Assembly: GCA_017447625.1 (NCBI GenBank)
Contig: JAFSNB010000035.1
Coordinates: forward strand, 54,972 to 118,971
Reading direction: 5' to 3'
DNA from: Bacteroidaceae bacterium
GTDB taxonomy: Bacteria; Bacteroidota; Bacteroidia; Bacteroidales; Bacteroidaceae
Length of the DNA stretch: 64,000 bases
Positions 1 to 64,000 of the stretch are shown piece after piece. Position 1 is the stretch's first letter, and each line of letters begins with the position of its first letter. The notes beneath the pieces were generated by a model. The model was not told where the DNA came from. It made no database searches and worked only from the letters and a program-made list of their open reading frames with translations. The translations under genes were made by a program, and so were the position numbers.

Positions 1-1
1 C

Positions 2-196
2 GCCCGTCTCTCTGTGAAATGGGAGCAGGACCGTATCGTGCTTATCCAAGACGGCGACGCGGTAAGTAAAGATGGTGATACCGTGAACCACGACGACTAC
101 GTCTGTATCCCCAATAAGGACCGTATGCTGGAAGCCTATTGGGTACGCTACGGCAAGAAACGCGGTGAATCCTTCCTGATGGAAAAAGTGAATTGA
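2..196 (+). CDS. C-terminal fragment of an unrecognised protein (cut by window edge)
   Basis: The frame is open to the left edge and ends at 196, so only about the last 64 residues are present. A GTG at 14 could start translation, but the fragment reads like the end of a longer protein. It is hydrophilic, with no membrane segment and no motif I recognise. It lies 74 bases before the first membrane-protein gene of the GTPase cluster, on the same strand, so it may be an upstream member of that cluster. Confidence 0.6.
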   Translation, partial: ARLSVKWEQDRIVLIQDGDAVSKDGDTVNHDDYVCIPNKDRMLEAYWVRYGKKRGESFLMEKVN

Positions 197-211
197 TTTC
201 ACGATTTGACT

Positions 212-270
212 ATTTCACAATTTTACATTTTACATCCTACATTATACATTATACATTATATTTATATATT
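212..270. repeat. AT-rich 7-bp tandem repeat in spacer
   Basis: Degenerate copies of a TATACAT/TTTACAT heptamer run right up to the ATG at 271. This is one member of a class of heptamer arrays found in most spacers of the window. Confidence 0.7.
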
Positions 271-1227
271 ATGAAATCAGACAGCGGAAAAGTTTCAATC
301 GCCAATATCATCGCTCTGGCAGGTCTCGCCGGCATTGGCGTAATCTCTTTCTTCGGAATACTAATGCATTCAGCCGATGGTAAGCCCGGCGGGGCTATAA
401 TAGGAGCTGTGGCTCTCGTGGCCGGCTTGGCCTTCCTGCTCATCATGGCAATTAAAGCCAAGGGAGCAGAAGAGAATACAGACAACTGGCGTTATGTCGA
501 ATGGGGATGCGTCGGATTATACGTCATCGTGGCCGTGTTGTGCGCTGCACCCTTCCTCCGCTTCTTCCATATCACGGGCGGATCTGCCGCCATGCAACAG
601 CAGGCACGTGCTGAAATCGAGGCCATCAATGCCCTTTATTCCAATTACGACCAGCAGCGCACTACCTTCCTCACCTATGCAGTTGAAGAGATAAAGAATT
701 ACAAGGCATCCGGGCAGAAAGCCGCAGAAGGCGACGCTTTGGCTGAATATGTGGAGAAAGTAGTTGTCGGAGACGTTGACCGCTGGGGCGCAAAAGCCTC
801 TGCTCTCACACAAGTGCCCGAAGAAGTGCTGGCTCATTTGAAATCAATGGAAGAGCAGGTGAACACTTGGAATTTCATGGATTTGCCCTCTCTTGCTGCC
901 GCCATTGAGAATGAAGATGCCACCGCTTGGCAGCGTCTGAGTGAACAGATTGCGACTTACGGGACCGAGAACAAGCTTATTCCCGTAATCGAAGGAGGAG
1001 CCGGCGCACCTTACACTCTGAGCGGATATGCCCAGTTCGACCTCGGCACAGCCCCCGAACCAAAGTTCGCACAGATGCTCCGCGCTGCCGACGGCATCAC
1101 ACCTCTGGGTATAATCCTTCTCATTGTTCTCCATCTGATGGTCTTACTCAACTACATAGTAGCTCCGCGTTCCTCCACCGTTGCCATTTCCAAAGGCAAG
1201 CACATCTCCGGAGGAGCTGAACTTTGA
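271..1227 (+). CDS. Four-helix membrane protein of the GTPase cluster
   Basis: A 318-residue protein of unknown function. Hydrophobic segments lie at about residues 7-30, 38-60, 78-100 and 283-303. Between the third and fourth is a soluble, mostly helical region of about 180 residues that should be periplasmic if the N-terminus is inside. The open frame begins at a TTG at 193, but the ATG at 271 follows the spacer repeat and begins MKSDSGK directly before the first helix, so I chose it. The GTPase gene follows after 34 bases, suggesting one operon. I recognise no family; it could be the membrane core or scaffold of the complex. Confidence 0.75.
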   Translation: MKSDSGKVSIANIIALAGLAGIGVISFFGILMHSADGKPGGAIIGAVALVAGLAFLLIMAIKAKGAEENTDNWRYVEWGCVGLYVIVAVLCAAPFLRFFHITGGSAAMQQQARAEIEAINALYSNYDQQRTTFLTYAVEEIKNYKASGQKAAEGDALAEYVEKVVVGDVDRWGAKASALTQVPEEVLAHLKSMEEQVNTWNFMDLPSLAAAIENEDATAWQRLSEQIATYGTENKLIPVIEGGAGAPYTLSGYAQFDLGTAPEPKFAQMLRAADGITPLGIILLIVLHLMVLLNYIVAPRSSTVAISKGKHISGGAEL

Positions 1228-1261
1228 TAATTCATAATGCACAATTCATAATTCATAATTT
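1228..1261. repeat. TTCATAA heptamer tandem repeat
   Basis: Tandem heptamers of TTCATAA type fill the whole 34-base gap between the membrane-protein gene and the GTPase gene. Confidence 0.7.
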
Positions 1262-3076
1262 ATGCCAACACTAAACGGAAATAAGCCAACGCTTCTCAGC
1301 CAACTGAGAAAGCAGCCGAATATAGAATTGCAGAAGCTGGTACAGCTCTTGCAGACATACGAAGACCTCTCCGTAAATGACCTCGAAGGAGTTGTTCCAC
1401 AGCTCGTCTTTGAGCAATTGCGTGAAGCTGGCCGCAAACCAGAAGAAGTAGCTCTCTGGAACGAGATTGAGTCTTCACCACGTAACAATCCTGCTGAAAT
1501 TCAGGACATGCAGCGTAAGGTGACTACCTATTTGCAGCGCTATCCAGATGGTCCCAAAGCCGCAGACGCACAGAATCTTACCAACCAACTGCAACAGGAA
1601 TTGGCTGATGCCATGCAGAAGCAGAGGGAAGCCGAAGCAGCCGCTCGCGAGCAGTCAGACTGGGCTACGCTGGAACGCGGCAACTACACCGCCCTGCGTA
1701 ACTATAAGATGAAATACCCCAGCAGCGTTCACATGGACGAACTGGATGACCTCATGTGGGAGAATACCAAGAATGCCATCAGCATACACAGCCTCAACCG
1801 TTATCTCACCGACTGGCCATTGGGTCGGCACGCAGCCGAAGCAAATAAAGCCATTGCCAGTTTCGGCGAGTGGGACAGCGTGAAGCGCTCGGGTGATCTG
1901 TTCCTGGTTGATGACTACCGCGACAACAACCCCGACAGCCCGTTTATCAACGATGTCAACGCCCTTTATTACCAGCTGCGCGATGAGGAGCTGGCCAAGA
2001 TGAAATCCAACCCGTCGGAGTATAGTAAGGACGATGTGGAGCGTCTGCTCGCAGCCGACATTTTCACCCGCTGGGAACTGGAGGACGAAGAGCTCATCAC
2101 CGAAGAGAGCTGGGAGAAACTACAACTAGACCGCGACCTCTTCCCCGTGATTCAGGACTATCAGATAGAAGACCCGAACATCACCGCTCCTGCTGGATGC
2201 ACAGACATCTATCTCTTCGGTACTCCGGGCACAGGAAAAACCTGTCTGCTGATGGGTCTGGCCGGAGCCAACGGACAGGGCTACACTCTGAACATGAAGA
2301 CCCACGGAGGCCCATACGCCTCTGCCCTCCAGGAATATGTAAACGCAGGAATAACGCCGGGACGTACGTTCGGAAAATTCGTAACCACCATCAACGGACA
2401 GGTAAGCGAGCAGATGAAAGGCGACAAGTTCGTTCAGCACCACATCAACCTCGTGGAGATGTCTGGTGAGGAATTTGCCCTGCGTATCGCCGACTCCCGC
2501 GAAGTGTCCCTCTCGGACATGGGAACAGGAGCTACCAACCTGCTTATGAACGAGAACCGCAAGGTGTTCTTCATCATAGTCGATTCCACCAAAGACAAGG
2601 TCAAGGTGGAATACGTGGAGCAGGTTAAGGACAACGAGGGCAATGTCATTGACGAGCGCATACGTAAGAAATATATCTCACAGCTCTCCATACTCAACAA
2701 GTTCGTATCACTCTTTGAGCTCCCTGAGAATCAGGCTGTAATGCAGCGCGTAGATGCCATTCATTTCATAGTCACCAAGGCCGATATGCTTGGTGAGGAG
2801 AATGTGCGTCTGGAGAAAGCCCGCGAACTGCTTATCAACAAATACTCCGGTCCGGTGGAGCAACTGAAGACCTATTGCCGCCAGACCAAGCGCATAAACG
2901 CCTCTACCAACTACCGTCCACAGGTGTTCACGTTCTCGCTCGGACGATTCTTCCTCGGAGACGTGTTTGACTTCAATGACACGGAAACCCGCAAGATTAT
3001 CGACACCATCCGGTTCGTGACTGCCGGTAAGAAAGAAAAGACCTGGTGGGACCGTTTCAAAGAGAGCATCAGCTAA
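1262..3076 (+). CDS. TPR-like/P-loop GTPase of the membrane cluster
   Basis: A 604-residue cytosolic protein with no signal peptide or membrane helix. The N-terminal half is helical, with at least four degenerate repeats of the pattern Y-x-x-x-(Y/W)P-x-G/S (for example YLQRYPDG, YKMKYPSS, YLTDWPLG), resembling TPR-type helical hairpins. The C-terminal half is a P-loop GTPase: Walker A GTPGTGKT at 320-327, a G3-like EMSG at 399-402 (E in place of D), the hydrophobic strand FFIIVD, and a G4-like TKAD at 505-508. Glu in G3 and Thr in G4 depart from the DxxG/NKxD consensus. It may belong to the GTPases of conflict or signalling systems (double-GTPase type), but I cannot confirm this. The neighbouring single-pass proteins are likely partners. 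Confidence 0.75.
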   Translation: MPTLNGNKPTLLSQLRKQPNIELQKLVQLLQTYEDLSVNDLEGVVPQLVFEQLREAGRKPEEVALWNEIESSPRNNPAEIQDMQRKVTTYLQRYPDGPKAADAQNLTNQLQQELADAMQKQREAEAAAREQSDWATLERGNYTALRNYKMKYPSSVHMDELDDLMWENTKNAISIHSLNRYLTDWPLGRHAAEANKAIASFGEWDSVKRSGDLFLVDDYRDNNPDSPFINDVNALYYQLRDEELAKMKSNPSEYSKDDVERLLAADIFTRWELEDEELITEESWEKLQLDRDLFPVIQDYQIEDPNITAPAGCTDIYLFGTPGTGKTCLLMGLAGANGQGYTLNMKTHGGPYASALQEYVNAGITPGRTFGKFVTTINGQVSEQMKGDKFVQHHINLVEMSGEEFALRIADSREVSLSDMGTGATNLLMNENRKVFFIIVDSTKDKVKVEYVEQVKDNEGNVIDERIRKKYISQLSILNKFVSLFELPENQAVMQRVDAIHFIVTKADMLGEENVRLEKARELLINKYSGPVEQLKTYCRQTKRINASTNYRPQVFTFSLGRFFLGDVFDFNDTETRKIIDTIRFVTAGKKEKTWWDRFKESIS

Positions 3077-3124
3077 GCTGCGCATTTATAATCTTCATAT
3101 AATATTCATCATGGCTCTTCACCT

Positions 3125-3173
3125 CTTGTCCTCATTTCGCTCCCTCCCTACAAGGGAGGGCGGGGGGAGAGTC
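3125..3173 (+). repeat. Palindromic repeat, type A, spacer copy
   Basis: A single forward copy beginning CTTGTCCTC. The core is CCCTCCCT, loop ACA, AGGGAGGG, and it ends GGGGGGAGAGTC. It lies 18 bases before the next start codon. Confidence 0.85.
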
Positions 3174-3191
3174 TCCTAATTCTATAATCCT

Positions 3192-5090
3192 ATGATAACC
3201 CAAATAGGCCTCCGCATCGGAGGCACCAAGGAACGCCGCGCAGGTTTCGCCCCGTTGGTAACGGTAGGTGTCCTGGCTGGCAACGAAGGGGCTAACATGG
3301 ACCGCTCTTCCATAATAGCCGATAACCCCTCATATCTCGTCAAGCACGGCGACGGGTATATCTTGTATATGCTGCTTGACATCCGGGTCAAGTCCTTCGA
3401 TGCAGATGCGCCCGGCGTGCTAAGCATCGCCGTAACGATACCGTCAGGCCAGTGTCTGGCAGAAGGGAAAAGCCCCTACACACTGCTTCAGGACATCTAT
3501 AACCTCTTTGTCGCAGAGTATATGTCGCCGCAGACCGACGGGCGTCACAGTTTCATAAACAAGGAGATAGACGACGAGCCCTTCCGTCAGATTATGGCGC
3601 AATACTCGCTCGCCCCCTCTGCATCGGCCTATATCCCGATGAACCCGCAGGGACTCACCGGCACTCTGAATGTCCCGGCAGAGAAGATGGCAGACTTCAT
3701 GCGCGACACCCAGTTCCCGGAATTCTCTTCGTTCAAGGAGATTGAGGTTGGTGCCAAATGCCAGTCGTCAATAGGGCTGGAGAATCTGGAGATTCCGCGC
3801 GTACATATTTATAATATAATAGTCAACGGCACTCCCACCGGCCAGACTTTGCGACATCCCGAAGACAAATACACCACGACGCTCGAGAGCAGTTCGATGG
3901 TAGAATATACCAATGTGTCATTCTCTCTTGGCGGACTGCTCCAGGCTTCCGGAATGCAGATGTCGTTCGAGGGCGCTACAATCCGGCTTGACCCGATGAC
4001 AGATACCATCCATTGTACGATTCCCAAGCGGATGGTGAAGTATTCCGTCAAAGTGACTCTGAAACGCCCCGGTGCCAAGGATGTGCCTGCGGAAGACCAG
4101 AACACCATCATCAATTTCTTTAAGACAGACAAGGCACAGCTGCTGCTCGCAGGCAAGGACATCAGCGACATCATAACCACTCCGATGAGTGAGCCGTATC
4201 TCGTTGATGCCTCGTTTGCAACCGGCGAGGTGAAGATGACGCCGGCACATATCGGAAGCTATATCTTCAGCGTTACATCGCAGCCAGACAAGGCCAAACA
4301 CGCCGTTTCCATAAACATCTCCTATCGCAAAGAGACACCTGCACCTGCAGCCCGTCCTGCAAAGCCGAAACCGACAGTCCCCTCGGATTCTGTCCCATCC
4401 GCAGGTTCTCTCCCTCCGTCGGGGGGAGCCGGAGAGGGGCTCACAGAAGGCTACTCACGCACAGCTCTCATCATAAGTGCTGTGGCTGGCTTCGCCGCCG
4501 GATGCCTGCTCGTCGGATGCCTATGGTGGTTTCTTGGAGGAGATAAAGAGGCCACTACAACCACTCCCAATGAAGAAGGGGTAGTCTATGGTGACACACT
4601 CTCCGCAAACACTCAGGACAGCCTCCAGAACATTGTCACTGAGGACAAAGCGGGGACTTCAGACGGCGCAGCAAGCCTCGAAGCAACACCTGCTGTCTCA
4701 GAGCCAAGTGAGGCCGAACGAGCTGCTCAGGTAGAAGAGGAGATGAGAAAAGCCGAGGAGACTGCTAAGCAAAAGAAGCTGGAAGAGGAGGCCGCCAAGA
4801 AGAAACAGCAAGACGAGGCTAAGAAAGCACAGAATCGTGCTGAGATTATGGCTCTCGTGAACAAAGGAGACCTCTCAGGCTGCCGCAACCACAGCGGTTG
4901 GAAGGCCAAGAGCGCCGTCTCAAAGGCTGAGCAATTAGCTATAGAGAACATTCTCAAGAAACGCGATGAACTGAAAGAGACCAAGCTGAACAATGACGTT
5001 ATTAAGAAGTTCAAGCCTTTCACCTGGGATAATATCTCTGCCGCCAGCAAAGCTATAACCGAATGGGAAAGTAAACCCGAAAACCAATAA
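3192..5090 (+). CDS. Single-pass membrane protein, paralogue A1 of the cluster
   Basis: 632 residues. A soluble N-terminal region of about 400 residues has no signal peptide and so should be cytosolic. A Pro/Ala-rich linker with the repeat-derived peptide SLPPSGGAGEG follows, then a membrane helix at about 425-446, a charged Glu/Lys/Ala coiled coil (about 510-555) and a C-terminal helical domain. The gene at 7038-8642 is a diverged paralogue: both have a (C/R)LA(E/D)GKSP motif near residue 90, the same linker-helix-coiled-coil order, and C-terminal domains aligning around EQLA and KPF. The family is unknown. Neighbours suggest an adaptor linking the cytosolic GTPase to the periplasm. Confidence 0.75.
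   Translation: MITQIGLRIGGTKERRAGFAPLVTVGVLAGNEGANMDRSSIIADNPSYLVKHGDGYILYMLLDIRVKSFDADAPGVLSIAVTIPSGQCLAEGKSPYTLLQDIYNLFVAEYMSPQTDGRHSFINKEIDDEPFRQIMAQYSLAPSASAYIPMNPQGLTGTLNVPAEKMADFMRDTQFPEFSSFKEIEVGAKCQSSIGLENLEIPRVHIYNIIVNGTPTGQTLRHPEDKYTTTLESSSMVEYTNVSFSLGGLLQASGMQMSFEGATIRLDPMTDTIHCTIPKRMVKYSVKVTLKRPGAKDVPAEDQNTIINFFKTDKAQLLLAGKDISDIITTPMSEPYLVDASFATGEVKMTPAHIGSYIFSVTSQPDKAKHAVSINISYRKETPAPAARPAKPKPTVPSDSVPSAGSLPPSGGAGEGLTEGYSRTALIISAVAGFAAGCLLVGCLWWFLGGDKEATTTTPNEEGVVYGDTLSANTQDSLQNIVTEDKAGTSDGAASLEATPAVSEPSEAERAAQVEEEMRKAEETAKQKKLEEEAAKKKQQDEAKKAQNRAEIMALVNKGDLSGCRNHSGWKAKSAVSKAEQLAIENILKKRDELKETKLNNDVIKKFKPFTWDNISAASKAITEWESKPENQ
4408..4440 (+). repeat. Palindromic repeat, type B, in frame
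   Basis: CTCTCCCTCCGTC then GGGGGGAGCCGGAGAGGGGC, read in frame as SLPPSGGAGEG, about 13 residues before the membrane helix of the host protein. The paralogue at 7038 has a homologous copy in the equivalent place, with matching upstream bases. Confidence 0.85.
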
Positions 5091-5094
5091 TAAG

Positions 5095-5949
5095 ATGAAA
5101 ATTATTAAATTAGCTGCAATATTTGCGGTGCTCGTGGGAGGTATATTTCTCGCAATCAAATGGAACAGTCTGTTCTCAGTGAGCACCACCACAGAATATG
5201 CCACCGAGGACAAACTGAACATCACCGACGAGTGCAACCGTATTCGCGAGGCGTGGGAAAAAGAGAGCGGATGGAACGAAGCCCTTTACCGCGACCAACG
5301 CGCCGATATAGACCAGAGCAAAGCTATGAAGATGTTCTCCTTAGAGGGTTACAACAAGGTGAACAACTGTCTGCGCGAGACCGTGGCCAATAAAGCGTGT
5401 GAAGGATATAAGAACGCTCTTCACAGCGACAGTTTCAAGGACGCAGCCCTGCAACAGCAGTTCGCTGGCGTGACCCTACTAGCCAAGGCGGAGAATATGG
5501 AAAACGATCCGCGTATCGTAAATATCAAAGCCATCCACAAGCTCTACACCAACGTCAATGGTTTTGTAAACAGAAAGCACACCATCACGCCGAAGTTCGA
5601 CACAAAGACCACCGACTGGCGCTCGTTTATCAGCCTGCAGAATGCATTGGTAAGCACAGCTAAGGGCTATCGTAACGACCCGTTGTTCAAGGAGATAGAA
5701 CATCTGCCGGGATTCCAGCAAGGACTGGACGAGAAGACCATTAGGACAGCTACCAACGGACAGCGTCCCTCGTTCTACACCCGTCTCAGCCAGCAGATAG
5801 TGGATTACTTCAGCGGCGTAGAAGCCACGCAGGAGAATCTCAACCTGCTCAATCAGATATACAAGAACTTCGCAAACGAAGAGACCAGCTACGGACTGGA
5901 CAACCTCGCCACCATCAAAGTTGAAATGGACGGTCTGGTGAATCCATAA
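5095..5949 (+). CDS. N-anchored envelope protein of the cluster
   Basis: 284 residues. One N-terminal hydrophobic segment (about 3-23), preceded by K3 and K6, should act as an uncleaved anchor, with the rest in the periplasm. The remainder is soluble and mostly helical, with no family I recognise. The start is four bases after the stop of the upstream gene, which implies a shared transcript and probable translational coupling. Confidence 0.7.
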   Translation: MKIIKLAAIFAVLVGGIFLAIKWNSLFSVSTTTEYATEDKLNITDECNRIREAWEKESGWNEALYRDQRADIDQSKAMKMFSLEGYNKVNNCLRETVANKACEGYKNALHSDSFKDAALQQQFAGVTLLAKAENMENDPRIVNIKAIHKLYTNVNGFVNRKHTITPKFDTKTTDWRSFISLQNALVSTAKGYRNDPLFKEIEHLPGFQQGLDEKTIRTATNGQRPSFYTRLSQQIVDYFSGVEATQENLNLLNQIYKNFANEETSYGLDNLATIKVEMDGLVNP

Positions 5950-5975
5950 TTATGAATTATGAATTATGAATTTTA
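5948..5975. repeat. ATTATGA heptamer repeat carrying start codons
   Basis: Tandem heptamers place ATG triplets at 5952, 5959 and 5966, one in each reading frame. The third opens the next gene. Confidence 0.75.
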
Positions 5976-7033
5976 AATTAAGAATTATATTACTAGCTTT
6001 ATCCCTCTGCCCCTTCACCCTACACGCACAGGATGAACAGCCGCAGCCTGCCACGACGCAGACTCCGGAGGCTTCAGTCGACCAGGCCACAATACGAACT
6101 CTGAACCTGAGAATCACACAGTTGGAGGCCAGCGAAGCCGCAAAGCAGAAGAACATCGACTCCCTGAACGCCGTCATCAAAAGCCTGAAGGAGGACACTT
6201 TAACTCTTGGCAAGAAAGTGCGTGAACTCACCACCAAGTACAACAGCGATTCTCTCAAGGGCAACGACAAGTGGACAAAGGCAAAGGCTCTCGAAGCAGA
6301 CAAGAAACAGTTGCAGAAGGAGAAAGACGCAGCCCTCAAGCAGGTCGGCGTGATAGTTGCGAAGCAGCAGGAGCAGCACAAGGCGGACTCTACGCAGATT
6401 GCCTCGCTCAACAAGCAGCTCGCTGACCTGAAGAAATTCCGCACTATGCGTCTGGAGCAGATGGCAGGCACAGAGCTACAAGCCTGGCTCGGCAAGAAAT
6501 ACAGCGAGATCAACATGCAGGACCTGCTTTCTGCCTATGCGCAATACCAAGAACTCTCAGGCGAGAGTCAGGAGATTGCCAAAGCCGCACAGCAACTGGC
6601 ACCGCTGGTTGAAGAGATGAAGGCCTACCAACAGGCGGGCGAAGTGCTGCAACGGCCTTACGCCTCAAACGAAGTTTCTTCAGCAAAGAACGCCGTAAAC
6701 GCGGTCAGACAGAACATTCCCGCCGGACCCAAGCAGGAGGAGATGATGCAGCGCTTCAAGAACCTCGACAACTATTGGGTCACCGTGGAGATCTTCCAGA
6801 AACTGATTAAAGATGTTGAGAAGCAGACCAGCGGTTTGGACAAGCACAACGCAGCCTCGCCGTTAGTAACCAAGGTGTTGGCATCTGAGACCAACGTCAA
6901 GAGAGTAGCCTATTTCAACGATATACCGTGGCTCGCGACCCAATGGGCAGCCTACAAGAAACAGCTCGACACCGACTGCATCAAGGCCGCAACCAGCGAA
7001 CCGCGCAACGCAATAATGAACCTACAGCAATAG
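5966..7033 (+). CDS. Exported coiled-coil protein of the cluster
   Basis: 355 residues. A clear signal peptide (MNFKLRIILLALSLCPFTLHA, cleavage near AQD) is followed by a low-complexity stretch and a long coiled coil at about 45-155 rich in Lys, Gln and Leu, then a helical C-terminal region. It should lie in the periplasm. The start at 5966 is the third ATG of a heptamer array and is the one in frame with the signal peptide. No family is recognised; a spacer or scaffold role between envelope partners is a guess. Confidence 0.7.
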   Translation: MNFKLRIILLALSLCPFTLHAQDEQPQPATTQTPEASVDQATIRTLNLRITQLEASEAAKQKNIDSLNAVIKSLKEDTLTLGKKVRELTTKYNSDSLKGNDKWTKAKALEADKKQLQKEKDAALKQVGVIVAKQQEQHKADSTQIASLNKQLADLKKFRTMRLEQMAGTELQAWLGKKYSEINMQDLLSAYAQYQELSGESQEIAKAAQQLAPLVEEMKAYQQAGEVLQRPYASNEVSSAKNAVNAVRQNIPAGPKQEEMMQRFKNLDNYWVTVEIFQKLIKDVEKQTSGLDKHNAASPLVTKVLASETNVKRVAYFNDIPWLATQWAAYKKQLDTDCIKAATSEPRNAIMNLQQ

Positions 7034-7037
7034 AACA

Positions 7038-8642
7038 ATGTTATTCATACGCAACATAGCACTACGCATATACGGCGGTCCCCTAGCCACCGGCCTCAAT
7101 GAGGAGCCCCTCGTTGCTGCCGGCACCGTGCCTGAGGAGTTCCACGCTATCCCGCCAACAATCGTCGATGAGACGCAGACGTGGATAATCACACACGCAC
7201 AGAACTACACCCTTTATGCCCTGCATACACGTGCGTGCAAGACATCCGACGGACAGCCTGGACAGATGCAGACCTGTCTCCTTCTGCCCACTCAGCAGCG
7301 TCTGGCCGATGGCAAAAGCCCGCTGGAAGTGCTAAACTCCGTCTCTGCCGCCTTCTCCATTCAGGCCATGATGGGAGGCGACGTCCTGCCCGACACGCCC
7401 GTAGACAGTTCGCCGTACCAGAATCTTCTGCGTCGCTATCGCTTAGAGGCACGCCCCACATCTCTACCCGTAATGAACGGGCCAGAGGCTGCCGCCTACT
7501 GTGTGGAGAATATGACGCAGCTCGAAGCTCTGATGCGTCATAGCCGCTATCCGGAACTCGGACATGTAGGACGTCTCGAACTCGGAACACACTGCCAGTC
7601 AACCATTGCCCTTAACACTAAGGCGGCTGCAAGACCGGCAAAGCCAGTGAATCCGATACCCACACCGACACCGACGGCCCCCCCTACCGCCCCCGTGGGG
7701 GCCTCATTAGATAAGCCGGACGCAACAGTTGTTCCCCCCACTACAGGAGCAGTGCCACCCGCTGGAACCGTGCCTCACACAGGAACTGTCCCCACCGCAG
7801 GTTCTCTCCCCCCCACGGGTGGAGCCGGAGAGGGGCCTGGAGACACTTATGACATCCCCGACTTCATCAAAGCAATACAGAAGCCGAGCGGCGGCTCTGG
7901 ACAACCCTCCACACCGCGTTTCACCCCGCCACCCGCACCCTCAACTTCCACCCAACCATCAACCAGTAGCCAGCCAAAAAATAATGGTCAATGGTCAATG
8001 GTCAATGGTCAATGGAGAAAGTGGCTGTTTGCTGCGCTCGGTCTGCTCTTGGCTATTCTTCTCTTTATGGGAATTAAAGCCCTCATTTCCAAAGGCTCTG
8101 GCTCAGGAATCTCAGATGAGAAACAGGAGATAGCCGACACCGTTATGGTTGATGTCCCTGACGTTATCGATGAGGTAACTCCTGAGCAGAGTGAAGCCGA
8201 AGAAATCGGAGACAGACTCAAGAAAATCGCTGAGGAGGAAGCAAAAAGAAGAGCTGAGGAGGAGGCTAAACGCAAAGCGGAGGAAAGTGAGAAGATAAAA
8301 GAGAAAAAAGTAATAGAGAAAGATGACGAGGGCAGTCAGCAAGTGATACAGGATGATCCTGCACCTGCTCCCAGACGTGCCGGTAAGTCCGCCGCACAAG
8401 AGGAACTGCTACGCCTTATCAACGACGACGAGGTGAAGCTGTGGACCTGCCGCACCAGCGACGGCTACAACAACACCCTCAACCGCAGAGAGCAACTGGC
8501 TGTGGATGCCGTCAAACGCTATTATGACGAAAACACCAAGCCTATAGTTGATAATATCCTGCAGCGATACAAGCCATTCAGAAGCATTGACGAAGTGGTG
8601 CGCGCCGCCAACGAAATCAAGGAAGCTCTCAAAGACTTCTAA
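7038..8642 (+). CDS. Single-pass membrane protein, paralogue A2 of the cluster
   Basis: 534 residues, paralogous to the protein at 3192-5090. It has a shorter N-terminal domain with RLADGKSP near residue 92, then a long Pro/Thr linker with repeated V-P-x-x-G units ending SLPPTGGAGEG, a membrane helix at about 329-350, a Glu/Lys/Arg coiled coil, and a C-terminal domain of about 80 residues shared with its paralogue. Just before the helix, a 7-bp DNA tandem repeat is read in frame as MVNGQW-type units. It starts four bases after the previous stop. There is no signal peptide, so the N-terminus should be cytosolic and the C-terminus periplasmic. The function is unknown. Confidence 0.75.
   Translation: MLFIRNIALRIYGGPLATGLNEEPLVAAGTVPEEFHAIPPTIVDETQTWIITHAQNYTLYALHTRACKTSDGQPGQMQTCLLLPTQQRLADGKSPLEVLNSVSAAFSIQAMMGGDVLPDTPVDSSPYQNLLRRYRLEARPTSLPVMNGPEAAAYCVENMTQLEALMRHSRYPELGHVGRLELGTHCQSTIALNTKAAARPAKPVNPIPTPTPTAPPTAPVGASLDKPDATVVPPTTGAVPPAGTVPHTGTVPTAGSLPPTGGAGEGPGDTYDIPDFIKAIQKPSGGSGQPSTPRFTPPPAPSTSTQPSTSSQPKNNGQWSMVNGQWRKWLFAALGLLLAILLFMGIKALISKGSGSGISDEKQEIADTVMVDVPDVIDEVTPEQSEAEEIGDRLKKIAEEEAKRRAEEEAKRKAEESEKIKEKKVIEKDDEGSQQVIQDDPAPAPRRAGKSAAQEELLRLINDDEVKLWTCRTSDGYNNTLNRREQLAVDAVKRYYDENTKPIVDNILQRYKPFRSIDEVVRAANEIKEALKDF
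7804..7836 (+). repeat. Palindromic repeat, type B, in frame
   Basis: CTCTCCCCCCCACGGGTGGAG then CCGGAGAGGGGC, read as SLPPTGGAGEG in the linker. A related perfect palindrome, GCCCCC-GT-GGGGGC, lies about 100 bases upstream at 7689-7702. Confidence 0.85.
7983..8013 (+). repeat. GGTCAAT heptamer repeat inside a coding region
   Basis: Four tandem GGTCAAT units are translated in frame just before the membrane helix of the host protein. Such arrays are otherwise found in spacers of this window. Confidence 0.8.
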
Positions 8643-8689
8643 AGCCTAAATCCTAAAATATAAAATCTTTAAATCATAAAATACTTAGG

Positions 8690-10279
8690 ATGAACATAAA
8701 GATAAAGTCAGCAGGCGTCTCGTGCCTAATCGGCGACGATTACGACCGTGTATATACAGCCCTGAAGAAACAGTTTGGCACCGGCGACGAACAGCTCTTC
8801 ACCGAGCGCACGCCTGGCCACGAATATCTGCAATGGGAGCTTCCCGGCGACGGGTGGACGTCGCTCGCTGAGGGCGACCCGCTGATGCGTCAGGAGGTCA
8901 CCGACGAGTGGCACCGCCGCATGAACGCTGTGGCTGCCCGCTTCGCCTCGAACCAACAGATGGCCCAGCGGGTGCTCACCGTGCCTGACGAGAGTTTCGT
9001 CTATTACAAGGCCGACGCCGCCGGACACCTGCTCATTCGTCTCACAGCCTGGGGCTACAGGTATCCCGAACGCATCAACAGCGGAGCTGCCTCTGGCACC
9101 ACGGCACCGAAGACACAAACGGAACATGTGGTAATCGAACTGCTCTACGACGGCGAACCGGCTCCTGACCACGACTTCCGTCTTAACGGCTACCGTCGCC
9201 AGACCAACGCCGAAGGAACTACCGACCTCGGCGACCTGCCTGTAGGTTATGAGTTTGACGTAGAGGCAGATGCCGTGAAACAGCACATCACCGTCCTTCC
9301 TGGTCAGGGTCACGTGCAGATAGACATCACGGCGTTCACCCGCGTGCAGATCAACGCCACTCTCAACGGTCTCCCCTACGCCGGCGCGACCGTCAGAGTG
9401 CAGTACAAGGGGCGCGACATCACCCTCACCACCAACGAGATGGGCGTTTGCGCCACAACGCTCCCCATCGACCCCGAAGCTGGCCTCTGCACCGTAAGCC
9501 TCGACAACGAGACCCAGCAGCAGCCGCTCATCGCAGGCGAAAACACTTTCACCTTCCACATCACTAAGGAAGAGGAGAAAGCCCCCGAAAAGCCCATAGA
9601 GACTCCTGAAGAAGTCTTTCCCCCCGAGAAGCCTGAAGAGAGGCCTGAGGAGCCTGCCAAGCGCACCTTCCAGCCCATAATCGAGGTGGTGAACAAGGAG
9701 GGCAAAATCTGCAAGCAGTTCCCCATCAAGGTCACAGTTGGCGGAGTAACAGGCTCTTACGTCACTGATGCTCAAGGGCGTGTGCAACTCCAGCCCGTGC
9801 CAGAGGGACAGCCGATGACTGTCACCGACGGCTTCACAGGCAACACCACTCAGCTGTTTGACCTCGATGCAGATCAGCAGGTGTATGTTTTCCAACTGCC
9901 ATTCGTCACCGTAGAGAGCGAGCTGGACATCACCGTCACCGTCTATGGGCCTGACGACAAGCCTCTCAGCGGCGCCACAGCCCATTTCTCACAGCCCGGC
10001 GCTCCCAACACTCTGGCTTATCTCGACGAGAACGGACAGGCACGTCTCAGCCACGCCGACTACAAGGCCGGACTTCCTGCCACGCTGACCCTCACCGTAG
10101 GACAGGAGCAGATGAAACCCATCGAGTTCGAGCTGGACGACGAGGAGGACGAGTACTCGTTCTATCCCTACCACCGCCCCACCCTACTTACTCGCATCCT
10201 CGAAGTGGTCGGAGCCCTCGGTATCGCCGCCCTCGTGGTCTGCACCTACCTGCTTGGCGGCGCCCTGTTGTTTGGATAA
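8690..10279 (+). CDS. Tail-anchored protein with Ig-like repeats, paralogue B1
   Basis: 529 residues. The N-terminal domain (about 1-150) is shared with the protein at 10739: both have YLQW-x-LPGDGWT near residue 45 and AWGYR(Y/F)P near residue 120. Then come at least three Ig-like beta domains of the carboxypeptidase-regulatory/CnaB kind (N-E-x-G, D-x-x-G-x-V/A signatures) separated by a Pro/Glu linker. One membrane helix lies at the extreme C-terminus (about 505-527). With no signal peptide and a tail anchor, the bulk should face the cytosol. The family name is unknown. It is likely part of the complex formed by its neighbours. Confidence 0.75.
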   Translation: MNIKIKSAGVSCLIGDDYDRVYTALKKQFGTGDEQLFTERTPGHEYLQWELPGDGWTSLAEGDPLMRQEVTDEWHRRMNAVAARFASNQQMAQRVLTVPDESFVYYKADAAGHLLIRLTAWGYRYPERINSGAASGTTAPKTQTEHVVIELLYDGEPAPDHDFRLNGYRRQTNAEGTTDLGDLPVGYEFDVEADAVKQHITVLPGQGHVQIDITAFTRVQINATLNGLPYAGATVRVQYKGRDITLTTNEMGVCATTLPIDPEAGLCTVSLDNETQQQPLIAGENTFTFHITKEEEKAPEKPIETPEEVFPPEKPEERPEEPAKRTFQPIIEVVNKEGKICKQFPIKVTVGGVTGSYVTDAQGRVQLQPVPEGQPMTVTDGFTGNTTQLFDLDADQQVYVFQLPFVTVESELDITVTVYGPDDKPLSGATAHFSQPGAPNTLAYLDENGQARLSHADYKAGLPATLTLTVGQEQMKPIEFELDDEEDEYSFYPYHRPTLLTRILEVVGALGIAALVVCTYLLGGALLFG

Positions 10280-10434
10280 GACCCTCCCCCCTGCCCATCC
10301 CTTGTAGGGCGGGGAGTTATTAGAAGACAAGAATTGACATAATTCTCTTTAGTTATCAATAATTATTAACCATGACTCTTCACCCCTTGTCCTCATTTCG
10401 CTCCCTCCCTACAAGGGAGGGCGGGGGGAGAGTC
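10280..10434. repeat. Composite palindromic element 1 (155 bp)
   Basis: A reverse half (10280-10331) begins GACCCTCCCCCC on the base after the upstream stop codon. A forward half (10386-10434) ends GGGGGGAGAGTC. The two outer ends are inverted repeats and enclose an AT-rich middle. It fills nearly the whole spacer before the DUF1294 gene. Confidence 0.85.
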
Positions 10435-10457
10435 TCCTTAACCTTTTAACTTTAAAC

Positions 10458-10724
10458 ATGACTCTCCTCTATAGCTATCTGTTCGTAATGAACATCATTG
10501 CGTTCCTCTTCTACGCAGAGGACAAGCGTTTTGCTTACTATAGCCGTTGGCGTATTCCCGAGGCCGTGTTGCTTGGCACAGCTGTCCTCGGCGGAGCCTA
10601 CGGAGCAGGTGCTGCAATGTGGCTCTTTCGCCACAAGACGCGCCACACTGCCTTCTTATGGACAGTCCCAATCGCGTTTTTCGCGTGGCTCGTCCTCTTT
10701 ATTATCCTTTACATTTCCCTTTAA
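10458..10724 (+). CDS. DUF1294 small membrane protein
   Basis: 88 residues. The sequence fits the DUF1294 family closely: an N-terminal helix ending in MNIIAF-x-FYAEDKR, then a conserved WRIPE motif, a Gly-rich second helix (LGGAYGAGAAM), FRHKTRH, and a final helix. Three membrane segments are predicted. DUF1294 proteins are small inner-membrane proteins of unknown function. It sits inside the GTPase cluster between the two Ig-like paralogues, but the family is widespread elsewhere, so membership in the same complex is only suggested by position. Confidence 0.9.
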   Translation: MTLLYSYLFVMNIIAFLFYAEDKRFAYYSRWRIPEAVLLGTAVLGGAYGAGAAMWLFRHKTRHTAFLWTVPIAFFAWLVLFIILYISL

Positions 10725-10738
10725 CTACCCTTCATTAA

Positions 10739-13375
10739 ATGAACATCAAGCTGAACATAAGCGGCATCGCCCCGCTGTTCCCCCAACATGTGCCTATAGC
10801 CCAGGTATATAGCCAACTCAGGAACAAAGCCAAAAGCGCGAACCTGCTTCTGGCCGAGCCGCAGACGGGCGTCGGTTATCTGCAATGGACCTTGCCGGGA
10901 GACGGATGGACAGCCTATACCAAAGGTGATGAAGCCGAACGCGAGGCTGTGGCAGAGGCTTACAACCAGCGCAAGGCAACGCTACAGGCAGCTATGGACG
11001 ATCGCACGGCCGCCGCCCTCTTCACCCTGCCGTCCAACGACTATATCTTCTTCCGCGCTGCCGCCGACGGCTACGACATCGGCATAGCAGCCTGGGGCTA
11101 CCGCTTCCCCAATCAGTCGCCGGGCGGCGAACTGGGAAGTACCCTGCGGAAGCAGAAGCTGCAGAACGTTAGCATCGGCTTCCTCTTGGACGGAGAGCGC
11201 CTGCCTGCCACATCCTTCCATATAGACAGCCCGCAGACCGGCTATTTGCGAGCTACAGGGCAAGACGGCCTCTTCCACTCTGACCACCCGCTGGAGGTTG
11301 GAAGTACACATACAATTTATACGCTTGATGGGCAATCCTTCCCCTTCACTGTTGTTGAGGGGCAAGAAGAATATCTCATAGATCTCACTCCGCCCAAACC
11401 GGAGCCGGAGCCAGAACCCGAGCCCGAACCCGAACCCGAGCCGGAGCCAGAACCTGTTCCTGTACCAGACCCGGATCCTGTGCCAGAACCTGAGCCAGAA
11501 CCTGAGCCCGTCGTCGCGCAGCCAGTCCTCCCCCCCACGGGGGGAGATAGAGAGGGGCATCGTCGCTGGTGGTGGCTTCTCCTCCTGTTACTCCCACTCT
11601 TGTTGCTTATCCGCTGTCAGAAAGACATCACCGTCACCTGCACAGAGCCGGACACCGAGGCTCCGATAGACAGCCTGCCAGTAACCATCGACTACCAGGC
11701 CCACTACCTCTGGAAAGACGCGCGGCTCTTCGCCACCGATTCCATAAGCCTCACTCAGAAGACGGACTCCGCAGGACAGACCGTGTTCCGCAACCTCCCT
11801 TGCAGCGTGTTCAGCTACATCTTCTATTGCCTCAGCCAAGCCGCATTCACGGCAAAAAGCGGTTGTTATGCAGCTGCTGGCGAAGAGCATAACTTCCACT
11901 ATACCAGAAACGTACATCTGAAGATGTTGCCGCGCCGCGAAGACCTCCACGTGCAAGTCATCGACGAGGAGACACGCGACCCGCTGCCAGATGCCACCTT
12001 GGTCTATCGCTACAAAGAGCTGGGCGAAGAGCACACCGATTCCGTCCGCGCAGACGCCTCCGGCATAGCCACAATACCGCAAATGCGCTACTGCGCCACA
12101 GTGGATCTCGCAGCCCACTGTCATGGGTATGCAGACACCCTGCGCACCGACGCGCCCTGTCAGGAGCTTGTGGCAGCCAATGACTCCACCGCCCTGCCCC
12201 TGCGCCCGATAAAACAGCGCTTCACCTTTTTCGTCAAGAACAAGGAGACACACCAGCCTATCCCCGACGCCACCGCCATCGTCACGCTGACATACAACAG
12301 CCGCAAGATTCAGCGCACCGTACACACCAGCACCGACGGCAAGGGCATCGCAGCATACGATAGCGCGTTCGTGCTGGCCACCGTTGCCATCCACGCCAGC
12401 AAGATTCACTTCCACGACGGCGACCTCGAGGGAGGCCCCTTCACCGTGGAACAGTTCGTTCGCCAGGACGATGACACCCGCACCGTATGGCTCGAACATG
12501 AGCCTTACACCTGCGAGTTCGTAATAGTCGATTCCATTACAGGCCGTCCCGTAGAGGGTGTACGCAACCGTATCAAAATCACTGACCCGAGCGGCAAGAC
12601 CGAAACCGTAGAGGAGATAAGCAACCGTAACGGCGTTATCCCCGTGAAAGCCAAGGAAGGCTCGCGCATAGAAATCATTTCCGAGAAAGACCCCGCATAC
12701 AAGAAACACAGTCAGGTTGTGCCTAAGTTCAGGGACAAGGAGAAGATTCGCATGACTCCGAACCTCGTCTCTCTGGAATTCCGTACTATCAACGGCGTCA
12801 ACGGCAAGGTGCTCCCCGACTGCGCCCTATCTATCAGCGCCTCCATAACCGGACGGCACGCACCCACCAACAGCGGCAACGGCGTGTTCACAGTAGATGG
12901 CTTACAGCGCGACGAGCTACTGAGCATCACAGCCTCCAAGCCGCAGTTCGGCTCTAACAGCACCAAGGTGCGCAACGCTCCCGTAAACACACTTATGACA
13001 GCCCCGCAGGACCGCCGCGACATACCGCTCAAGCCCGACCTGCCCCCGTGTCAGGGCGGAACTATCACTCCACGAAAGATGGGACAGCCGTTGGATCACA
13101 AGCAGACATACAACATGGGACAGCATTGCGGAGACTTCGTCCTGCACGGCGACGCATACAGCCAGGCCGACCACTTCATAGTCTATGACGGCCCCACAGC
13201 CGATCCATCGCGCCAGATATTCCCGAAGCCCGGCCAGAACAACTTCCTTCAGGACAAGTTCTCTCTGCGCCTCCACTTCACCGACTGGACCGTCACCGTA
13301 GTTGTCAAGACCTACAACAACAACTCCGAGTGGAAATACATGGTGGACTGCCCCACCGCCCCCTGCCCCCACTAA
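10739..13375 (+). CDS. Single-pass protein with long Ig-like region, paralogue B2
   Basis: 878 residues. Residues 1-150 are paralogous to the protein at 8690. Next is a Pro-Glu repeat of about 40 residues, the repeat-derived VLPPTGGDREG, a tryptophan/leucine-rich membrane helix (about 277-293), then about 580 residues with several Ig-like or regulatory-like beta repeats (D-E-x-T-x-x-P-L-P-D-A, N-K-E-T-H-Q-P-I-P-D-A) and a C-terminal beta domain. With no signal peptide, an N-in/C-out topology puts the Ig-like part in the periplasm. The Pro-Glu tract is like those of envelope-spanning proteins, but here it precedes the helix and so should be cytosolic. This is the last gene of the cluster. Confidence 0.75.
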   Translation: MNIKLNISGIAPLFPQHVPIAQVYSQLRNKAKSANLLLAEPQTGVGYLQWTLPGDGWTAYTKGDEAEREAVAEAYNQRKATLQAAMDDRTAAALFTLPSNDYIFFRAAADGYDIGIAAWGYRFPNQSPGGELGSTLRKQKLQNVSIGFLLDGERLPATSFHIDSPQTGYLRATGQDGLFHSDHPLEVGSTHTIYTLDGQSFPFTVVEGQEEYLIDLTPPKPEPEPEPEPEPEPEPEPEPVPVPDPDPVPEPEPEPEPVVAQPVLPPTGGDREGHRRWWWLLLLLLPLLLLIRCQKDITVTCTEPDTEAPIDSLPVTIDYQAHYLWKDARLFATDSISLTQKTDSAGQTVFRNLPCSVFSYIFYCLSQAAFTAKSGCYAAAGEEHNFHYTRNVHLKMLPRREDLHVQVIDEETRDPLPDATLVYRYKELGEEHTDSVRADASGIATIPQMRYCATVDLAAHCHGYADTLRTDAPCQELVAANDSTALPLRPIKQRFTFFVKNKETHQPIPDATAIVTLTYNSRKIQRTVHTSTDGKGIAAYDSAFVLATVAIHASKIHFHDGDLEGGPFTVEQFVRQDDDTRTVWLEHEPYTCEFVIVDSITGRPVEGVRNRIKITDPSGKTETVEEISNRNGVIPVKAKEGSRIEIISEKDPAYKKHSQVVPKFRDKEKIRMTPNLVSLEFRTINGVNGKVLPDCALSISASITGRHAPTNSGNGVFTVDGLQRDELLSITASKPQFGSNSTKVRNAPVNTLMTAPQDRRDIPLKPDLPPCQGGTITPRKMGQPLDHKQTYNMGQHCGDFVLHGDAYSQADHFIVYDGPTADPSRQIFPKPGQNNFLQDKFSLRLHFTDWTVTVVVKTYNNNSEWKYMVDCPTAPCPH
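11527..11558 (+). repeat. Palindromic repeat, type B, in frame
   Basis: CCTCCCCCCCACGGGGGGAG then ATAGAGAGGGGC, read as LPPTGGDREG, directly before the membrane helix. This is the third gene of the cluster with this peptide in that position. Confidence 0.85.
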
Positions 13376-13379
13376 GGAG

Positions 13380-13545
13380 GACTCTCCCCCCTGCCCCTCC
13401 CTGTGAGTGAGGGGAGTAGTTAGAGGACAAGGGAAGAAACCAAATGTAAAATGTAGAATGTAGAATTGAGAACTATGAATAAAGAGAATTTATCCTGCCA
13501 ATCTCATTCTGCTCCCTCCCTACAAGGGAGGGCGGGGGGAGAGTC
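13380..13545. repeat. Composite palindromic element 2 (166 bp)
   Basis: The reverse half (13380-13431) starts GACTCTCCCCCC, four bases after a stop codon. Then come AATGTAR heptamers and an ATG at 13475. The forward half (13503-13545) ends GGGGGGAGAGTC. It resembles element 5 at 56463-56625 along almost its full length, including the start codon and the first 24 codons. Confidence 0.9.
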
Positions 13546-14017
13546 CGCTACATCCATTTTGTTCGTCTGTCACGGAAACATCTGCCGCAGCCCGATGGCT
13601 GAGTTCGTAATGAAGGACTTGGTAGAGAAGGCCGGTCTCGCAGACCAGTTCTATATCGAGTCCGCAGCCACCTCAACCGAGGAGATTGGAAACCCCGTCT
13701 ATCCCCCAGCCCGCGCGAAATTGGCAGAACACGGAATCGGGTGCCGAGGCAAGACTGCCCGTCAGATGACCCGCGCCGACTACGACCGCTTCGACCTACT
13801 CATCGGGATGGACCGCTGGAACATCCGCAACATGCAACGGATTTGCGGAGACGATCCAGACGGCAAGATCCATCTCCTCATGGACTACACCGAACGCCCG
13901 GGCGAAGTAGCTGACCCCTGGTACACCGGCAATTTCGATGCCACGTGGCGTGACGTCCTCGAAGGCTGCCAAGGACTCCTCAATAAGCTCAGTTTCTCCG
14001 TATCAACCTCCTTCTGA
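13475..14017 (+). CDS. Low-molecular-weight protein-tyrosine phosphatase
   Basis: 180 residues. It removes phosphate from phosphotyrosine proteins through a cysteine-phosphate intermediate. The signature CHGNICRS has the nucleophile at Cys32 and the P-loop arginine at Arg38; the general acid is the Asp of ADPWY near residue 150. In family members the catalytic Cys is usually within the first 10-15 residues. Here an extra stretch, containing SAPSLQGRAGGES, is encoded by a palindromic repeat that also supplies the ATG. A TTG at 13466 is an alternative start. Partners are unknown; it follows the GTPase cluster but lies beyond a composite repeat, so operon membership is uncertain. Confidence 0.92.
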   Translation: MNKENLSCQSHSAPSLQGRAGGESATSILFVCHGNICRSPMAEFVMKDLVEKAGLADQFYIESAATSTEEIGNPVYPPARAKLAEHGIGCRGKTARQMTRADYDRFDLLIGMDRWNIRNMQRICGDDPDGKIHLLMDYTERPGEVADPWYTGNFDATWRDVLEGCQGLLNKLSFSVSTSF

Positions 14018-14029
14018 TATTTTTCAATA

Positions 14030-14059
14030 AAGAAGCCGCCCCAAGAGGAGCGGCTTCTT
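14030..14059. terminator. Bidirectional terminator hairpin
   Basis: A perfect 10-bp stem (AAGAAGCCGC / GCGGCTTCTT) with a 10-base loop lies between the convergent phosphatase and aldolase genes. T-rich flanks on both strands suit termination in both directions. Confidence 0.85.
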
Positions 14060-14084
14060 ACATTAATTAATAATAAGGGAGATT

Positions 14085-15083
14085 TTAGAGTTTGTCGTTG
14101 GAGCCGAGCACATTCACAATCTTGTGGATGTACATCTTCTTCATGTTCTCACGAGCGGGCTTCAGATACTGACGCGGATCGAAGTGGCTGGGGTTCTCAG
14201 CGAGGTACTTGCGGATAGCAGCAGTCATAGCCAGGCGGCTGTCGGAGTCGATGTTGATCTTGCACACAGCGCTCTTGCTGGCTTCGCGCAGCTGCTCCTC
14301 GGGGATACCGACTGCATCAGGCAACTTGCCACCGTAGGCGTTGATGGTGTCCACCTCTTCCTGAGGCACGGAGCTGGAACCGTGGAGCACGATGGGGAAG
14401 CCGGGGATGCGCTTCTCAATCTCATGCAGGATGTTGAAAGCGAGGGGAGGAGGCACGAGTTTGCCGGTCTTCGGGTCACGGGTGCACTGCTCAGGGGTGA
14501 ACTTGTAAGCGCCGTGGCTGGTGCCGATGGAGATGGCGAGGCTATCGCAACCGCTACGCTTACTAAAGTCTTCCACTTCCTCGGGACGGGTGTAGTGGCT
14601 AACAGCGCTACTGACCTCGTCCTCAACACCTGCGAGGACACCGAGCTCAGCCTCAACGGTTACATCGTGAGCATGAGCATACTCTACGACCTTCTTGGTG
14701 ATAGCGATGTTCTCTTCATAGGGGAGAGCACTGCCGTCGAACATGACGCTGGAGAAACCGTTGTCAATGCACTCCTTGCAAATCTCAAAGCTGTCACCGT
14801 GGTCGAGGTGAAGGGCAATCTGAGGATTGGGACAGCCGAGCTCCTTGGCATACTCCACAGCACCCTGAGCCATGTAGCGGAGGATGGTGCCGTTGGCGTA
14901 GTTGCGAGCGCCCTTGCTGACCTGCATGATGACGGGAGAGTTGGTCTCCACAGCGGCCTGCACGATGGCCTGCATCTGCTCCATAGTGTTGAAATTGAAT
15001 GCGGGGATTGCATAGCCGCCCGCAACTGCCTTCTTGAACATCTCACGGGTGTTCACCAGGCCTAACTCTTTGTAGCTTACCAT
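14085..15083 (-). CDS. fba: Fructose-bisphosphate aldolase, class II
   Basis: 332 residues, a normal length for the longer class II form. It cleaves fructose 1,6-bisphosphate to dihydroxyacetone phosphate and glyceraldehyde 3-phosphate in glycolysis and runs the reverse in gluconeogenesis. Family motifs are present: LHLDHGD with a zinc histidine and the catalytic Asp, VEAELG, GTSHGAYK and VLHGSSS (zinc histidines and phosphate-binding loop), and NIDSDSR near the end. The start MVSYKELG is typical. It stands alone on the minus strand, sharing a terminator with the phosphatase. Its leader (15084-15125) is AT-rich with short tandem repeats. Confidence 0.96.
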   Translation of the reverse strand: MVSYKELGLVNTREMFKKAVAGGYAIPAFNFNTMEQMQAIVQAAVETNSPVIMQVSKGARNYANGTILRYMAQGAVEYAKELGCPNPQIALHLDHGDSFEICKECIDNGFSSVMFDGSALPYEENIAITKKVVEYAHAHDVTVEAELGVLAGVEDEVSSAVSHYTRPEEVEDFSKRSGCDSLAISIGTSHGAYKFTPEQCTRDPKTGKLVPPPLAFNILHEIEKRIPGFPIVLHGSSSVPQEEVDTINAYGGKLPDAVGIPEEQLREASKSAVCKINIDSDSRLAMTAAIRKYLAENPSHFDPRQYLKPARENMKKMYIHKIVNVLGSNDKL

Positions 15084-15186
15084 AGATGAGTAATTTAAAA
15101 ATTAAAAAGTAAAAATTAAAAATTTAGTGATATGTTTTAAACGATTGAAAGCTCTGAGCAGATTATTCTACATTTTACATTATTTC

Positions 15187-16224
15187 TTATTGTTGTTTTA
15201 AGAAATAGGTGACTACGGGAAGGTGGTCGCTGTAGCCGTCGAGCCACACGCCCGAGGCGTGGGTGCGCTTAGGCGAACCTTTGTACTTGCCTTCCTGCTG
15301 CATGAGATAGGGGAAACGCTGTATCTCTGCCTGATAGAAGGTGAGGGTGCGGTAGTCCTTGGTGCCGGCTGCGTCAAGGCAGTTGGGCGTCATAACAATC
15401 TGGTCGAAGAGGTTCCATGAGCCCTGATACATGAGGGTTCCGGGGCCATCGAGGAGCATTTGCCAGAAGGGGTTGTACATGTTGCCGGGCTTGGCTCCGT
15501 CGGCGATCTTACGGCGTGCGCCGAGGCACTTGGCCATAGACTTGTCCATCGGGTCGTCGTTCATATCGCCCATAACCAGAATCTTCATGTTCGGATTGGC
15601 CTTGAGGATGCTGTCCTTCTCGGCACGAACCATTGTGCCGGCAGCCTCACGGGCAGTGGAACCGGAGAAGCGGCTCGGCCAGTGGCAAACGATGACAGTG
15701 AGGCTGTCGCCTGCCATCTCGCCCTGAACGGTGAGGAATCCACGTGTGGGGCGGGTGATATGCTCGTTGAGGACGTAAGGCTGAAGCCACGTCTTGGCGG
15801 GACGGAAGAAGTCGGGACGGTAGAGCAGGCCGCAATCGACGCCGCGCTGGTCGGGTCCCTCGATATGGATAAACTTGTAACCGCGCTTGGAGAGAGCAGG
15901 ACGGGCCACGAGGTCAGACAGACAGTGCTTGTTCTCCACCTCGCTGACTCCGATGATGGCACATCCGATGCCGGGCAGACGCTTCGTGCCCATGTCCGAC
16001 AGAGCCTGACTCATGTTGTTCAGCTTGTGGTCGTACTTCATTTCCGTCCAGTGGTTATCACCGTCGGGGAGGTACTCATAGTCGTTCTTGCCCTCATCGT
16101 GAGTGATGTCAAAGAGGTTCTCCAAATTGTAGAAGCCAATGGCGTACAAGCCTATCTGCCGCTGCTGGGCAACTGCCGTCGCAGCCAGCAGGAAAAGAGC
16201 TGTAAAAAGGATGTTCTTACGCAT
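15187..16224 (-). CDS. Exported endonuclease/exonuclease/phosphatase-family hydrolase
   Basis: 345 residues. Signal peptide MRKNILFTALFLLAATAVA, cleaved near AQQ. The DNase I-like fold is shown by its motifs in order: GFYNLENLFD, GVSEVEN (metal-binding Glu), HWPSR, MGDMNDDP, and the C-terminal SDHLPVVTYF with the catalytic His. Members include DNases, phosphodiesterases and phosphatases, so the substrate is not set by sequence. It is divergent from a TonB receptor gene that is followed by another nuclease, which favours extracellular nucleic acid as substrate. Confidence 0.88.
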   Translation of the reverse strand: MRKNILFTALFLLAATAVAQQRQIGLYAIGFYNLENLFDITHDEGKNDYEYLPDGDNHWTEMKYDHKLNNMSQALSDMGTKRLPGIGCAIIGVSEVENKHCLSDLVARPALSKRGYKFIHIEGPDQRGVDCGLLYRPDFFRPAKTWLQPYVLNEHITRPTRGFLTVQGEMAGDSLTVIVCHWPSRFSGSTAREAAGTMVRAEKDSILKANPNMKILVMGDMNDDPMDKSMAKCLGARRKIADGAKPGNMYNPFWQMLLDGPGTLMYQGSWNLFDQIVMTPNCLDAAGTKDYRTLTFYQAEIQRFPYLMQQEGKYKGSPKRTHASGVWLDGYSDHLPVVTYFLKQQ

Positions 16225-16264
16225 ATCTGACTCGATTCTTCGGTTGTATGTTACGATTTTGGTG

Positions 16265-16298
16265 CAAAGTTAATAGTTTTCATCATAGGAAGGGCAAA
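16265..16298 (-). promoter_or_regulatory. Bacteroidota-type promoter, minus strand
   Basis: On the minus strand, TAACTTTG (-7) at 16265-16272 lies 22 bases after TTTG (-33) at 16295-16298. The spacer is slightly long. It is well placed for the exported hydrolase gene. Confidence 0.6.
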
Positions 16299-16404
16299 AA
16301 GATGAGAAAATTTTGCATTAGACCAAAAAAAGGTGCAATCTCTTTCCGTAATCCAATATTTTTTTGTTCCTTTGTGGCGCAAAAACACTGACGTAAACCA
16401 ACCA

Positions 16405-18975
16405 ATGAAACAGAAATTACTACTTGCAGCCTTCCTGATGGGTCTTGCGGACGTAGCAATGGCCCAACAGCCACAGACGCAGACGATGAGTGAGACTGAG
16501 CGTGCGGCTCGCGAGGAGAGCGCGTCGTTCATCTTCACCGAGTCTCAGCTGGAAGAAGATGCCGATGCCGGCCAGGAAGTGATACAAATCAACTCCAGTG
16601 CCAACCTATACACGAGCAACGTAGGCTATCTGTTCAGCCCGATGCGCTTCAAATACCGCGCCTTTGACCAGAAGTACAGCGACGTGTATATGAACGGAGT
16701 GATGGTGAACAGCGCGGAGAACAACCGCTTCAGTTTCTCCACCATCGGCGGAATGAATGATGCCACACGCAGCATCGACTACGCCTCGCCGTTCGAGAGC
16801 AACACCTTCGGTATGGCAGCTCTGGGCGGCTCGAACAACTATAACTTCCGAGCATCCAACTACGCCGCCGGACACAAGGTGACGCTCTCCGCCCTGAACC
16901 GCAACTACACGGCCCGCGCCATGTACACCTTCGGCACAGGCCTGTCGCAGAAGGGCTGGGCGTTCTTCGGCACCGTAGGCTACCGCTGGGCCAATATGGA
17001 GACAGCCAACGTGCAGGGCACCTTCTACAACTCAGTCGCTTATTTCCTATCGCTGCAGAAGGTGTTCAACGACAAGCACAGCCTCAACATAGCCACATGG
17101 GGTAATCCCTCTGAACGCGCTCAACAGGGCGCTTCGACAGACGAAGCCTATTGGTTGGCAAACAACTATTTCTACAACCCCTACTGGGGCTACCAGAACG
17201 GCAAGAAGCGCAACTCACGCGTTGTTCACGCCTTCGAGCCGTCGTTGCTTCTCACCTGGGACTATAAGATTAATGACAACACGAAACTGATTACATCGGC
17301 ATACGGCAAATATGCTATGGACAGCCGCACGCGCCTGCAATACAACAACTCCGAGAACCCGAAGCCTGACTATTGGAAGAACTTCCCCTCGTATAACTAC
17401 GACGTGTGGGGAACTACAGACGGCTCCAACAACGACCTAAACGCATGGCAGGAGAGCTATGACTACTGGAGAGCAGACATGGCCAACCGCCAGATTCAGT
17501 GGGACAAGCTCTATTACGCCAACCAGCAGATGAACAAAGTGGGCGGCGACGCAGCCTATTACCTGCTGGCACGCCACAACGACCATCTGGCTCTCGGCTT
17601 AGGATCAACCCTCTGTTGGGCCAACAAACGCGACCGCAAGTTCCAGATCGGTATCCAGCTGGCATCGAACAAGGGTATGCACTATCAGACCATCTCTGAC
17701 ATGCTGGGAGCTGAATACCTGCACAACACGAACAACTACGCCGTAGGAACCTACGCAGGCTCCGACCCGCGTGTACAATATGACCTGAACCGCCCGAACG
17801 GAACAGTAGGTGTAGGCGACCGATTTGGTTACGACTTCAACATCATGGTTCAGAAGGCTACCCTATGGGCTCAATACACCCGCGAGAAGGGCATCAGCTA
17901 TAACTTCATTAGCGCAAAGATAGGCGGCACTCAGATGTGGCGCGACGGTAAGATGAAGCACGGCCTCTTCGCAGACAACAGCTACGGCAAGAGCGGCACA
18001 GCCCGCTTCCTCGACGGCGGCTTCAAGATGGGAACGAATCTGAACCTGGGCAAAGGTCACGTGCTGGGCTTCGGCGTAGGCTACATGACATACGCTCCGC
18101 AGGCTTTCTCCTCATACGGCGGCAGCGCTTTCCAGGCACCTGAGATGAACAATAACTTCATTGACGGTCTGAAGGTGGAGCACATGCTCAGTGCCGAGAT
18201 AGCTTATGCGCTCAACCTCAGCTGGATGCGCATGAACCTGACTGGCTACTTCGCCCACGGCACACGCATGAACGAGTGGCAGAACTACTACTACGACGAC
18301 GTGAACAGTTTCACATACGTGAGCATGACGGGTGTGGAGAAGGACTACTACGGCGTAGAACTCGGCATCCGCTTCAAGGTGACCTCTGCCTTCAGCATCG
18401 ACCTCATCGGTTCTATGGCAGATGCCAAATACACGAAGAACACCGACGTCTCCTACCTGCTCTCAACTCAGGGAACAGTTACGACAGAGACATTATATAA
18501 TAAAGGTATGCGCGAGGCCAGCACCCCGCTCACCGTCGGGAGCATCGGTCTGAACTATAATGTACGCGGATGGTGGTTCAACCTCAAGGGTAACTACTAC
18601 GACCGCATATACCTCTCCTACTCTCCCTCGCTTCGCTACGAGAGCACTCTGATCCGCTCCGGTAAAGTGGATAACGACGGCAGTCTGATTATCCCCGAGC
18701 AAGCCAAGGGTCACGGCGGATTCATGCTGGACGGCAGCATAGGACACCAGTTCCGCGTCGGCGGCCATCCGCTCAGCGTTAACCTGATGGCTACCAACAT
18801 CCTGAACAACCGCAAGCTCGTGAGCGGCGGTTTCGAGCAGAGCCGTTCAAACTACACCACCGACCAGAGCACCGGCGAGGTGGCAACTACCCGCACATAC
18901 AACTTCCAGAAGAATCCTATGAAGTTCTATGTTCAGGGATTCAACTTCATGCTTAACCTCAATTACCGCTTCTAA
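16405..18975 (+). CDS. TonB-dependent outer-membrane receptor
   Basis: 856 residues. The start at 16405 gives a clean signal peptide (MKQKLLLAAFLMGLADVAMA, cleavage near AQQ); the longer frame from 16333 has no such signal. A plug-like region (about 60-190) is followed by a long stretch of alternating beta strands and an aromatic C-terminus (LNLNYRF) typical of outer-membrane barrels. No SusD-like gene follows, so this is not a standard SusCD pair. Two lipoproteins and a nuclease follow on the same strand with short gaps, suggesting an operon that binds and imports breakdown products, perhaps of nucleic acid. Confidence 0.82.
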   Translation: MKQKLLLAAFLMGLADVAMAQQPQTQTMSETERAAREESASFIFTESQLEEDADAGQEVIQINSSANLYTSNVGYLFSPMRFKYRAFDQKYSDVYMNGVMVNSAENNRFSFSTIGGMNDATRSIDYASPFESNTFGMAALGGSNNYNFRASNYAAGHKVTLSALNRNYTARAMYTFGTGLSQKGWAFFGTVGYRWANMETANVQGTFYNSVAYFLSLQKVFNDKHSLNIATWGNPSERAQQGASTDEAYWLANNYFYNPYWGYQNGKKRNSRVVHAFEPSLLLTWDYKINDNTKLITSAYGKYAMDSRTRLQYNNSENPKPDYWKNFPSYNYDVWGTTDGSNNDLNAWQESYDYWRADMANRQIQWDKLYYANQQMNKVGGDAAYYLLARHNDHLALGLGSTLCWANKRDRKFQIGIQLASNKGMHYQTISDMLGAEYLHNTNNYAVGTYAGSDPRVQYDLNRPNGTVGVGDRFGYDFNIMVQKATLWAQYTREKGISYNFISAKIGGTQMWRDGKMKHGLFADNSYGKSGTARFLDGGFKMGTNLNLGKGHVLGFGVGYMTYAPQAFSSYGGSAFQAPEMNNNFIDGLKVEHMLSAEIAYALNLSWMRMNLTGYFAHGTRMNEWQNYYYDDVNSFTYVSMTGVEKDYYGVELGIRFKVTSAFSIDLIGSMADAKYTKNTDVSYLLSTQGTVTTETLYNKGMREASTPLTVGSIGLNYNVRGWWFNLKGNYYDRIYLSYSPSLRYESTLIRSGKVDNDGSLIIPEQAKGHGGFMLDGSIGHQFRVGGHPLSVNLMATNILNNRKLVSGGFEQSRSNYTTDQSTGEVATTRTYNFQKNPMKFYVQGFNFMLNLNYRF

Positions 18976-18996
18976 CCCATCAGCCCCATAAGACCT

Positions 18997-19857
18997 ATGA
19001 AACGCAGAGTAACAACATACATTCTACATTCTTTCATCCTCGCCACAGCGATGATGGCAGTCGCCTGTATGGACGGCAAATGGGAGACACCCGACATGAC
19101 AAACCCGCCCTACGGCAACAACAATATCATAGAGACAGACACCCAGCTCGTCACCATAGACTCGCTGAAACAGCGCTATAAGACTGTAATCTCCGGCAGT
19201 TCAATGGAGAAGATTACCGATGACCTGCAACTCAAGGCTATCGTTATCGGCAACGACCTCGGAGGCAACATCTACAAGCAGATATGCATTCAGGACTCCA
19301 CAGGTGCCATGATCGTAGGCATCAACGGCACAGGACTATTCCCACTGTTGCCTGTAGGTCAGGAAATACTCATCAACCTAAAGGACCTTTATATCGGAGG
19401 CTACGGACAGCAGGCACAGCTCGGCGATGAGTACAATGGCTCCATAGGCCGCATGAGCACCGACAAATGGGAACAGCACGTGCGCATCCTGCCCGGATTC
19501 GACGTAGCCGCCATAGACACCTTAGACTTCGACATTAGTCTGGACAAAGACCGCTATGCAGGCTATCTCGTACGCCTCACCAACGTACAGGTAGGAGACG
19601 CCGACGGCAAGACCACCTTTGCGCCTGAGTACAAGGCCGGTACGACACTCACGTACAACGGCAGCACCAACGGTTACGTTCACCACACTCTCGGAAATAT
19701 ATCTATGGACAAACTCGTACTGCGCACAAGCACATACGCCAAGTTCGCAGAACTGGTTATCCCAACCCACCCCATCACCATCTATGGCATCGCTACACGC
19801 TACCGCGACACATGGCAGATACTCATCCGCACCGAAGAGGACATTAAGGATAATTGA
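18997..19857 (+). CDS. DUF5689-type lipoprotein
   Basis: 286 residues. Signal peptide with lipobox AVAC (Cys24), so probably lipid-anchored. The body resembles DUF5689, an OB-like beta domain common in Bacteroidota surface proteins (I-D-S-L-K-x-R, V-I-G-N-D-L-G-G-N-I-Y-K, I-T-I-Y-G-I-A-T-R-Y near the end). The biochemical role of this domain is not established. It lies 22 bases after the TonB receptor and before a related lipoprotein and a nuclease. Confidence 0.8.
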   Translation: MKRRVTTYILHSFILATAMMAVACMDGKWETPDMTNPPYGNNNIIETDTQLVTIDSLKQRYKTVISGSSMEKITDDLQLKAIVIGNDLGGNIYKQICIQDSTGAMIVGINGTGLFPLLPVGQEILINLKDLYIGGYGQQAQLGDEYNGSIGRMSTDKWEQHVRILPGFDVAAIDTLDFDISLDKDRYAGYLVRLTNVQVGDADGKTTFAPEYKAGTTLTYNGSTNGYVHHTLGNISMDKLVLRTSTYAKFAELVIPTHPITIYGIATRYRDTWQILIRTEEDIKDN

Positions 19858-19914
19858 GAATTCATAATTCTTAATTCATAATGAATAATTGATAATAAAA
19901 ATATAAATCGCAAT
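19855..19914. repeat. TTCATAA-type heptamer repeat in spacer
   Basis: Degenerate AT-rich heptamers overlap the upstream stop codon and extend towards the next start. Confidence 0.65.
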
Positions 19915-21354
19915 ATGAGAAAGTATTGGAAACCGCTGCTCACCGCAGCATTTGGAGTGGCTCTTCTGACAGCCTGTGAGGACGTGCCCGCGCCCTACAA
20001 TATCCCAACAGAGAACGGCAACTCTTCGACTTCTGAGGACTATGCGTTCCTGCAAGCCTTTGAAACCGGATTAGGCGAATGTGTCACCAGCTCTGAAGCC
20101 GGCTCTTTGGAGTGGGAATATAGTTCATCGTACAAATGCGCCCTCATCACTGGCTACAAGGACTTTGGCACTGGCACAAAAACGAACCAGAGCGGAACGA
20201 CGTGGCTCGTTACACCCGAGATTGACCTTGCGGGCATCGATAGCGCCTACGTCAATGTAAACCACGCCATTAACTACGCCAAGACGACGCTGGCTGAAGA
20301 CCATAAGCTCTATATCTCCACCAACTACGTGGATAGCCTCGGCGTAGCAGCTGCCACCTGGACTGACTTGCAGATGAGCACAGACGGGATGGGCAATTCC
20401 TTCACGTTCCAGAACTCACGTGTGCAGCTGGATCAGACCTACATGGGCCAGAAGATTCGCCTCGCCCTGAAGCACATAGCTCACGACTCCTATTCTTCCA
20501 CTTGGGAAGTGAAGTCTCTGGGCGTTGTCAAGGGAAGCGTGCCTCCCCCACCGACTCTTGAAGACATGGTTGGCAGCGGCACAGCCGACGACCCATACGA
20601 TGTGGCTTCAACCATCCGCCTCATCGCTGCCGGCCCGCCATCAACGAATATCTACACCAAGGGTATCGTTGTGTCTGTTGACGCTTCCAGCTTCGACCCG
20701 CAGTACGGCTCGCTCATCTATTATATCTCTGACGACGGAACTTCTGCCAACCAGCTTGAGGTTTATCGCGGCTATGGACTCAATGGCGACCAGTTTGCTT
20801 CCGCTAACGCTCTGAAACAAGGCGACCGCGTAGTGGTCTATGGCCAAGTGGTTTATTTCAACAACAAGACGATGGAGTTCACCCAGGGTAGCCAACTCTA
20901 CTCTCTCAATCCCATCGAAGGCGACACCATAGCAGCCGTCAAGAATGGCGACCAGACAGTAACGTTTGCCGGATTCAGTACAGACAAGTTCCTGTTGGTC
21001 AACGCATACACAGACAGCACGACCACCAGCACACAGCTACGTATCGTTTCCATGACTGTAACTTACGAGGATACAACCTCTGAGACCATAACCATGGCCG
21101 ACCTGGGTCTCTCCAACGGTGCAGACCTGAGCAACCACACTCTTGGCACTCTCAACCTCACATTCGACAAGGGGACCGGCTCTGCAGCTTCGAAGTATAT
21201 GACAGCCGGTGGAGGCGTGGCAACGGTGAACAGTAATAACTCAATGCTAATCGAGGCTGCTAAAGCGATGACCTCCATCGTGATAACAGCCCAAGCACCA
21301 AGTTCCAAGGCCTACAATGGCAACACCGAACTCTATGGCATTGCATCGAAATAA
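19915..21354 (+). CDS. Lipoprotein with adhesin-type jelly roll and OB-like domain
   Basis: 479 residues. Lipobox LTAC (Cys21). An N-terminal beta domain of the choice-of-anchor J/cleaved-adhesin kind (about 45-200) is followed by an OB-like module (about 215-340) beginning GTADDPYDVA with a YRGYG motif. The same module is in the T9SS protein at 34597-38586 (GTATNPYSVA, YRGFD). A last beta region follows. Function is inferred only from neighbours: surface binding in a TonB receptor/nuclease operon. The next gene starts 38 bases before this one ends. Confidence 0.75.
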   Translation: MRKYWKPLLTAAFGVALLTACEDVPAPYNIPTENGNSSTSEDYAFLQAFETGLGECVTSSEAGSLEWEYSSSYKCALITGYKDFGTGTKTNQSGTTWLVTPEIDLAGIDSAYVNVNHAINYAKTTLAEDHKLYISTNYVDSLGVAAATWTDLQMSTDGMGNSFTFQNSRVQLDQTYMGQKIRLALKHIAHDSYSSTWEVKSLGVVKGSVPPPPTLEDMVGSGTADDPYDVASTIRLIAAGPPSTNIYTKGIVVSVDASSFDPQYGSLIYYISDDGTSANQLEVYRGYGLNGDQFASANALKQGDRVVVYGQVVYFNNKTMEFTQGSQLYSLNPIEGDTIAAVKNGDQTVTFAGFSTDKFLLVNAYTDSTTTSTQLRIVSMTVTYEDTTSETITMADLGLSNGADLSNHTLGTLNLTFDKGTGSAASKYMTAGGGVATVNSNNSMLIEAAKAMTSIVITAQAPSSKAYNGNTELYGIASK

Positions 21355-22231
21355 GCACATAATCAGACTTTGCACGATACTGTTGACAGCAGGGGGCGTT
21401 TTTCTCGCCTCCTGCTCGTCTGACTCTGTAGATCCCGACGACGTCTCGGTAAACGTCAACGCGAACAAGACGAACAAATACCCCGAGGCTTCACGTTTGG
21501 AGATTCCGCAACTGAAGGGAGGCGTGGTTAATATGTTTCTTGTGAAGCGCGTGGCCACCTACGGAATCAACTACTGCATAGAGTGGGACATCGCAAAGAA
21601 AGCACAGCGTTGGTCTGCCTTCCGTTGGGATGCGTCCAACAGCGGCGGTTATGTGAAGCGCGAGGATAACTTCATCGAGGACACCGATATCCCCGAAGCT
21701 TACCGCACCACATACGCGCACTATCGCGGTTCGGGCTACACACGCGGACACATCTGCGCTTCGGCAGACCGTTGGAACTCAGTGGAAGCCAATCGTCAGA
21801 CCTTCCTCTACAGCAATATGCAGCCACAGCTCTACGATTTCAACGGAGGCATTTGGGCTAATCTAGAATCTAAAATCCGCACTTGGAACACAAATGACTT
21901 CCGCGACACGCTTTATGTCGTGAAAGGCGGAACAATAGACCGTTCTGCGGATATCCTTGAGACCACAAACACGGGCCTACTCGTTCCCAAGTATTTCTTT
22001 ATGGCCATCCTTTGCAAGAACAAGAGCACGACCAACGGAGGCTACAAGGCTATCGGTTTCTTCATGGAACATCGTGACAATTACACCGACGTAAAAGACA
22101 TGAGTCCATATATCCGCACTATAGATCAGCTTGAAGACCTCACCGGCATCGACTTCTTCTGCAACCTCCCGGATGCCATTGAGAATACGGTGGAAGCCAG
22201 TGTTGCACGAAACGCATGGGGATTCCAATAA
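21317..22231 (+). CDS. Lipoprotein DNA/RNA non-specific endonuclease
   Basis: 304 residues from the ATG at 21317; the ATG at 21335 is also possible. Lipobox LASC. The beta-beta-alpha-metal nuclease domain has the core TRGHICASADR (the DRGH variant with the catalytic His), then SNMQPQ with the metal-binding Asn, and a YVVKGG strand. These enzymes cut DNA and RNA without sequence preference using Mg2+. It overlaps the upstream gene by 38 bases, which implies translational coupling. As a likely surface nuclease behind a TonB receptor it supports a nucleic-acid scavenging role. Confidence 0.88.
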   Translation: MATPNSMALHRNKHIIRLCTILLTAGGVFLASCSSDSVDPDDVSVNVNANKTNKYPEASRLEIPQLKGGVVNMFLVKRVATYGINYCIEWDIAKKAQRWSAFRWDASNSGGYVKREDNFIEDTDIPEAYRTTYAHYRGSGYTRGHICASADRWNSVEANRQTFLYSNMQPQLYDFNGGIWANLESKIRTWNTNDFRDTLYVVKGGTIDRSADILETTNTGLLVPKYFFMAILCKNKSTTNGGYKAIGFFMEHRDNYTDVKDMSPYIRTIDQLEDLTGIDFFCNLPDAIENTVEASVARNAWGFQ

Positions 22232-22273
22232 ATAAAGGAAAAAGTAAAAAGGAAAAATTAAAAGTGGGATAAC

Positions 22274-23068
22274 ATGAGGGTAACAATAATGCAGCGAGAC
22301 ATAGAATGGGCAGACCCCGCCAAGAATTTGGCGAGGGCTGAAGCCGCTATGCTGCATATCCCCGCTGACACAGACCTCATTGTCCTCCCTGAGATGTTCG
22401 CCACCGGATTCATCACCGATCCGACCCCGCACCGGGGACAGTGTGTCAGTCGGTTTCCCCGACTGAATCCGTCTTCCGAGTCCCTCTCCTGGATGCGACA
22501 TATAGCAGCCGAGCGCGGTTGCGCTGTAGCCGGCAGCGTCGCTATTCAATGTGACGAAAGTTACAGAAACCGCTTCTATTTCGTGAAGCCCGACGGCAGT
22601 GTCGCCTTCTACGACAAACGGCACCTCTTCACTTACGGCGGAGAGGATAAGCATTATACAGCTGGCACGGAACGCACCGTAGTCGAATGGCGCGGTGTCC
22701 GCTTCCTACTTATGGTATGCTATGACCTGCGTTTTCCGATATGGAGCCGCAACCACGAGGACTACGACGCAGCCATATACGTAGCCAGCTGGCCCACTCC
22801 GCGCATTCAGGCCTGGCAGACTTTGCTCCACGCACGTGCCATTGAGAACCAATGCTTTGTAATCGGTGTGAATCGCGTGGGCAGCGACCCAAACTGCGAC
22901 TATTCCGGAGGCTCTGTAATCATCGACGCAAAAGGACGCGACCTTGCCACCTGCCCAATGAACGAGGAATCAACGGCCACTGCCACACTCGACATGGATG
23001 CCCTGCGAGCTTTCCGCGAGAAGTTCCCCGTACTCAATGACAGAGACGAATACATTATTAAAATGTAG
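22274..23068 (+). CDS. Nitrilase-superfamily omega-amidase-like hydrolase
   Basis: 264 residues, cytosolic. The Glu-Lys-Cys triad is visible: LPEMFATGF (Glu near 41), YDKRHLF (Lys near 116) and VCYDLRFP (Cys near 150). It is closest to the YafV/Nit2 branch, which deamidates alpha-keto acid amides such as 2-oxoglutaramate made by glutamine-dependent aminotransferases. Between TGF and WMRHIA the spacing is about nine residues longer than I expect for this branch; that stretch is encoded by two small palindromes (22425-22465). It precedes iorA on the same strand, and an aminotransferase follows, consistent with amino-acid metabolism. Confidence 0.88.
   Translation: MRVTIMQRDIEWADPAKNLARAEAAMLHIPADTDLIVLPEMFATGFITDPTPHRGQCVSRFPRLNPSSESLSWMRHIAAERGCAVAGSVAIQCDESYRNRFYFVKPDGSVAFYDKRHLFTYGGEDKHYTAGTERTVVEWRGVRFLLMVCYDLRFPIWSRNHEDYDAAIYVASWPTPRIQAWQTLLHARAIENQCFVIGVNRVGSDPNCDYSGGSVIIDAKGRDLATCPMNEESTATATLDMDALRAFREKFPVLNDRDEYIIKM
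22425..22465 (+). repeat. Twin small palindromes inside the amidase gene
   Basis: CCCCG-CAC-CGGGG (22425-22437) and CAGTCGG-TTTCC-CCGACTG (22447-22465) lie in the stretch that seems to lengthen the protein. Confidence 0.7.
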
Positions 23069-23115
23069 AATGTAAAATGTAAAATGTAGAATGTAAAATT
23101 TATTATAAATATAAA
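23064..23115. repeat. AATGTAR heptamer repeat in spacer
   Basis: About five heptamers AATGTAA/AATGTAG begin at the upstream stop codon; AT-rich sequence then runs to the iorA start. Confidence 0.8.
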
Positions 23116-24771
23116 ATGGAAGAAAAGACAAAGAATAACGCCACACGCACCTTGCTGCTGCTTGGTGACGAGGCAATCGCCCAGGGAGCTATAGATGCCG
23201 GTTTGTCAGGCGTTTATGCATACCCTGGCACTCCATCCACAGAAATCACCGAATACATCCAACAGAACGCCATAGCTCGCGAACGCGGCATCCACTCACG
23301 TTGGGCAACCAACGAGAAGACTGCTATGGAGGCGGCTCTCGGTATGTCGTTTATGGGCAAACGCTCACTGGTTTGTATGAAGCACGTGGGCCTCAACGTC
23401 TGCGCCGACCCCTTCGTGAATAGCGCGATGACGGGTGTCAACGGCGGCGTTGTGGTGCTTGTGGCAGATGACCCCTCAATGCACTCCTCTCAGGACGAGC
23501 AGGACTCCCGCTTCTACGGCAAGTTCGCCATGATTCCCACCTTCGAACCCTCAAACCAGCAGGAGGCTTACGACATGATGGCATACGCCTTCGAGTACTC
23601 AGAGCAGCAGTGTCTGCCTGTGCTTATGCGCGTCACAACTCGTATGGCACACTCCCGCGCTGTGGTCAAGGTGGCAGAAACGCCCCGCCCTGAGAACGCC
23701 CTCAACTACGATTCTGTAGCCGCTAACTGGGTTCTTCTTCCAGCCAACGCCCGTCGCCGCAACGACAAGGTGACAGCACAACAGGCTCAGTTAGAAGAAG
23801 ATGCAGCTGGTTCTAAGTACAACCGACTAACCCTCCCCCCCACGGGTCGGGCCCCTCTCGGCATCATCGCCAGCGGCATTGCCTATAACTATGTGCAGGA
23901 AGCTCTTGCGCAGCAAGACGACACGAATGTAGGTCTTCTGAAGGTTTCCCAATACCCCCTTCCCAAGAAACTGGTTCGCCAGCTGCTTGATAGCTGCGAG
24001 AAGGTAATGGTTGTTGAAGAGGGCCAGCCGTTTATCGAAGAGCAGGTGCGCGGCGTCTTTGAGAGCCAGAATATCTTTGGACGTCTTACAGGCGAACTGC
24101 CACGAACAGGCGAGCTGACTCCTGACTGCGTGAAACAGGCGTTAGCCCAACTGTCAATTGTCAACTCTCAACTGTCAACTGACAACGTTTTCGCAGCAAG
24201 TCCGATTGTCGCTCCACGTCCCCCTCAGCTCTGTCAGGGCTGCGGCCACCGCGACGTATATACGGCTCTGAACGAGGTGCTGAAAGAATTTGAGAATCCG
24301 CGTGTGTTCGGCGACATAGGTTGCTACACTCTTGGTTTCCTGCCCCCTTACCGCGCCATCCATTCATGTGTTGATATGGGTGCAAGCATCACGATGGCCA
24401 AGGGAGCCTCCGATGCAGGGCAGTGGCCTGCCGTAGCCATAATCGGCGACTCTACCTTCACCCACTCTGGCATGACGGGACTCTTGGACGCCGTGAACGA
24501 GAATGCTGACATAACAGTTATCATCAGTGACAATCTCACCACCGCTATGACGGGAGGTCAGGACAGTGCCGGCACAAATAAATTCGAAGCCATCTGCCGT
24601 GGACTTGGCGTTGCCGACGAACATCTGCACGTGGTTGTGCCCCTGCCCAAGAACATGCCTGAGATTACTCAGATTATCCGTGACGAGATTAACTATCACG
24701 GAGTTAGCGTTATTATCCCTCGCCGCGAGTGCATCCAAACCTTTAAGAGGCACGCCAAAGCAAAAAAATAG
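23116..24771 (+). CDS. iorA: Indolepyruvate ferredoxin oxidoreductase, alpha subunit
   Basis: 551 residues. With IorB it converts aryl-pyruvates (indolepyruvate, phenylpyruvate) plus CoA to aryl-acetyl-CoA, CO2 and reduced ferredoxin, and can run in reverse. The pyrimidine-binding half has YPGTPSTEI, the link contains IASGIAYNYV, and the thiamine diphosphate-binding half has CQGCGHRD, GDIGCYTLG and GDSTFTHSG. The C-terminal ferredoxin-like Cys cluster of longer homologues is absent. Two in-frame repeat-derived stretches are present: TLPPTGRAPLG (about 238-248), just before the conserved strand, and QLSIVNSQLSTDN (about 344-357), between domains. iorB follows after 47 bases. Confidence 0.95.
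   Translation: MEEKTKNNATRTLLLLGDEAIAQGAIDAGLSGVYAYPGTPSTEITEYIQQNAIARERGIHSRWATNEKTAMEAALGMSFMGKRSLVCMKHVGLNVCADPFVNSAMTGVNGGVVVLVADDPSMHSSQDEQDSRFYGKFAMIPTFEPSNQQEAYDMMAYAFEYSEQQCLPVLMRVTTRMAHSRAVVKVAETPRPENALNYDSVAANWVLLPANARRRNDKVTAQQAQLEEDAAGSKYNRLTLPPTGRAPLGIIASGIAYNYVQEALAQQDDTNVGLLKVSQYPLPKKLVRQLLDSCEKVMVVEEGQPFIEEQVRGVFESQNIFGRLTGELPRTGELTPDCVKQALAQLSIVNSQLSTDNVFAASPIVAPRPPQLCQGCGHRDVYTALNEVLKEFENPRVFGDIGCYTLGFLPPYRAIHSCVDMGASITMAKGASDAGQWPAVAIIGDSTFTHSGMTGLLDAVNENADITVIISDNLTTAMTGGQDSAGTNKFEAICRGLGVADEHLHVVVPLPKNMPEITQIIRDEINYHGVSVIIPRRECIQTFKRHAKAKK
23829..23860 (+). repeat. Palindromic repeat, type B variant, inside iorA
   Basis: ACCCTCCCCCCCACGGGTCG then GGCCCCTCTCGG, read in frame as TLPPTGRAPLG directly before the conserved IASGIAYNYV strand. 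Confidence 0.75.
24148..24186 (+). repeat. TGTCAAC heptamer repeat inside iorA
   Basis: Five tandem heptamers (TGTCAAT/TGTCAAC/TCTCAAC/TGACAAC) are read in frame as a hydrophilic linker between the two halves of IorA. The same heptamer, reversed, runs through the aroE stop codon at 54736-54766. Confidence 0.85.
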
Positions 24772-24818
24772 ACCCAAGATTGATGTAAAATGTATAATGT
24801 ATATTTTATTTAATTGTT

Positions 24819-25409
24819 ATGCATAAAGAGTCCTATAATTGCAACATAATCCTTTGTGGCGTGGGAGGACAAGGAATCCTCAGCATTGCCACCATAATTG
24901 GCGAAGCAGCCATGAATGAGAATCTATATATCAAACAAGCTGAAGTTCACGGAATGAGTCAGCGCGGCGGCGACGTGCAGTCGAACCTGCGCATCAGCAG
25001 CAATCCCATCGCCAGCGACCTTATCCCCAAAGGCGGGGCTGACGTAATTATCTCGATGGAACCGATGGAGGCTCTGCGCTACCTGCCTTATCTGAGCAAG
25101 GACGGGTGGGTAATCACATCCAGCGCTCCCTTCGTGAATATCCCCAATTACCCTGATATTGAAGCCATTAAGGCAGAACTGGCAAAGCTTCCGCATGTCA
25201 TTGCCATAGACATCGAACAGCTGGCCAAGGACAATCAGGTTCCCCGCTCGGCCAATGTAATCCTTCTTGGAGCCGCACAGCAAGCTCTCGGCATCGACTA
25301 CGACAAACTGGAAGCTGCCATCCGCAGCGTCTTCGCCCGCAAAGGTGAAGCCATCGTGGATGCCAATATCAAGGCGTTAGGAATTGGCAAAGAAGGGAAG
25401 GGAATGTAA
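24819..25409 (+). CDS. iorB: Indolepyruvate ferredoxin oxidoreductase, beta subunit
   Basis: 196 residues, the gamma-type domain of 2-oxoacid:ferredoxin oxidoreductases. GVGGQGILS near residue 12 and the VHGMSQRGGDVQSN motif are diagnostic, and GGADVIISMEPMEALRYL is typical of IorB. It pairs with IorA to oxidise aryl-pyruvates or carboxylate aryl-acetyl-CoA. It is probably cotranscribed with iorA and with the aminotransferase that follows after 24 bases. Confidence 0.95.
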   Translation: MHKESYNCNIILCGVGGQGILSIATIIGEAAMNENLYIKQAEVHGMSQRGGDVQSNLRISSNPIASDLIPKGGADVIISMEPMEALRYLPYLSKDGWVITSSAPFVNIPNYPDIEAIKAELAKLPHVIAIDIEQLAKDNQVPRSANVILLGAAQQALGIDYDKLEAAIRSVFARKGEAIVDANIKALGIGKEGKGM

Positions 25410-25433
25410 AATGTATAATGTTTAACTGCATTT

Positions 25434-26807
25434 ATGAATAAAGGAAATACAACCTGCCAAACTCATTCTGCTCCCTCCCTCACAGGGAGGGCGGGGGGAG
25501 AGTCCTCCCCAATCCCCAAACCCATCGTTGACAATCTGATAGCCAAACTGGGCATTCAGGACTTTGCCAAAGCTACGATCCGCGAAGTAAAGCAGGTGGC
25601 AGCTATGGCTGAGAAAGAGAGCGGTGTGGAATTCATAAAGATGGAGATGGGCATTCCCGGACTGCCCGCCGCTCAAGTGGGTGTCGATGCTCAGGTCAAG
25701 GCCTTGCAGGACGGCATCGCCCACTCCTACCCCGACATTCAGGGCTATCCCGAACTGAAGAAGCAGGCATCGCGCTTTGTAAAAGCATTCATCGGTGTGG
25801 ACATCGCAGCCGAAGGCTGTGTTCCCGTAACCGGCTCTATGCAAGGTACTTTTGCCTCGTTCCTCACCTGTTCACAGGCATCTAAGCAGAAGGACACCGT
25901 TCTGTTCATAGACCCAGGCTTCCCTGTACAGAAGATGCAGCTGCAGGTTATGGGCGTGAAGTACGAGACCTTCGATGTCTATGACTTCCGTGGCGACAAG
26001 CTACGCGGCAAGCTGGAGAGCTATCTTGCAAAAGGCAACATCTGCGCCATAGTCTATTCCAACCCCAATAACCCCTCGTGGGTATGCCTCACAGAGAGCG
26101 AGCTGCAGATTATCGGCGAACTGGCAACACAGTACGACTGCATCATTATGGAGGATCTGGCATACTTCGCCATGGACTTCCGCCAGGATCTGAGCGTGCC
26201 TTTCCAGCCCCCATATCAGCCCACCGTAGCCCGCTATACAGACAACTATATGCTGCTTATCAGCGGCTCTAAGGCATTCAGCTATGCAGGCGAGCGCATC
26301 GGTGTGGTTTGCATCAGCAACAAACTGTTCCATCGCCACTTCGACGACCTCTGTGCGCGCTATGAAGGCCTGCCCTTCGGTCTCGTATTCTCTACACGTA
26401 TGCTCTATGCTTTGAGCAGCGGAACGAGCCACTCGGCTCAATACGCACTGGCAGCCATGTTCCGCGCCGCCTGCGATGGTGAATATCGATTCCGCGATGA
26501 AATCAAAGTTTATGGCGAGCGAGCCAGGAAGCTCAAGGAGATATTCCTGAAGCACGGCTTCCATGTGGTCTATGACCGCGACCTCGACCAGCCTGTAGCT
26601 GACGGTTTCTACTTCACCATCGGATACAAGGATATGACCAGTGGGCAGCTCGCACGCGAACTAATGTATTATGGTGTATCTGCCATCTGCCTCATCACCA
26701 CAGGCTCCCATCAGGAGGGTCTCCGCGTCTGCACCTCATTCATCGAGGATCACCAGTACGCCCAGCTCGACGAGCGCATGGCTATCTTCGAGGCCAATAA
26801 CCCATAA
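25434..26807 (+). CDS. PLP-dependent class I/II aminotransferase
   Basis: 457 residues. Fold-type I features: YPDIQGYPELK (substrate/cofactor region), NPNNPSW, a D-L-A-Y motif, and ISGSKAFSYAGERIG with the Schiff-base Lys. Placed between iorAB and the phenylacetate-CoA ligases, it probably interconverts aromatic amino acids and aryl-pyruvates, though substrate choice cannot be read directly. The first 24 residues, ending SAPSLTGRAGGES, come from a palindromic repeat and match the N-termini of the phosphatase at 13475 and PurM at 56555. The protein proper seems to begin near PKPIVDNLIAKLG. Confidence 0.92.
   Translation: MNKGNTTCQTHSAPSLTGRAGGESSPIPKPIVDNLIAKLGIQDFAKATIREVKQVAAMAEKESGVEFIKMEMGIPGLPAAQVGVDAQVKALQDGIAHSYPDIQGYPELKKQASRFVKAFIGVDIAAEGCVPVTGSMQGTFASFLTCSQASKQKDTVLFIDPGFPVQKMQLQVMGVKYETFDVYDFRGDKLRGKLESYLAKGNICAIVYSNPNNPSWVCLTESELQIIGELATQYDCIIMEDLAYFAMDFRQDLSVPFQPPYQPTVARYTDNYMLLISGSKAFSYAGERIGVVCISNKLFHRHFDDLCARYEGLPFGLVFSTRMLYALSSGTSHSAQYALAAMFRAACDGEYRFRDEIKVYGERARKLKEIFLKHGFHVVYDRDLDQPVADGFYFTIGYKDMTSGQLARELMYYGVSAICLITTGSHQEGLRVCTSFIEDHQYAQLDERMAIFEANNP
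25462..25504 (+). repeat. Palindromic repeat, type A, encoding an N-terminus
   Basis: CCCTCCCT-CAC-AGGGAGGG with the GGGGGGAGAGTC end lies in frame at codons 10-24 of the aminotransferase. There is no reverse half upstream of it. Confidence 0.88.
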
Positions 26808-26874
26808 AACCCATAAGGCCTATAAGCCTCATAAGCCCAATAGGCCCCTATTAACCCCAAAATCTTCAACCAAA

Positions 26875-28008
26875 ATGAAACAAACAACATTTTTCGCTAA
26901 GGCGACGCTGGCAGTGGCACTGGCCATCTTCAGCAGCACAGCGGCCATGGGACAATCTGACTCGGCTGCTGTACAGCAACCAAACCGCACGCTGTTGAGA
27001 ACAATAGTGGGCGAAAGCGCTCCCGACTGGATGAAGGACGTCTCCGACCGCATCCAACTTCATGGCTACGCTCAGGGTGGTTACACCTACACACACCTCG
27101 GAGGCAAAAACACCAACTCGTTCAATATCAAACGAGTTCTCTTCTGGGCAAACGCCCAAATCACCGACCGCTGGTCATTTCTCTTCATGCACGACTTCTC
27201 GAGTGTCGTACAGGAATTCTACACAGATTTTCGCATCACAAGGAACAAAGCCTTGACAGTGCGTCTGGGACAATTCAAGAATTGTCTTTCACTCGAAAAT
27301 CCCCTTTCCCCAACGGCGATGGAAGCCATCGATGTCTATTCCGAAGGTGTCACCTTCCTGACAGGCTGTGGCAGCGACCCACTGATGGGTGTGCAGTACG
27401 GCCGTGACCTCGGCCTCTCCCTATTTGGCGAGACCAACAACGGCAAGCTGCGCTACGAGCTTCAGATAATGAATGGACAGGGCATCAACCGCAAAGACGG
27501 CAACAACTTCAAGGACTTCATCGGGCGCATAGAATACCGCCCCGTTAAAGGCCTCAATCTGGTTGCCACGGGACAGATAGGCCGGGGACATAACATCCTC
27601 ACCGACGGTAAGACATCGGTATATAACCCCGGCATCACAATCGGACAGAACTATAAGCGCAACCGCTGGACGGTAGGCGCCGACTATAAATCACCCTTCA
27701 TCAACATCCACGGAGAGTACCTTGAGGGTTATGATGGCAATGTAACCAGCCGCGGCGGATACATAACCACCTCTATACCTCTCGGCACACCCAAGGTGGA
27801 GTTCGTGGGTTCATACGATTTCTTTAACTTCAACACAGCCTTAGGCATGGACCAGCACAAAGCCATCGCCGGCCTGCAATACTGGTTCTTCAAGAAATGC
27901 CGCTTCCAGGTGCAGTATGTCTATAAGAGCGCCTACGTGTCTGACAATCAGTTCATCCACGGTGCCAACCACGCCGTTATGTGCCAGATACAGGTCCGCT
28001 TCAATTAA
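26875..28008 (+). CDS. Outer-membrane porin of the OprO/OprP-like family
   Basis: 377 residues from the ATG at 26875, which opens a good signal peptide (MKQTTFFAKATLAVALAIFSS to AAMGQ); the upstream open frame from 26671 overlaps the aminotransferase and is not coding. The mature protein resembles phosphate-selective porins: IQLHGYAQGGYTY, FNIKRVLFWANAQITDRWSF, RLGQFKNCLS, alternating strands, and C-terminal QIQVRFN ending in an aromatic strand. Its solute is unknown. The position between the iorAB genes and a Na+ symporter suggests uptake of the same compounds. Confidence 0.85.
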   Translation: MKQTTFFAKATLAVALAIFSSTAAMGQSDSAAVQQPNRTLLRTIVGESAPDWMKDVSDRIQLHGYAQGGYTYTHLGGKNTNSFNIKRVLFWANAQITDRWSFLFMHDFSSVVQEFYTDFRITRNKALTVRLGQFKNCLSLENPLSPTAMEAIDVYSEGVTFLTGCGSDPLMGVQYGRDLGLSLFGETNNGKLRYELQIMNGQGINRKDGNNFKDFIGRIEYRPVKGLNLVATGQIGRGHNILTDGKTSVYNPGITIGQNYKRNRWTVGADYKSPFINIHGEYLEGYDGNVTSRGGYITTSIPLGTPKVEFVGSYDFFNFNTALGMDQHKAIAGLQYWFFKKCRFQVQYVYKSAYVSDNQFIHGANHAVMCQIQVRFN

Positions 28009-28047
28009 ATCGTAAATAGTAAATCGTCAAATCGTAAATTATAAGTC

Positions 28048-29604
28048 GTGTTTATCAAAGTCTTTCTTACCATAGTTTTCTTGGCCGTGATGGTAGGTGT
28101 GGGCGTATATTCCCACAAACAGGCCAAATCCGTTGATGGCTTCGTTCTCGGCGGCCGTTCCGTAGGCCCGTGGCTCACGGCCTTTGCCTACGGCACCAGT
28201 TATTTCTCCGCAGTAGTATTTGTCGGCTATGCAGGTCAGTTCGGCTGGAAGTACGGCCTCTCAAGCACTTGGATTGGTGTGGGCAACGCCGTTATAGGCT
28301 CCCTGCTGGCCTGGCTCCTGCTGGGCCGTCGCACCAAACTGATGACACAGCACATCGAGAGCCGCACCATGCCTGATTTCTTTGGCACCCGCTTCGAGAG
28401 CCAGAGCCTGCGCGTGGTGGCTTCCATCATTGCCTTTGTGTTCTTAATTCCTTATACCGCAGGTGTTTATAGTGGCATTTCACGCCTCTTTGAGATGGGC
28501 TTCGGTATCCCTTATGAGTACTGCGTGGTGATTATGTCCATCCTCACCGCCGTCTATGTCATCCTCGGCGGCTACAAGGCCACTGCGATGAATGACTTCA
28601 TCCAGGGCATTATAATGCTCTTCGGCATCGTGGCTGTAATTGCCGCTGTAATATCGGCACAGGGCGGTTTCTCTGAGGCGGTGAGCAAGCTGGCAGCGAT
28701 TCCCGATGACGGCGGCTCAGCCGCCCCTGTGGCCGATGGTTTGCCCATCGGCACAGAATCCGTGGGCCCCTTCGCCTCGTGGTTCGGCCCCGACCCGTGG
28801 GGCTTGCTCGGTGTGGTTATCCTCACCTCCCTCGGTACGATGGGTCTGCCGCAGATGGTGGGTAAGTTCTACAGCATTACAGACGAGGCTGCCATACGTC
28901 GCGGCACAATTATCAGCACCATATTTGCCTTCATCGTGGCAGGCGGATGCTACTTCCTCGGCGGCTTCGGACGCTTATATGACCCCGTAATCGCGGCTAA
29001 CGGCAAGATTGCCTTCGACTCCATCGTTCCGGCTATGCTCGTCACTTTGCCCGATGTACTCATCGCCCTCGTGGTGCTGCTGGTGCTCTCGGCATCTATG
29101 TCCACGCTGGCCTCTCTGGTTCTCACGTCCTCCTCAACCATGACACTTGACTTAATCTATCGCGACAAGAAGTCATTGCCCGGCGAGGTTGAAGAAGGCT
29201 CAATCGATGACGTCGTGGCAGAGAAGGTAGAGCGCCGCAAGGTCGTTGTGATGCGTGTCCTCATCGTGTTCTTCATAGTCATATCCCTGATGATAGCCCT
29301 CAACCCGCCCACCTTCATCGCTCAGCTCATGGGCATCTCTTGGGGTGCACTGGCCGGCGCGTTCCTCGCTCCGTTCATGCTGGGTCTCTACTGGCGCGGC
29401 GTCACCAAGACGGCTGTCTGGGCTTGCTTCATCTGGGGCGTAGGACTCACAGTAGTCAACATGCTGCTCGGCAACCCCATTAACCCGATTAACTGTGGTG
29501 CCATCGCAATGTTGGGCGGCTTCCCCGTAGTCTGGATTGTCAGTCTCCTGACTCCGAAACTGCCCCGCGAACACATCGAGCGGATATTCTTGTGCTATAA
29601 ATAA
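28048..29604 (+). CDS. Sodium:solute symporter (SSS family)
   Basis: 518 residues, GTG start at 28048. About 13 membrane helices. SSS features include VDGFVLGGRSVGPWLTAFAYGTSYFSAV in the first helices and the core ILGGYKATAMNDFIQG (G-G-x-x-A/T-x-x-x-D-x-x-Q). It uses the Na+ gradient to import an organic solute. The substrate cannot be read from sequence. The neighbours (iorAB, aminotransferase, porin, two arylacetate-CoA ligases) make an aryl acid or aromatic amino acid plausible. The spacer before it carries AAATCGT-type tandem repeats. Confidence 0.92.
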   Translation: MFIKVFLTIVFLAVMVGVGVYSHKQAKSVDGFVLGGRSVGPWLTAFAYGTSYFSAVVFVGYAGQFGWKYGLSSTWIGVGNAVIGSLLAWLLLGRRTKLMTQHIESRTMPDFFGTRFESQSLRVVASIIAFVFLIPYTAGVYSGISRLFEMGFGIPYEYCVVIMSILTAVYVILGGYKATAMNDFIQGIIMLFGIVAVIAAVISAQGGFSEAVSKLAAIPDDGGSAAPVADGLPIGTESVGPFASWFGPDPWGLLGVVILTSLGTMGLPQMVGKFYSITDEAAIRRGTIISTIFAFIVAGGCYFLGGFGRLYDPVIAANGKIAFDSIVPAMLVTLPDVLIALVVLLVLSASMSTLASLVLTSSSTMTLDLIYRDKKSLPGEVEEGSIDDVVAEKVERRKVVVMRVLIVFFIVISLMIALNPPTFIAQLMGISWGALAGAFLAPFMLGLYWRGVTKTAVWACFIWGVGLTVVNMLLGNPINPINCGAIAMLGGFPVVWIVSLLTPKLPREHIERIFLCYK

Positions 29605-29669
29605 GTGCTATTTTACTACATTTTATTATTCTTTGCTAACTTTGTTGCATCTATATGCAGAATTAATCG

Positions 29670-29677
29670 TACTTTTG
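29670..29677 (+). promoter_or_regulatory. Candidate promoter -7 element for the first ligase gene
   Basis: TACTTTTG matches TAnnTTTG exactly, 35 bases before the start codon. A T/G-rich -33 region (TTTGTTGC) lies at 29641-29648. This suggests the ligase genes can be transcribed apart from the symporter. Confidence 0.6.
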
Positions 29678-29711
29678 CACGGGATTCAACCTATCTCAAC
29701 ACAAAACACAC

Positions 29712-31019
29712 ATGATCTGGAACCCTAACAAGGAATGCATGAGCCGCGACGAGATGAGCGCGCTCCAAGGCAAACGCCTCCACAAAATCGTGGAGTACGT
29801 TTATCACAACGTACCCTTCTATCGTAACAAACTGCAGGAGTTGGACATCCGTCCCGATGACATACAGACCATCGAGGACATACACAAACTGCCCTTCACC
29901 ACAAAGAAGGATCTGCGCGACAACTATCCCTTCGGCTTGCAGGCTGCGCCGCAGAGCGAGATTATCCGCGTACACGCCTCCAGCGGCACCACAGGCAACC
30001 CCACTATCGTCGGTTATACGCGCAAGGACATCGGCGTCTGGAGCGAGTGCATGGCACGCTGCCTCACAGCCTACGGTGTTACGCGCAATGACATATTCTC
30101 CGTGGCCTATGGCTACGGCCTCTTCACCGGCGGCCTCGGCGCTCACTACGGAGTGGAACATCTCGGAGCATCCGTGATTCCTGCCGGAACGGGCAACACC
30201 GAGAAGCACCTGAAACTCATCCGCGACCTCGGCATCACAGGCATCGCCTGCACACCCTCGTATGCCCTCTATCTGGCTGAGACCATGGAGAAACTGGGCA
30301 TCCGCAAGGAGGACATTAAGTTGCGCGTCGGAGCCTTCGGCGCTGAGCCGTGGACAGAGAGTATGCGCAAGGAAATTGAAGAACGTCTCGGGCTGAAGGG
30401 CTATAACATCTACGGACTCTCCGAGGTGATGGGACCCAGCGTGAGCTACGAATGTCAGATGCAGCACGGCTCGCACATCAACGAAGACCATTTCTATCCC
30501 GAGATCATCAACCCCACCACCTTAGAACCTCTGCCAGCCGGACAGACCGGCGAGCTAGTGTTCACCACCCTGACCAAAGAGGGTATGCCGGTGCTGCGCT
30601 ACCGCACCCGAGACCTCTGCTCGCTCATGCCCGGCACATGCGACTGCGGTCGCACCAACGTGCGAATGGGCCGCATCGAAGGCCGCTCGGACGATATGCT
30701 CATCATCCGAGGCATCAACGTGTTCCCCTCTCAGGTGGAGAGCGTCGTGCTCAGTATGCCGGAGTTCGCACCGCGATACATGCTCATCGTGGATCGCGTC
30801 AACAACCTCGACACGCTGCAGGTGCAGGTGGAAATCCGTCAGGAGTACTTCACCGGAGTCTTCGACACGCCCGCAGCCATCGACGCCCTGGAGAAGAAGC
30901 TCGCCGCCAAGCTCAAGAGCGTGCTCAGTATCGCCGCCAAGGTACAGCTCAAAGCCCCCAACACCATCGAGCGCAGTCAGGGCAAGAGCGCCCATGTGAT
31001 TGATAAGAGGAAACTATAG
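29712..31019 (+). CDS. paaK: Phenylacetate-CoA ligase (first copy)
   Basis: 435 residues, the usual length for the family. It activates phenylacetate, or another aryl acid, with ATP and CoA to the CoA thioester through an acyl-AMP. The motif ASSGTTGNPTI is the AMP-binding P-loop; YGLSEVMGP and YRTRDL are family motifs; a C-terminal subdomain follows RSDDMLIIRG. The start MIWNPNKECMSRDEM is typical. The second copy follows after a composite repeat. With iorAB it links aryl acids and aryl-pyruvates. Confidence 0.94.
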   Translation: MIWNPNKECMSRDEMSALQGKRLHKIVEYVYHNVPFYRNKLQELDIRPDDIQTIEDIHKLPFTTKKDLRDNYPFGLQAAPQSEIIRVHASSGTTGNPTIVGYTRKDIGVWSECMARCLTAYGVTRNDIFSVAYGYGLFTGGLGAHYGVEHLGASVIPAGTGNTEKHLKLIRDLGITGIACTPSYALYLAETMEKLGIRKEDIKLRVGAFGAEPWTESMRKEIEERLGLKGYNIYGLSEVMGPSVSYECQMQHGSHINEDHFYPEIINPTTLEPLPAGQTGELVFTTLTKEGMPVLRYRTRDLCSLMPGTCDCGRTNVRMGRIEGRSDDMLIIRGINVFPSQVESVVLSMPEFAPRYMLIVDRVNNLDTLQVQVEIRQEYFTGVFDTPAAIDALEKKLAAKLKSVLSIAAKVQLKAPNTIERSQGKSAHVIDKRKL

Positions 31020-31168
31020 ACCCACCCCCTTACCCCTCCCGTCAGGGAGGGGAGTACCTGCGGGTTGAAACAATTTTTAGATTTAAACATAATTTTATAT
31101 TATATGGACAATACAGAAACATTGCGCCAGCCTCACTCCTCCCTTACGGGAGGGGCTGGGGGTGGGTC
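31019..31168. repeat. Composite palindromic element 3 (150 bp)
   Basis: It begins GACCCACCCCC at the last base of the first ligase stop codon and ends GGGGGTGGGTC inside the N-terminal coding region of the second ligase. An AT-rich middle and the second gene's ATG lie inside it. Confidence 0.88.
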
Positions 31169-32468
31169 TTCTTATTTCAACCCCTCCTTTGAAACAATGT
31201 CGAGGGAGCAGATTGAAGCGCTCCAACTCGAACGTCTGCAGAAGACAGTACGCCACTGCATGAACAACGAGTTCTACCGCAAGAAGTTCGCCGAGGCAGG
31301 CATTACACCCGATGACATCAAGACGCTTGCCGACGTGCGCAAACTGCCCTTCACCACAAAGCAGGACCTGCGCGACACCTATCCCTTCGGGATGGCGTGC
31401 GTCCCCCTGCGCGACTGCGTCCGCCTGCACTCCAGCAGCGGCACAACGGGCAACCCCACCGTAATCCTCCACACACAGAAGGACTTGGACGAGTGGGCTA
31501 ACCAGGTGGCACGTAACCTCTGGATGGTGGGACTGCGCCCCGACGATGTGTTCCAGAACTCCTCTGGGTATGGTATGTTCACCGGCGGCCTCGGCTTCCA
31601 GTACGGTGCCGAGAAGCTGGGAATGCTCACCGTGCCTGCCGCCGCCGGCAACTCCCTGCGTCAGATAAAATTTATCAAGGACTTCGGCACCACAGCCATC
31701 CACGCCGTACCCTCGTACGTCACCCGTCTCTACGAAGTGATGAAGGAGGAAGGCGTAGATCCCCGCCGCGACACCAAACTGAAAGTGCTCTGCATCGGTG
31801 CCGAGCCTCACAGCGAGGAACAGCGCCGCCGTATCGAGGAGATGATGGGAGTAAAAGCATACAACTCCTTCGGAATGAGCGAGATGTGCGGCCCGGGCGT
31901 CGGCTTCGAATGTCCCGAGCAGAACGGTATGCACTTCTGGGAAGACTACTATATCGTTGAGATTGTGGATCCCGAGACTCTGGAGCCAGTACCCGACGGC
32001 GAAATTGGCGAGCTCGTACTCACCACCCTCTGTCGTGAGGCAATGCCGCTGCTACGCTATCGCACACGCGACCTCACCCGCGTCCTCGGCCGCAGTTGTC
32101 CCTGCGGGCGCAACCACATCCGTCTCGACCGTATGCGTGGCCGCTCCGATGATATGATGGTGCTGCGCGGCGTCAACATCTTCCCCATACAAATCGAGAA
32201 GATTCTGATGCAGTTCCCCGAACTCGCCAGCAACTACCTCATCACCCTCACCACCGACGAGGAGAACGACAACATGACTGTAGAGGTCGAACTGGCACAG
32301 CCCACCGACGACTTCAAGCAACTGTTGGATCTCGAGCACGAGATACGCCGCCGCCTGAAAGACGAGATACTGCTCACCCCCATCGTGAAGCTCGTGGCCA
32401 AAGGCTCGCTCCCCGTCAGCGAGGGCAAAGCCGTCCGCGTCGTTGATAAGCGCAAAGTGTATCAATAA
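31104..32468 (+). CDS. paaK: Phenylacetate-CoA ligase (second copy)
   Basis: 454 residues, diverged from the first copy but with the same motifs: SSSGTTGNPTV, FGMSEMCGP, YRTRDLTRV, RSDDMMVLRG. Tandem ligases probably differ in aryl-acid preference. Compared with the first copy, the protein proper begins near YFNPSFETMSREQ; the roughly 23 residues before it (MDNTETLRQ, then SSLTGGAGGGSS) are encoded by the forward half of composite element 3, which also carries the ATG at 31104. The family start may have been lost or replaced. Confidence 0.93.
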   Translation: MDNTETLRQPHSSLTGGAGGGSSYFNPSFETMSREQIEALQLERLQKTVRHCMNNEFYRKKFAEAGITPDDIKTLADVRKLPFTTKQDLRDTYPFGMACVPLRDCVRLHSSSGTTGNPTVILHTQKDLDEWANQVARNLWMVGLRPDDVFQNSSGYGMFTGGLGFQYGAEKLGMLTVPAAAGNSLRQIKFIKDFGTTAIHAVPSYVTRLYEVMKEEGVDPRRDTKLKVLCIGAEPHSEEQRRRIEEMMGVKAYNSFGMSEMCGPGVGFECPEQNGMHFWEDYYIVEIVDPETLEPVPDGEIGELVLTTLCREAMPLLRYRTRDLTRVLGRSCPCGRNHIRLDRMRGRSDDMMVLRGVNIFPIQIEKILMQFPELASNYLITLTTDEENDNMTVEVELAQPTDDFKQLLDLEHEIRRRLKDEILLTPIVKLVAKGSLPVSEGKAVRVVDKRKVYQ

Positions 32469-32635
32469 GACCCACCCCCTACCCCTCCCGTAATGGAGGG
32501 GCGGCCTGCGGGCAGACTTCATAACAATTATTTATCAGTAATCTCAATAAAGTATTAATCTATAAAAGATGACCCTATAAGCCCTCCAAGCGCCAGCTAC
32601 TCCCCTCCCTCACGGGAGGGGTTTGGGGGTGGGTC
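32469..32635. repeat. Composite palindromic element 4 (167 bp)
   Basis: It starts GACCCACCCCC on the base after the second ligase stop codon and ends GGGGGTGGGTC eight bases before the ACT gene. Including flanking bases, the inverted ends extend to TAAGACCCACCCCC / GGGGGTGGGTCTTA. Confidence 0.9.
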
Positions 32636-32643
32636 TTACCATT

Positions 32644-33072
32644 ATGACTATCCATCAACTATCCATCTTCATCGAGAACCGCTCAGGTACACTCATCAAA
32701 GTCCTCGATGCTCTCAAAGAGGCTAACATTCAGATTATTGCCTCCACAATCGCCGACACCGCCGACTACGGCATCTACCGCCTCATCTGCAGCGAGCCCA
32801 TGCGTGCCTGCGACGAACTGAAGCGTGCCGGCGTGGCCGTAGCCCTCAGCGAAGTCTTCGTAATCGCTATTGACAACGAGCCCGGACGTGCAGCCGACGC
32901 CGTGAAAGCCTTCAGCCAGGCTGACATCGACATCACCTACATGTACAGCTTCCTCAACGAGAACCGCGGCCTGCTCATCTTCCGCACCAACGACAACGAG
33001 CGCGCACAGCAGATTATCACCGCCAACAACATGCAGATAATCAGCGAAGAAGCCCTGCAAAGCCTCGTCTAA
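32644..33072 (+). CDS. ACT-domain protein, probable amino-acid sensor
   Basis: 142 residues from the ATG at 32644; the upstream GTG at 32623 is inside the repeat and unlikely. Two ACT-like halves: IHQLSIFIENRSGTLIKVLDAL at the start and DIDITYMYSFLNENRGLLIFR later. No catalytic domain. ACT domains bind amino acids and regulate enzymes. Such short proteins are often found beside iorAB and phenylacetate-CoA ligase genes in anaerobes, so it may sense an aromatic amino acid; that is inference. Confidence 0.88.
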   Translation: MTIHQLSIFIENRSGTLIKVLDALKEANIQIIASTIADTADYGIYRLICSEPMRACDELKRAGVAVALSEVFVIAIDNEPGRAADAVKAFSQADIDITYMYSFLNENRGLLIFRTNDNERAQQIITANNMQIISEEALQSLV

Positions 33073-33094
33073 GATTCCCGCCGCAGATTACGGG

Positions 33095-33237
33095 AGTTAA
33101 AGGGGAGTTAAAGGGAAGTTATGCACTACGTGCAGGACTATACTACTGCTAATTGCAAAGGTAATGTCCTTTTAACTTCCATGAGCGAAGCGAATTAACT
33201 TCCTTTAGCTCCCATAAGCGAAGCGAATTAACTTCCG
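33095..33237. repeat. GGGAGTTAA / TAACTTCC inverted and direct repeat block
   Basis: Three GGGAGTTAA-type units (GGGAGTTAAAGG, GGGAGTTAAAGG, GGAAGTTA) are followed after about 50 bases by their inverse, TAACTTCC, three times. The latter are interleaved with two near-identical copies of ATGAGCGAAGCGAAT. The halves could fold into a large hairpin after the ACT gene. Confidence 0.7.
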
Positions 33238-33270
33238 AATGCTTAGTACAAGAAGATTTTGAGCTGATTA

Positions 33271-33302
33271 TTTGGCAGTTCGGATAAAAAGCAGTACCTT
33301 TG
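33271..33302 (+). promoter_or_regulatory. Promoter of the L31 gene
   Basis: TTTG (33271-33274), a 20-base spacer, then TACCTTTG (33295-33302). This is a full match to the Bacteroidota consensus, about 90 bases before the L31 start. Confidence 0.85.
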
Positions 33303-33322
33303 CGCCCGCAAAATGCAAAAAC

Positions 33323-33395
33323 GCTGGTACACAAGCCCAGCAAGTATTAACCGCAGGTACACAAGCCCTGCAAAACCTACTCACATAACGTTATG
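33323..33395 (+). promoter_or_regulatory. Structured L31 leader: two covarying hairpins and a start-codon palindrome
   Basis: Hairpin 1 is GCTGG-TACACAAGC-CCAGC (33323-33341); hairpin 2 is GCAGG-TACACAAGC-CCTGC (33353-33371). Loops are identical and the one changed base pair is compensated. A 12-base perfect palindrome, CATAACGTTATG (33384-33395), includes the start codon. This looks like a ribosomal-protein leader for feedback control. Confidence 0.6.
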
Positions 33396-33644
33396 AAAAA
33401 AGGTATTCATCCCGAGAACTATCGCCCCGTAGTCTTCAAAGACATGAGCAACGGCGACATGTTCCTCTCCCGCTCCACCGCCCGCACCACAGATACTGTG
33501 GAATTCGAAGGCGAGGAGTACCCCGTAGTAAAGCTGGAAATCTCCAGCAGCTCACACCCCTTCTACACCGGTAAGAGCAAGCTCGTTGACACCGCTGGAC
33601 GTGTAGATAAGTTCATGAGCCGCTACGCACGCAGCCGCAAGTAA
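33393..33644 (+). CDS. rpmE2: Ribosomal protein L31, type B
   Basis: 83 residues. The start [17 protein letters not shown] and [12 protein letters not shown] are diagnostic of the type B form. It has no zinc-binding cysteines, unlike type A. It joins the large ribosomal subunit at the central protuberance. It has its own promoter and a strong terminator, so it is monocistronic. The leader carries two repeated hairpins. Confidence 0.97.
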
Positions 33645-33692
33645 TCCGCTGCAACCTACGGGGAAGCCCACTACAGGCAAATACCCCATCAC

Positions 33693-33725
33693 AGGCGTGA
33701 GACTGACGAGTTTCACGCCTTTTTT
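33693..33725 (+). terminator. Rho-independent terminator after L31
   Basis: AGGCGTGA pairs with TTCACGCCT across an 11-base loop and is followed by six T residues. Confidence 0.9.
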
Positions 33726-33760
33726 GTGACCCTTCCCCAAAGATTTATTGACCCTTCGGC

Positions 33761-33949
33761 CTTGGGAGATTAATATTTTCCCCTTGGGAGATTGATGTTT
33801 TCCCCTTGGGAGATTGATGTTTTCCCCTTGGAAGATCGATGTTTTCCCCTTGGGAGATTGATGTTTTCCCCTTGGGAGATTGATGTTTTCCCCTTGGGAG
33901 ATTGATGTTTTCCCCTTGGGAGATTGATGTTTTCCCCTTGGGAGATCGT
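33761..33949. repeat. 22-bp tandem array 1 (8 full units plus a partial)
   Basis: Units of CTTGGGAGATTGATGTTTTC-CC type start every 22 bases from 33761 to 33937 with very few differences. No gene is supported here. Confidence 0.97.
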
Positions 33950-33970
33950 GTTGTCGTTCTATAGAGATTC

Positions 33971-34058
33971 ATTATAACACAGCCGTGTGTTAATTATAAC
34001 ACAGATGTGTGTTAATTGTAACACAGCTGTGTGTTAATTAAAACACAACTGTGTTATA
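33971..34058. repeat. 22-bp tandem array 2 (4 units, palindromic)
   Basis: Four 22-base units starting at 33971, 33993, 34015 and 34037. Each carries an inverted pair of ACACAG/CTGTGT type, so each unit can form a cruciform or bind a dimer. Confidence 0.95.
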
Positions 34059-34081
34059 ATCAATCTAACGAGGTCGGAAGG

Positions 34082-34125
34082 TCAATGAGCCTTGGTTCAT
34101 GAGTCGATGAGCCTTGGTTCAAGGG
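34082..34125. repeat. 22-bp tandem array 3 (2 units)
   Basis: Two adjacent 22-base units (34082-34103, 34104-34125) share ATGAGCCTTGGTTCA. This sequence is unrelated to arrays 1 and 2 but has the same period. Confidence 0.9.
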
Positions 34126-34281
34126 ACAATTATTGCAGTGGAAAGAATCAGTTGACGAATGTGACTTGATTGGGTGACGGGTGTAACCTAAATCTATTAC
34201 CCAGTGCGAACGTTGCGTCTACCGTAGGGCATTAGCACGTTCGCCTGCGCTGAAACTGCAACGACTGTAGGTATATATACA

Positions 34282-34319
34282 GCAGACAGCGACAATGGCT
34301 ATGCATTGTCGCTGTCTGC
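34282..34319. repeat. Perfect 16-bp inverted repeat
   Basis: GCAGACAGCGACAATG, loop GCTATG, then the exact reverse complement. No T-run follows on either strand, so a simple terminator is doubtful. A looser inverted repeat with GCGAACGT / ACGTTCGC arms lies just upstream. The rest of 34126-34374 shows no gene. Confidence 0.95.
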
Positions 34320-34374
34320 ATTAGTGATATGTTGTTACCGAACGGTACCGAGGTACCAATGCGGTACAAACGGC

Positions 34375-34569
34375 TTACTGCTTCTCTTCTTCGTTCCAGT
34401 CTTCGTCCCAAACATTGTAACGGAGACGATCTTCTTTAACGTCACCCTCATCATCAGCTTCCATGTTTTCTGTAACATTACCGCCAACCTGAAGGCTTTG
34501 GGCGACCATTGCAGAAGGGTTGACTCGTATCATACGAGTCTTAGGCTCTATAAATGTTTTCTTTTTCAT
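34375..34569 (-). CDS. Small acidic-tailed protein of unknown function
   Basis: 64 residues from the MKKK start; another ATG lies two codons upstream. The basic start (KKKTFIEPKTRMIRV) is followed by AMVAQSLQVGG and a strongly acidic tail (DDEGDVKED...WDEDWNEEEKQ). Prevotella and relatives have many short proteins starting with a basic (K)-x-Y/F-I-x-P-K pattern and a central small-residue segment, with no known role. It lies 27 bases downstream of the large T9SS protein gene on the same strand and may be cotranscribed. A short peptide precursor is an alternative. Confidence 0.6.
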   Translation of the reverse strand: MKKKTFIEPKTRMIRVNPSAMVAQSLQVGGNVTENMEADDEGDVKEDRLRYNVWDEDWNEEEKQ

Positions 34570-34596
34570 AATCAATCAATATTTAGAGAGTCGTTA

Positions 34597-37500
34597 TTAC
34601 TTAACAGAAATCTTCTTTCCGTTCACAATATATACACCCTTGTTAGCATTGCTTACGCGCTGGCCGGAGAGGTTGAAGATCACGTTCTGACGACCATCAA
34701 CATCAAAGCCATTAATGCCAGTGAGGTAGTCATTGCTTACATCGATACGGGTGCCCTTGACATTAGCATCAGCCTCAGGTACATTATCCAAATCAATGTA
34801 AGCCTTGTTGGCACCAGACTTCACATAGTCTGACTGATTAACAAAGAAAAGTGTGTTATCCTTGAGGACATACTTACCTTGCGGGATATAAGCAGCTTCG
34901 TAAGTTCCAGTCAGACCAGTCTCGCTGAGTTCTGCATCGAACGGCTCGGCCACCTCGTCACCACTATAAGCGGCAATGAGCTTCACTGCATCTGCATTTG
35001 CCTGATAGATGTAAGCTGCGCCACCAACGAGACTTGTAACCTCATCGGAAAGAACCACAGACGTCACATTGTTGCCATTCATTTTCTTGGCCACAATCTG
35101 GTAGAACTTAACACCGCTGAAGTCTCCAACTTCAACATCGTAAGGCAGACAGATGGTGCCAAAGTTGCCAGCGGTCACTTCACGGGTGTAACCAGAAGCG
35201 AAGGTGTAAGCGGTAGTGTATATATTAGCATAACCAGTTTGATTGGGCTGCAAATTAGAAATTGCATAAGCCTTGAAGCCATAGCTGCTGTTCATAATGA
35301 TTGAACGTGTTGTACTAACTGTCCATGAATTATTCTCTTCATCCACAGTCCATTCATACGGGTCAGCACTTTTTGTAAGGTTTGTACTTGATGAATAACC
35401 AACAAATTTTTCAGTTGTTCTATTCTGTATAGATACACCATTACCAGATGCTTCTATAGACCAACTGATGTCATTAGCTTCACCATTGATAACCTTTCCG
35501 TTAACAACATCTACTTTTGTGCTTTGGTAGGTACCATTGCTAAATTCTTTGTTCATCGCATAGTATTCTCCATCATACTCAGACACAAGAGCAACCCATG
35601 TCTTCGGAGCTTCAACCTTCACGGTGAATTCCTTAGAGACATTATTGTAAGTATCTTCATCATACACCTCGACATTGACTGTGATGGTCACAGTGCCTGC
35701 TGCAACAGCCTTGTAGGTTGTGCCTGTCAAATCAAGAACTGCAGGGTCGCTGCTGGTCCAGGTGATCTCGTAGTCTTCACCTTCAACAACGCCATCCACG
35801 AAGTTGGCTGTTAGCACGAAGTTGTCAATATCGCCAATGGTGAGGGTTGTGGGTGTGATGCTTACAAGTTCGCAGATATCAACTGGCTCGTTCGGGTCAA
35901 TAACAGTTAGAGTGTAAGAAGCTTCGCCAGCCCTGAATGAGGAATTACCAGCGAAAGAGGCGGTAATGGTAGTCTCACCAGCAGCAACAAGAGTAACAGC
36001 ACCTTCCGCATCCACAGTTGCAACACTTTCATCTGAGCTGCTATAAGTAACTGTCAGGCTGTTGGGATTAGTAAGTTCAGGTGTAGCAAAGGCCTCGCCG
36101 AGGTTTGCATTGTATGCTTCAGTCTCGTATGCGAGACCAGCTTCATCCTTACGTGAGTAGCTGTAACGTTGGTTGTTCTGGTCAAATTCATAGGTGCTAT
36201 TGTACTTCTTCAGATTACCATAAATCACAACAACATCACCAACCTGAACGTCGTCTGCAGAGGTAAACCATTCTCCATCCTTATCAAATCCGCGATATGC
36301 CTGCAACTGATCACTGGTTGTTAGGCCGTCTGCAGAAATATTATAGGATATGTTTCCATAAGTAGAATTGTAGGCTGTAACTATTTGAGAAACGATACCT
36401 GTTGCATAAACACCTGTAACACCTGTGCCAGCGTCAATAGCTGCACGAGCTTCAGCTACGGAGTAAGGATTAGTTGCTGTTCCCTTCTTGTTCGGATCAA
36501 TAACTGTTACAGTGAAGGTTGCAGTGCCACCCTGATACTCATTAGTGGCGGCAACAGTTGCTGTGATAGTGGCTTCACCATCGGCAACACCAGTTACTTC
36601 GCCAGTTTCAGCATCAACCGTAGCAATCTCAGTATTGCTGGAGCTATAAGTCACAGCGCCATTGCCTGTGTTACCAGAGAGTGCAGGAGCATCAACGCTC
36701 TCTTCAACATTGACTTCCACGCTCTCCTCATCAAATGCGAGGTCAATTGCTTCACGAGAGTCTTGGATAGTCAGCACATAGCTTGCGACACCAGCCTTGT
36801 AGTCCTCATTGCCTGCGAAAGTAGCAGTAATAGTGGTCTCGCCCACTGCGAGGACTGTCAGAACACCATCCTCATCTACAGTTGCGACCTCTTCATTGCT
36901 GCTGGTATATGTAACCTCAAGATCGTTGGGGTTAGTCAGAGCCTGACCAGTGTAGCCAGCAACAATCTCTTTGGTGACTTCTTCATCAGCAAATGCAATT
37001 TCAGCTTCCTCACGTGTGTCGGCTGCGACTGTGGTGCAGTAAGCGGAAACAGATGCAGAACCTGCGCTCCAAGTGATGGAGATACTGTTGAGATAAAGGG
37101 CACCGTTTGCAGAGCGTATGCCTATGTAAGCATAGTCGTCATTGATGGTCAGCTCAGTGCTGGTGCCACAGACTATAGTGCCGATAAGTGTGCCTGCATT
37201 TGCTCCATACAGGTCGCTGGCTGAACTATAAGCATCATTGGAACCGTAGATATTGATGGTTCTGCCATCTGCCGTATTGCTATTCCATTCTACAACAACC
37301 TTTGTAGCTTTACCTCCAGAGGTGGTGGTAATGACACCGCTATTATTATTGTTGGAGCGCAATTGTATTGATTCGTTGCCTCCAGCGCTTTGGCCTGCAT
37401 AGGCGGCATCAGAAGTGGCGGTCTTTCCGCTCCAATCAGCATAGCTTGTTCCTGTAACGCCAGTGGTTGCTCTTGTCAGTTCGTCAGTGACACTTGCAAC

Positions 37501-38586
37501 AGCTCCACCCTCAACAGTAGCGAATACTGCATAGTAGGTGACATCACTCTCGCCCATTGTAGCGGAGGTGACGAAGTCGGGAGCCTCATCAGTAACGCCG
37601 GAGATAGCTTCAGCCACCCAACCCACGAATTTCTTGGACTCAACATCGTCAAGATCTGTGGGGAACACGATGTTTTCGCCTTCTTCATATTCTTCCGTAT
37701 CGTCTGTGTTTCCATTAATGGAGAATGTAGCGATGTGAATGGGGTTATTAACGGTAATATCAATCGTCTTGCTCTTTGTGGAGCCAGCCTTGTAGTTCTC
37801 GTCCTCTGGATCTACATTCAATGTTGCGGTAATGGTTGCAACGCCCTTGGCCACAGCTGTGATAACGCCATTTCCATCTACAGTTGCGACAGATGTATTG
37901 TTAGAGCTATATGTGTACGAAGCTGTCCACCCTTCCTGGTCGTTAGTGACGGTGGTTGCAGTGGTAGCCCCCTTGAGAAGAGTTGTTGCATCAGCTGTAA
38001 AGGTCTGCATATTCACCTCGTCGCGTTCGTCGGGAGTATCGCTACCACCTGTACCAGCGGTTGTGACTTTGAGTATAATATCGTCTATACGTGCATTGCT
38101 CGAACCTGTATTCTTAATTGTCAGGTTAAAATAATCTACATCACTTGTTGCTGTAATAGTCCACTCTTTAGCACTTCCATCGATGGTGATGCCTTCAGAA
38201 GAAGAAGTTACTGCAAATGTATTCTTGTTAGATACGAAAGTCAGTAACATTTCAGTTGCTTGTCCAGTTGGAATATTGCTGATAGTCCACGTCTGGTTGC
38301 TTTTTGAAAGAAGAAGTTCTGGAGATGTACCACCAGCTAACACTTCTGCATATAGCTTTGTGTTATCGCTACTCTGAGCATAAGTTAAGGATGCTCCACC
38401 ATAGACTGTAGTTCCACTGAAATTATAAGCCGAAGGCGTCGTGCCATTGGCACCATTTGTCCAAGTCTCTTTCCACAGTTCTGTGTTTAATGGAGCTTGT
38501 GCCCACGCCCCAGTTACGGAGCACAGAATCATAGCCACAAGCCAGACGGCTCGCAGCCTCAAATTGTTTAGTAGTTTTTGTTTCAT
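34597..38586 (-). CDS. Large T9SS-secreted protein with BIG2 repeats and an OB-like module
   Basis: 1329 residues. Signal peptide ending near TGAWAQA. An N-terminal beta domain is followed by at least five BIG2-type Ig-like domains (repeated YSSSN-x-x-(V/I)ATVD and ATITAT motifs) and an OB-like module (GTATNPYSVA to FDQNNQRYSY, about residues 715-825) homologous to those at 19915-21354. A C-terminal sorting signal (FNLSGQRV, KGVYIVNGKKISVK) is of the T9SS type. It is probably attached to or released from the cell surface. The ligand is unknown; the OB-like part hints at polysaccharide or nucleic acid. A full consensus promoter lies about 85 bases upstream. Confidence 0.82.
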   Translation of the reverse strand: MKQKLLNNLRLRAVWLVAMILCSVTGAWAQAPLNTELWKETWTNGANGTTPSAYNFSGTTVYGGASLTYAQSSDNTKLYAEVLAGGTSPELLLSKSNQTWTISNIPTGQATEMLLTFVSNKNTFAVTSSSEGITIDGSAKEWTITATSDVDYFNLTIKNTGSSNARIDDIILKVTTAGTGGSDTPDERDEVNMQTFTADATTLLKGATTATTVTNDQEGWTASYTYSSNNTSVATVDGNGVITAVAKGVATITATLNVDPEDENYKAGSTKSKTIDITVNNPIHIATFSINGNTDDTEEYEEGENIVFPTDLDDVESKKFVGWVAEAISGVTDEAPDFVTSATMGESDVTYYAVFATVEGGAVASVTDELTRATTGVTGTSYADWSGKTATSDAAYAGQSAGGNESIQLRSNNNNSGVITTTSGGKATKVVVEWNSNTADGRTINIYGSNDAYSSASDLYGANAGTLIGTIVCGTSTELTINDDYAYIGIRSANGALYLNSISITWSAGSASVSAYCTTVAADTREEAEIAFADEEVTKEIVAGYTGQALTNPNDLEVTYTSSNEEVATVDEDGVLTVLAVGETTITATFAGNEDYKAGVASYVLTIQDSREAIDLAFDEESVEVNVEESVDAPALSGNTGNGAVTYSSSNTEIATVDAETGEVTGVADGEATITATVAATNEYQGGTATFTVTVIDPNKKGTATNPYSVAEARAAIDAGTGVTGVYATGIVSQIVTAYNSTYGNISYNISADGLTTSDQLQAYRGFDKDGEWFTSADDVQVGDVVVIYGNLKKYNSTYEFDQNNQRYSYSRKDEAGLAYETEAYNANLGEAFATPELTNPNSLTVTYSSSDESVATVDAEGAVTLVAAGETTITASFAGNSSFRAGEASYTLTVIDPNEPVDICELVSITPTTLTIGDIDNFVLTANFVDGVVEGEDYEITWTSSDPAVLDLTGTTYKAVAAGTVTITVNVEVYDEDTYNNVSKEFTVKVEAPKTWVALVSEYDGEYYAMNKEFSNGTYQSTKVDVVNGKVINGEANDISWSIEASGNGVSIQNRTTEKFVGYSSSTNLTKSADPYEWTVDEENNSWTVSTTRSIIMNSSYGFKAYAISNLQPNQTGYANIYTTAYTFASGYTREVTAGNFGTICLPYDVEVGDFSGVKFYQIVAKKMNGNNVTSVVLSDEVTSLVGGAAYIYQANADAVKLIAAYSGDEVAEPFDAELSETGLTGTYEAAYIPQGKYVLKDNTLFFVNQSDYVKSGANKAYIDLDNVPEADANVKGTRIDVSNDYLTGINGFDVDGRQNVIFNLSGQRVSNANKGVYIVNGKKISVK

Positions 38587-38669
38587 AATAAAGTAATTAT
38601 TAAGTGAATATAAAATCTTTTCTTTTTTGGTATATTACGAAACAGGGTATAATAACCCTTTTTCGGAGA

Positions 38670-38701
38670 CAAAGGTAGAAAGATTTGGCGATACGCCCAA
38701 A
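38670..38701 (-). promoter_or_regulatory. Promoter of the BIG2 protein gene
   Basis: On the minus strand, TTTG (38698-38701), a 20-base spacer, then TACCTTTG (38670-38677). Full consensus match. Confidence 0.85.
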
Positions 38702-38713
38702 TTAATATGGCTA

Positions 38714-39931
38714 TTAATTATATTTTTTTGCGCAAATTGCTGTTGCCATAAGATTCAGGGCCTGACACTGGGCGGCTGTGATGGTGCGGTGCTCGTTATG
38801 ATGGGGCCAAGGGGCCAACATTAGCAGACGCCCGGCAGTACAGGCATAGAACTGCTCCCCGTCCGGCTTTGAGAGAGGGGTGAAGCCATTCTCTACCAAA
38901 ACGATAACAGGCAGCGAGGCATCAAAGGCGGCACGCATAACAGCCTTCTCACCTGGAGAGATTGCAGGTGAGACTAAGACCGCTCCATCACGGGCGGCAG
39001 CGAGATAACGGGATACTTCTTCTTGGATTTGAGTTGGGGTGCAACGGCGCGAGACCCGCACCTGAAGGCGGCGCGGAGCCTTCAAGAGATCAAGGTTGCC
39101 GATGGCAGAGAAGGTATAACCAGCCACCTGAACATCAAAGTGGGGAGAAAGCAGGTGGGAAAAAGTGCGTTTCAGATACAGGCGGCGCGGATTATCAGCA
39201 AGGTAGTTTTTCCACACTTCCAGCTGGTTAGCGTGAAAGAGTATGCGGTCGTTGTAGCCGCTGGCAAAAAGAAGGCCGCGCTCCCGGTCGTAAGCAGAGC
39301 GAGGAGGGCGAGGGCGGGAAAGCTGAGAGGGGGTGGCGTGCGGCTGGGGTTGTGTTTGTCGTGGCATTGCCACAACACACGAGACAGAAGAAGAGGGAAC
39401 AGCAGAGGATGAGGGAACCGAGGGGGCGGTAGGAGAAGAAGGAAGCGCAGAAGAGGAAGAAACCGCGGGAGCGGAGGGAGCCTGCCCAAGGATTAGCTCG
39501 CGGTAGTCTTTGTTACAGCCGCTCTTGAAGCCAGAGATTATCTGTCCGAGAGTGTGTTGCATGTGTTCACGAACAAAGAGTATGCCATGCAGATGGTCAG
39601 GCATCATCTGTAAAGCGATGACTTCTACCTCTTTATACCGAGAGCCTATGGACAGAAAGTTGGTACGGACGCGCTCACCCAATGGTGAGAGTCGGATTTC
39701 AGCTTTAATCTGATGTATAGTTTCCTCAAAATTAGGGTCGTCTGTTTTGTTCTGAGGGAGCGGGAGGGCTTCCCCAACAATCTCTCCAAATAACGGACGG
39801 CGGTCCTGAACAACTAAGGTGACCATATAGAACTGGCGACCCTGATAGTCTTGGCCAACACGACGGCGATTCATGGAGGGCTTTGTCTCGCCAGCAAAAG
39901 CCTGCCGCTTCTTATACGTCTCCTTATCCAT
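38714..39931 (-). CDS. Y1 (HUH) transposase, RAYT-like, with a C-terminal Rossmann-like domain
   Basis: 405 residues from the ATG at 39931; a TTG at 39961 is less likely. The N-terminal part has the IS200/REP-associated tyrosine transposase hallmarks: FYMVTLVVQDRRPLFGE, MPDHLHGILFV with the HUH pair, and a tyrosine in CNKDYREL as a candidate nucleophile. A 70-residue Ser/Pro-rich insert splits the domain before the typical NPRRLYLKR. The C-terminal third (FSAIGNLDLLKAP to LLMLAPWP) looks like a DprA/SLOG-type nucleotide-binding fold (VLVSPAISPGEKAVMRAA, PVIVLVENGF). Such enzymes act on palindromic REP sequences. It is flanked by identical 15-bp direct repeats. Confidence 0.82.
   Translation of the reverse strand: MDKETYKKRQAFAGETKPSMNRRRVGQDYQGRQFYMVTLVVQDRRPLFGEIVGEALPLPQNKTDDPNFEETIHQIKAEIRLSPLGERVRTNFLSIGSRYKEVEVIALQMMPDHLHGILFVREHMQHTLGQIISGFKSGCNKDYRELILGQAPSAPAVSSSSALPSSPTAPSVPSSSAVPSSSVSCVVAMPRQTQPQPHATPSQLSRPRPPRSAYDRERGLLFASGYNDRILFHANQLEVWKNYLADNPRRLYLKRTFSHLLSPHFDVQVAGYTFSAIGNLDLLKAPRRLQVRVSRRCTPTQIQEEVSRYLAAARDGAVLVSPAISPGEKAVMRAAFDASLPVIVLVENGFTPLSKPDGEQFYACTAGRLLMLAPWPHHNEHRTITAAQCQALNLMATAICAKKYN
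38723..38737. repeat. 15-bp direct repeat, 3' side of transposase
   Basis: TTTTTTTGCGCAAAT, identical to 39949-39963 and in the same orientation. This copy encodes the last residues (ICAKK) of the transposase. Confidence 0.85.
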
Positions 39932-39948
39932 AGAATGTGGAAGTTGTC

Positions 39949-39963
39949 TTTTTTTGCGCAAAT
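39949..39963. repeat. 15-bp direct repeat, 5' side of transposase
   Basis: Second copy of TTTTTTTGCGCAAAT, 18 bases upstream of the transposase ATG and one base from the end of the DUF3256 gene. Confidence 0.85.
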
Positions 39964-39964
39964 G

Positions 39965-40675
39965 CTATTTCCACTTTCCGTCTGTCCACGTTTTGGTTAT
40001 GGGGCGGACGAGTTCGCGGGCGGCTTTGCGCTCGGCGATACTGAGGTCTGCGATCTGAAGGGTGAGGGTAAGGGCGGGGGAATCGGGGGAGAGAGTGGCG
40101 TGAATCGGGTGGAAATCGAGGAGGCTGCGTTGGGCGGATTTAGCCAGCGGGACAAGGGCCTGCGAGGAGACTGTGCCGGTGCAGAAGTCTGGCACTGAGG
40201 GGATTGCAAGGAAATCGAAGGCTGGAAGCGGTTGCCAGCCTGTGGTGTAGAAGCGGACGCTGCTATCCTTCAACTGCAGGGAGTCGGCTCCTGTGACGAC
40301 CGTTGAGACGAAGCAGATGATGAGGGAGTCGGCAGCGGGCAGGAGCTTCATCTCGATATAAGCGGAGGTGCTGGTGGCAAAACGCAGGTAGGTGGGGGTG
40401 AGCGCTTCGAGAGTGACATACTCTCCGAATGAGCCGCGCACCTTGGCTTCCATGTTGTTCTCTATGAAATCGATGCAGTCGAGGCGGTTGTTGCGGGTGA
40501 CTGTGGGCAGGATGCTGTCAGGCAAGGTGGCAAAGACATCTCGCATCTGAAGAGAGGGGGAAGATGCGAGGGTGTCTGCGGGAAGGGGGAGCGCAGAGAG
40601 AGGGGATGCGGAGAGAGGGGTCGCGGCTATGCCACGACACACAAGACAGAGGAGGATGGAGAGAAGCTTATACAT
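39965..40675 (-). CDS. DUF3256 family exported protein
   Basis: 236 residues. Signal peptide MYKLLSILLCLVCRGIAA, then a low-complexity stretch of S-A-S-P-L-type repeats. The body matches DUF3256, a Bacteroidales family: DVFATLPDSILPTVTRNNRLDCIDFIENNMEAKV, then a strand-rich region with MKLLPAADS. The function is unknown; it is probably periplasmic. The Pro/Ser-rich segment after the signal is encoded by degenerate GC-rich repeats. It is upstream of the transposase on the same strand. Confidence 0.88.
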   Translation of the reverse strand: MYKLLSILLCLVCRGIAATPLSASPLSALPLPADTLASSPSLQMRDVFATLPDSILPTVTRNNRLDCIDFIENNMEAKVRGSFGEYVTLEALTPTYLRFATSTSAYIEMKLLPAADSLIICFVSTVVTGADSLQLKDSSVRFYTTGWQPLPAFDFLAIPSVPDFCTGTVSSQALVPLAKSAQRSLLDFHPIHATLSPDSPALTLTLQIADLSIAERKAARELVRPITKTWTDGKWK

Positions 40676-40720
40676 TTTACATTCAACATTCTATATTATA
40701 CATTCTACATTTTACATTAC
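40674..40720. repeat. TTTACAT/TCTACAT heptamer repeat
   Basis: AT-rich heptamers starting at the DUF3256 start codon fill most of the spacer towards the transporter gene. Confidence 0.75.
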
Positions 40721-40733
40721 GTCGCTACGTAAG

Positions 40734-41765
40734 TTAGCTGCTGCCGAGCCAAAGGAAGAAGAGGCCGAGGAGGACAAGAGCGAGGTCGAAGGCTTTGGCT
40801 CGCAGGTTCTTCTCGTGGAAGAAGAGGGCTCCGACGCTGAAACTGACGAGTACGCTGCCCCGTCGAATCATGGAAACGACAGAGATAAGGGCTGCCGGAA
40901 GACTGAGAGAATAGAAATAGAGGAAGTCTGCGGCTGAGAGAAAGAGAGAGATTAGGAAGACCCACCCCCACGCCCCTCCCGTAATGGAGGGGAGTCCCCC
41001 CTCTAACTCCCCCCGTGGGGGGGAGGACAGCTGCGCACTATTATTGTAAAGAGAAAGGGAGGGCTGAAGATTAGCACTTTTATCTTTTATTTCATTTTTC
41101 TCTTTTCTTTTTTTCTCCTTTCTCTCTACGATAAGCACTATCCCCATCATAAAGCATTGATAGAGATTGTAGTAGCTCTGGACGGCCATGCGGTTAAGGC
41201 CTACCCCACCCGACTCCACAGGTGCCATAAGATATTTGTCGTAGAGGCCGCTGACTGCACCGAGGATGGCAGCCAAGACGATAAGGACAATCCAGCGGTT
41301 GTGACGGAAGTCTATGCCCTCACGCTTGCCCGTGCGAGCCAGCATAAAGAAACTGACTATCGCGAGAATAACACCTATCCACTGCCAGATGTTCAGCCGC
41401 TCGCCAAAAACCAACAAGGCACCGACAAGCACCATCACAGGGCGGGTGGCATTGATTGGGCCGACTATGGTGAGCGGCAGCCACTTCATGCCATAATAGC
41501 CACATATCCAAGAAGATAGCACTATGCTGGCCTTAAGGAATATATACTTTTGCTCTCCCCAAGTGGTCAGAGGCACAAAGAAGGTGCTGCTCTCCCCTAT
41601 CCAGCCGCAAGCGCTACAGATGATGGCCGGCAGGAAGATGAGCGAACAGAACAGGGTGTTGAGGAACAACACCGGGATAACGGCGTTGCTCTTCAATGCC
41701 TGCTTCTTAGACACATCATAGAAGCCGAGGAAAAGTGCGGAGAGAAAAGCGAGGAGGAGCCACAT
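40734..41765 (-). CDS. EamA-family (DMT) transporter
   Basis: 343 residues, about ten membrane helices in two EamA repeats (N-half ending NIWQWIGVILAIVSFFML; C-half ending KAFDLALVLLGLFFLWLG). Members export or import amino acids, sugars or metabolites; the substrate is not evident. Between helices, after a Lys/Glu-rich loop, residues 247-269 ([20 protein letters not shown]) are encoded by two palindromic repeats in frame, extending a loop. The protein should still fold, since the flanking helices are intact. Confidence 0.88.
   Translation of the reverse strand: MWLLLAFLSALFLGFYDVSKKQALKSNAVIPVLFLNTLFCSLIFLPAIICSACGWIGESSTFFVPLTTWGEQKYIFLKASIVLSSWICGYYGMKWLPLTIVGPINATRPVMVLVGALLVFGERLNIWQWIGVILAIVSFFMLARTGKREGIDFRHNRWIVLIVLAAILGAVSGLYDKYLMAPVESGGVGLNRMAVQSYYNLYQCFMMGIVLIVERKEKKRKEKNEIKDKSANLQPSLSLYNNSAQLSSPPRGELEGGLPSITGGAWGWVFLISLFLSAADFLYFYSLSLPAALISVVSMIRRGSVLVSFSVGALFFHEKNLRAKAFDLALVLLGLFFLWLGSS
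40959..41027 (-). repeat. Two palindromic repeats (types C and B) in the EamA gene
   Basis: Type C (GACCCACCCCCACGCCCCTC..., 40959-40995) abuts type B (CCCCTCTAACTCCCCCCGTG..., to 41027). Together they add about 23 in-frame codons. Confidence 0.88.
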
Positions 41766-41829
41766 GGGGTAGAGAAAAGAGAAAAAGAGAAAAGATTAAA
41801 GATTAGAGATTAAAGATTAAAGATGGGGG

Positions 41830-41928
41830 GGTACGGAGTTACGGAATTACGGAGTTTCGGAATTACGGAATAACGGAATTACGGATTAACGGATTAACGG
41901 ATTAACGGATTAACGGATTAACGGATTA
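41830..41928. repeat. ATTACGG / ATTAACGG tandem repeat overlapping the truA stop
   Basis: 7-8 bp units: first (A)ATTACGG types, then about five perfect ATTAACGG units. The array supplies the truA stop codon (41926-41928). A related array flanks the other end of truA. Confidence 0.9.
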
Positions 41929-42687
41929 ATATTTGATATTTTGGAGATAGAGGCCGCAGGCGGGAACGCTCTCGCCGGCGGCACAGCGGTCGCGGGAGTC
42001 GATGATCTGACGGAAGCCGTCGATGTCTATGTCTCCGCGCCCTACGAGCATCAGGGTTCCGACGATGGCGCGAACCATGTTGCGGAGGAAACGGTCTGCG
42101 GTGATCTCAAAGCGCCACTCGTAGTCAGAAAGCTGCACCCAACGGGCCAGCATTATGCGGCAGTTGTTGGTCTTTGTGTCCGTCTGAACCTTGGAGAAGC
42201 TGGTGAAGTCGATATAATCGAAGAGGACGGCTGCGGCACGGTTCATAGCCTCGAAGTCGGGCGTGTTGGGCAAGAACCAACTGCGGCCCACGAGGAAGGG
42301 ATCCTTGCGCGTGTGTACATAATAATAATATGTACGCGCACGAGCATCGAAGCGGGCGTGAGCGTCCGGTGCCACGGGATAGATGCGGTGAATGGCAATG
42401 TCTCGCGGCAGCAGTTTGTTCAGTTTGTAGGCGAGTTGGGCGCACTGGGCTTCTGTCTCAGCAGACTCCAAGGAAGGGAAGAACAGGCCTTCAAAATCGA
42501 AATGCGCCACCATCAAGCGAGCGTGAACGCCGGTGTCTGTGCGGCCTGCACCCGTGACAGCCACAGGCTGACGAAGCAGGGTGGCAAGTGCATCCTGCAA
42601 GCATCCCTGAACAGAGTTTGCATTAGGCTGCACCTGCCACCCGTGATAGGCTGTTCCGTCGTATGAGATATCTATGAAATAACGCAA
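41926..42687 (-). CDS. truA: tRNA pseudouridine synthase A
   Basis: 253 residues, a normal length. It makes pseudouridine at positions 38-40 of the tRNA anticodon arm. The start RYFIDISYDGTAYHGWQVQPN and the catalytic Asp in AGRTDTGVHA are diagnostic, and FRFEIT-like and NMVRAIVGTL motifs follow. The start codon is a TTG at 42687; there is no in-frame ATG between it and an upstream stop that lies inside a tandem repeat. Both gene ends touch related repeat arrays. Confidence 0.95.
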   Translation of the reverse strand: MRYFIDISYDGTAYHGWQVQPNANSVQGCLQDALATLLRQPVAVTGAGRTDTGVHARLMVAHFDFEGLFFPSLESAETEAQCAQLAYKLNKLLPRDIAIHRIYPVAPDAHARFDARARTYYYYVHTRKDPFLVGRSWFLPNTPDFEAMNRAAAVLFDYIDFTSFSKVQTDTKTNNCRIMLARWVQLSDYEWRFEITADRFLRNMVRAIVGTLMLVGRGDIDIDGFRQIIDSRDRCAAGESVPACGLYLQNIKY

Positions 42688-42736
42688 GGATTTACGGAAT
42701 TACGGATTTACGGAATTACGGATTTACGGAATTAGG
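42688..42736. repeat. ATTTACGG-AATTACGG tandem repeat upstream of truA
   Basis: About three units of a 16-bp repeat made of two related octamers lie between the truA start and the stop of the next minus-strand gene. Confidence 0.9.
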
Positions 42737-45700
42737 TCATTTTACAAACTTTTTGCGGCCAGAGATGTATATGCCGCGAGAAGCGGTCTTGCTGACACGC
42801 CGTCCGTCGAGCATAAATGTCTGAGAATTAACATCGTCTGCATCGATGACGCTGATGGCATCGGGAGAGCTACTTTGCTTGTAATTGCTCATCTGGATGT
42901 CATCGATATTCAGACGCTGGTTCTCATTGCCATCCTGAGTGGCGAAGCGCAGACGAATCAGACCGTCCTGCTGAATAGCGTAAGAATAGCGTTTCCACTC
43001 GCCGTTAGTGAATGCAAGAGTCTCAACGACAGGAGTCCAAGTCTGACCGCCATCCAGTGAGTAACTGACTGTGAGCGTGGGCTTTGTGTCCTTGTTATAA
43101 AGGCCTGCATAGAAGGAGAGGGAGTCGCAGCCCTCTGTCTTATCTTCGTTCATTTCCAGACGACCGCCAATCTTCATTCGCACGCAACGGCCGCCGCCTG
43201 CGTTGGCATCGTTTGCAAGGAGTGCGTTGGCAAGAGTCCAGGTTGCGGCATTACAGGTGACGGAACCTTCGGCATAGCCGCCTTTGGTGCCACTCTCGAA
43301 GTTCTCGAAGAAGGCCTTGTCCTCATCAACCACAGCCGAGAGACTTACAACCAGCTCATTCACGCCGGGAGCCGTAAGAATCATTTCGCCCTCGTAAGCA
43401 CCTGCGGCAGCTACAGCACCGAGACGCACATAGAATGAGGGATTGTAGGTGGTCAGAAGCAATTCACCGCTCCAGTTCTCGCCGTCGGCGCTCACCTCGA
43501 AGGGAGCCGGGCAGGAGATGCTGGTCTCGTATTTGGAGAGGGCAAGAGTGGTGACGGAAAGTCTCAACTCACGTGACGGAACACCGGGCTGTGATGTCAG
43601 AGCTACAGAGTTCGGCGACACGGAGAATACGGGCTTCACCGCTGGCATATCCACCTGCACCTGGTTGCTGGTGAGGGAGCCTGCAGATACCTGATAATAG
43701 TATGTGGTTGAAGCCTTTAGGCCGGAAACCACGTATGAGGTGTCAGCCGTTGTTACGGGATAGCCGCTGAGCGATGTGCGCTCACCATTCGTTATGGTAT
43801 AGACATCAAGGGAATAAGTCTCACCTTCGGCAAGAGCCATATTCTTCCAGCAGGCAGTGAAGTTCTTGGTGTTCATGTTGCAGACGATGCTTGCCGGGTC
43901 GTAGGCCGGAATACCGTCAATAACATTCATCCTGAGAGTCACGCTGTGTGAAAGATTATTGCCATCGCTCAAAACGAGAGTGGCGGTGCAGGGGCCGGCT
44001 GTGGTAGCTGTGCGACTGATGGTAATTACCGCTCCAGCCTCCACCTGTGCGGCGGTGAGCGTTGCGGGTGACACGCTGAAACTGTGGTTGTTATCTTCAA
44101 GACTGACATTCAGGTTGCCAGCGAGATTACGTCCGCGAACTACAATCTTATGATTCATTTCCGTCTGCAAGGACTGCAAACCGAAGTCGATTACGCTTCC
44201 GCTACGCGGTACGAACAGTTCTGGAACTATTGACTTAGAATTGATGTAGAAGGCAAATTCTGTGCTGTCGCCCCAGACGTAGTCGGCCAGTTGCGGCATA
44301 TCCACGTATGGATTGCGGTTGCCCTGAATGGCAAAGACAGAATCGTTGCGGGCACGTTCGATGTCATCAACCGGGTCATTCTCAGCCCATTCGAGCATCA
44401 GCTGATAGACCCACGGGCGCATCAGAGGCCACGAAGCCGAGGGATCAACTGTAAGCAGTCCTTCGGTGGTCTGCCAAAGTGCTGTCATGTGCTCGTAGGC
44501 CGTAGCCATATAGAAATATGTACGCGCGAAGTCGCCCTTCCACTTATCTGCAGGCTCCCAAGCGGTAATCAGGGAGTCGGCGCGGTAGCTGCTGCTCTTT
44601 CCGACGCGGGTAACGCCGTTGTCGAAGGCTATTGCCCCATCGACCACTCCGATTGGGTTGTTGCTCTTGCGGCCGTTGGCAGAAGCATCAGCCGGGAAGA
44701 GGTTGAAGAGGTCGCAATAGGCGTTGTTCACCACATGTCCCCACCAAGAGTTGGCCCAGATGTGCTCGATATTCATTCCATCCACTGCCTGCAAGCCCTT
44801 GAATGTGCGGTCGATATTGCTGTAGCGGTCGCGGATGTGTCCGTTGCCGAGGTTATCGGTGCGGGCAAAGCCTGACCACGTGTAGCCCTCGCCCTTGCCG
44901 CCGTATTCCAAAACGTATGCGGGCTGGATAATGTCGTGAAGGGCGGTCTTCAACTGAGCTTTCTTCAGACCCTGAACTGTGGCGTAGTAGTGTTCTATAC
45001 GAGAGGCAGCAGTCTCGGGCAAAGCCTTGACATTCACGCCTTTAATCTCCCAGGCCCAGCAACGTGAGCTGTTGGCACGATAGTTGAATGCGATATGGAT
45101 TGCCTGTCCGGCAAACTGGTCAAGACTAATCTCTCCGGATGAGGCATATTTGGTATAGCCGCTATTTACTATGTCGGGCCAAGCAACTATCAGGCTCTGC
45201 CAAGTAGCTGTCTGAGGTGCTGAAGACGGCTCATAATCTGTGGATACAAGCACCTGGAACATCTGCGACGGGTCATTTGAAGAGTTATAGCCCGTGGCGT
45301 GACTGAATTCAAGAGTTGCGCCCTGCATTCCCGTGAGGTCAATGGCAGGAGATATCAGCCACTCGTCACCGCTCTTGTCTGCTGCATTATAGGCATTAGC
45401 CACCATTCCATAGGCCTTGTTATTAGTCCATATCGCAGAGGGCTCGCCATTTATATCCAAGAGAGCGAAACCATAATCAGCAGCGGTCTGTGCTGTGAAA
45501 TCAGCGAAGATAACATCTATGCTGTCAAGCTCTACAGGCTGCGGAGTAGGCGGCGTAGGAGTGGGTTCTATGTTGTTGCCTCCGTTCACGTTAAAGGCAT
45601 AGTCAACGCTGTCGCCCCAGATGTATTCAGCCAGATTCTGATAGTCAACAAAGGGATTGCGGTTGCCCTGAATCTGATAGACAGCCTCGTTGCGAGCACG

Positions 45701-46384
45701 CTCGAGGTCACTCACAGGATCCTCTTTAGCCCATTGCAGATAAAGTTGGGAAGCCCAGGGCTGAAGTTTGGGGTAGGTGTTGTTCTGCATCGACCTGGCT
45801 CCTTCTGACTGAGCCAGATTCAGTTCCTCGTAGCAGGTGACGATATAGAAGTAGGCACGTGCGAAATCACCCTTCCACTCGTCGGCGGGTTCCCAGAGCG
45901 AAATCGAACTGCTACCTGCCGTTCCCGTACCGACCTTTATCGAACCGTTCTGCCAATTGACATTGGTTACTATACCCATGCCATAGTTGCTCTTACGCGA
46001 GTTTGCCTCGCTGTCAGACGGCATAACGTGATGAAGGTCGCTGCCTTGCCTATTGGTACCTCCACCCCACCACGACTGCGGTATGCCGTGCTCTTTGTTC
46101 ATTCCTCCGACCTGATTACCGTTGTTGCTGGAGAAGTAGCGTTTGGTGTTGCTGTAGCGGTCAATCACCTGATTGTCAGCTGCGCGGTCAGTGGTGTAAT
46201 AGTGAGTCCAAAGCGAGCTGTAGGATTGCCAGTCGGGGCTGCCGATGATGTTGTAGAGGGCAGTCTTCAGCTCCGCCTTCTTCTTGCCGTTGGCAGAAGA
46301 ATAATAATTGGCGAGATTCACTGACTGTGCCATCAACCCAAAGACATTGAGGAGAGTTGCGGCTAAAAAGATTATCTTTTTCAT
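42737..46384 (-). CDS. T9SS-secreted protein with two endonuclease I domains
   Basis: 1215 residues. Signal peptide to about residue 19. Endonuclease I domain 1 (about 20-265) has NKEHGIPQSWWGG and SDLHHVMPSDSEANSRKSN; domain 2 (about 465-715) has NIEHIWANSWWG and CDLFNLFPADASANGRKSN. Both keep the Glu-His pair and the metal-binding Asn. Between them is a choice-of-anchor J-type beta domain; after them come Ig-like domains, a second jelly-roll region and a T9SS sorting signal (GIYISGRKKFVK). The family cuts DNA (and RNA) non-specifically with Mg2+. A double nuclease in one chain suggests extracellular DNA breakdown. Confidence 0.9.
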   Translation of the reverse strand: MKKIIFLAATLLNVFGLMAQSVNLANYYSSANGKKKAELKTALYNIIGSPDWQSYSSLWTHYYTTDRAADNQVIDRYSNTKRYFSSNNGNQVGGMNKEHGIPQSWWGGGTNRQGSDLHHVMPSDSEANSRKSNYGMGIVTNVNWQNGSIKVGTGTAGSSSISLWEPADEWKGDFARAYFYIVTCYEELNLAQSEGARSMQNNTYPKLQPWASQLYLQWAKEDPVSDLERARNEAVYQIQGNRNPFVDYQNLAEYIWGDSVDYAFNVNGGNNIEPTPTPPTPQPVELDSIDVIFADFTAQTAADYGFALLDINGEPSAIWTNNKAYGMVANAYNAADKSGDEWLISPAIDLTGMQGATLEFSHATGYNSSNDPSQMFQVLVSTDYEPSSAPQTATWQSLIVAWPDIVNSGYTKYASSGEISLDQFAGQAIHIAFNYRANSSRCWAWEIKGVNVKALPETAASRIEHYYATVQGLKKAQLKTALHDIIQPAYVLEYGGKGEGYTWSGFARTDNLGNGHIRDRYSNIDRTFKGLQAVDGMNIEHIWANSWWGHVVNNAYCDLFNLFPADASANGRKSNNPIGVVDGAIAFDNGVTRVGKSSSYRADSLITAWEPADKWKGDFARTYFYMATAYEHMTALWQTTEGLLTVDPSASWPLMRPWVYQLMLEWAENDPVDDIERARNDSVFAIQGNRNPYVDMPQLADYVWGDSTEFAFYINSKSIVPELFVPRSGSVIDFGLQSLQTEMNHKIVVRGRNLAGNLNVSLEDNNHSFSVSPATLTAAQVEAGAVITISRTATTAGPCTATLVLSDGNNLSHSVTLRMNVIDGIPAYDPASIVCNMNTKNFTACWKNMALAEGETYSLDVYTITNGERTSLSGYPVTTADTSYVVSGLKASTTYYYQVSAGSLTSNQVQVDMPAVKPVFSVSPNSVALTSQPGVPSRELRLSVTTLALSKYETSISCPAPFEVSADGENWSGELLLTTYNPSFYVRLGAVAAAGAYEGEMILTAPGVNELVVSLSAVVDEDKAFFENFESGTKGGYAEGSVTCNAATWTLANALLANDANAGGGRCVRMKIGGRLEMNEDKTEGCDSLSFYAGLYNKDTKPTLTVSYSLDGGQTWTPVVETLAFTNGEWKRYSYAIQQDGLIRLRFATQDGNENQRLNIDDIQMSNYKQSSSPDAISVIDADDVNSQTFMLDGRRVSKTASRGIYISGRKKFVK

Positions 46385-46428
46385 AGACTAATGCATTGTT
46401 AGTTGTTTTCGTTCATGCTTTAACGCCG

Positions 46429-46459
46429 CAAAAATACAGATTTTTGCCCATCTGACAAA
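46429..46459 (-). promoter_or_regulatory. Promoter of the double nuclease gene
   Basis: On the minus strand, TTTG (46456-46459), a 19-base spacer, then TATTTTTG (46429-46436). Confidence 0.78.
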
Positions 46460-46489
46460 AATTATGAAGCAGAAAGTTGCCTGAATACG

Positions 46490-46521
46490 AAAAAAGAGAC
46501 TGTGCCACTCATTTGGCACAG
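46490..46521 (-). terminator. Terminator after the OB/chitobiase-like protein gene
   Basis: Reading on the minus strand, CTGTGCC pairs with GGCACAG across an 8-base loop, then TCTC and six T residues. It separates two T9SS protein genes. Confidence 0.85.
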
Positions 46522-46610
46522 CCTCCTATCATTATTTTCGCAACGAATTACTCGAAATAATACGAATTCTTCGGCGGATGTTTTTCGTTTAATTCGTGAA
46601 ATTCGCTGAG

Positions 46611-49250
46611 TTATTTCACAACGACCTTGCGGCCACCGATGATGTAGAGGCCCTTAGCAGCCTTGTTCACACGCTGACCGGCGATGTTGAAGATCTCGCC
46701 CTTAGCAGCGGTCTCGGCAGCGATGCTGCGAACAGCAGTAACGATGGTCCGACCGTCGAGGCTGTAGTTGGCTACGTTCTTCACGCCCTTGGCACCCATG
46801 TACTGAGTGACGATACCGCGAATCCAAACCAGTGTGCCCAGTTTGCCTGCATTGTCATGCAGGTTCAGATCAGCACGGGCTACGGAGTTATTGGCAAGGT
46901 TTACAGGCACGCAGTTGTTAACATCAGTCTCGTCTGCACTTGCTGCAATCAGGATGTTTGAAACATAGACTGAGTCAGCGGCTGAAACGGCATCGGCACC
47001 AACTACGGCCTTACTGATAGCAGAGCCCTTGATGTAACCAACGATGTAGCCCTTCACCCAACCGTCGGCATTGAGAGTGTCGGTCTTAGCGGAGATAGGA
47101 GCAGCCAAAACGTCAGCGCAGAGATAGGGCTTCTCCAGAGTGCCGTCAGCACCGGAAGTGACAGAGATGGCGAGGTTTGCGGTTGCACCACGATAGGTGG
47201 CAGTAGCAGCCTGAGTAGCGGTGATAGTGGCAGAACCTGTACCAACAACGGTGATTACGCCATTAGCGGAAACAGTTGCAACGGCCTCATTGCTTGAAGT
47301 GTAGGTCACAGCTCCGTTGCTCTTGGAAGAGAAGGAGGCTTCAACAGCGCCGCCAAGGGATGTTACAACAGATTCTACGCTCCAAGCAGCCTCGGGATCC
47401 TGCAAGTTAGCCTCGTTAGCCTTCACAATCTCAGCGAGATTGCGAGGATAGAGCTGTCCATTGGGTTGTGAGTCGTTCTTGCCCTGATAAACACCTACGA
47501 TAGCAACCACATTGTAAAGTTCTGAATTGTCGAACTCAACGTCTGACAGACCAAGTTTGAACTTGTCATAGAGAACTGCGTCGTTCTCCATATCTTCGTC
47601 ATTGATCTTTATGCTTCCCTCATTTGCTATGACATAGACATTCTTGAACTTAACCAACATACTCTCGTATGCGAGGAAGTCAGCTTTAAATTGTGCGACT
47701 GTAATCTCCTTGGGAGTAACAGTGTTGCCCTGTGACTTGACTACGATATCGGAGAATTCAGCATCGCTGATCTCGGTGGTGCCGCTATAAATCTTGAGCG
47801 TACCCTTGACAACACCCGAGAATATATCGCCAACAGCGAGAGAAACGTTAGCATCCTTGGCATAGAGGAGGAAGCCCTGCTCCCCATCAGAAACGAAGAT
47901 GTTTTTACCATTGATGTAAGTAACAAGGAGATCGGTAGCGGTGAATGTGCATTTCTGCTCTGCACCCATAAGAGCGGCGGCTGACGGGTACAACTCGGTT
48001 ATTGTTGAATACTCACCCTCTTCTACGACCTGACCGCCTTCGGCCTTGATCTCAGTGGCGAGGATGTTACCATACTTGCTGTTGCTGCTCTGATAAATGA
48101 AGAAACCAGTAACGGTTACCTTTGCGTCAACAGCCAGATTAGCAGTCAGTTCATCGGTAGCGAGGATAGAACCTATGGCAGTAGCACCTTCAACAGAGAA
48201 GTTGAGGTAGTTGCCAACACTAGTCATCGTACCGCTAACAGTTACATAGGTTACAGCGGGGCTGGCAACCAGAGCGTCCAGACCGGCGCCGTTAAGAGTG
48301 GTTGCAGTGGGATAAGTAACTGTGGCTGTGCCAGTCTTGGTGATTGTGGCATTGCTGAACTGCAGGCAGCCGCCGTATGAACTTACCTTACCGGCAACGG
48401 TTACGACATCGCCTACAGCGACTTCGGGAGCAGCACCGGTGTAAGTGAAGATATAGCCTGTGCCGTCGCCAAGCAGGAAACCGGACTTGCAGGCAGCAAC
48501 GACTGTAGCAGAAGTGCTTGCGCCATCAACAGCACCAGCTGCGATAACCTGGGCGATAGTAGAAGTCTGGAGAGTCTCAATGGTGATGACACTCTCAACG
48601 ACCTCACTGGAGTTCTCACCCTTCACGGCGATAGCCTTAACGGTAGTGGTAGCTTCAACGGTGAACGGCTCAGCGTAAGCGGGACTGGAAGCGGTGGGAG
48701 TGCTGCCATCGATGGTGTAGTGGATAGTTGCATCAGCACCAGCGGTGATGGTCACCTCTTGAGCAGAATAGTAAGTGCCTGTTGCAGGGGTAATAGTCGG
48801 AACAGCCACGTAGTTGGGATCGCTGTTCTTGATAGTTACTTCGATTGTGGTAGCACGAACCTGATTTGTACTTGCAATGAATTCAACACTTGCAGCAGTT
48901 CCTTGCCATGTGCCAACGTTGTCAGCAAATGAATAACCATCCTGAGCTTCAAAGCAGCCAGGGCCATACTTTGATTCACCAGAAGCGGTGCAGGTGAACA
49001 CAATCTTCTCAATGTCACCTACTGTAGAAGAAATTGTGGTCGTACTACTCTTGGCAAAGCGGTACTGCTGCCCTGTGCCAAGACCACCAGAAGTGGTTGA
49101 AATGGTAATACCATCTTTACTAACCACGTCTGCGCCACTTGCTGTCGTGTTACTTCCCAGAGTAACAGTGGCATCAAATGTGATTGTCTGTGCCTGTGCA
49201 AGGCCGCATACGGCCATCACGGCGAACAAAAAAGAGTAGAATTTTCTCAT
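46611..49250 (-). CDS. T9SS-secreted multidomain beta protein
   Basis: 879 residues. Signal peptide ending GLAQAQT. Visible parts: a jelly-roll-like N-terminal domain; a chitobiase C-terminal-like domain (ATIHYTIDGSTPTASSPAY, about 175-225); two OB-like stretches (about 230-400 and 420-600); one BIG2 domain (YTSSNEAVATVSANGVITVV); a DUF6359-like segment (GTLEKPYLCADVL); and a T9SS sorting signal (FNIAGQRV, KGLYIIGGRKVVVK). The target is unknown. It is next to the double nuclease gene but has its own promoter and terminator. Confidence 0.8.
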   Translation of the reverse strand: MRKFYSFLFAVMAVCGLAQAQTITFDATVTLGSNTTASGADVVSKDGITISTTSGGLGTGQQYRFAKSSTTTISSTVGDIEKIVFTCTASGESKYGPGCFEAQDGYSFADNVGTWQGTAASVEFIASTNQVRATTIEVTIKNSDPNYVAVPTITPATGTYYSAQEVTITAGADATIHYTIDGSTPTASSPAYAEPFTVEATTTVKAIAVKGENSSEVVESVITIETLQTSTIAQVIAAGAVDGASTSATVVAACKSGFLLGDGTGYIFTYTGAAPEVAVGDVVTVAGKVSSYGGCLQFSNATITKTGTATVTYPTATTLNGAGLDALVASPAVTYVTVSGTMTSVGNYLNFSVEGATAIGSILATDELTANLAVDAKVTVTGFFIYQSSNSKYGNILATEIKAEGGQVVEEGEYSTITELYPSAAALMGAEQKCTFTATDLLVTYINGKNIFVSDGEQGFLLYAKDANVSLAVGDIFSGVVKGTLKIYSGTTEISDAEFSDIVVKSQGNTVTPKEITVAQFKADFLAYESMLVKFKNVYVIANEGSIKINDEDMENDAVLYDKFKLGLSDVEFDNSELYNVVAIVGVYQGKNDSQPNGQLYPRNLAEIVKANEANLQDPEAAWSVESVVTSLGGAVEASFSSKSNGAVTYTSSNEAVATVSANGVITVVGTGSATITATQAATATYRGATANLAISVTSGADGTLEKPYLCADVLAAPISAKTDTLNADGWVKGYIVGYIKGSAISKAVVGADAVSAADSVYVSNILIAASADETDVNNCVPVNLANNSVARADLNLHDNAGKLGTLVWIRGIVTQYMGAKGVKNVANYSLDGRTIVTAVRSIAAETAAKGEIFNIAGQRVNKAAKGLYIIGGRKVVVK

Positions 49251-49281
49251 AAATTAATTAGTTTAAGTGTGATTTCGTGTG

Positions 49282-49312
49282 CAAAGATAAGCCTCTTTGA
49301 TGACATAGCAAA
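49282..49312 (-). promoter_or_regulatory. Promoter of the multidomain beta protein gene
   Basis: On the minus strand, TTTG (49309-49312), a 19-base spacer, then TATCTTTG (49282-49289). Confidence 0.82.
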
Positions 49313-49447
49313 ATTAATCCTCACTCTTTTTTGCAAAGGTTGAAAAATAGTTCAAAAAGAACGAACCTGTATCCGTCTGCCTCAGTTGGCTTTTGGAACA
49401 CAGGTCCGTGATTATCAATTATTTTATTAAGATTCTTAAGCTAAATC

Positions 49448-50008
49448 TTAGGAATCTCCGCCGAAACCGCCACCGGCACCTGGGCCTCCAAAGCCACCAG
49501 GACCACCGAAACCGCCACGACCGCCGCCTCCGAAGCCGCCACGTCCACCGCCTTGACGGTTACCGCCACGTCCCTGCTGTGCGGGCTGATAGAGGATCAC
49601 CAGCTGCTGAGGGGTGAGAACAGATGAGAACTCTGCGCAATATTTCTTCTGGATCTCAAGACGAGCCTGCTGCTGCTGAATCTGCTCTGCCTGACGCTCG
49701 AACTGCTCCTGCAGACGGGCCGTTGCCTCAGCATCAGTCAGTTCCTGAGGCTTCTTCTGGTTTCTCTCACGTGCCTGATCACCTTGGCGATTGCTGCGAA
49801 CGGCCATCAGCTCGTTCTGGTAACGGCCATAGATTTCTTCGAACTTAGCTTTCTTGGAATCGTCAAGCTTCATGTCTTTCTCGACGCGCTCCATCATTCT
49901 TTTCTGCATTTCCTGACGACGGGCGTCACGATCATCTTGGGCACTCACTGTCTGAACGCTGGCAAAAGCTACAACGGCCAGCATCAGTGTAAATAAACTT
50001 TTTTTCAT
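49448..50008 (-). CDS. Exported helical protein with Gly-rich tail (Spy/DUF4890-like)
   Basis: 186 residues from the MKKSLF start; an ATG ten codons upstream lacks a clean signal. Signal peptide ending VSAQ. The body is charged and helical, with E-x-M-Q-K-R-M-M-x-R and QLVILYQ near the end of the helical part, like periplasmic heavy-metal/chaperone-type (Spy/CpxP or DUF4890) proteins. The last 40 residues are Gly/Arg-rich (GGRGGFGG units). An envelope-stress chaperone role is a guess. Confidence 0.7.
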   Translation of the reverse strand: MKKSLFTLMLAVVAFASVQTVSAQDDRDARRQEMQKRMMERVEKDMKLDDSKKAKFEEIYGRYQNELMAVRSNRQGDQARERNQKKPQELTDAEATARLQEQFERQAEQIQQQQARLEIQKKYCAEFSSVLTPQQLVILYQPAQQGRGGNRQGGGRGGFGGGGRGGFGGPGGFGGPGAGGGFGGDS

Positions 50009-50151
50009 TGTTATGGATTTTGTTAAGTTAGGATACATATTTCCGTAGGCGCTTACAGTAATATGACACTCCTACCCCACCAAAGTTTAAACATAGGGCA
50101 ACTTTTTTAATCCTTTAACAAAACTTTCAACTCTCAATTGTCAACTTTCAA

Positions 50152-50982
50152 TTACCTAACGGTGATGTGGAAGCAGCCTTGCTTCACCTCATACTTGACA
50201 TAACAACGCTCCTCGGCCCGGATGTCGCGCAACACCTCCGACAGGATGAACTTGAGGGAGTCGTTGCGAACGGCTCTGCGCTCGGGCCCGTCGGGCGGCG
50301 ATACCGTGTGGAAGCGGTTATAGGATATGTCGAAGGTTGTGCCGAAGCGGTGACAACTCTGCTCGGAGGCGTTTCCGTTGATGCGGCGCAACTTGGCCAC
50401 ATCCTCCTCAGTGCGAAGAACGCTGGTTACGATAATTGTGTGAAGAGGAACGCCCTTGATGGCCAAAGAGTCGAGGAAACGGCGCCCGATATCGTGTAGC
50501 AGCAAACTGGCTCGCGGCACGAGATATGGAATACTGCGGCTCATCGCCTCATCCATCTTATAATAAGGGTTGGCTCCGACATAAACGAGTTCCTGCTTGT
50601 GACGCTCTGCCTCCTCACGGTTCCTCACGGGGCGGACTCCGTGACGGCGAGCAGCTGGATAATGTACATCCTGCACGTCAGGGAAACAATCCTTGTAAGA
50701 ATGAACGGAATAGATTGGGTGCTTGACAGCAGAACCGTCAGACTTACGGAAGCGGGTCGGTACAGAGTGTATAGTTGGCAAAGGAGCAGCCATGATTACG
50801 GAATCTGTGACTTTAGACAAAGGTTTCGGGACGGAATCTACAGGGGCATTTTCAGGAGTTGCCACAGGGGTTGTCTGCAGAGCATGACGGTTTACTTCCG
50901 GATGACACAAACGCACCAGGAAAAGAACGGCCACAACACCGCCCATAAGTTTCAAAAATATGTGTTTCTTAAGCTTTCTCAA
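50152..50982 (-). CDS. DUF5715 family, peptidase M15-like
   Basis: 276 residues. One N-terminal membrane anchor (about 10-28), the rest periplasmic. The C-terminal half keeps the M15 zinc-peptidase layout: SCHRFGTTFDISYNR (first His and Asp ligands) and CFHIT near the end (last His ligand), as in D-Ala-D-Ala carboxypeptidases and VanY. So it probably cuts peptidoglycan stem peptides. The family label DUF5715 is from memory. It is divergent from the PhoH gene. Confidence 0.78.
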   Translation of the reverse strand: MRKLKKHIFLKLMGGVVAVLFLVRLCHPEVNRHALQTTPVATPENAPVDSVPKPLSKVTDSVIMAAPLPTIHSVPTRFRKSDGSAVKHPIYSVHSYKDCFPDVQDVHYPAARRHGVRPVRNREEAERHKQELVYVGANPYYKMDEAMSRSIPYLVPRASLLLHDIGRRFLDSLAIKGVPLHTIIVTSVLRTEEDVAKLRRINGNASEQSCHRFGTTFDISYNRFHTVSPPDGPERRAVRNDSLKFILSEVLRDIRAEERCYVKYEVKQGCFHITVR

Positions 50983-51005
50983 TGCTCCTTTGCTAAAAAC
51001 GTGCG

Positions 51006-51065
51006 CAAAGGTAGAAAGTTTTTCTCATTTTTACAGCACTATAACGACAATATTTACTATTTTTG
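51006..51065. promoter_or_regulatory. Divergent promoters of the DUF5715 and PhoH genes
   Basis: Minus-strand TACCTTTG at 51006-51013 and plus-strand TATTTTTG at 51058-51065. The -33 elements are weaker. Confidence 0.6.
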
Positions 51066-51105
51066 CGCCAAAATTAATGCAAAAGCACCACCCGAACCCA
51101 AAAGG

Positions 51106-52080
51106 ATGATAGAAAAGCACCTTATCCTGAGCGAGGCAGACCCCGTAGTTTTCTTCGGGGTACACAACGCTAACATGCAGATACTGAAAGCTCTGTACCC
51201 CAAACTGCGCATCATCGCGCGCGGAAACATTATTAAAGTAATGGGAGAAGAAGAGGCGATAAGCAACTTCGAGGAGCAAATCGGCAAACTGCAGACTCAC
51301 TGCGCACAGTTCAACAGCCTCACCGAAGAAGATATCCTGCATATCCTGCACGGTGATGAAGATGAACGCGAGGGGCGCAAGGACGTGATTGTCTATTCCG
51401 TAGCAGGAAAACCCATCACAGCCCGAAGCGTAAACCAACGTCGCATCGTCGAAGCCTTCGATACCCACGATATGCTCTTTGCTATCGGGCCGGCCGGCTC
51501 CGGAAAGACTTATACCAGCATCGCGCTGGCTGTTCGTGCTCTGAAAAACAAGGAGATTCGCCGCATTATCCTCTCCCGTCCCGCTGTGGAGGCCGGTGAG
51601 AAGCTCGGATTCCTGCCCGGCGACATGAAGGAGAAGATTGACCCTTACCTGCAGCCGCTCTACGACGCTCTCGAAGATATGATTCCACAGGCCAAATTGC
51701 AGGAGATGATGGAGCAGAACGTCATTCAGATTGCGCCGCTGGCTTTCATGCGCGGACGCACCCTCAACGATGCCGTAGTGATTCTCGACGAGGCACAGAA
51801 CACAACTCCGGCACAGATAAAGATGTTCCTGACACGTATGGGAATGAACACAAAGATGATAATCACCGGCGACCTGACTCAGATAGACCTGCCCCGCACC
51901 CAGAAGAGCGGACTCGTAGAGGCTCTCCACATCCTGAAGGACGTAAAGGGCATCGCCTTCATTGAACTGAACCAGAAGGATATCGTCAGACACAAGCTGG
52001 TGACTAAGATTGTGGAGGCATATGAGAAGTATGAGAAGGAGACCCTCCCCCCTGCCCCTCCCTTGTATGGCGGGGAGTAA
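51106..52080 (+). CDS. phoH: PhoH-like ATPase (YbeZ/PhoL type)
   Basis: 324 residues from the ATG at 51106; the longer frame from 50599 runs antisense to DUF5715 and is not coding. The N-terminal KH-like part (VFFGVHNANMQILKALYPKLRIIARGN) is followed by the ATPase: Walker A GPAGSGKT, the SRPAVEAGEKLGFLPGD signature, Walker B VVILDEAQN. Linked in other bacteria to ribosome maturation and RNA metabolism with YbeY. The last 13 residues (ETLPPAPPLYGGE) and the stop codon come from a palindromic repeat; the natural end is probably near EKYEK. Confidence 0.94.
   Translation: MIEKHLILSEADPVVFFGVHNANMQILKALYPKLRIIARGNIIKVMGEEEAISNFEEQIGKLQTHCAQFNSLTEEDILHILHGDEDEREGRKDVIVYSVAGKPITARSVNQRRIVEAFDTHDMLFAIGPAGSGKTYTSIALAVRALKNKEIRRIILSRPAVEAGEKLGFLPGDMKEKIDPYLQPLYDALEDMIPQAKLQEMMEQNVIQIAPLAFMRGRTLNDAVVILDEAQNTTPAQIKMFLTRMGMNTKMIITGDLTQIDLPRTQKSGLVEALHILKDVKGIAFIELNQKDIVRHKLVTKIVEAYEKYEKETLPPAPPLYGGE
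52041..52080 (-). repeat. Palindromic repeat, reverse half, ending the phoH gene
   Basis: GACCCTCCCCCCTGCCCCTC then CCTTGTATGGCGGGGAGTAA. The final TAA is the phoH stop codon. Confidence 0.88.
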
Positions 52081-52168
52081 TTACTTTTGCAAGCAGGTAC
52101 GTCCATCAAAAGTTGATAAACAAAGTTATTGTGATTGAATAAAATAAATAATTTAAAATCATAGGATT

Positions 52169-53143
52169 ATGAGCGAAAAGCAATCTGCAAATGGTGGGGC
52201 TTCCCTCACCCGCACGGAATTCAAATTCCCCGGACAGAAGAGTGTATATCACGGTAAAGTACGTGATGTGTATGACATCAATGACGACATTCTGGTAATG
52301 GTCGCCACAGACCGTATCTCGGCGTTCGATGTGGTGCTGCCCAAAGGTATCCCTTTCAAGGGGCAGGTGCTGAACCAGATTGCAGCCTCGTTCCTCGATG
52401 CCACAGCCGACATCGTGCCCAACTGGAAACTCGCTACCCCCGACCCGATGGTTACGGTTGGTCTGAAAGCCGAAGGTTTCCGCGTGGAGATGATTATTCG
52501 CGGCTACCTCACCGGCTCCGCCTGGCGCGAGTATAAGAACGGCTGCCGCGAGCTGTGCGGCGTGAAACTGCCCGACGGTATGCGTGAAAACGAACGTTTC
52601 CCAGAGCCTATCATCACCCCGACGACTAAAGCTGACGAGGGACACGATGAGAATATCTCCAAGGAAGAGATCATAGCCCAAGGTATCGTGAGCGCTGAGG
52701 ACTACGAGGTTATGGAACGCTATACACGCGCCCTCTTCCAGCGCGGCTCGGAGATTGCTGCCGCGAAAGGCCTCATCCTCGTTGACACTAAATACGAGTT
52801 TGGTAAGCGCGACGGTAAGGTGATTCTCATCGATGAGATTCACACGCCGGACAGCAGCCGTTATTTCTATGCCGACGGCTACGAGGAGCGCTTCGAGAAA
52901 GGCGAGCCTCAGCGCCAGCTCTCAAAGGAGTTCGTGCGCCAGTGGCTCATCGACCACAACTTCATGAACCGTCCCGGCGACGTGATGCCTGAAATCACGG
53001 ATGAGTTCGCCCAGAGCATCAGCGACCGCTACATTGAGCTCTACGAGCACATCGTCGGCGAGAAGTTCGAAAAAGCAGCACCTGCCGACATAGCAGCCCG
53101 CATCGAGAAGAACATCAACGACTGGCTCGGGGAAAGGGGTTGA
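52169..53143 (+). CDS. purC: SAICAR synthetase
   Basis: 324 residues, the longer form common in Bacteroidota. It joins aspartate to CAIR with ATP in purine synthesis. Motifs: GKVRDVYDI at the start, [32 protein letters not shown], and [17 protein letters not shown]. Start [10 protein letters not shown] follows an AT-rich spacer. purM lies 3.4 kb downstream on the same strand, but unrelated genes come between. Confidence 0.97.
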
Positions 53144-53145
53144 AG

Positions 53146-53171
53146 GCCCCCTGTAATCCCCCGGCGGGGGA
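53146..53171. repeat. Degenerate palindromic repeat after purC
   Basis: GGCCCCCTGTAATCCCCCGG then CGGGGGATA: the type B/D core CCCCCGGCGGGGG, three bases after the purC stop codon. Confidence 0.7.
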
Positions 53172-53173
53172 TA

Positions 53174-53225
53174 CATGGTTAAAAGGTTAAAACGTTAAAA
53201 GGTTAAATGGTTAAAAGGTTTAAAG
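53174..53225. repeat. GGTTAAAA octamer repeat
   Basis: About six GGTTAAAA-type units end at the menG start codon. Confidence 0.85.
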
Positions 53226-53933
53226 ATGGAGGGAAAATCTTCCAAGCGCCAGCAGGTAGAGACGATGTTTAACCACATCGCTCCTACTTACGACCGTCTC
53301 AACCACACGCTATCCCTCGGTATAGACCGGCGCTGGCGGCGTAAGGCAATAGATGCGCTGAAGCCCTTTGCTCCGAAGACTATTCTCGACATAGCAACAG
53401 GAACAGGCGACTTCGCTATCCTCTCAGCTCGACGCCTTGCCCCACAGAGCATAATCGGTGTGGATATCAGCGACGGGATGATGGATGTGGGACGTGAGAA
53501 GGTGAAAGCTGCAGGTCTTGACGGCATAATCTCCTTTAAGAGAGACGATTGCACAGCCCTCTCGTTCAACAGCGACAGCTTCGATGCCGTAACTGTAGCT
53601 TACGGAGCACGCAATTTCGACAATCTCGAAGCCGGCTTGCGGGAGATGTGCCGCGTACTCGTTCCGGGCGGACATCTGATGTTGGTGGAACTCACTACCC
53701 CGCCCCGCGCCCCGATGAAGCAGCTGTTCTCCTTCTATGCCCACACAGTTATGCCCACTGTTGGCCGACTCGTAAGCCACGACGACAGCGCTTACACCTA
53801 TCTGCCTCAGTCTATGGCTGCCTTTCCGCAAGCCGAACAGCTCGTTCCGCTGCTCCGTGAATGCGGATTCAGCGATGTGCAGTTCAAGCGATTCACCTTC
53901 GGTCTCTCAACAATGTATCTGGCAACAAAATGA
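53226..53933 (+). CDS. menG: Demethylmenaquinone methyltransferase
   Basis: 235 residues. It methylates demethylmenaquinone with SAM, the last step of menaquinone synthesis, the quinone used by anaerobic Bacteroidales. Motifs: [23 protein letters not shown]-binding [41 protein letters not shown], and [12 protein letters not shown]. Also called UbiE. Its stop overlaps the aroE start (ATGA), so the two are translationally coupled. Confidence 0.96.
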
Positions 53934-54748
53934 AACAGGAATACGGATTGCTAGGCCACCCCTTAGGCCACTCGTTCTCGCGTGCGTTCTTTAATGATAA
54001 GTTTGCGCGCGAGGGGATAGATGCCGAATACCTTAACTTCGACCTCTCGGACATCAGCGAACTGCCCCAGCTGCTTGCCGAGCACCCGAACTTGTGCGGT
54101 CTCAACGTCACAATCCCCTACAAGCAGGCCGTTATTCCGTATCTTGACGAACTGTCCGACGAAGCCCGCGCCATCGGAGCCGTAAATGTGATTAAAGTAC
54201 TCCCCCCCACGGCAGCTGTCCTCCCCCCCACGGGGGGAGTTAGAGAGGGGCCTTACCTCAAAGGTTTCAACTCAGACGTCATCGGTTTCACCGAAAGCAT
54301 ACGCCCTCTGTTGGAGCCACACCACAAGAAAGCCCTCGTTCTCGGTACCGGCGGAGCATCAAAAGCTGTTTGCGCCGGTCTTGACAAACTCGGCATCGAG
54401 TGGCGCTACGTTTCGAGAAGCGGGGCTGGGGAGAGGCTTTTCACCTACTCCGATCTCACTCCCGAAATTATTGCCGAATACACAGTTATAGTCAACTGTA
54501 CCCCTCTGGGTATGTATCCGCGCATAGACTCCTGTCCCGAAATCCCATATCGAGCCCTCAGTCCTCGGCACCTTCTCTTCGACCTCGTGTATAACCCAGA
54601 GATAACCCTCTTCATGCGCAACGGTCGCCGTCAGGGAGCCAAAGTAAAGAACGGGCTCGAAATGCTTCACCTTCAGGCTCTGGCCAGTTGGGAGTTTTGG
54701 ACCGGGGAGGCCCCCTTAGCCCCCCAGAGGGGGGGAATTGACAATTGA
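53930..54748 (+). CDS. aroE: Shikimate 5-dehydrogenase
   Basis: 272 residues from the ATG at 53930. It reduces 3-dehydroshikimate with NADPH. Motifs: [12 protein letters not shown] (substrate serines), [12 protein letters not shown] with the catalytic Lys, FNSDVIGF with the Asp, and [11 protein letters not shown] for NADPH. Two repeat-derived parts: [20 protein letters not shown] (about 90-107), inserted between the GAVNVIKV strand and YLKGFNSD where homologues have a short turn, and the C-terminal [14 protein letters not shown], which ends in a heptamer repeat that gives the stop. The active-site residues are intact, so it may still function. Confidence 0.95.
54199..54252 (+). repeat. Palindromic repeat, type B dimer, inside aroE
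   Basis: A partial unit (CTCCCCCCCACGGC) followed by a full unit (CCTCCCCCCCCACGGGGGGAG, TTAGAGAGGGGC), in frame. The same partial-plus-full arrangement occurs at 55761-55815 (reverse) and 57829-57880. Confidence 0.9.
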
Positions 54749-54766
54749 CAGTTGACAATTGACAGC
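54709..54766. repeat. Type D palindrome plus heptamer array at the aroE 3' end
   Basis: GGCCCCCTTAGCCCCCCAGA then GGGGGGG (54709-54735) is followed by ATTGACA heptamers to 54766. The aroE stop TGA (54746-54748) is in a heptamer. Confidence 0.88.
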
Positions 54767-54783
54767 TAAAACTATTATAAATT

Positions 54784-55752
54784 ATGAATCAGAGATTCGA
54801 TTACAACCGACCATCAACACATCATAGAGCGCCCTCAAAGAGGATGTTAAGCTGGCGTATCCTACTGGTTTTCGCCCTAATACAGCTATTACCGGCTCGC
54901 GCCGCCACATACACCCCCGACAACCTGCCTATCCCCTATCTGCAGGACAGGACGCAATATGTTTCCAATCCCGACGGCATACTCAGCAAGAACACCGTTG
55001 ACTCCCTGAACCTCTGGCTCGGACAGATGGAGGCCTCTCACGGCGTGCAGACCGTGCTGGCTGTCGTTGACCGAATCGAGGGCGGAGAGCCGTACGATTT
55101 CTGTATGGCTCTTGGCCGCAAGTACAAGATTGGGAGCAAGAAGCAGAACAGCGGCCTCATAATCCTGCTCTCCACAGGCGACCGCGCCTACTATATCCTC
55201 ACGGGTCGCGGTCTCGAAGGCGCTCTGCCCGACGCTATATGCAAGCGCATAGAGAACCACCAGATGCTGCCCTATCTGCGCGAGGGAGACTGGGACAAAG
55301 CTATGCTTGCCACCGTGCGCGCTATAACGAAATACGTTGATGGGGACGACTCGCTGGTCGGCGACTCTGATTTTGAGAGCGATGATGACATTGCTGCTCT
55401 GATAGCTGTAGGGGGCCTCTTCTTCGCCTTCTTTGCAATCATCATCTTCGCAATCTGGTATGATGAGCGGAAGAAGTCCTACTGCCCCAATTGCCACAAA
55501 TATCTGATGAAGAAGATTGGCGGCAAGGTAACAAAGGACGCTCTGCTCGGCATGTACACCCATCACGACACCTACCGCTGTTCGGGCTGTAATTTCGAGC
55601 GTGTGCGCACTTGGGAGGAATTTGTGAGCAGCGGTTCGAGCGGCGGCGGCAGAAGCTCTTTCGGAGGCAGCTTCGGTGGCGGCAGAAGCTCTTTCGGGGG
55701 CAGCTTCGGAGGCGGCAGCTTCGGCGGAGGCGGCGCAGGCGGAAGATTTTAA
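54784..55752 (+). CDS. TPM-domain membrane protein (YgcG-like) with zinc ribbon
   Basis: 322 residues; a start at Met21 (54844) would give a cleaner signal peptide (MLSWRILLVFALIQLLPARA). The TPM domain (about 60-185) includes DGILSKNTVDSLNLWLGQ and GLIILLSTGDRAYYILTGRGLEGALPD. A membrane helix (about 205-230) precedes a zinc-ribbon-like segment with CPNCH and CSGC, and the tail is Gly/Ser/Phe-rich (GGSFGGG repeats). The function is poorly known. It is next to lemA, a pairing seen in many genomes. Confidence 0.88.
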   Translation: MNQRFDYNRPSTHHRAPSKRMLSWRILLVFALIQLLPARAATYTPDNLPIPYLQDRTQYVSNPDGILSKNTVDSLNLWLGQMEASHGVQTVLAVVDRIEGGEPYDFCMALGRKYKIGSKKQNSGLIILLSTGDRAYYILTGRGLEGALPDAICKRIENHQMLPYLREGDWDKAMLATVRAITKYVDGDDSLVGDSDFESDDDIAALIAVGGLFFAFFAIIIFAIWYDERKKSYCPNCHKYLMKKIGGKVTKDALLGMYTHHDTYRCSGCNFERVRTWEEFVSSGSSGGGRSSFGGSFGGGRSSFGGSFGGGSFGGGGAGGRF

Positions 55753-55760
55753 AGCCCCAA

Positions 55761-55815
55761 GCCCCTCTCCGGCTCCCCCCGTGGGGGGGGAGGTAAGCCG
55801 CGGGGGGGGAGAGAC
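55761..55815 (-). repeat. Palindromic repeat, type B dimer (reverse)
   Basis: GCCCCTCTCCGGCTCCCCCC then GTGGGGGGGGAGG, a short link and CCGCGGGGGGGGAGAGAC. It begins nine bases after the stop of the TPM gene. Confidence 0.88.
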
Positions 55816-55869
55816 CTGCGGGCTAACTCATAAACGATTAAACTCATAAACTCATAAACTCACACAATT

Positions 55870-56457
55870 ATGAAAAAGTCAACTATTTATGTTATCATCG
55901 CAGTTGTCGTCGTTCTTATCGGCGTTTATGGCTGCAACACCTACAACGGTTTTGTCACTCAGGACGAGAACGTATCACGCGCCTGGTCAGACGTGGAAAC
56001 TCAGTATCAGCGTCGTGCTGACCTTATCCCCAACCTCGTGAACACAGTCAAGGGCTATGCCGCTCACGAGAGCGAGACCCTGAAGGCTGTCATCGAAGCC
56101 CGTTCAAAGGCCACACAGGTAACGGTAGATCCCTCAAACATCACACCCGAGAAACTGGCTGAATTCCAAGAGGCACAGGGTGCCGTAAGTCAGGCTCTCG
56201 GTCGCCTGCTCGCTGTCGCAGAGTCCTATCCCGACCTGAAGGCCAATGAACAGTTCTTGGAGCTGCAGGCTCAGCTCGAAGGCACAGAGAACCGCATCGC
56301 TGAGTCCCGCCGCATCTTCAACGAAGCCGCTCAGACATACAACGTCAGCGTCCGCCGTTTCCCCGCCAACATCTTTGCTAATATGTTCGGCTTCACCACC
56401 AAAGGCAACTTCAAAGCTGAGGAAGGAGCAGAAAAAGCGCCAACGGTTGAGTTTTAG
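55870..56457 (+). CDS. lemA: LemA family protein
   Basis: 195 residues. N-terminal membrane segment (about 5-20), then the helical LemA body: YNGFVTQDENVSRAWSDVETQYQRRADLIPNLVNTVKGYA is nearly diagnostic, and NRIAESRRIFNEAAQTYN and FPANIFANMFGF follow. Its biochemical role is unknown; it often accompanies TPM-domain proteins, as here. The AT-rich spacer in front has AAACTCAT octamers. Confidence 0.96.
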   Translation: MKKSTIYVIIAVVVVLIGVYGCNTYNGFVTQDENVSRAWSDVETQYQRRADLIPNLVNTVKGYAAHESETLKAVIEARSKATQVTVDPSNITPEKLAEFQEAQGAVSQALGRLLAVAESYPDLKANEQFLELQAQLEGTENRIAESRRIFNEAAQTYNVSVRRFPANIFANMFGFTTKGNFKAEEGAEKAPTVEF

Positions 56458-56462
56458 GAGAA

Positions 56463-56625
56463 GACCCACCCCCCTGCCCCTCCCTGGCCACTTCGTTAGG
56501 GAGGGGAGTAATTAGAGGACAAGAAGAAAAATGTAGAATGTAGAATTGAAAACTATGAAAAAAGAGAACTCATCCAGTCAAACTCATTCTGCTCCCTCCC
56601 TACAAGGGAGGGCGGGGGGAGAGTC
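56463..56625. repeat. Composite palindromic element 5 (163 bp)
   Basis: The reverse half (56463-56523) starts GACCCACCCCCC five bases after the lemA stop. Then come AATGTAG heptamers and the purM ATG. The forward half (56583-56625) ends GGGGGGAGAGTC. It is a near-copy of element 2 at 13380-13545, with differences mainly in the left hairpin loop. Confidence 0.92.
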
Positions 56626-57826
56626 CGCCCGCTACATGGCTCGTGGTGTCTCTGCCGCAAAGGAGGACGTACACGCAGCGATTAAGAACATCGACAAGGG
56701 GATATTCCCGCAGGCCTTCTGCAAGATTATCCCTGACATCCTCGGCGGAGACCCCGAATACTGCAATATAATGCACGCAGACGGAGCCGGCACCAAAAGC
56801 AGCCTCGCCTACGCCTACTGGCGTGAGACGGGCGACCTAAGCGTGTGGAAGGGGATAGCCCAGGATGCCCTGATCATGAACACCGACGACCTGCTCTGCG
56901 TCGGGGCTGTGGATAATATCCTCGTCAGCAGCACCATTGGCCGCAACAAGATGCTCGTGCCGGGAGAAGTGATCTCCGCCATCATCAACGGCACAGACGA
57001 GCTTCTCTCCGAGTTGCGTGAGATGGGCATCGGAATCTATGCAACAGGCGGCGAGACAGCCGACGTGGGCGATTTGGTGCGGACTATCATCGTGGATAGT
57101 ACCGTAACCTGCCGTATGCGCCGCGCCGATGTCATCAACAACGCCAACATACGCCCAGGCGACGTCATCGTGGGCCTCGCCAGCTTCGGTCAGGCTACCT
57201 ACGAGAAACAGTACAACGGCGGAATGGGCAGCAACGGACTCACCTCCGCGCGCCACGATGTGTTCAGCAAATATCTCGCTGAGCGCTATCCCGAGACCTA
57301 CGATAAGGCTGTACCCGAGGAGTTGGTGTATAGCGGGCAGTACAAACTGCAAGACCCCCTGCCTTCAAAAGTAACCGCTCCCTCCCTAACAGGGAGGGCG
57401 GGGGGAGAGTCCCTTCCTACCGTCGGTCAGTTAGTCCTCTCCCCCACCCGCACCTACGCGCCTGTGGTGAAGAAGATGCTTGACGAGATGCGTCCCCGCA
57501 TTCACGGAATGGTGCATTGCACGGGCGGAGCGCAGACCAAAGTGCTGCATTTCGTGGGCGACAACTGCCGCGTCATCAAGGACAATATGTTCCCTGTGCC
57601 GCCTCTCTTCCGCATCATCGCCGAGGAGAGCGGTGCCGAATGGAGCGAGATGTACCGCGTCTTCAACTGCGGCCATCGTCTCGAGGTCTATGTCAGTCCC
57701 GAAGATGCACAGAGCGTTATCGACCTGAGCCGCAGTTTCAACATCGACGCTCAGGTTGTAGGCCGCATAGAGGAAGGTCCGCGCTCGCTTACAATTCGCA
57801 GCGAGTTCGGCGAATTCCACTACTGA
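56555..57826 (+). CDS. purM: Phosphoribosylformylglycinamidine cyclo-ligase (AIR synthase)
   Basis: 423 residues, longer than the roughly 390 I expect for Bacteroidota PurM. It closes the imidazole ring of AIR using ATP. Motifs: HADGAGTKSSLAY, NTDDLLCVGA, TGGETADVGDLVRT, GLASFGQATYE, NGGMGSNGL, MVHCTGGAQTK, FPVPPLF. The first 24 residues, ending SAPSLQGRAGGES, are repeat-encoded, with the ATG at 56555 inside the repeat. A second repeat inside the gene adds about a dozen residues (SKVTAPSLTGRAGGESLP, about 272-288) just before GQLVLSPTRTYAP. All family motifs remain, so it is probably active. Confidence 0.95.
   Translation: MKKENSSSQTHSAPSLQGRAGGESARYMARGVSAAKEDVHAAIKNIDKGIFPQAFCKIIPDILGGDPEYCNIMHADGAGTKSSLAYAYWRETGDLSVWKGIAQDALIMNTDDLLCVGAVDNILVSSTIGRNKMLVPGEVISAIINGTDELLSELREMGIGIYATGGETADVGDLVRTIIVDSTVTCRMRRADVINNANIRPGDVIVGLASFGQATYEKQYNGGMGSNGLTSARHDVFSKYLAERYPETYDKAVPEELVYSGQYKLQDPLPSKVTAPSLTGRAGGESLPTVGQLVLSPTRTYAPVVKKMLDEMRPRIHGMVHCTGGAQTKVLHFVGDNCRVIKDNMFPVPPLFRIIAEESGAEWSEMYRVFNCGHRLEVYVSPEDAQSVIDLSRSFNIDAQVVGRIEEGPRSLTIRSEFGEFHY
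57376..57411 (+). repeat. Palindromic repeat, type A, inside purM
   Basis: CCCTCCCT-AAC-AGGGAGGG with the GGGGGGAGAGTC end, in frame, in the same reading phase as the copy that encodes the purM N-terminus. Confidence 0.92.
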
Positions 57827-57828
57827 TA

Positions 57829-57880
57829 GGTCTCCCCCCACGGCTTCCCTCCCCCCACGGGGGGAGTTGGAGAGGGGCTG
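57829..57880 (+). repeat. Palindromic repeat, type B dimer, between convergent genes
   Basis: A partial unit (CTCCCCCCACGGC) plus a full unit fills the whole gap between the purM stop and the stop codon of the convergent response-regulator gene. Confidence 0.9.
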
Positions 57881-58603
57881 TTATTTCCCTAAGATTCTGG
57901 AGTCTAAGTACTTCTGAAAAGATTCCTTGTACAAATCACCGATGGGGAGTGCTGTCTCGGCATCCATGAATACACGGTTCTTGTTCACCTCCTGAATTTT
58001 TGTGAGGTTAATGATATACGAACGATGTATGCGCATGAATTCTGAGGGCAGATACTCCTCCATCTTTTTCATGGACAAGAGGGTGATAACGGGCTTTGGC
58101 TGACTGTCCAACCACACCTTCAGATACTCGCTCATAGCCTCCACATAACGGATGTCGGCTATGCATACCTTGAGAATACGGGAGTCAGATTTCAGGAAGA
58201 TGGTCTCCGCGGTGGCGGCGGGAGTGTCTTCCGAAGGACGCTGTGGCCCTTCCAACCGCTCCTTAAGCCTCTGAGCCGCGCGGAGAAAATCCTGCATACC
58301 AAAGGGTTTCAGCAGATAATCCACAGCGTTCACCCTGAACCCCTCAACAGCATATTCGGAATAGGCAGTAGTGAAGACGACCAGCGGCGGTGCGGCGAGC
58401 GACTTCACGAAGTCCATCCCGTTGAGGTCCGGCATATTGATGTCGCAGAATATGGCATCTACGGTATCGTGCTCCAGAAAGGCCCTCGCCTCCAGAGCGC
58501 TCTGGCACTGGGCGGCCACTTCGAGATAAGGGACTTTGCCTATGTAAGCGACGATCTGCTGGAGCGCCAGAGGCTCATCGTCAATAGCCATACAACGTAT
58601 CAT
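57881..58603 (-). CDS. LytTR-family response regulator
   Basis: 240 residues. The N-terminal receiver (about 1-120) has IRCMAIDDEPLA (acidic pocket), FCDINMPDLNG with the phosphorylated Asp, and TAYSEYAVEGF. The C-terminal LytTR DNA-binding domain (about 140-238) has FLKSDSRILKVCIADIRYVEAMSEYLKV and FMRIHRSYIINL. It acts in the cytosol as a transcription factor. It overlaps the kinase gene by four bases (ATGA), so the pair is translationally coupled. Confidence 0.96.
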   Translation of the reverse strand: MIRCMAIDDEPLALQQIVAYIGKVPYLEVAAQCQSALEARAFLEHDTVDAIFCDINMPDLNGMDFVKSLAAPPLVVFTTAYSEYAVEGFRVNAVDYLLKPFGMQDFLRAAQRLKERLEGPQRPSEDTPAATAETIFLKSDSRILKVCIADIRYVEAMSEYLKVWLDSQPKPVITLLSMKKMEEYLPSEFMRIHRSYIINLTKIQEVNKNRVFMDAETALPIGDLYKESFQKYLDSRILGK

Positions 58604-59763
58604 GTCAGAGGTATTTCGAGTTCTACACTATAGATTTCTGCTTCGTCCTGTATCCTCAGCGTATAGTTATCGTCGAACAGCAAGTCCAGACGCTGTCGGA
58701 CGTTACGCAGACCCACGCCGCCCTTCTCCTGATTGGGCTGTTCGGCTTTTGTGTTGCGACATTCAAACTGCAACCTGCCCGCTTCGACAACGGCTTTGAT
58801 GGTGATGAACGAGTCGTGCTTGTAGCTGACGCCGTGTTTGAAGGCGTTCTCGATGAAGGTGATGAGAATCAGGGGCGGAATCTGGCGGTCGGGAGCCATC
58901 TGGGGCAAGTCGAGCGAGATCTTCACCTTGTCCGTGAAGCGCAGCTGCATCAACGCGACGTAGTGACGGATAAAGTCAAACTCACGCGAGAGCGGCACTC
59001 CCTGCTTGTTGCCTTCGTAGAGGACAAAACGCATCATCTTCGACAGCTCCACGATGGTGTCCTTCGCCTTTACGGGATCTATATCCACGAGGGCGTGGAT
59101 GTTATTGAGCGTGTTCATGAAGAAGTGCGGGTTAATCTGATAGCGCAGATATTCCAGCTGCTGCTCCAGATTCTCATGCTCCAGCTCAGAGAGCCGCTGA
59201 CGGTCGTGACGGCTGCGGAAATAGCCTTTGACGCCGACGTTTACGCCAAACATCAGTATCAGAACCACGATGGCCAGGATATCGTGCTCGCCTATGATGA
59301 GCGGCGGGCGGTGGCCTTCCTCAAAGCGTGGGGGCAAAGGCCGCTCATCAAAGTCCGGGTCGCCCGGAAATTCCAGATTTTCCGGAATGCCCGGAAGTTC
59401 CGGTCTATCCGGATTATCCGGCCTCTCCAACCTCTCATGTGGTGGACGGCGGTCGGGTCGCTCGGGTCGGCTGGTGCACTGATATACGGTGAACAGCGCG
59501 ATGACCACAGCCACAATGGAGAAATACACCACACGCCTGTACTTATACACCAACAGCGGCGCGAGCAGATAGTTGTGAACGAGAAACAGCGCCAGGAACA
59601 GCGCGAACTTACGCCACACTATGAACACCTCAGCCCAGTTGAAAATGAGGGTCGGGTCGTTGACCGTGCGCACATACAGGCTCAGCAGCGGGGCTGCAAA
59701 GAGCACAACCCACGCTGCCAAGTATATCAGAGTCTCCTGTCGTGACTGCTTCATCAAACGCAT
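58600..59763 (-). CDS. LytS/YehU-type sensor histidine kinase
   Basis: 387 residues. Four membrane helices in the first 175 residues; the loop before the last helix is a proline-rich stretch (about 118-170) with repeated R-P-x-x-P and F-P-G-x-P units, made by DNA repeats built on CCGGAA/TCCGG. Then a coiled coil and the His_kinase domain: LEYLRYQINPHFFMNTLNNIHAL with the phosphorylated His, and the ATPase motifs ITFIENAFKHGV and GGVGLRNVRQRL. It phosphorylates the LytTR regulator downstream. The signal is unknown. Confidence 0.94.
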   Translation of the reverse strand: MRLMKQSRQETLIYLAAWVVLFAAPLLSLYVRTVNDPTLIFNWAEVFIVWRKFALFLALFLVHNYLLAPLLVYKYRRVVYFSIVAVVIALFTVYQCTSRPERPDRRPPHERLERPDNPDRPELPGIPENLEFPGDPDFDERPLPPRFEEGHRPPLIIGEHDILAIVVLILMFGVNVGVKGYFRSRHDRQRLSELEHENLEQQLEYLRYQINPHFFMNTLNNIHALVDIDPVKAKDTIVELSKMMRFVLYEGNKQGVPLSREFDFIRHYVALMQLRFTDKVKISLDLPQMAPDRQIPPLILITFIENAFKHGVSYKHDSFITIKAVVEAGRLQFECRNTKAEQPNQEKGGVGLRNVRQRLDLLFDDNYTLRIQDEAEIYSVELEIPLT

Positions 59764-59805
59764 ATTCTATATATGAATAACGTTGGAAACTAACAGTTTA
59801 TTGTG

Positions 59806-61725
59806 TTACCAGCGGTTGCCGCCTGAATAGGACGAGAGGCTGACGGACGAACCGCCGCTGACGGTGGGGCTTATGTTGCCCATTCCGCCGAAGATGCTGG
59901 TGCCGCCGCTTACGGTCACGCCCGACTTCAGAGTGGGCTGTGAGGCGCCGCTGACTACGATTCCGGAGCCGCCGCTCGCGGGTGTCTTGAAGGCGAATAC
60001 GGTGGAGCCGACTGTTATCGTGTACCAAGTGCTACGGCTCCACGATGAAGCCTGATAGCAGGACTGTGAGAGGCTGCTGCCGCTCTCGATGCCGCCAACG
60101 GCGATTATGGTGCCGCCGGTGACGTAGAGCTTGTAACCGCCCTCGGTGTTGGCATCCAGTCCGACCTCCGGCGACCCAGAGCAGATAGCATATACGGTGC
60201 CGCCCTTGATGTACATGTTGCCGTTGGAGTCAATACCGTCGTTGCCTGTGGAATAGCCCATGACGTAGCCGCCGCTTACGGTCAGGTGACTGGCCGCGTT
60301 GATGGCGTCGTCGCTGGCCTGCACAGATACCTGTCCGCCGGTGATTTCTATGGTGCCCTTGGATTCCAGACCCTCGTGGCTTGCGGAATAGATGTTCAGC
60401 GTGCCGCCGGAGATTACTATATTGCCGTCGGCCTTCACGCCTTTGGCATATTTGTGATTAGAGGAAGAGCTGTCGCCGCCCCAAGGGTTGCCGCCGCCAC
60501 CGGGACGACCGCCGCCAGGACCGCCGCCACCAGGACCGCCGCCGCTGGAGGAGCCGTAGTTAGAGCCTTCAGCGCGGGCCGTGATGGTGCCACCGCTGAT
60601 GGTGAGTGTGCCGTCGCTGTTTATGGCGCGTCCGCCCTGACCGGTGTTGGTCAGCGTGAGTGTGCCGCCTGCGATGACTATAGCTGATTCAGCCTTCAGG
60701 CAGGCGCTACCGGCTATGTCCGAGGTGTCGGAGGTATCCACACCGCCGGAATTCGTCACCGTGAGAACAGTGGTGTCGCTTGTCTCGTTGATGAAGAGCG
60801 TACCGGCTGACTTGATGCCCTTGGAGGCTGTGGCTGTGGTGCTTATCTTGAGCGTTCCACCCTGAATATATACGTTGCCGCTGTCCTCGTCATCGTGGTC
60901 GGCAGTCTCACCGGTCGAGGTATCGCCGTCCAGATCACACTGAATGCCGTCGTCCGCTACCCCGCTGATGCTCACGTTGCCGCTCTGCATCAGGAAGTAC
61001 TCGTTGCACGAGATACCGTCGCCCGCAGCTTTGGTGATGTTCAGCGTCAGGTTCTTCACGGAAATGTAGTCGCCGCTCTTGATGGCGTGTTTGGTGTTGC
61101 CAGCTACGTTCAGCGTGCCGTTGCCCTGCAGCTGCAGCTGTCCCTTGCTGTATAAGCAGGCCTTCTGCTCGCCGCCGGTGCCGTCGGTGAGGGTGCTCAC
61201 CGTGTTCTTCTTAGCGCTGATCTGTATGCGCTTGCCGTTGGTGATGTTTATGGCTGCTCCGCTGGGGTTGGTCAGCGTCACTCCGGCCAGCGCCACCGTG
61301 CATTTGTACGATCCGGAGAGGGCGAACTCGCCGTCGGTCGTCGTGCCGCTGAGTGTGTAGGTGATTTCCTCGCCGTCTATCGCCTCCGTGTTTGTCTGTT
61401 CTATGCTCACGTGGGCGCCGCTGATAGTCGGGGTGACGTACTGAGCCACGTTTCCGGCCACAGTCACCGTTGCCGAAGTGCCGTTGTAGGCCACATCGAC
61501 GTGGTTGGCGCTGACCTCGGTGTCATCCACAGTCATCTCATCTACCTCACTGAGAGTGAACGTCTTGCCCATGATGGTCAGAGTCGTTCCGTTAGCGTAT
61601 GTCATATCGCCCGTCTGCGCTGAGGGGAACTGATAGGTGACGCCGCCCACGCGGACGTTCATCGTCTGCCCCATAGCTGCCAGCAGGCAGAGACCGAAAG
61701 CCAATGTTATTAATGTACGCTTCAT
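59806..61725 (-). CDS. Exported carbohydrate-binding-domain protein (DUF4353-like)
   Basis: 639 residues. Signal peptide MKRTLITLAFGLCLLAAMG. A small N-terminal domain (YQFPSAQTGDMTYANGTTLTI to DEMTVDD) resembles the protein encoded just upstream. The main part is a right-handed beta-helix-type repeat region with the DUF4353 pattern (IQISAKKNTVSTLTDG, KHAIKSGDYISVKNLTLNIT, GISCNEYFLMQSG, GIQCDLDGD, SGGTLNIYSASHEGLESKG). A Gly/Pro insert (about 385-415) splits it. Related proteins bind polysaccharide and calcium. It lacks an obvious T9SS tail. Start overlaps the upstream stop (ATGA). Confidence 0.85.
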   Translation of the reverse strand: MKRTLITLAFGLCLLAAMGQTMNVRVGGVTYQFPSAQTGDMTYANGTTLTIMGKTFTLSEVDEMTVDDTEVSANHVDVAYNGTSATVTVAGNVAQYVTPTISGAHVSIEQTNTEAIDGEEITYTLSGTTTDGEFALSGSYKCTVALAGVTLTNPSGAAINITNGKRIQISAKKNTVSTLTDGTGGEQKACLYSKGQLQLQGNGTLNVAGNTKHAIKSGDYISVKNLTLNITKAAGDGISCNEYFLMQSGNVSISGVADDGIQCDLDGDTSTGETADHDDEDSGNVYIQGGTLKISTTATASKGIKSAGTLFINETSDTTVLTVTNSGGVDTSDTSDIAGSACLKAESAIVIAGGTLTLTNTGQGGRAINSDGTLTISGGTITARAEGSNYGSSSGGGPGGGGPGGGRPGGGGNPWGGDSSSSNHKYAKGVKADGNIVISGGTLNIYSASHEGLESKGTIEITGGQVSVQASDDAINAASHLTVSGGYVMGYSTGNDGIDSNGNMYIKGGTVYAICSGSPEVGLDANTEGGYKLYVTGGTIIAVGGIESGSSLSQSCYQASSWSRSTWYTITVGSTVFAFKTPASGGSGIVVSGASQPTLKSGVTVSGGTSIFGGMGNISPTVSGGSSVSLSSYSGGNRW

Positions 61726-62105
61726 TTTACTACGATTTTATATGTTCTTTCCTTAGTTTTTACGATATACGCGCCCCTGCGCATCTGTCCACGACTGACC
61801 TTGTGGCCCTGCAGGTCGTAGATTTCTGCGGCTTCGTCCAGTGTGGCGCTGCTCGCGCTCTCAATTCCCGTTTCTGTGCCTTCGTCCGAAGTGGAGAAGT
61901 ACATCTTCGCGAGATTCACGAGGGTGAACGTCTGCGTGCCTGCCGTGAGGGTGTTTCCGCTGATAGTCAGCGTCAGCCTGTCCACGGGCACAGACACCTT
62001 CGCCCCGTCGGTAGTCTCGAAGGTCAGGTACATGTAACTGCCGGCCTGCGACGTGACAGCCGCCATCAGCACCGCCAGTAATAAAGCAAATTTCTTCATA
62101 ATCAT
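61722..62105 (-). CDS. Small T9SS-tailed exported protein
   Basis: 127 residues; a start two codons later (MKKF) is equally good. Signal peptide ending VTSQA. A short beta domain (FETTDGAKVSVPVDRLTLTI to FTLVNLAKMYFS) resembles the N-terminal domain of the protein encoded downstream. It is followed by a T9SS-type sorting domain (AEIYDLQGHKVSRG, RGAYIVKTKERTYKIVVK). There is almost no room for a functional domain, so it may be a carrier or partner for the downstream product. Confidence 0.8.
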   Translation of the reverse strand: MIMKKFALLLAVLMAAVTSQAGSYMYLTFETTDGAKVSVPVDRLTLTISGNTLTAGTQTFTLVNLAKMYFSTSDEGTETGIESASSATLDEAAEIYDLQGHKVSRGQMRRGAYIVKTKERTYKIVVK

Positions 62106-62140
62106 AGTTGGTTGTTGAATGTCTTTTTAGAAATCCGCCA

Positions 62141-62171
62141 CAAAGATACGCCATTTCCCACATCCCACCAA
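62141..62171 (-). promoter_or_regulatory. Promoter for the exported protein pair
   Basis: On the minus strand, TATCTTTG (62141-62148) lies 19 bases after TTGG (62168-62171), an imperfect -33. Confidence 0.65.
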
Positions 62172-62259
62172 CTTTATTCAACGAAATGCCCGTTTCGTTC
62201 AGCGAAAAGCAGAAGAATTCGGTAGCCTAAAATTATTATGTTAAGTTTTTCTTCGAATT

Positions 62260-62291
62260 TTTGGAGGATAATAGATTATCACCTACCTTTG
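62260..62291 (+). promoter_or_regulatory. Promoter of the toxin-type gene pair
   Basis: TTTG (62260-62263), a 20-base spacer, then TACCTTTG (62284-62291). Full consensus, 20 bases before the start codon. Confidence 0.85.
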
Positions 62292-62311
62292 CCGCATCAA
62301 AAGAGATTAGT

Positions 62312-62860
62312 ATGCAAACCGTTGACTCTACAGACCCGTTTTACACCCCCAAAGTGGTGGAAGACATCAGGAAAAGTATATTGTTGCGCATCGGCAAAGA
62401 CCGCGACGTCAGCAGGCTTGAGCGTATCTGCGATTTGTTGTCGTCTGAGATGGTTTCTCCCACAGTTTTTACAGATGAACAGTTGAGCGCAAGGGAGCCA
62501 GGAGCTGCATACTTCACCGTTCGTGATATAGACACGTTGCGTAAACAATTATTGCAACTGGTCAGCACATGTGGTCTAAACGTGATGGAAGAGATTTTCT
62601 CCTATTACGACCACGAAGGAATGTCTTTCAAAGATGCATACATGGATGCAAAGGCCTCAACGATAGCAATGTATCCATCAGACGCTGTAGAGGAGTTAGC
62701 TGAAGTAAACTTCATGATTGACCGCGACCCAGAGCCCGACGATTGGCACGAGCCGCAGACCAGCGACGAATGGGAAGCGTTGGACAAGGAGCTTAACGAA
62801 GCCTCAGATTATATCTCTGACAAAGAGTTTTGGCGTCATTTCGAGAAGATTTTGTCATGA
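62312..62860 (+). CDS. Unrecognised acidic protein upstream of a ParE-like toxin
   Basis: 182 residues from the ATG at 62312; the open frame from 62261 starts upstream of the promoter -7 element. Cytosolic, acidic, mostly helical; no signal peptide, membrane segment or DNA-binding motif that I can identify. The C-terminal part is strongly acidic (DRDPEPDDWHEPQTSDEWEALDKEL). It overlaps the next gene by four bases (ATGA), the arrangement usual for antitoxin-toxin pairs, but it is about twice the usual antitoxin length. It could be an antitoxin of a new type. Confidence 0.65.
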   Translation: MQTVDSTDPFYTPKVVEDIRKSILLRIGKDRDVSRLERICDLLSSEMVSPTVFTDEQLSAREPGAAYFTVRDIDTLRKQLLQLVSTCGLNVMEEIFSYYDHEGMSFKDAYMDAKASTIAMYPSDAVEELAEVNFMIDRDPEPDDWHEPQTSDEWEALDKELNEASDYISDKEFWRHFEKILS

Positions 62861-63141
62861 AACAAATCTGGCGGAAATCCGTACGCACCCGTATTGAGCA
62901 GCAGGAACGCTGGTTTGTGGACAATAAAGGTCTTGACTTCGCAGTAACCTTCATAGAGAATATTCATCATAAAGCAGCAAGTAGCGTAATGTCTATGCCC
63001 TCAATCGGACAATTGGGGCACATTACCAACGGATATACTTATCGTTCTATCCTGACTCATCCGAAGTGCCGCCTCTATTACCGATACAATGATGATGAGG
63101 TGGTGTTCTATAAAGTCCACTTCTCATTGATGAAACCTTAG
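62857..63141 (+). CDS. RelE/ParE-family toxin-like protein
   Basis: 94 residues, typical for the superfamily. The pattern fits ParE-like proteins: IEQQERWFVDNKGLDFAVTFIENI (two helices), then PSIGQ, YTYRSILTHPKCRLYYRYNDDEVVFYKV (beta sheet with conserved Arg and Tyr). RelE members cut mRNA on the ribosome; ParE members poison gyrase. The subtype cannot be told from what I see. The start overlaps the upstream gene, so its partner is probably the 182-residue protein. Confidence 0.82.
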   Translation: MKQIWRKSVRTRIEQQERWFVDNKGLDFAVTFIENIHHKAASSVMSMPSIGQLGHITNGYTYRSILTHPKCRLYYRYNDDEVVFYKVHFSLMKP

Positions 63142-63177
63142 TCGCGATTGCGACACTGCTTTTCTGTGATAAAGGGG

Positions 63178-63286
63178 GTAGCGAAACGCGACGCCCTTGG
63201 GTCTGCAGAAGAACGGATGGAGTAACGAAACGTGACGCCATTGGGTCTGCAAAAGAACAGATTGGGTAACGAAACGTTACGCAATG
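63178..63286. repeat. 44-bp tandem repeat (2 full units plus a partial)
   Basis: Units start at 63178, 63222 and 63266. Each opens with a near-palindrome of the form GTAACG-AAA-CGTTAC (perfect in the third unit) and continues with TTGGGTCTGCA-AAGAAC. The period is twice the 22 bp seen at 33761-34125. Confidence 0.9.
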
Positions 63287-63428
63287 TCTTTGGAGTTTTT
63301 ACATAAATTACCTCCCTTCGGTCAGTGGATCTTCGACAAATCTCAAGACATAAAATCAAGACACGAAGAGCGTTGCAAGCAACGCAGAAATAAAAAAACA
63401 CAAGAAAAGTACGTTTTTGACAAAAATA

Positions 63429-63460
63429 TTTGGAATATTCAAATATAGGACGTACCTTTG
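63429..63460 (+). promoter_or_regulatory. Promoter upstream of the Abi_2 gene and its leader RNA
   Basis: TTTG (63429-63432), a 20-base spacer, then TACCTTTG (63453-63460). Full consensus; transcription should begin near 63466. Confidence 0.82.
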
Positions 63461-63465
63461 CAGCG

Positions 63466-63518
63466 ACCAATCTCACCACGCTTCCCGTTGACCAGCGTAC
63501 CAGGGTGAGACTTTTTTT
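63466..63518 (+). ncRNA. Candidate short terminated RNA in front of the Abi_2 gene
   Basis: The stem TCTCACC (63471-63477) / GGTGAGA (63504-63510) encloses a second stem, ACGCT / AGCGT. Seven T residues follow at 63512-63518. This is a complete intrinsic terminator between the promoter and the Abi_2 start, so it should yield a free RNA of about 50 bases or act as an attenuator. Confidence 0.55.
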
Positions 63519-63526
63519 ATCGATAT

Positions 63527-63919
63527 ATGAATACATATAGTAAGACTGCACTTGACACTCCAGATTTGTTGGCCATACTGAAACAGCGTGGACTCATCAT
63601 TGCTGATGATAAATCTGCGTTAGCAACCCTATCTACCATTAGTTATTTCCGTCTGGCAAGTTTTTTCCATCCATTAGAAGCCGACAAAAATACTCACCAG
63701 TTTCGTAAAGATAGCACCTTAGAGCAAGTGTTAGCACTCTATGAATTCGATACCGCTCTGCGTGATTTGGTGTTCAGAGGTATTCGCCAGATAGAAATAG
63801 CCCTGCGCGCTCGCATGAACCACCGATTTTCTTTAAAGCACAACCCATTCTGGTTTACGAATTATTGCTGTCCGCTAAAAGTTGAACAGCGACAAATCAG
63901 GTGTCCGCAGTGCCGATAA
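63527..63919 (+). pseudogene. Abi_2 (AbiD/AbiF-like) gene, truncated by an insertion
   Basis: 130 residues are open. The first 112 or so fit the Abi_2 family of phage-defence HEPN proteins: LLAILKQRGLII, ISYFRLASFFHPLE, LYEFDTALRDLVFRGIRQIEIALRARMNHRFS, with a HEPN-type R-x4-H (RARMNH), then HNPFWFT. Family members are about 300 residues with a second HEPN half. Here homology stops near 63862 and the last 18 residues (rich in Cys and Arg) read into unrelated DNA. A terminated leader RNA precedes it. The gene is probably inactive unless the insertion is precise. Confidence 0.75.
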
Positions 63920-64000
63920 ACAGGCATTGCGGACTTATTTTTGAAAAAGTAAGCCCCCTCAATCAAATAACGTTAGCTCAGGAGGCGATGTTTCCGTCTC
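63862..64000. mobile_element. Probable left end of an insertion (cut by window edge)
   Basis: Sequence unrelated to Abi_2 begins about here. It contains a hairpin GTCCGCA-TGCC / GGCA-TGCGGAC (63903-63934) followed by TTATTTTT, a terminator of the kind found near insertion-sequence ends. No transposase is visible before the window ends, and the terminal repeats cannot be checked. Confidence 0.4.

Follow-up and report, generated by a model that had tools for sequence, protein, structure and literature searches.

A dispersed palindromic element family of gut Bacteroidaceae, including a subfamily that appears to carry a start codon to unrelated genes

The locus analysed here raises the question of how unrelated enzymes come to begin with the same peptide. 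In the window, the whole 64,000-nucleotide stretch of DNA that was analysed, the phosphatase, the aminotransferase and PurM open with MNKENLSCQSHSAPSLQGRAGGES, MNKGNTTCQTHSAPSLTGRAGGES and MKKENSSSQTHSAPSLQGRAGGES, respectively, a common peptide type of ~24 residues. The preliminary description had attributed this to one repeat that includes the ATG, with recognisable family sequence starting only after the peptide, and both observations hold: the repeat contains the ATG and reaches 5' of it (13439–13548 and 56519–56628 are 90% identical), and position 1 of the LMWPc profile aligns at residue 28 of the phosphatase, directly past the peptide. The related copy reported at the second phenylacetate-CoA ligase is also present, within an inverted-repeat element of its own. 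A genome-wide search with 13475–13560 as the query returned 44 matches in the 2.56 Mb source genome, and the shared peptide is therefore not due to chance. Of the 22 start cases in this genome, 21 were submitted to Pfam, and a recognised family was obtained for all 21. The tagged genes mostly have no other ATG as a possible start; PurM has a second possible ATG 10 nt past the element end, and the phosphatase has a TTG at +13 past it. In the strict start class, defined by having no ATG within 36 nt after the element end, an in-frame stop lies 80–115 nt before that end in 18 of 19 cases.

Translation of the right half of a larger dispersed element gives the peptide. The repeat does carry the ATG and 24 codons, as first described, but its unit is the whole element with a left end (Table 1) and not that stretch alone. 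The element consists of two inverted hairpin ends (GACTCTCCCCCC...GGGGGGAGAGTC), mostly spanning 111–170 bp among 125 paired elements, with G+C-rich ends, RGAC...GTCY by inspection, flanking a variable centre. It is short, has these ends as terminal inverted repeats and carries no transposase gene of its own. Upstream of the phosphatase, the TAA of the preceding gene is followed by four bases and then the left end, and the TAG of the first ligase ORF (31017–31019) overlaps the edge of the element between the two ligase genes; at the aminotransferase copy, a left end was looked for and not found. A search for target-site duplication in the flanks of 72 pairs, at lengths of 2–12 and shifts of −4 to 4 with shuffled pairs as the control, gave no consistent excess of identity; the largest z was 2.2 and occurred at a shift that falls inside the ends. 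A known RNA family was considered and rejected, as the window has no Rfam match at gathering score and the phosphatase element gives just three Rfam matches, far below their cut-offs.

Table 1. Features of the window discussed in the text.
Feature	Position	Strand	Detail
Start codon and 24-codon leader of low molecular weight phosphatase	13475..13546	+	CDS 13475–14017
Start codon and 24-codon leader of aminotransferase	25434..25505	+	CDS 25434–26807; right end 25471–25504
Start codon and 24-codon leader of PurM	56555..56626	+	CDS 56555–57826
Whole element between upstream gene and phosphatase	13380..13545	+	Left end 13380–13411, right end 13512–13545
Related element with GGGTGGGTC ends, located between the two phenylacetate-CoA ligase genes	31019..31168	+	ATG 31104 of second gene inside
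Whole element at purM start	56463..56625	+	Left end 56463–56503, right end 56592–56625
Small copy within purM, in frame and read as DPLPSKVTAPSLTGRAGGES	57353..57411	+	Loop variable between species
Non-coding copy, TTGTCCTCATTTCG type	10280..10434	+	Directly 3' of stop of ORF 8690–10279
Right end of non-coding copy	3140..3173	+	18 nt 5' of ATG of ORF 3192–5090
Further inverted pair, GGGTGGGTC type	32467..32636	+	3' of second ligase gene; families D16, I2, I9
RAYT-like protein, candidate mobilising enzyme	38714..39961	-	Model A2 match 38729–39925

Element ends were found in 39 of the 61 genomes of the genus, which are draft assemblies, most of those with a title being labelled MAG; the source genome is 73% complete. 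A pattern scan of named genomes gave at least 113 stretches; among the matches listed, 110 are titled Bacteroidaceae, Prevotellaceae, Prevotella or Bacteroidales, two Candidatus Physcousia equi and one Ruminococcus. No earlier report of this Bacteroidaceae element was found in the literature. The reading favoured here, with a probability of roughly 0.8, is that these copies form a non-autonomous palindromic element family of gut Bacteroidaceae, which behaves like the protein-coding Rickettsia palindromic elements (RPE) and includes a start-carrying subfamily. The sequences themselves show its dispersal, insertion (as seen from empty sites), anatomy, open read-through and subfamilies.

The preliminary description had named, as an outcome that would speak against it, orthologues all sharing the peptide as an ancestral domain. 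Comparison of the four genes with their orthologues did not find this; the orthologues, most of them for all four genes, begin where the peptide ends, and the ancestral domain is thereby ruled out. Since the peptide is missing from most orthologues, it was inserted. It is absent from 28 of 29 relatives' loci for the phosphatase and from 27 of 28 informative loci for the aminotransferase, being present in both instances only in the nearest relative, G059, and from 27 of 29 for PurM. Six of the PurM relatives have an upstream stop that overlaps the start, as TGATGG or TAATGG, and G059 has purM without the element and with a gap of 89 nt rather than an overlap. The purM start is filled in three species, each with a different leader, and the ligase start in five of 20 loci, counting the source locus, one of the five being degenerate. 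The script list of empty junctions holds 21 labelled as empty, several of which have diverged hairpins, and those quoted here were inspected by eye. At one of these (locus L297 against L222) the insertion is compound, at ~380 nt, and the upstream stop of L222 overlaps the start as TAATG.

The element also occurs inside genes. Among the 125 paired elements, 48 were classed by script as internal and in frame in unrelated genes, in proteins of different Pfam families. Each of the 48 has at least one of the six frames open, 35 fall in a common length class and 17 are exactly 113 nt, whereas the 57 junction copies have no length phase, and in 36 of these every one of the six frames is closed. The conserved reading phase had been explained either by an element evolved to be read through or by survival of only such insertions. 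Given this difference between internal and junction copies, survival fits the internal copies best, and the frame bias within genes is probably a product of it; the gene starts do not separate the two. The counts rely on a single regular expression, a single codon-score cut-off and simple gene calling, and a simple script assigned copies to genes or junctions, so these classes are approximate.

At gene starts, the reading frame goes along with the copy. In the source genome, 17 of the 19 copies that have the leader CATCCAGYCAAA form part of an ORF, mostly its start, whereas those of the sister type (TTGTCCTCATTTCG) lie just 5' of an ATG in 13 of 15 and include no strict start case. This difference in placement indicates that a start-carrying subfamily exists, and with the leader type forming a subfamily of its own, the start codon moves along with the element in the source genome. 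The source-genome stretches were selected for their similarity to the copy at the phosphatase, and the proportions hold for that subfamily and not for all repeats of the genome. Translation presumably begins at the element's ATG. The suggestion of a mobile translation-initiation module thus survives in part: the insertions are dispersed and copies do put a start codon and N-terminus on unrelated proteins, but this is one special case, since copies also lie untranslated between genes, abut or supply stops, or are read in frame inside genes. Some N-terminal copies in relatives appear to come after a host start and signal peptide, and supplying the start is therefore not universal.

At a junction, the element would take over the boundary, with the stop of the upstream gene lying on the element's edge or within its left end, and the downstream gene would start either at an ATG just past the element or at one in the A+T-rich centre. 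From the central ATG, ribosomes would continue across the right hairpin (APSLTGRAGGES) and into the enzyme, and one subfamily (leader ATGAATAAAGAGAAYACATCCAGYCAAA) would move the start codon from gene to gene. The tag itself may be a tolerated tail without a function of its own, and copies would persist where they are least harmful, at tight intergenic junctions or, in frame, where a protein tolerates them. It is also conceivable, and put forward only tentatively, that the element is a portable gene-boundary cassette, which ends the upstream gene, gives the downstream gene a spacer, a start codon and a standard N-terminal leader, and spreads between genes, and between species by short recombination tracts, rewriting protein ends genome-wide.

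That the tags are untranslated, with genes starting past the element at ATG, GTG, TTG or a non-standard codon and the open frame a by-product of hairpin composition, is very improbable. In most copies two frames of the right end are open, and in a few cases a TTG within the tag, or a TTG or ATG shortly past it, could serve as a start, but an ATG before the conserved core is absent in most, and a working gene with an internal copy must have that copy translated. The used phase is also skewed, at 120 against 7 and 7 copies, which are not independent, though phase 0 is open in 116 of the 120. With fewer loci, and before removal of repeated loci, phases 2, 1 and 0 were used 65, 5 and 1 times among cases without an ATG after the end; the phase counts leave out 68 of 397 ends that have no called neighbouring gene. 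A selected cassette is an unlikely explanation: the subfamily would be kept or spread because an A+T-rich spacer, the ATG and A-rich first codons before the hairpin aid or regulate translation. This would accord with the different placement of the two subfamilies, with an ATG at least 19 nt before the hairpin in all 72 measured cases (28–37 nt in 52 of them) preceded by 30 nt of 72% A+T, and with stops at −1 to +12 nt from the end for 73 of the 151 ends directed towards the 3' side of a gene. In a separate count, 23 of 120 such ends lay at least 300 nt from a called gene, probably owing to missed genes. The tags stay in frame between orthologues (pN 0.080 against pS 0.139), but with pN/pS ~0.58 from 12 non-independent pairs, a claim of selection from tag codons was rejected as too weak. 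Around the phosphatase element, two species with flanks ~80% alike share ~200 bp that are identical except for a single indel; this patch also fits a recent recombination tract, and at the aminotransferase the tract (25128–25552) reaches far into the upstream gene. Furthermore, the tagged genes have no function in common, orthologues manage without the element, leaders vary widely from species to species, and the spacing could reflect survivorship.

The favoured family of non-autonomous elements would presumably be moved by an enzyme acting in trans, perhaps a RAYT-like protein, to which we give slightly less than an even chance. This touches on a further explanation, possible though on the unlikely side, that the end is a REP and the element a BIME-like pair moved by a RAYT-type transposase, with coding use as a side effect; it concerns kind and mover and is compatible with a start-carrying subfamily. 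The inverted hairpin pairs adjoin stop codons and target-site duplication is absent, as in such a system, and passages of PMC3733652 record stop-supplying REPs and REPs within ORFs. A model of RAYT-like proteins, which are mostly of 340–540 aa, matched in 39 of the 61 genomes, with six matches in the source genome, one of them in the window. Of the 39 genomes with element matches, 32 have such proteins, compared with 7 of the 22 that lack element matches (p 0.0002); so do 15 of 15 genomes with at least 17 matches, compared with 24 of 46 others (p 0.0005). The rank correlation is 0.57, all three figures being without correction for relatedness. The NCBIfam model for REP-associated tyrosine transposase gave six RAYT-like matches (E 4e-8 to 4e-13), at 33–49 bits, however, below its cut-off of 80. 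Pfam Y1_Tnp gave no match in the source genome; its weak matches in 22 of the 61 genomes, RAYT-like proteins where inspected, were found in 9 of 15 genomes with at least 17 element matches against 13 of 46 others (p 0.034), but plain matches at E 1e-15 or better showed no association with the element among genomes. A RAYT gene usually has its own REPs on both sides, yet an element end lay within 300 nt of only 1 of 51 RAYT-like ORFs, and at the RAYT-like gene of the window (L376) the regular expression gave no end in the 1,488 and 1,461 nt covered on its two sides. The ends, RGAC...GTCY, also carry neither GTAG nor CGTC.

Among known systems, RPE are described in passages of PMC2229807 and PMC10969869 as palindromes of ~100–150 bp, both intergenic and in frame within unrelated conserved genes, and protein-coding palindromic repeats of Wolbachia are mentioned in PMC2996958. 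By description, the element resembles both in being a dispersed palindrome read in frame in unrelated conserved genes and missing as an insert from orthologues. Its hosts, however, are gut Bacteroidaceae and theirs are intracellular alphaproteobacteria, and it has a start-codon subfamily at gene starts, a role that the passages on RPE do not mention. The likeness to REP/BIME, namely inverted hairpin pairs by stop codons, some REPs in ORFs (in passages of PMC3733652) and co-resident RAYT-like proteins, is offset by the missing GTAG/CGTC tag, the unflanked RAYT-like genes and the start-carrying subfamily. PARCELs are likewise palindromic DNA read as protein, but are tandem, amphipathic and associated with membrane proteins in the passages of PMC2996958, whereas the element inserts singly, in many cases into enzymes of known families. 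MITEs (Correia/NEMIS, ERIC, RUP) are similarly short, with terminal inverted repeats, many copies and no transposase gene of their own; the element differs in that neither a target-site duplication nor a parent insertion sequence was found for it and in its frequent use in frame.

To our knowledge, Rickettsia and Wolbachia are the main sources of described in-frame palindromic selfish DNA. In gut Bacteroidaceae, a large family for which close species offer numerous sites, both empty and filled, and whose host genomes also encode a candidate enzyme, would allow tests of how mobile DNA becomes protein. For annotation, the tagged genes are at risk of wrong start assignment. The start-carrying subfamily would be a route by which a translation start moves between genes.

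The preliminary description had held that the phosphatase (ATG at 13475), the aminotransferase (25434) and PurM (56555) begin with one type of 24-residue peptide, encoded by a repeat, and the second phenylacetate-CoA ligase (31104) with a related one, and all four were confirmed at these positions when the sequence of the window was read. The repeat reaches upstream of the ATG, with 90% identity between 13439-13548 and 56519-56628, and a search of the genome (2.56 Mb, 46 contigs) with the phosphatase copy (13475-13560) gave 44 matches. The copies are complete units bounded by inverted ends, GACTCTCCCCCCTGCCCCTCCCT...AGGGAGGGGAG on the left and CTCCCTCCCTnnnnGGGAGGGCGGGGGGAGAGTC on the right, separated by a centre of variable length that is A+T-rich in start copies; an alternative element ending, GGGTGGGTC, is exemplified by the ligase copy. 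No target-site duplication was seen across 72 element pairs. In several start-carrying elements, the region 5′ of the start codon consists of stretches resembling the 7-bp A+T-rich repeats found elsewhere in the window.

The window also holds other repeats, among them a second palindromic family with four copies inside ORFs, sharing one frame around LPP-(T/S)-GG. The one at 54201 sits in a protein that carries a shikimate dehydrogenase N-terminal domain.

Elements and other features located in the window
Feature	Position (nt)	Strand	Remarks
Phosphatase element	13380-13545		
purM element	56463-56625		
Small in-frame copy inside PurM	57353-57411		59 nt; loop differing between species
RAYT-like match	38729-39925	minus	Model of RAYT-like proteins
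RAYT-like gene	38714-39961	minus	
7-bp A+T-rich repeats	207-274, 1220-1263, 5941-5989, 23055-23114, 40668-40721		AATGTAA, AATTCAT types
Second palindromic family	4390-4440, 7786-7836, 11525-11558, 54201-54251; also 57828-57878, 40987-41034, 55757-55789		TCCCCCCCACGGGGGGAG...GAGAGGGGC
22-bp tandem repeats, two series	33716-33979 and 33968-34077		CCTTGGGAGATTGATGTTTTCC; second series with ACACAGCTGTGT-type palindromes
8-bp tandem repeats	41819-41937, 42672-42750, 53169-53224		TTACGGAA and GGTTAAAA types

For the phosphatase, aminotransferase and PurM, 30 loci each were read (own genome included; search matches outnumbered the loci obtained), and 20 for the ligase. The phosphatase peptide is common only to this genome and its nearest relative, G059, being absent in the 28 other loci; the aminotransferase peptide is likewise limited to these two, with 27 others lacking it and one locus (L143) incomplete, and L124 holds a possible relic, NSHSAPSATP. 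At the PurM start, two further genomes (G015 and G039) carry an element with different leaders (MRDNQISKDTTPSLKGRAGGES, MSKTNNKSGKVTAPSLTGRAGGES), and 27 relatives' loci have none. The upstream stop overlaps the PurM start (TGATGG or TAATGG) in six of these 27 (L093, L094, L095, L097, L098, L100), the gap is 17 nt in L096 and 89 nt in G059, and more distant element-free loci have a different upstream neighbourhood. An element-like leader opens the ligase in 5 of 20 loci (own included; one degenerate), and those without it mostly start a few residues ahead of YFNPE-ETLSRE. Since most orthologues of the four genes lack the peptide, an ancestral origin is ruled out; judged from these loci, the element is inserted at the four genes. 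The filled PurM starts of G015 and G039, together with the ligase leaders, make gene starts recurrent sites.

Coding DNA around the phosphatase is ~80% identical between this genome and G059, and across 13367-13566 a single indel is the sole difference; the aminotransferase region (25128-25552) has 3 mismatches. At the cytidylyltransferase, the leaders of the shared element differ at 2 bases in 72. The simplest reading would be that short recombination tracts carried the element between the two genomes, with constraint or an assembly artefact as possible sources of the near-identical patches.

Of the 19 own copies of the leader type (CATCCAGYCAAA, ≤2 changes, ≤40 nt from the hairpin), 17 are read as part of an ORF (14 at its start, 3 internally), and one of the remaining two (L055) forms a free-standing small ORF, MNNDKTSSQIVTAPSLTGRAGGES followed by a stop. 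The TTGTCCTCATTTCG type lies upstream of an ATG in 13 of 15 own copies (one ambiguous), and none of the 15 is a strict start case, a class that by definition has no ATG within 36 nt after the element end. All 21 tagged proteins scanned, out of 22 own start cases, matched a Pfam family. They include the phosphatase, aminotransferase, PurM, TsaD, a semialdehyde dehydrogenase, a cytidylyltransferase, a SAM-dependent methyltransferase with a PUA domain, a pyridine nucleotide-disulphide oxidoreductase, a queuine tRNA-ribosyltransferase, an MFS transporter, a HAD hydrolase, a class I tRNA synthetase with a valyl C-terminal arm, a NUDIX protein and an acyl-ACP thioesterase.

Placement was scored by script in the window, 31 stretches of the own genome and 173 relatives' loci, giving 397 unique element ends (73 own). 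Forty-three of the 73 face a gene that leads away: 6 internal to an ORF, 19 strict start cases, 3 starts followed shortly by an ATG, and 15 upstream of where the gene itself starts (7 closed, and 8 open but without a start). Phases 2, 1 and 0 account for 16, 2 and 1 of the own strict start cases, 49, 2 and 3 of those in relatives, and 49, 3 and 3 of the internal ends in relatives; the pooled count is 120 vs 7 vs 7, although these are not independent trials because the copies are related, and of the 120 ends in phase 2, 116 are open in phase 0 as well. Where copies lie upstream of their gene, the ATG falls 4-23 nt past the element end in all but one of those listed, which has no ATG. On the 3′ side of genes, the stop codon lies -1 to +12 nt from the element edge in 73 of 151 ends (commonest distance 2 nt), at 28-32 nt in 3, and deeper inside the element or beyond it in 75, within a scripted range of 45 nt outward from the edge; gaps without an element have a much broader spread. 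In L253, at what we take to be an NqrC-NqrD junction, the C-terminus of the upstream protein, TLPPPSL, is encoded by the element.

Paired elements at junctions (n = 57) are spread evenly over the three length classes (17, 22, 18), and 36 are closed in all six frames. Internal pairs (n = 48) fall mainly in one class (35, of which 17 are exactly 113 nt), and all 48 are open in at least one of six frames; 20 pairs are neither. Because openness belongs to the definition of internal copies, it is the length class that serves as an independent sign. Internal copies resemble insertions that have survived, and junction copies are free.

In the middle of long ORFs, the typical reading is DSPPALPVREGA...APSLTGRAGGES. 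By Pfam, own internal copies lie in an inositol-phosphatase-family protein and an alpha-N-acetylglucosaminidase; the ORF L034:8568-10616, with an internal copy, had no Pfam match. In a third case (L035:3245-4897, minus strand) a 5′-nucleotidase C-terminal domain precedes a metallophosphatase domain joined through the element, perhaps two genes fused by the insertion itself. The PurM loop looks like an insertion hotspot, and in other species (L103 and L102) it holds other palindrome-like inserts (SPLPLWGS...LPQRGSGEGA; DPLPPFRG...LPLKGVGG). At L165/L199 and L177/L192, apparently one internal site in two species each, the elements have very different centres, as if centres were exchanged and ends kept.

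Pfam Y1_Tnp had no match in the own genome. Eight weak matches from element-rich relatives (at least 17 element matches) are proteins resembling REP-associated tyrosine transposases (RAYT), with DHLH or DHVH and YxxDNPRR-like motifs; six that were scanned scored 33-49 bits against the corresponding NCBIfam model, below its cut-off of 80. A model built of these proteins matched in 39 of 61 genomes of the genus, with 6 matches in the own genome. Ignoring the kinship of genomes, it was present in 32 of 39 genomes with element matches vs 7 of 22 without, and in 15 of 15 element-rich genomes vs 24 of 46 others, with a rank correlation of 0.57. An element end lies ≤300 nt from a RAYT-like ORF in just 1 of 51 (L391, where it touches the ORF). 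With so few ORFs near an end, and kinship ignored, mobilisation by this route is plausible but unproven. The RAYT-like gene in the window has similar short stretches on both sides, TTTTTTTGCGCAAATTGCTGTTGCC and TTTTTTTGCGCAAATGCTATTTCC, at 38725 and 39948, perhaps marks of its own insertion.

Set beside excerpts of published accounts of the Rickettsia palindromic element (RPE; PMC10969869, PMC2229807), PARCEL (PMC2996958) and REP (PMC3733652), the element resembles RPE in its way of working, as an in-frame palindromic dispersed element, and REP pairs somewhat in its build. Among the open-licence papers searched, no title or abstract opening described an element of this kind from Prevotella or another member of the Bacteroidaceae. 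We infer that translation starts at the element's ATG, that the peptide is without function, and that a mobilising enzyme acts on the element. On sequence evidence, this is a dispersed family of in-frame palindromic elements with a start-codon-carrying subfamily, new as far as searched.
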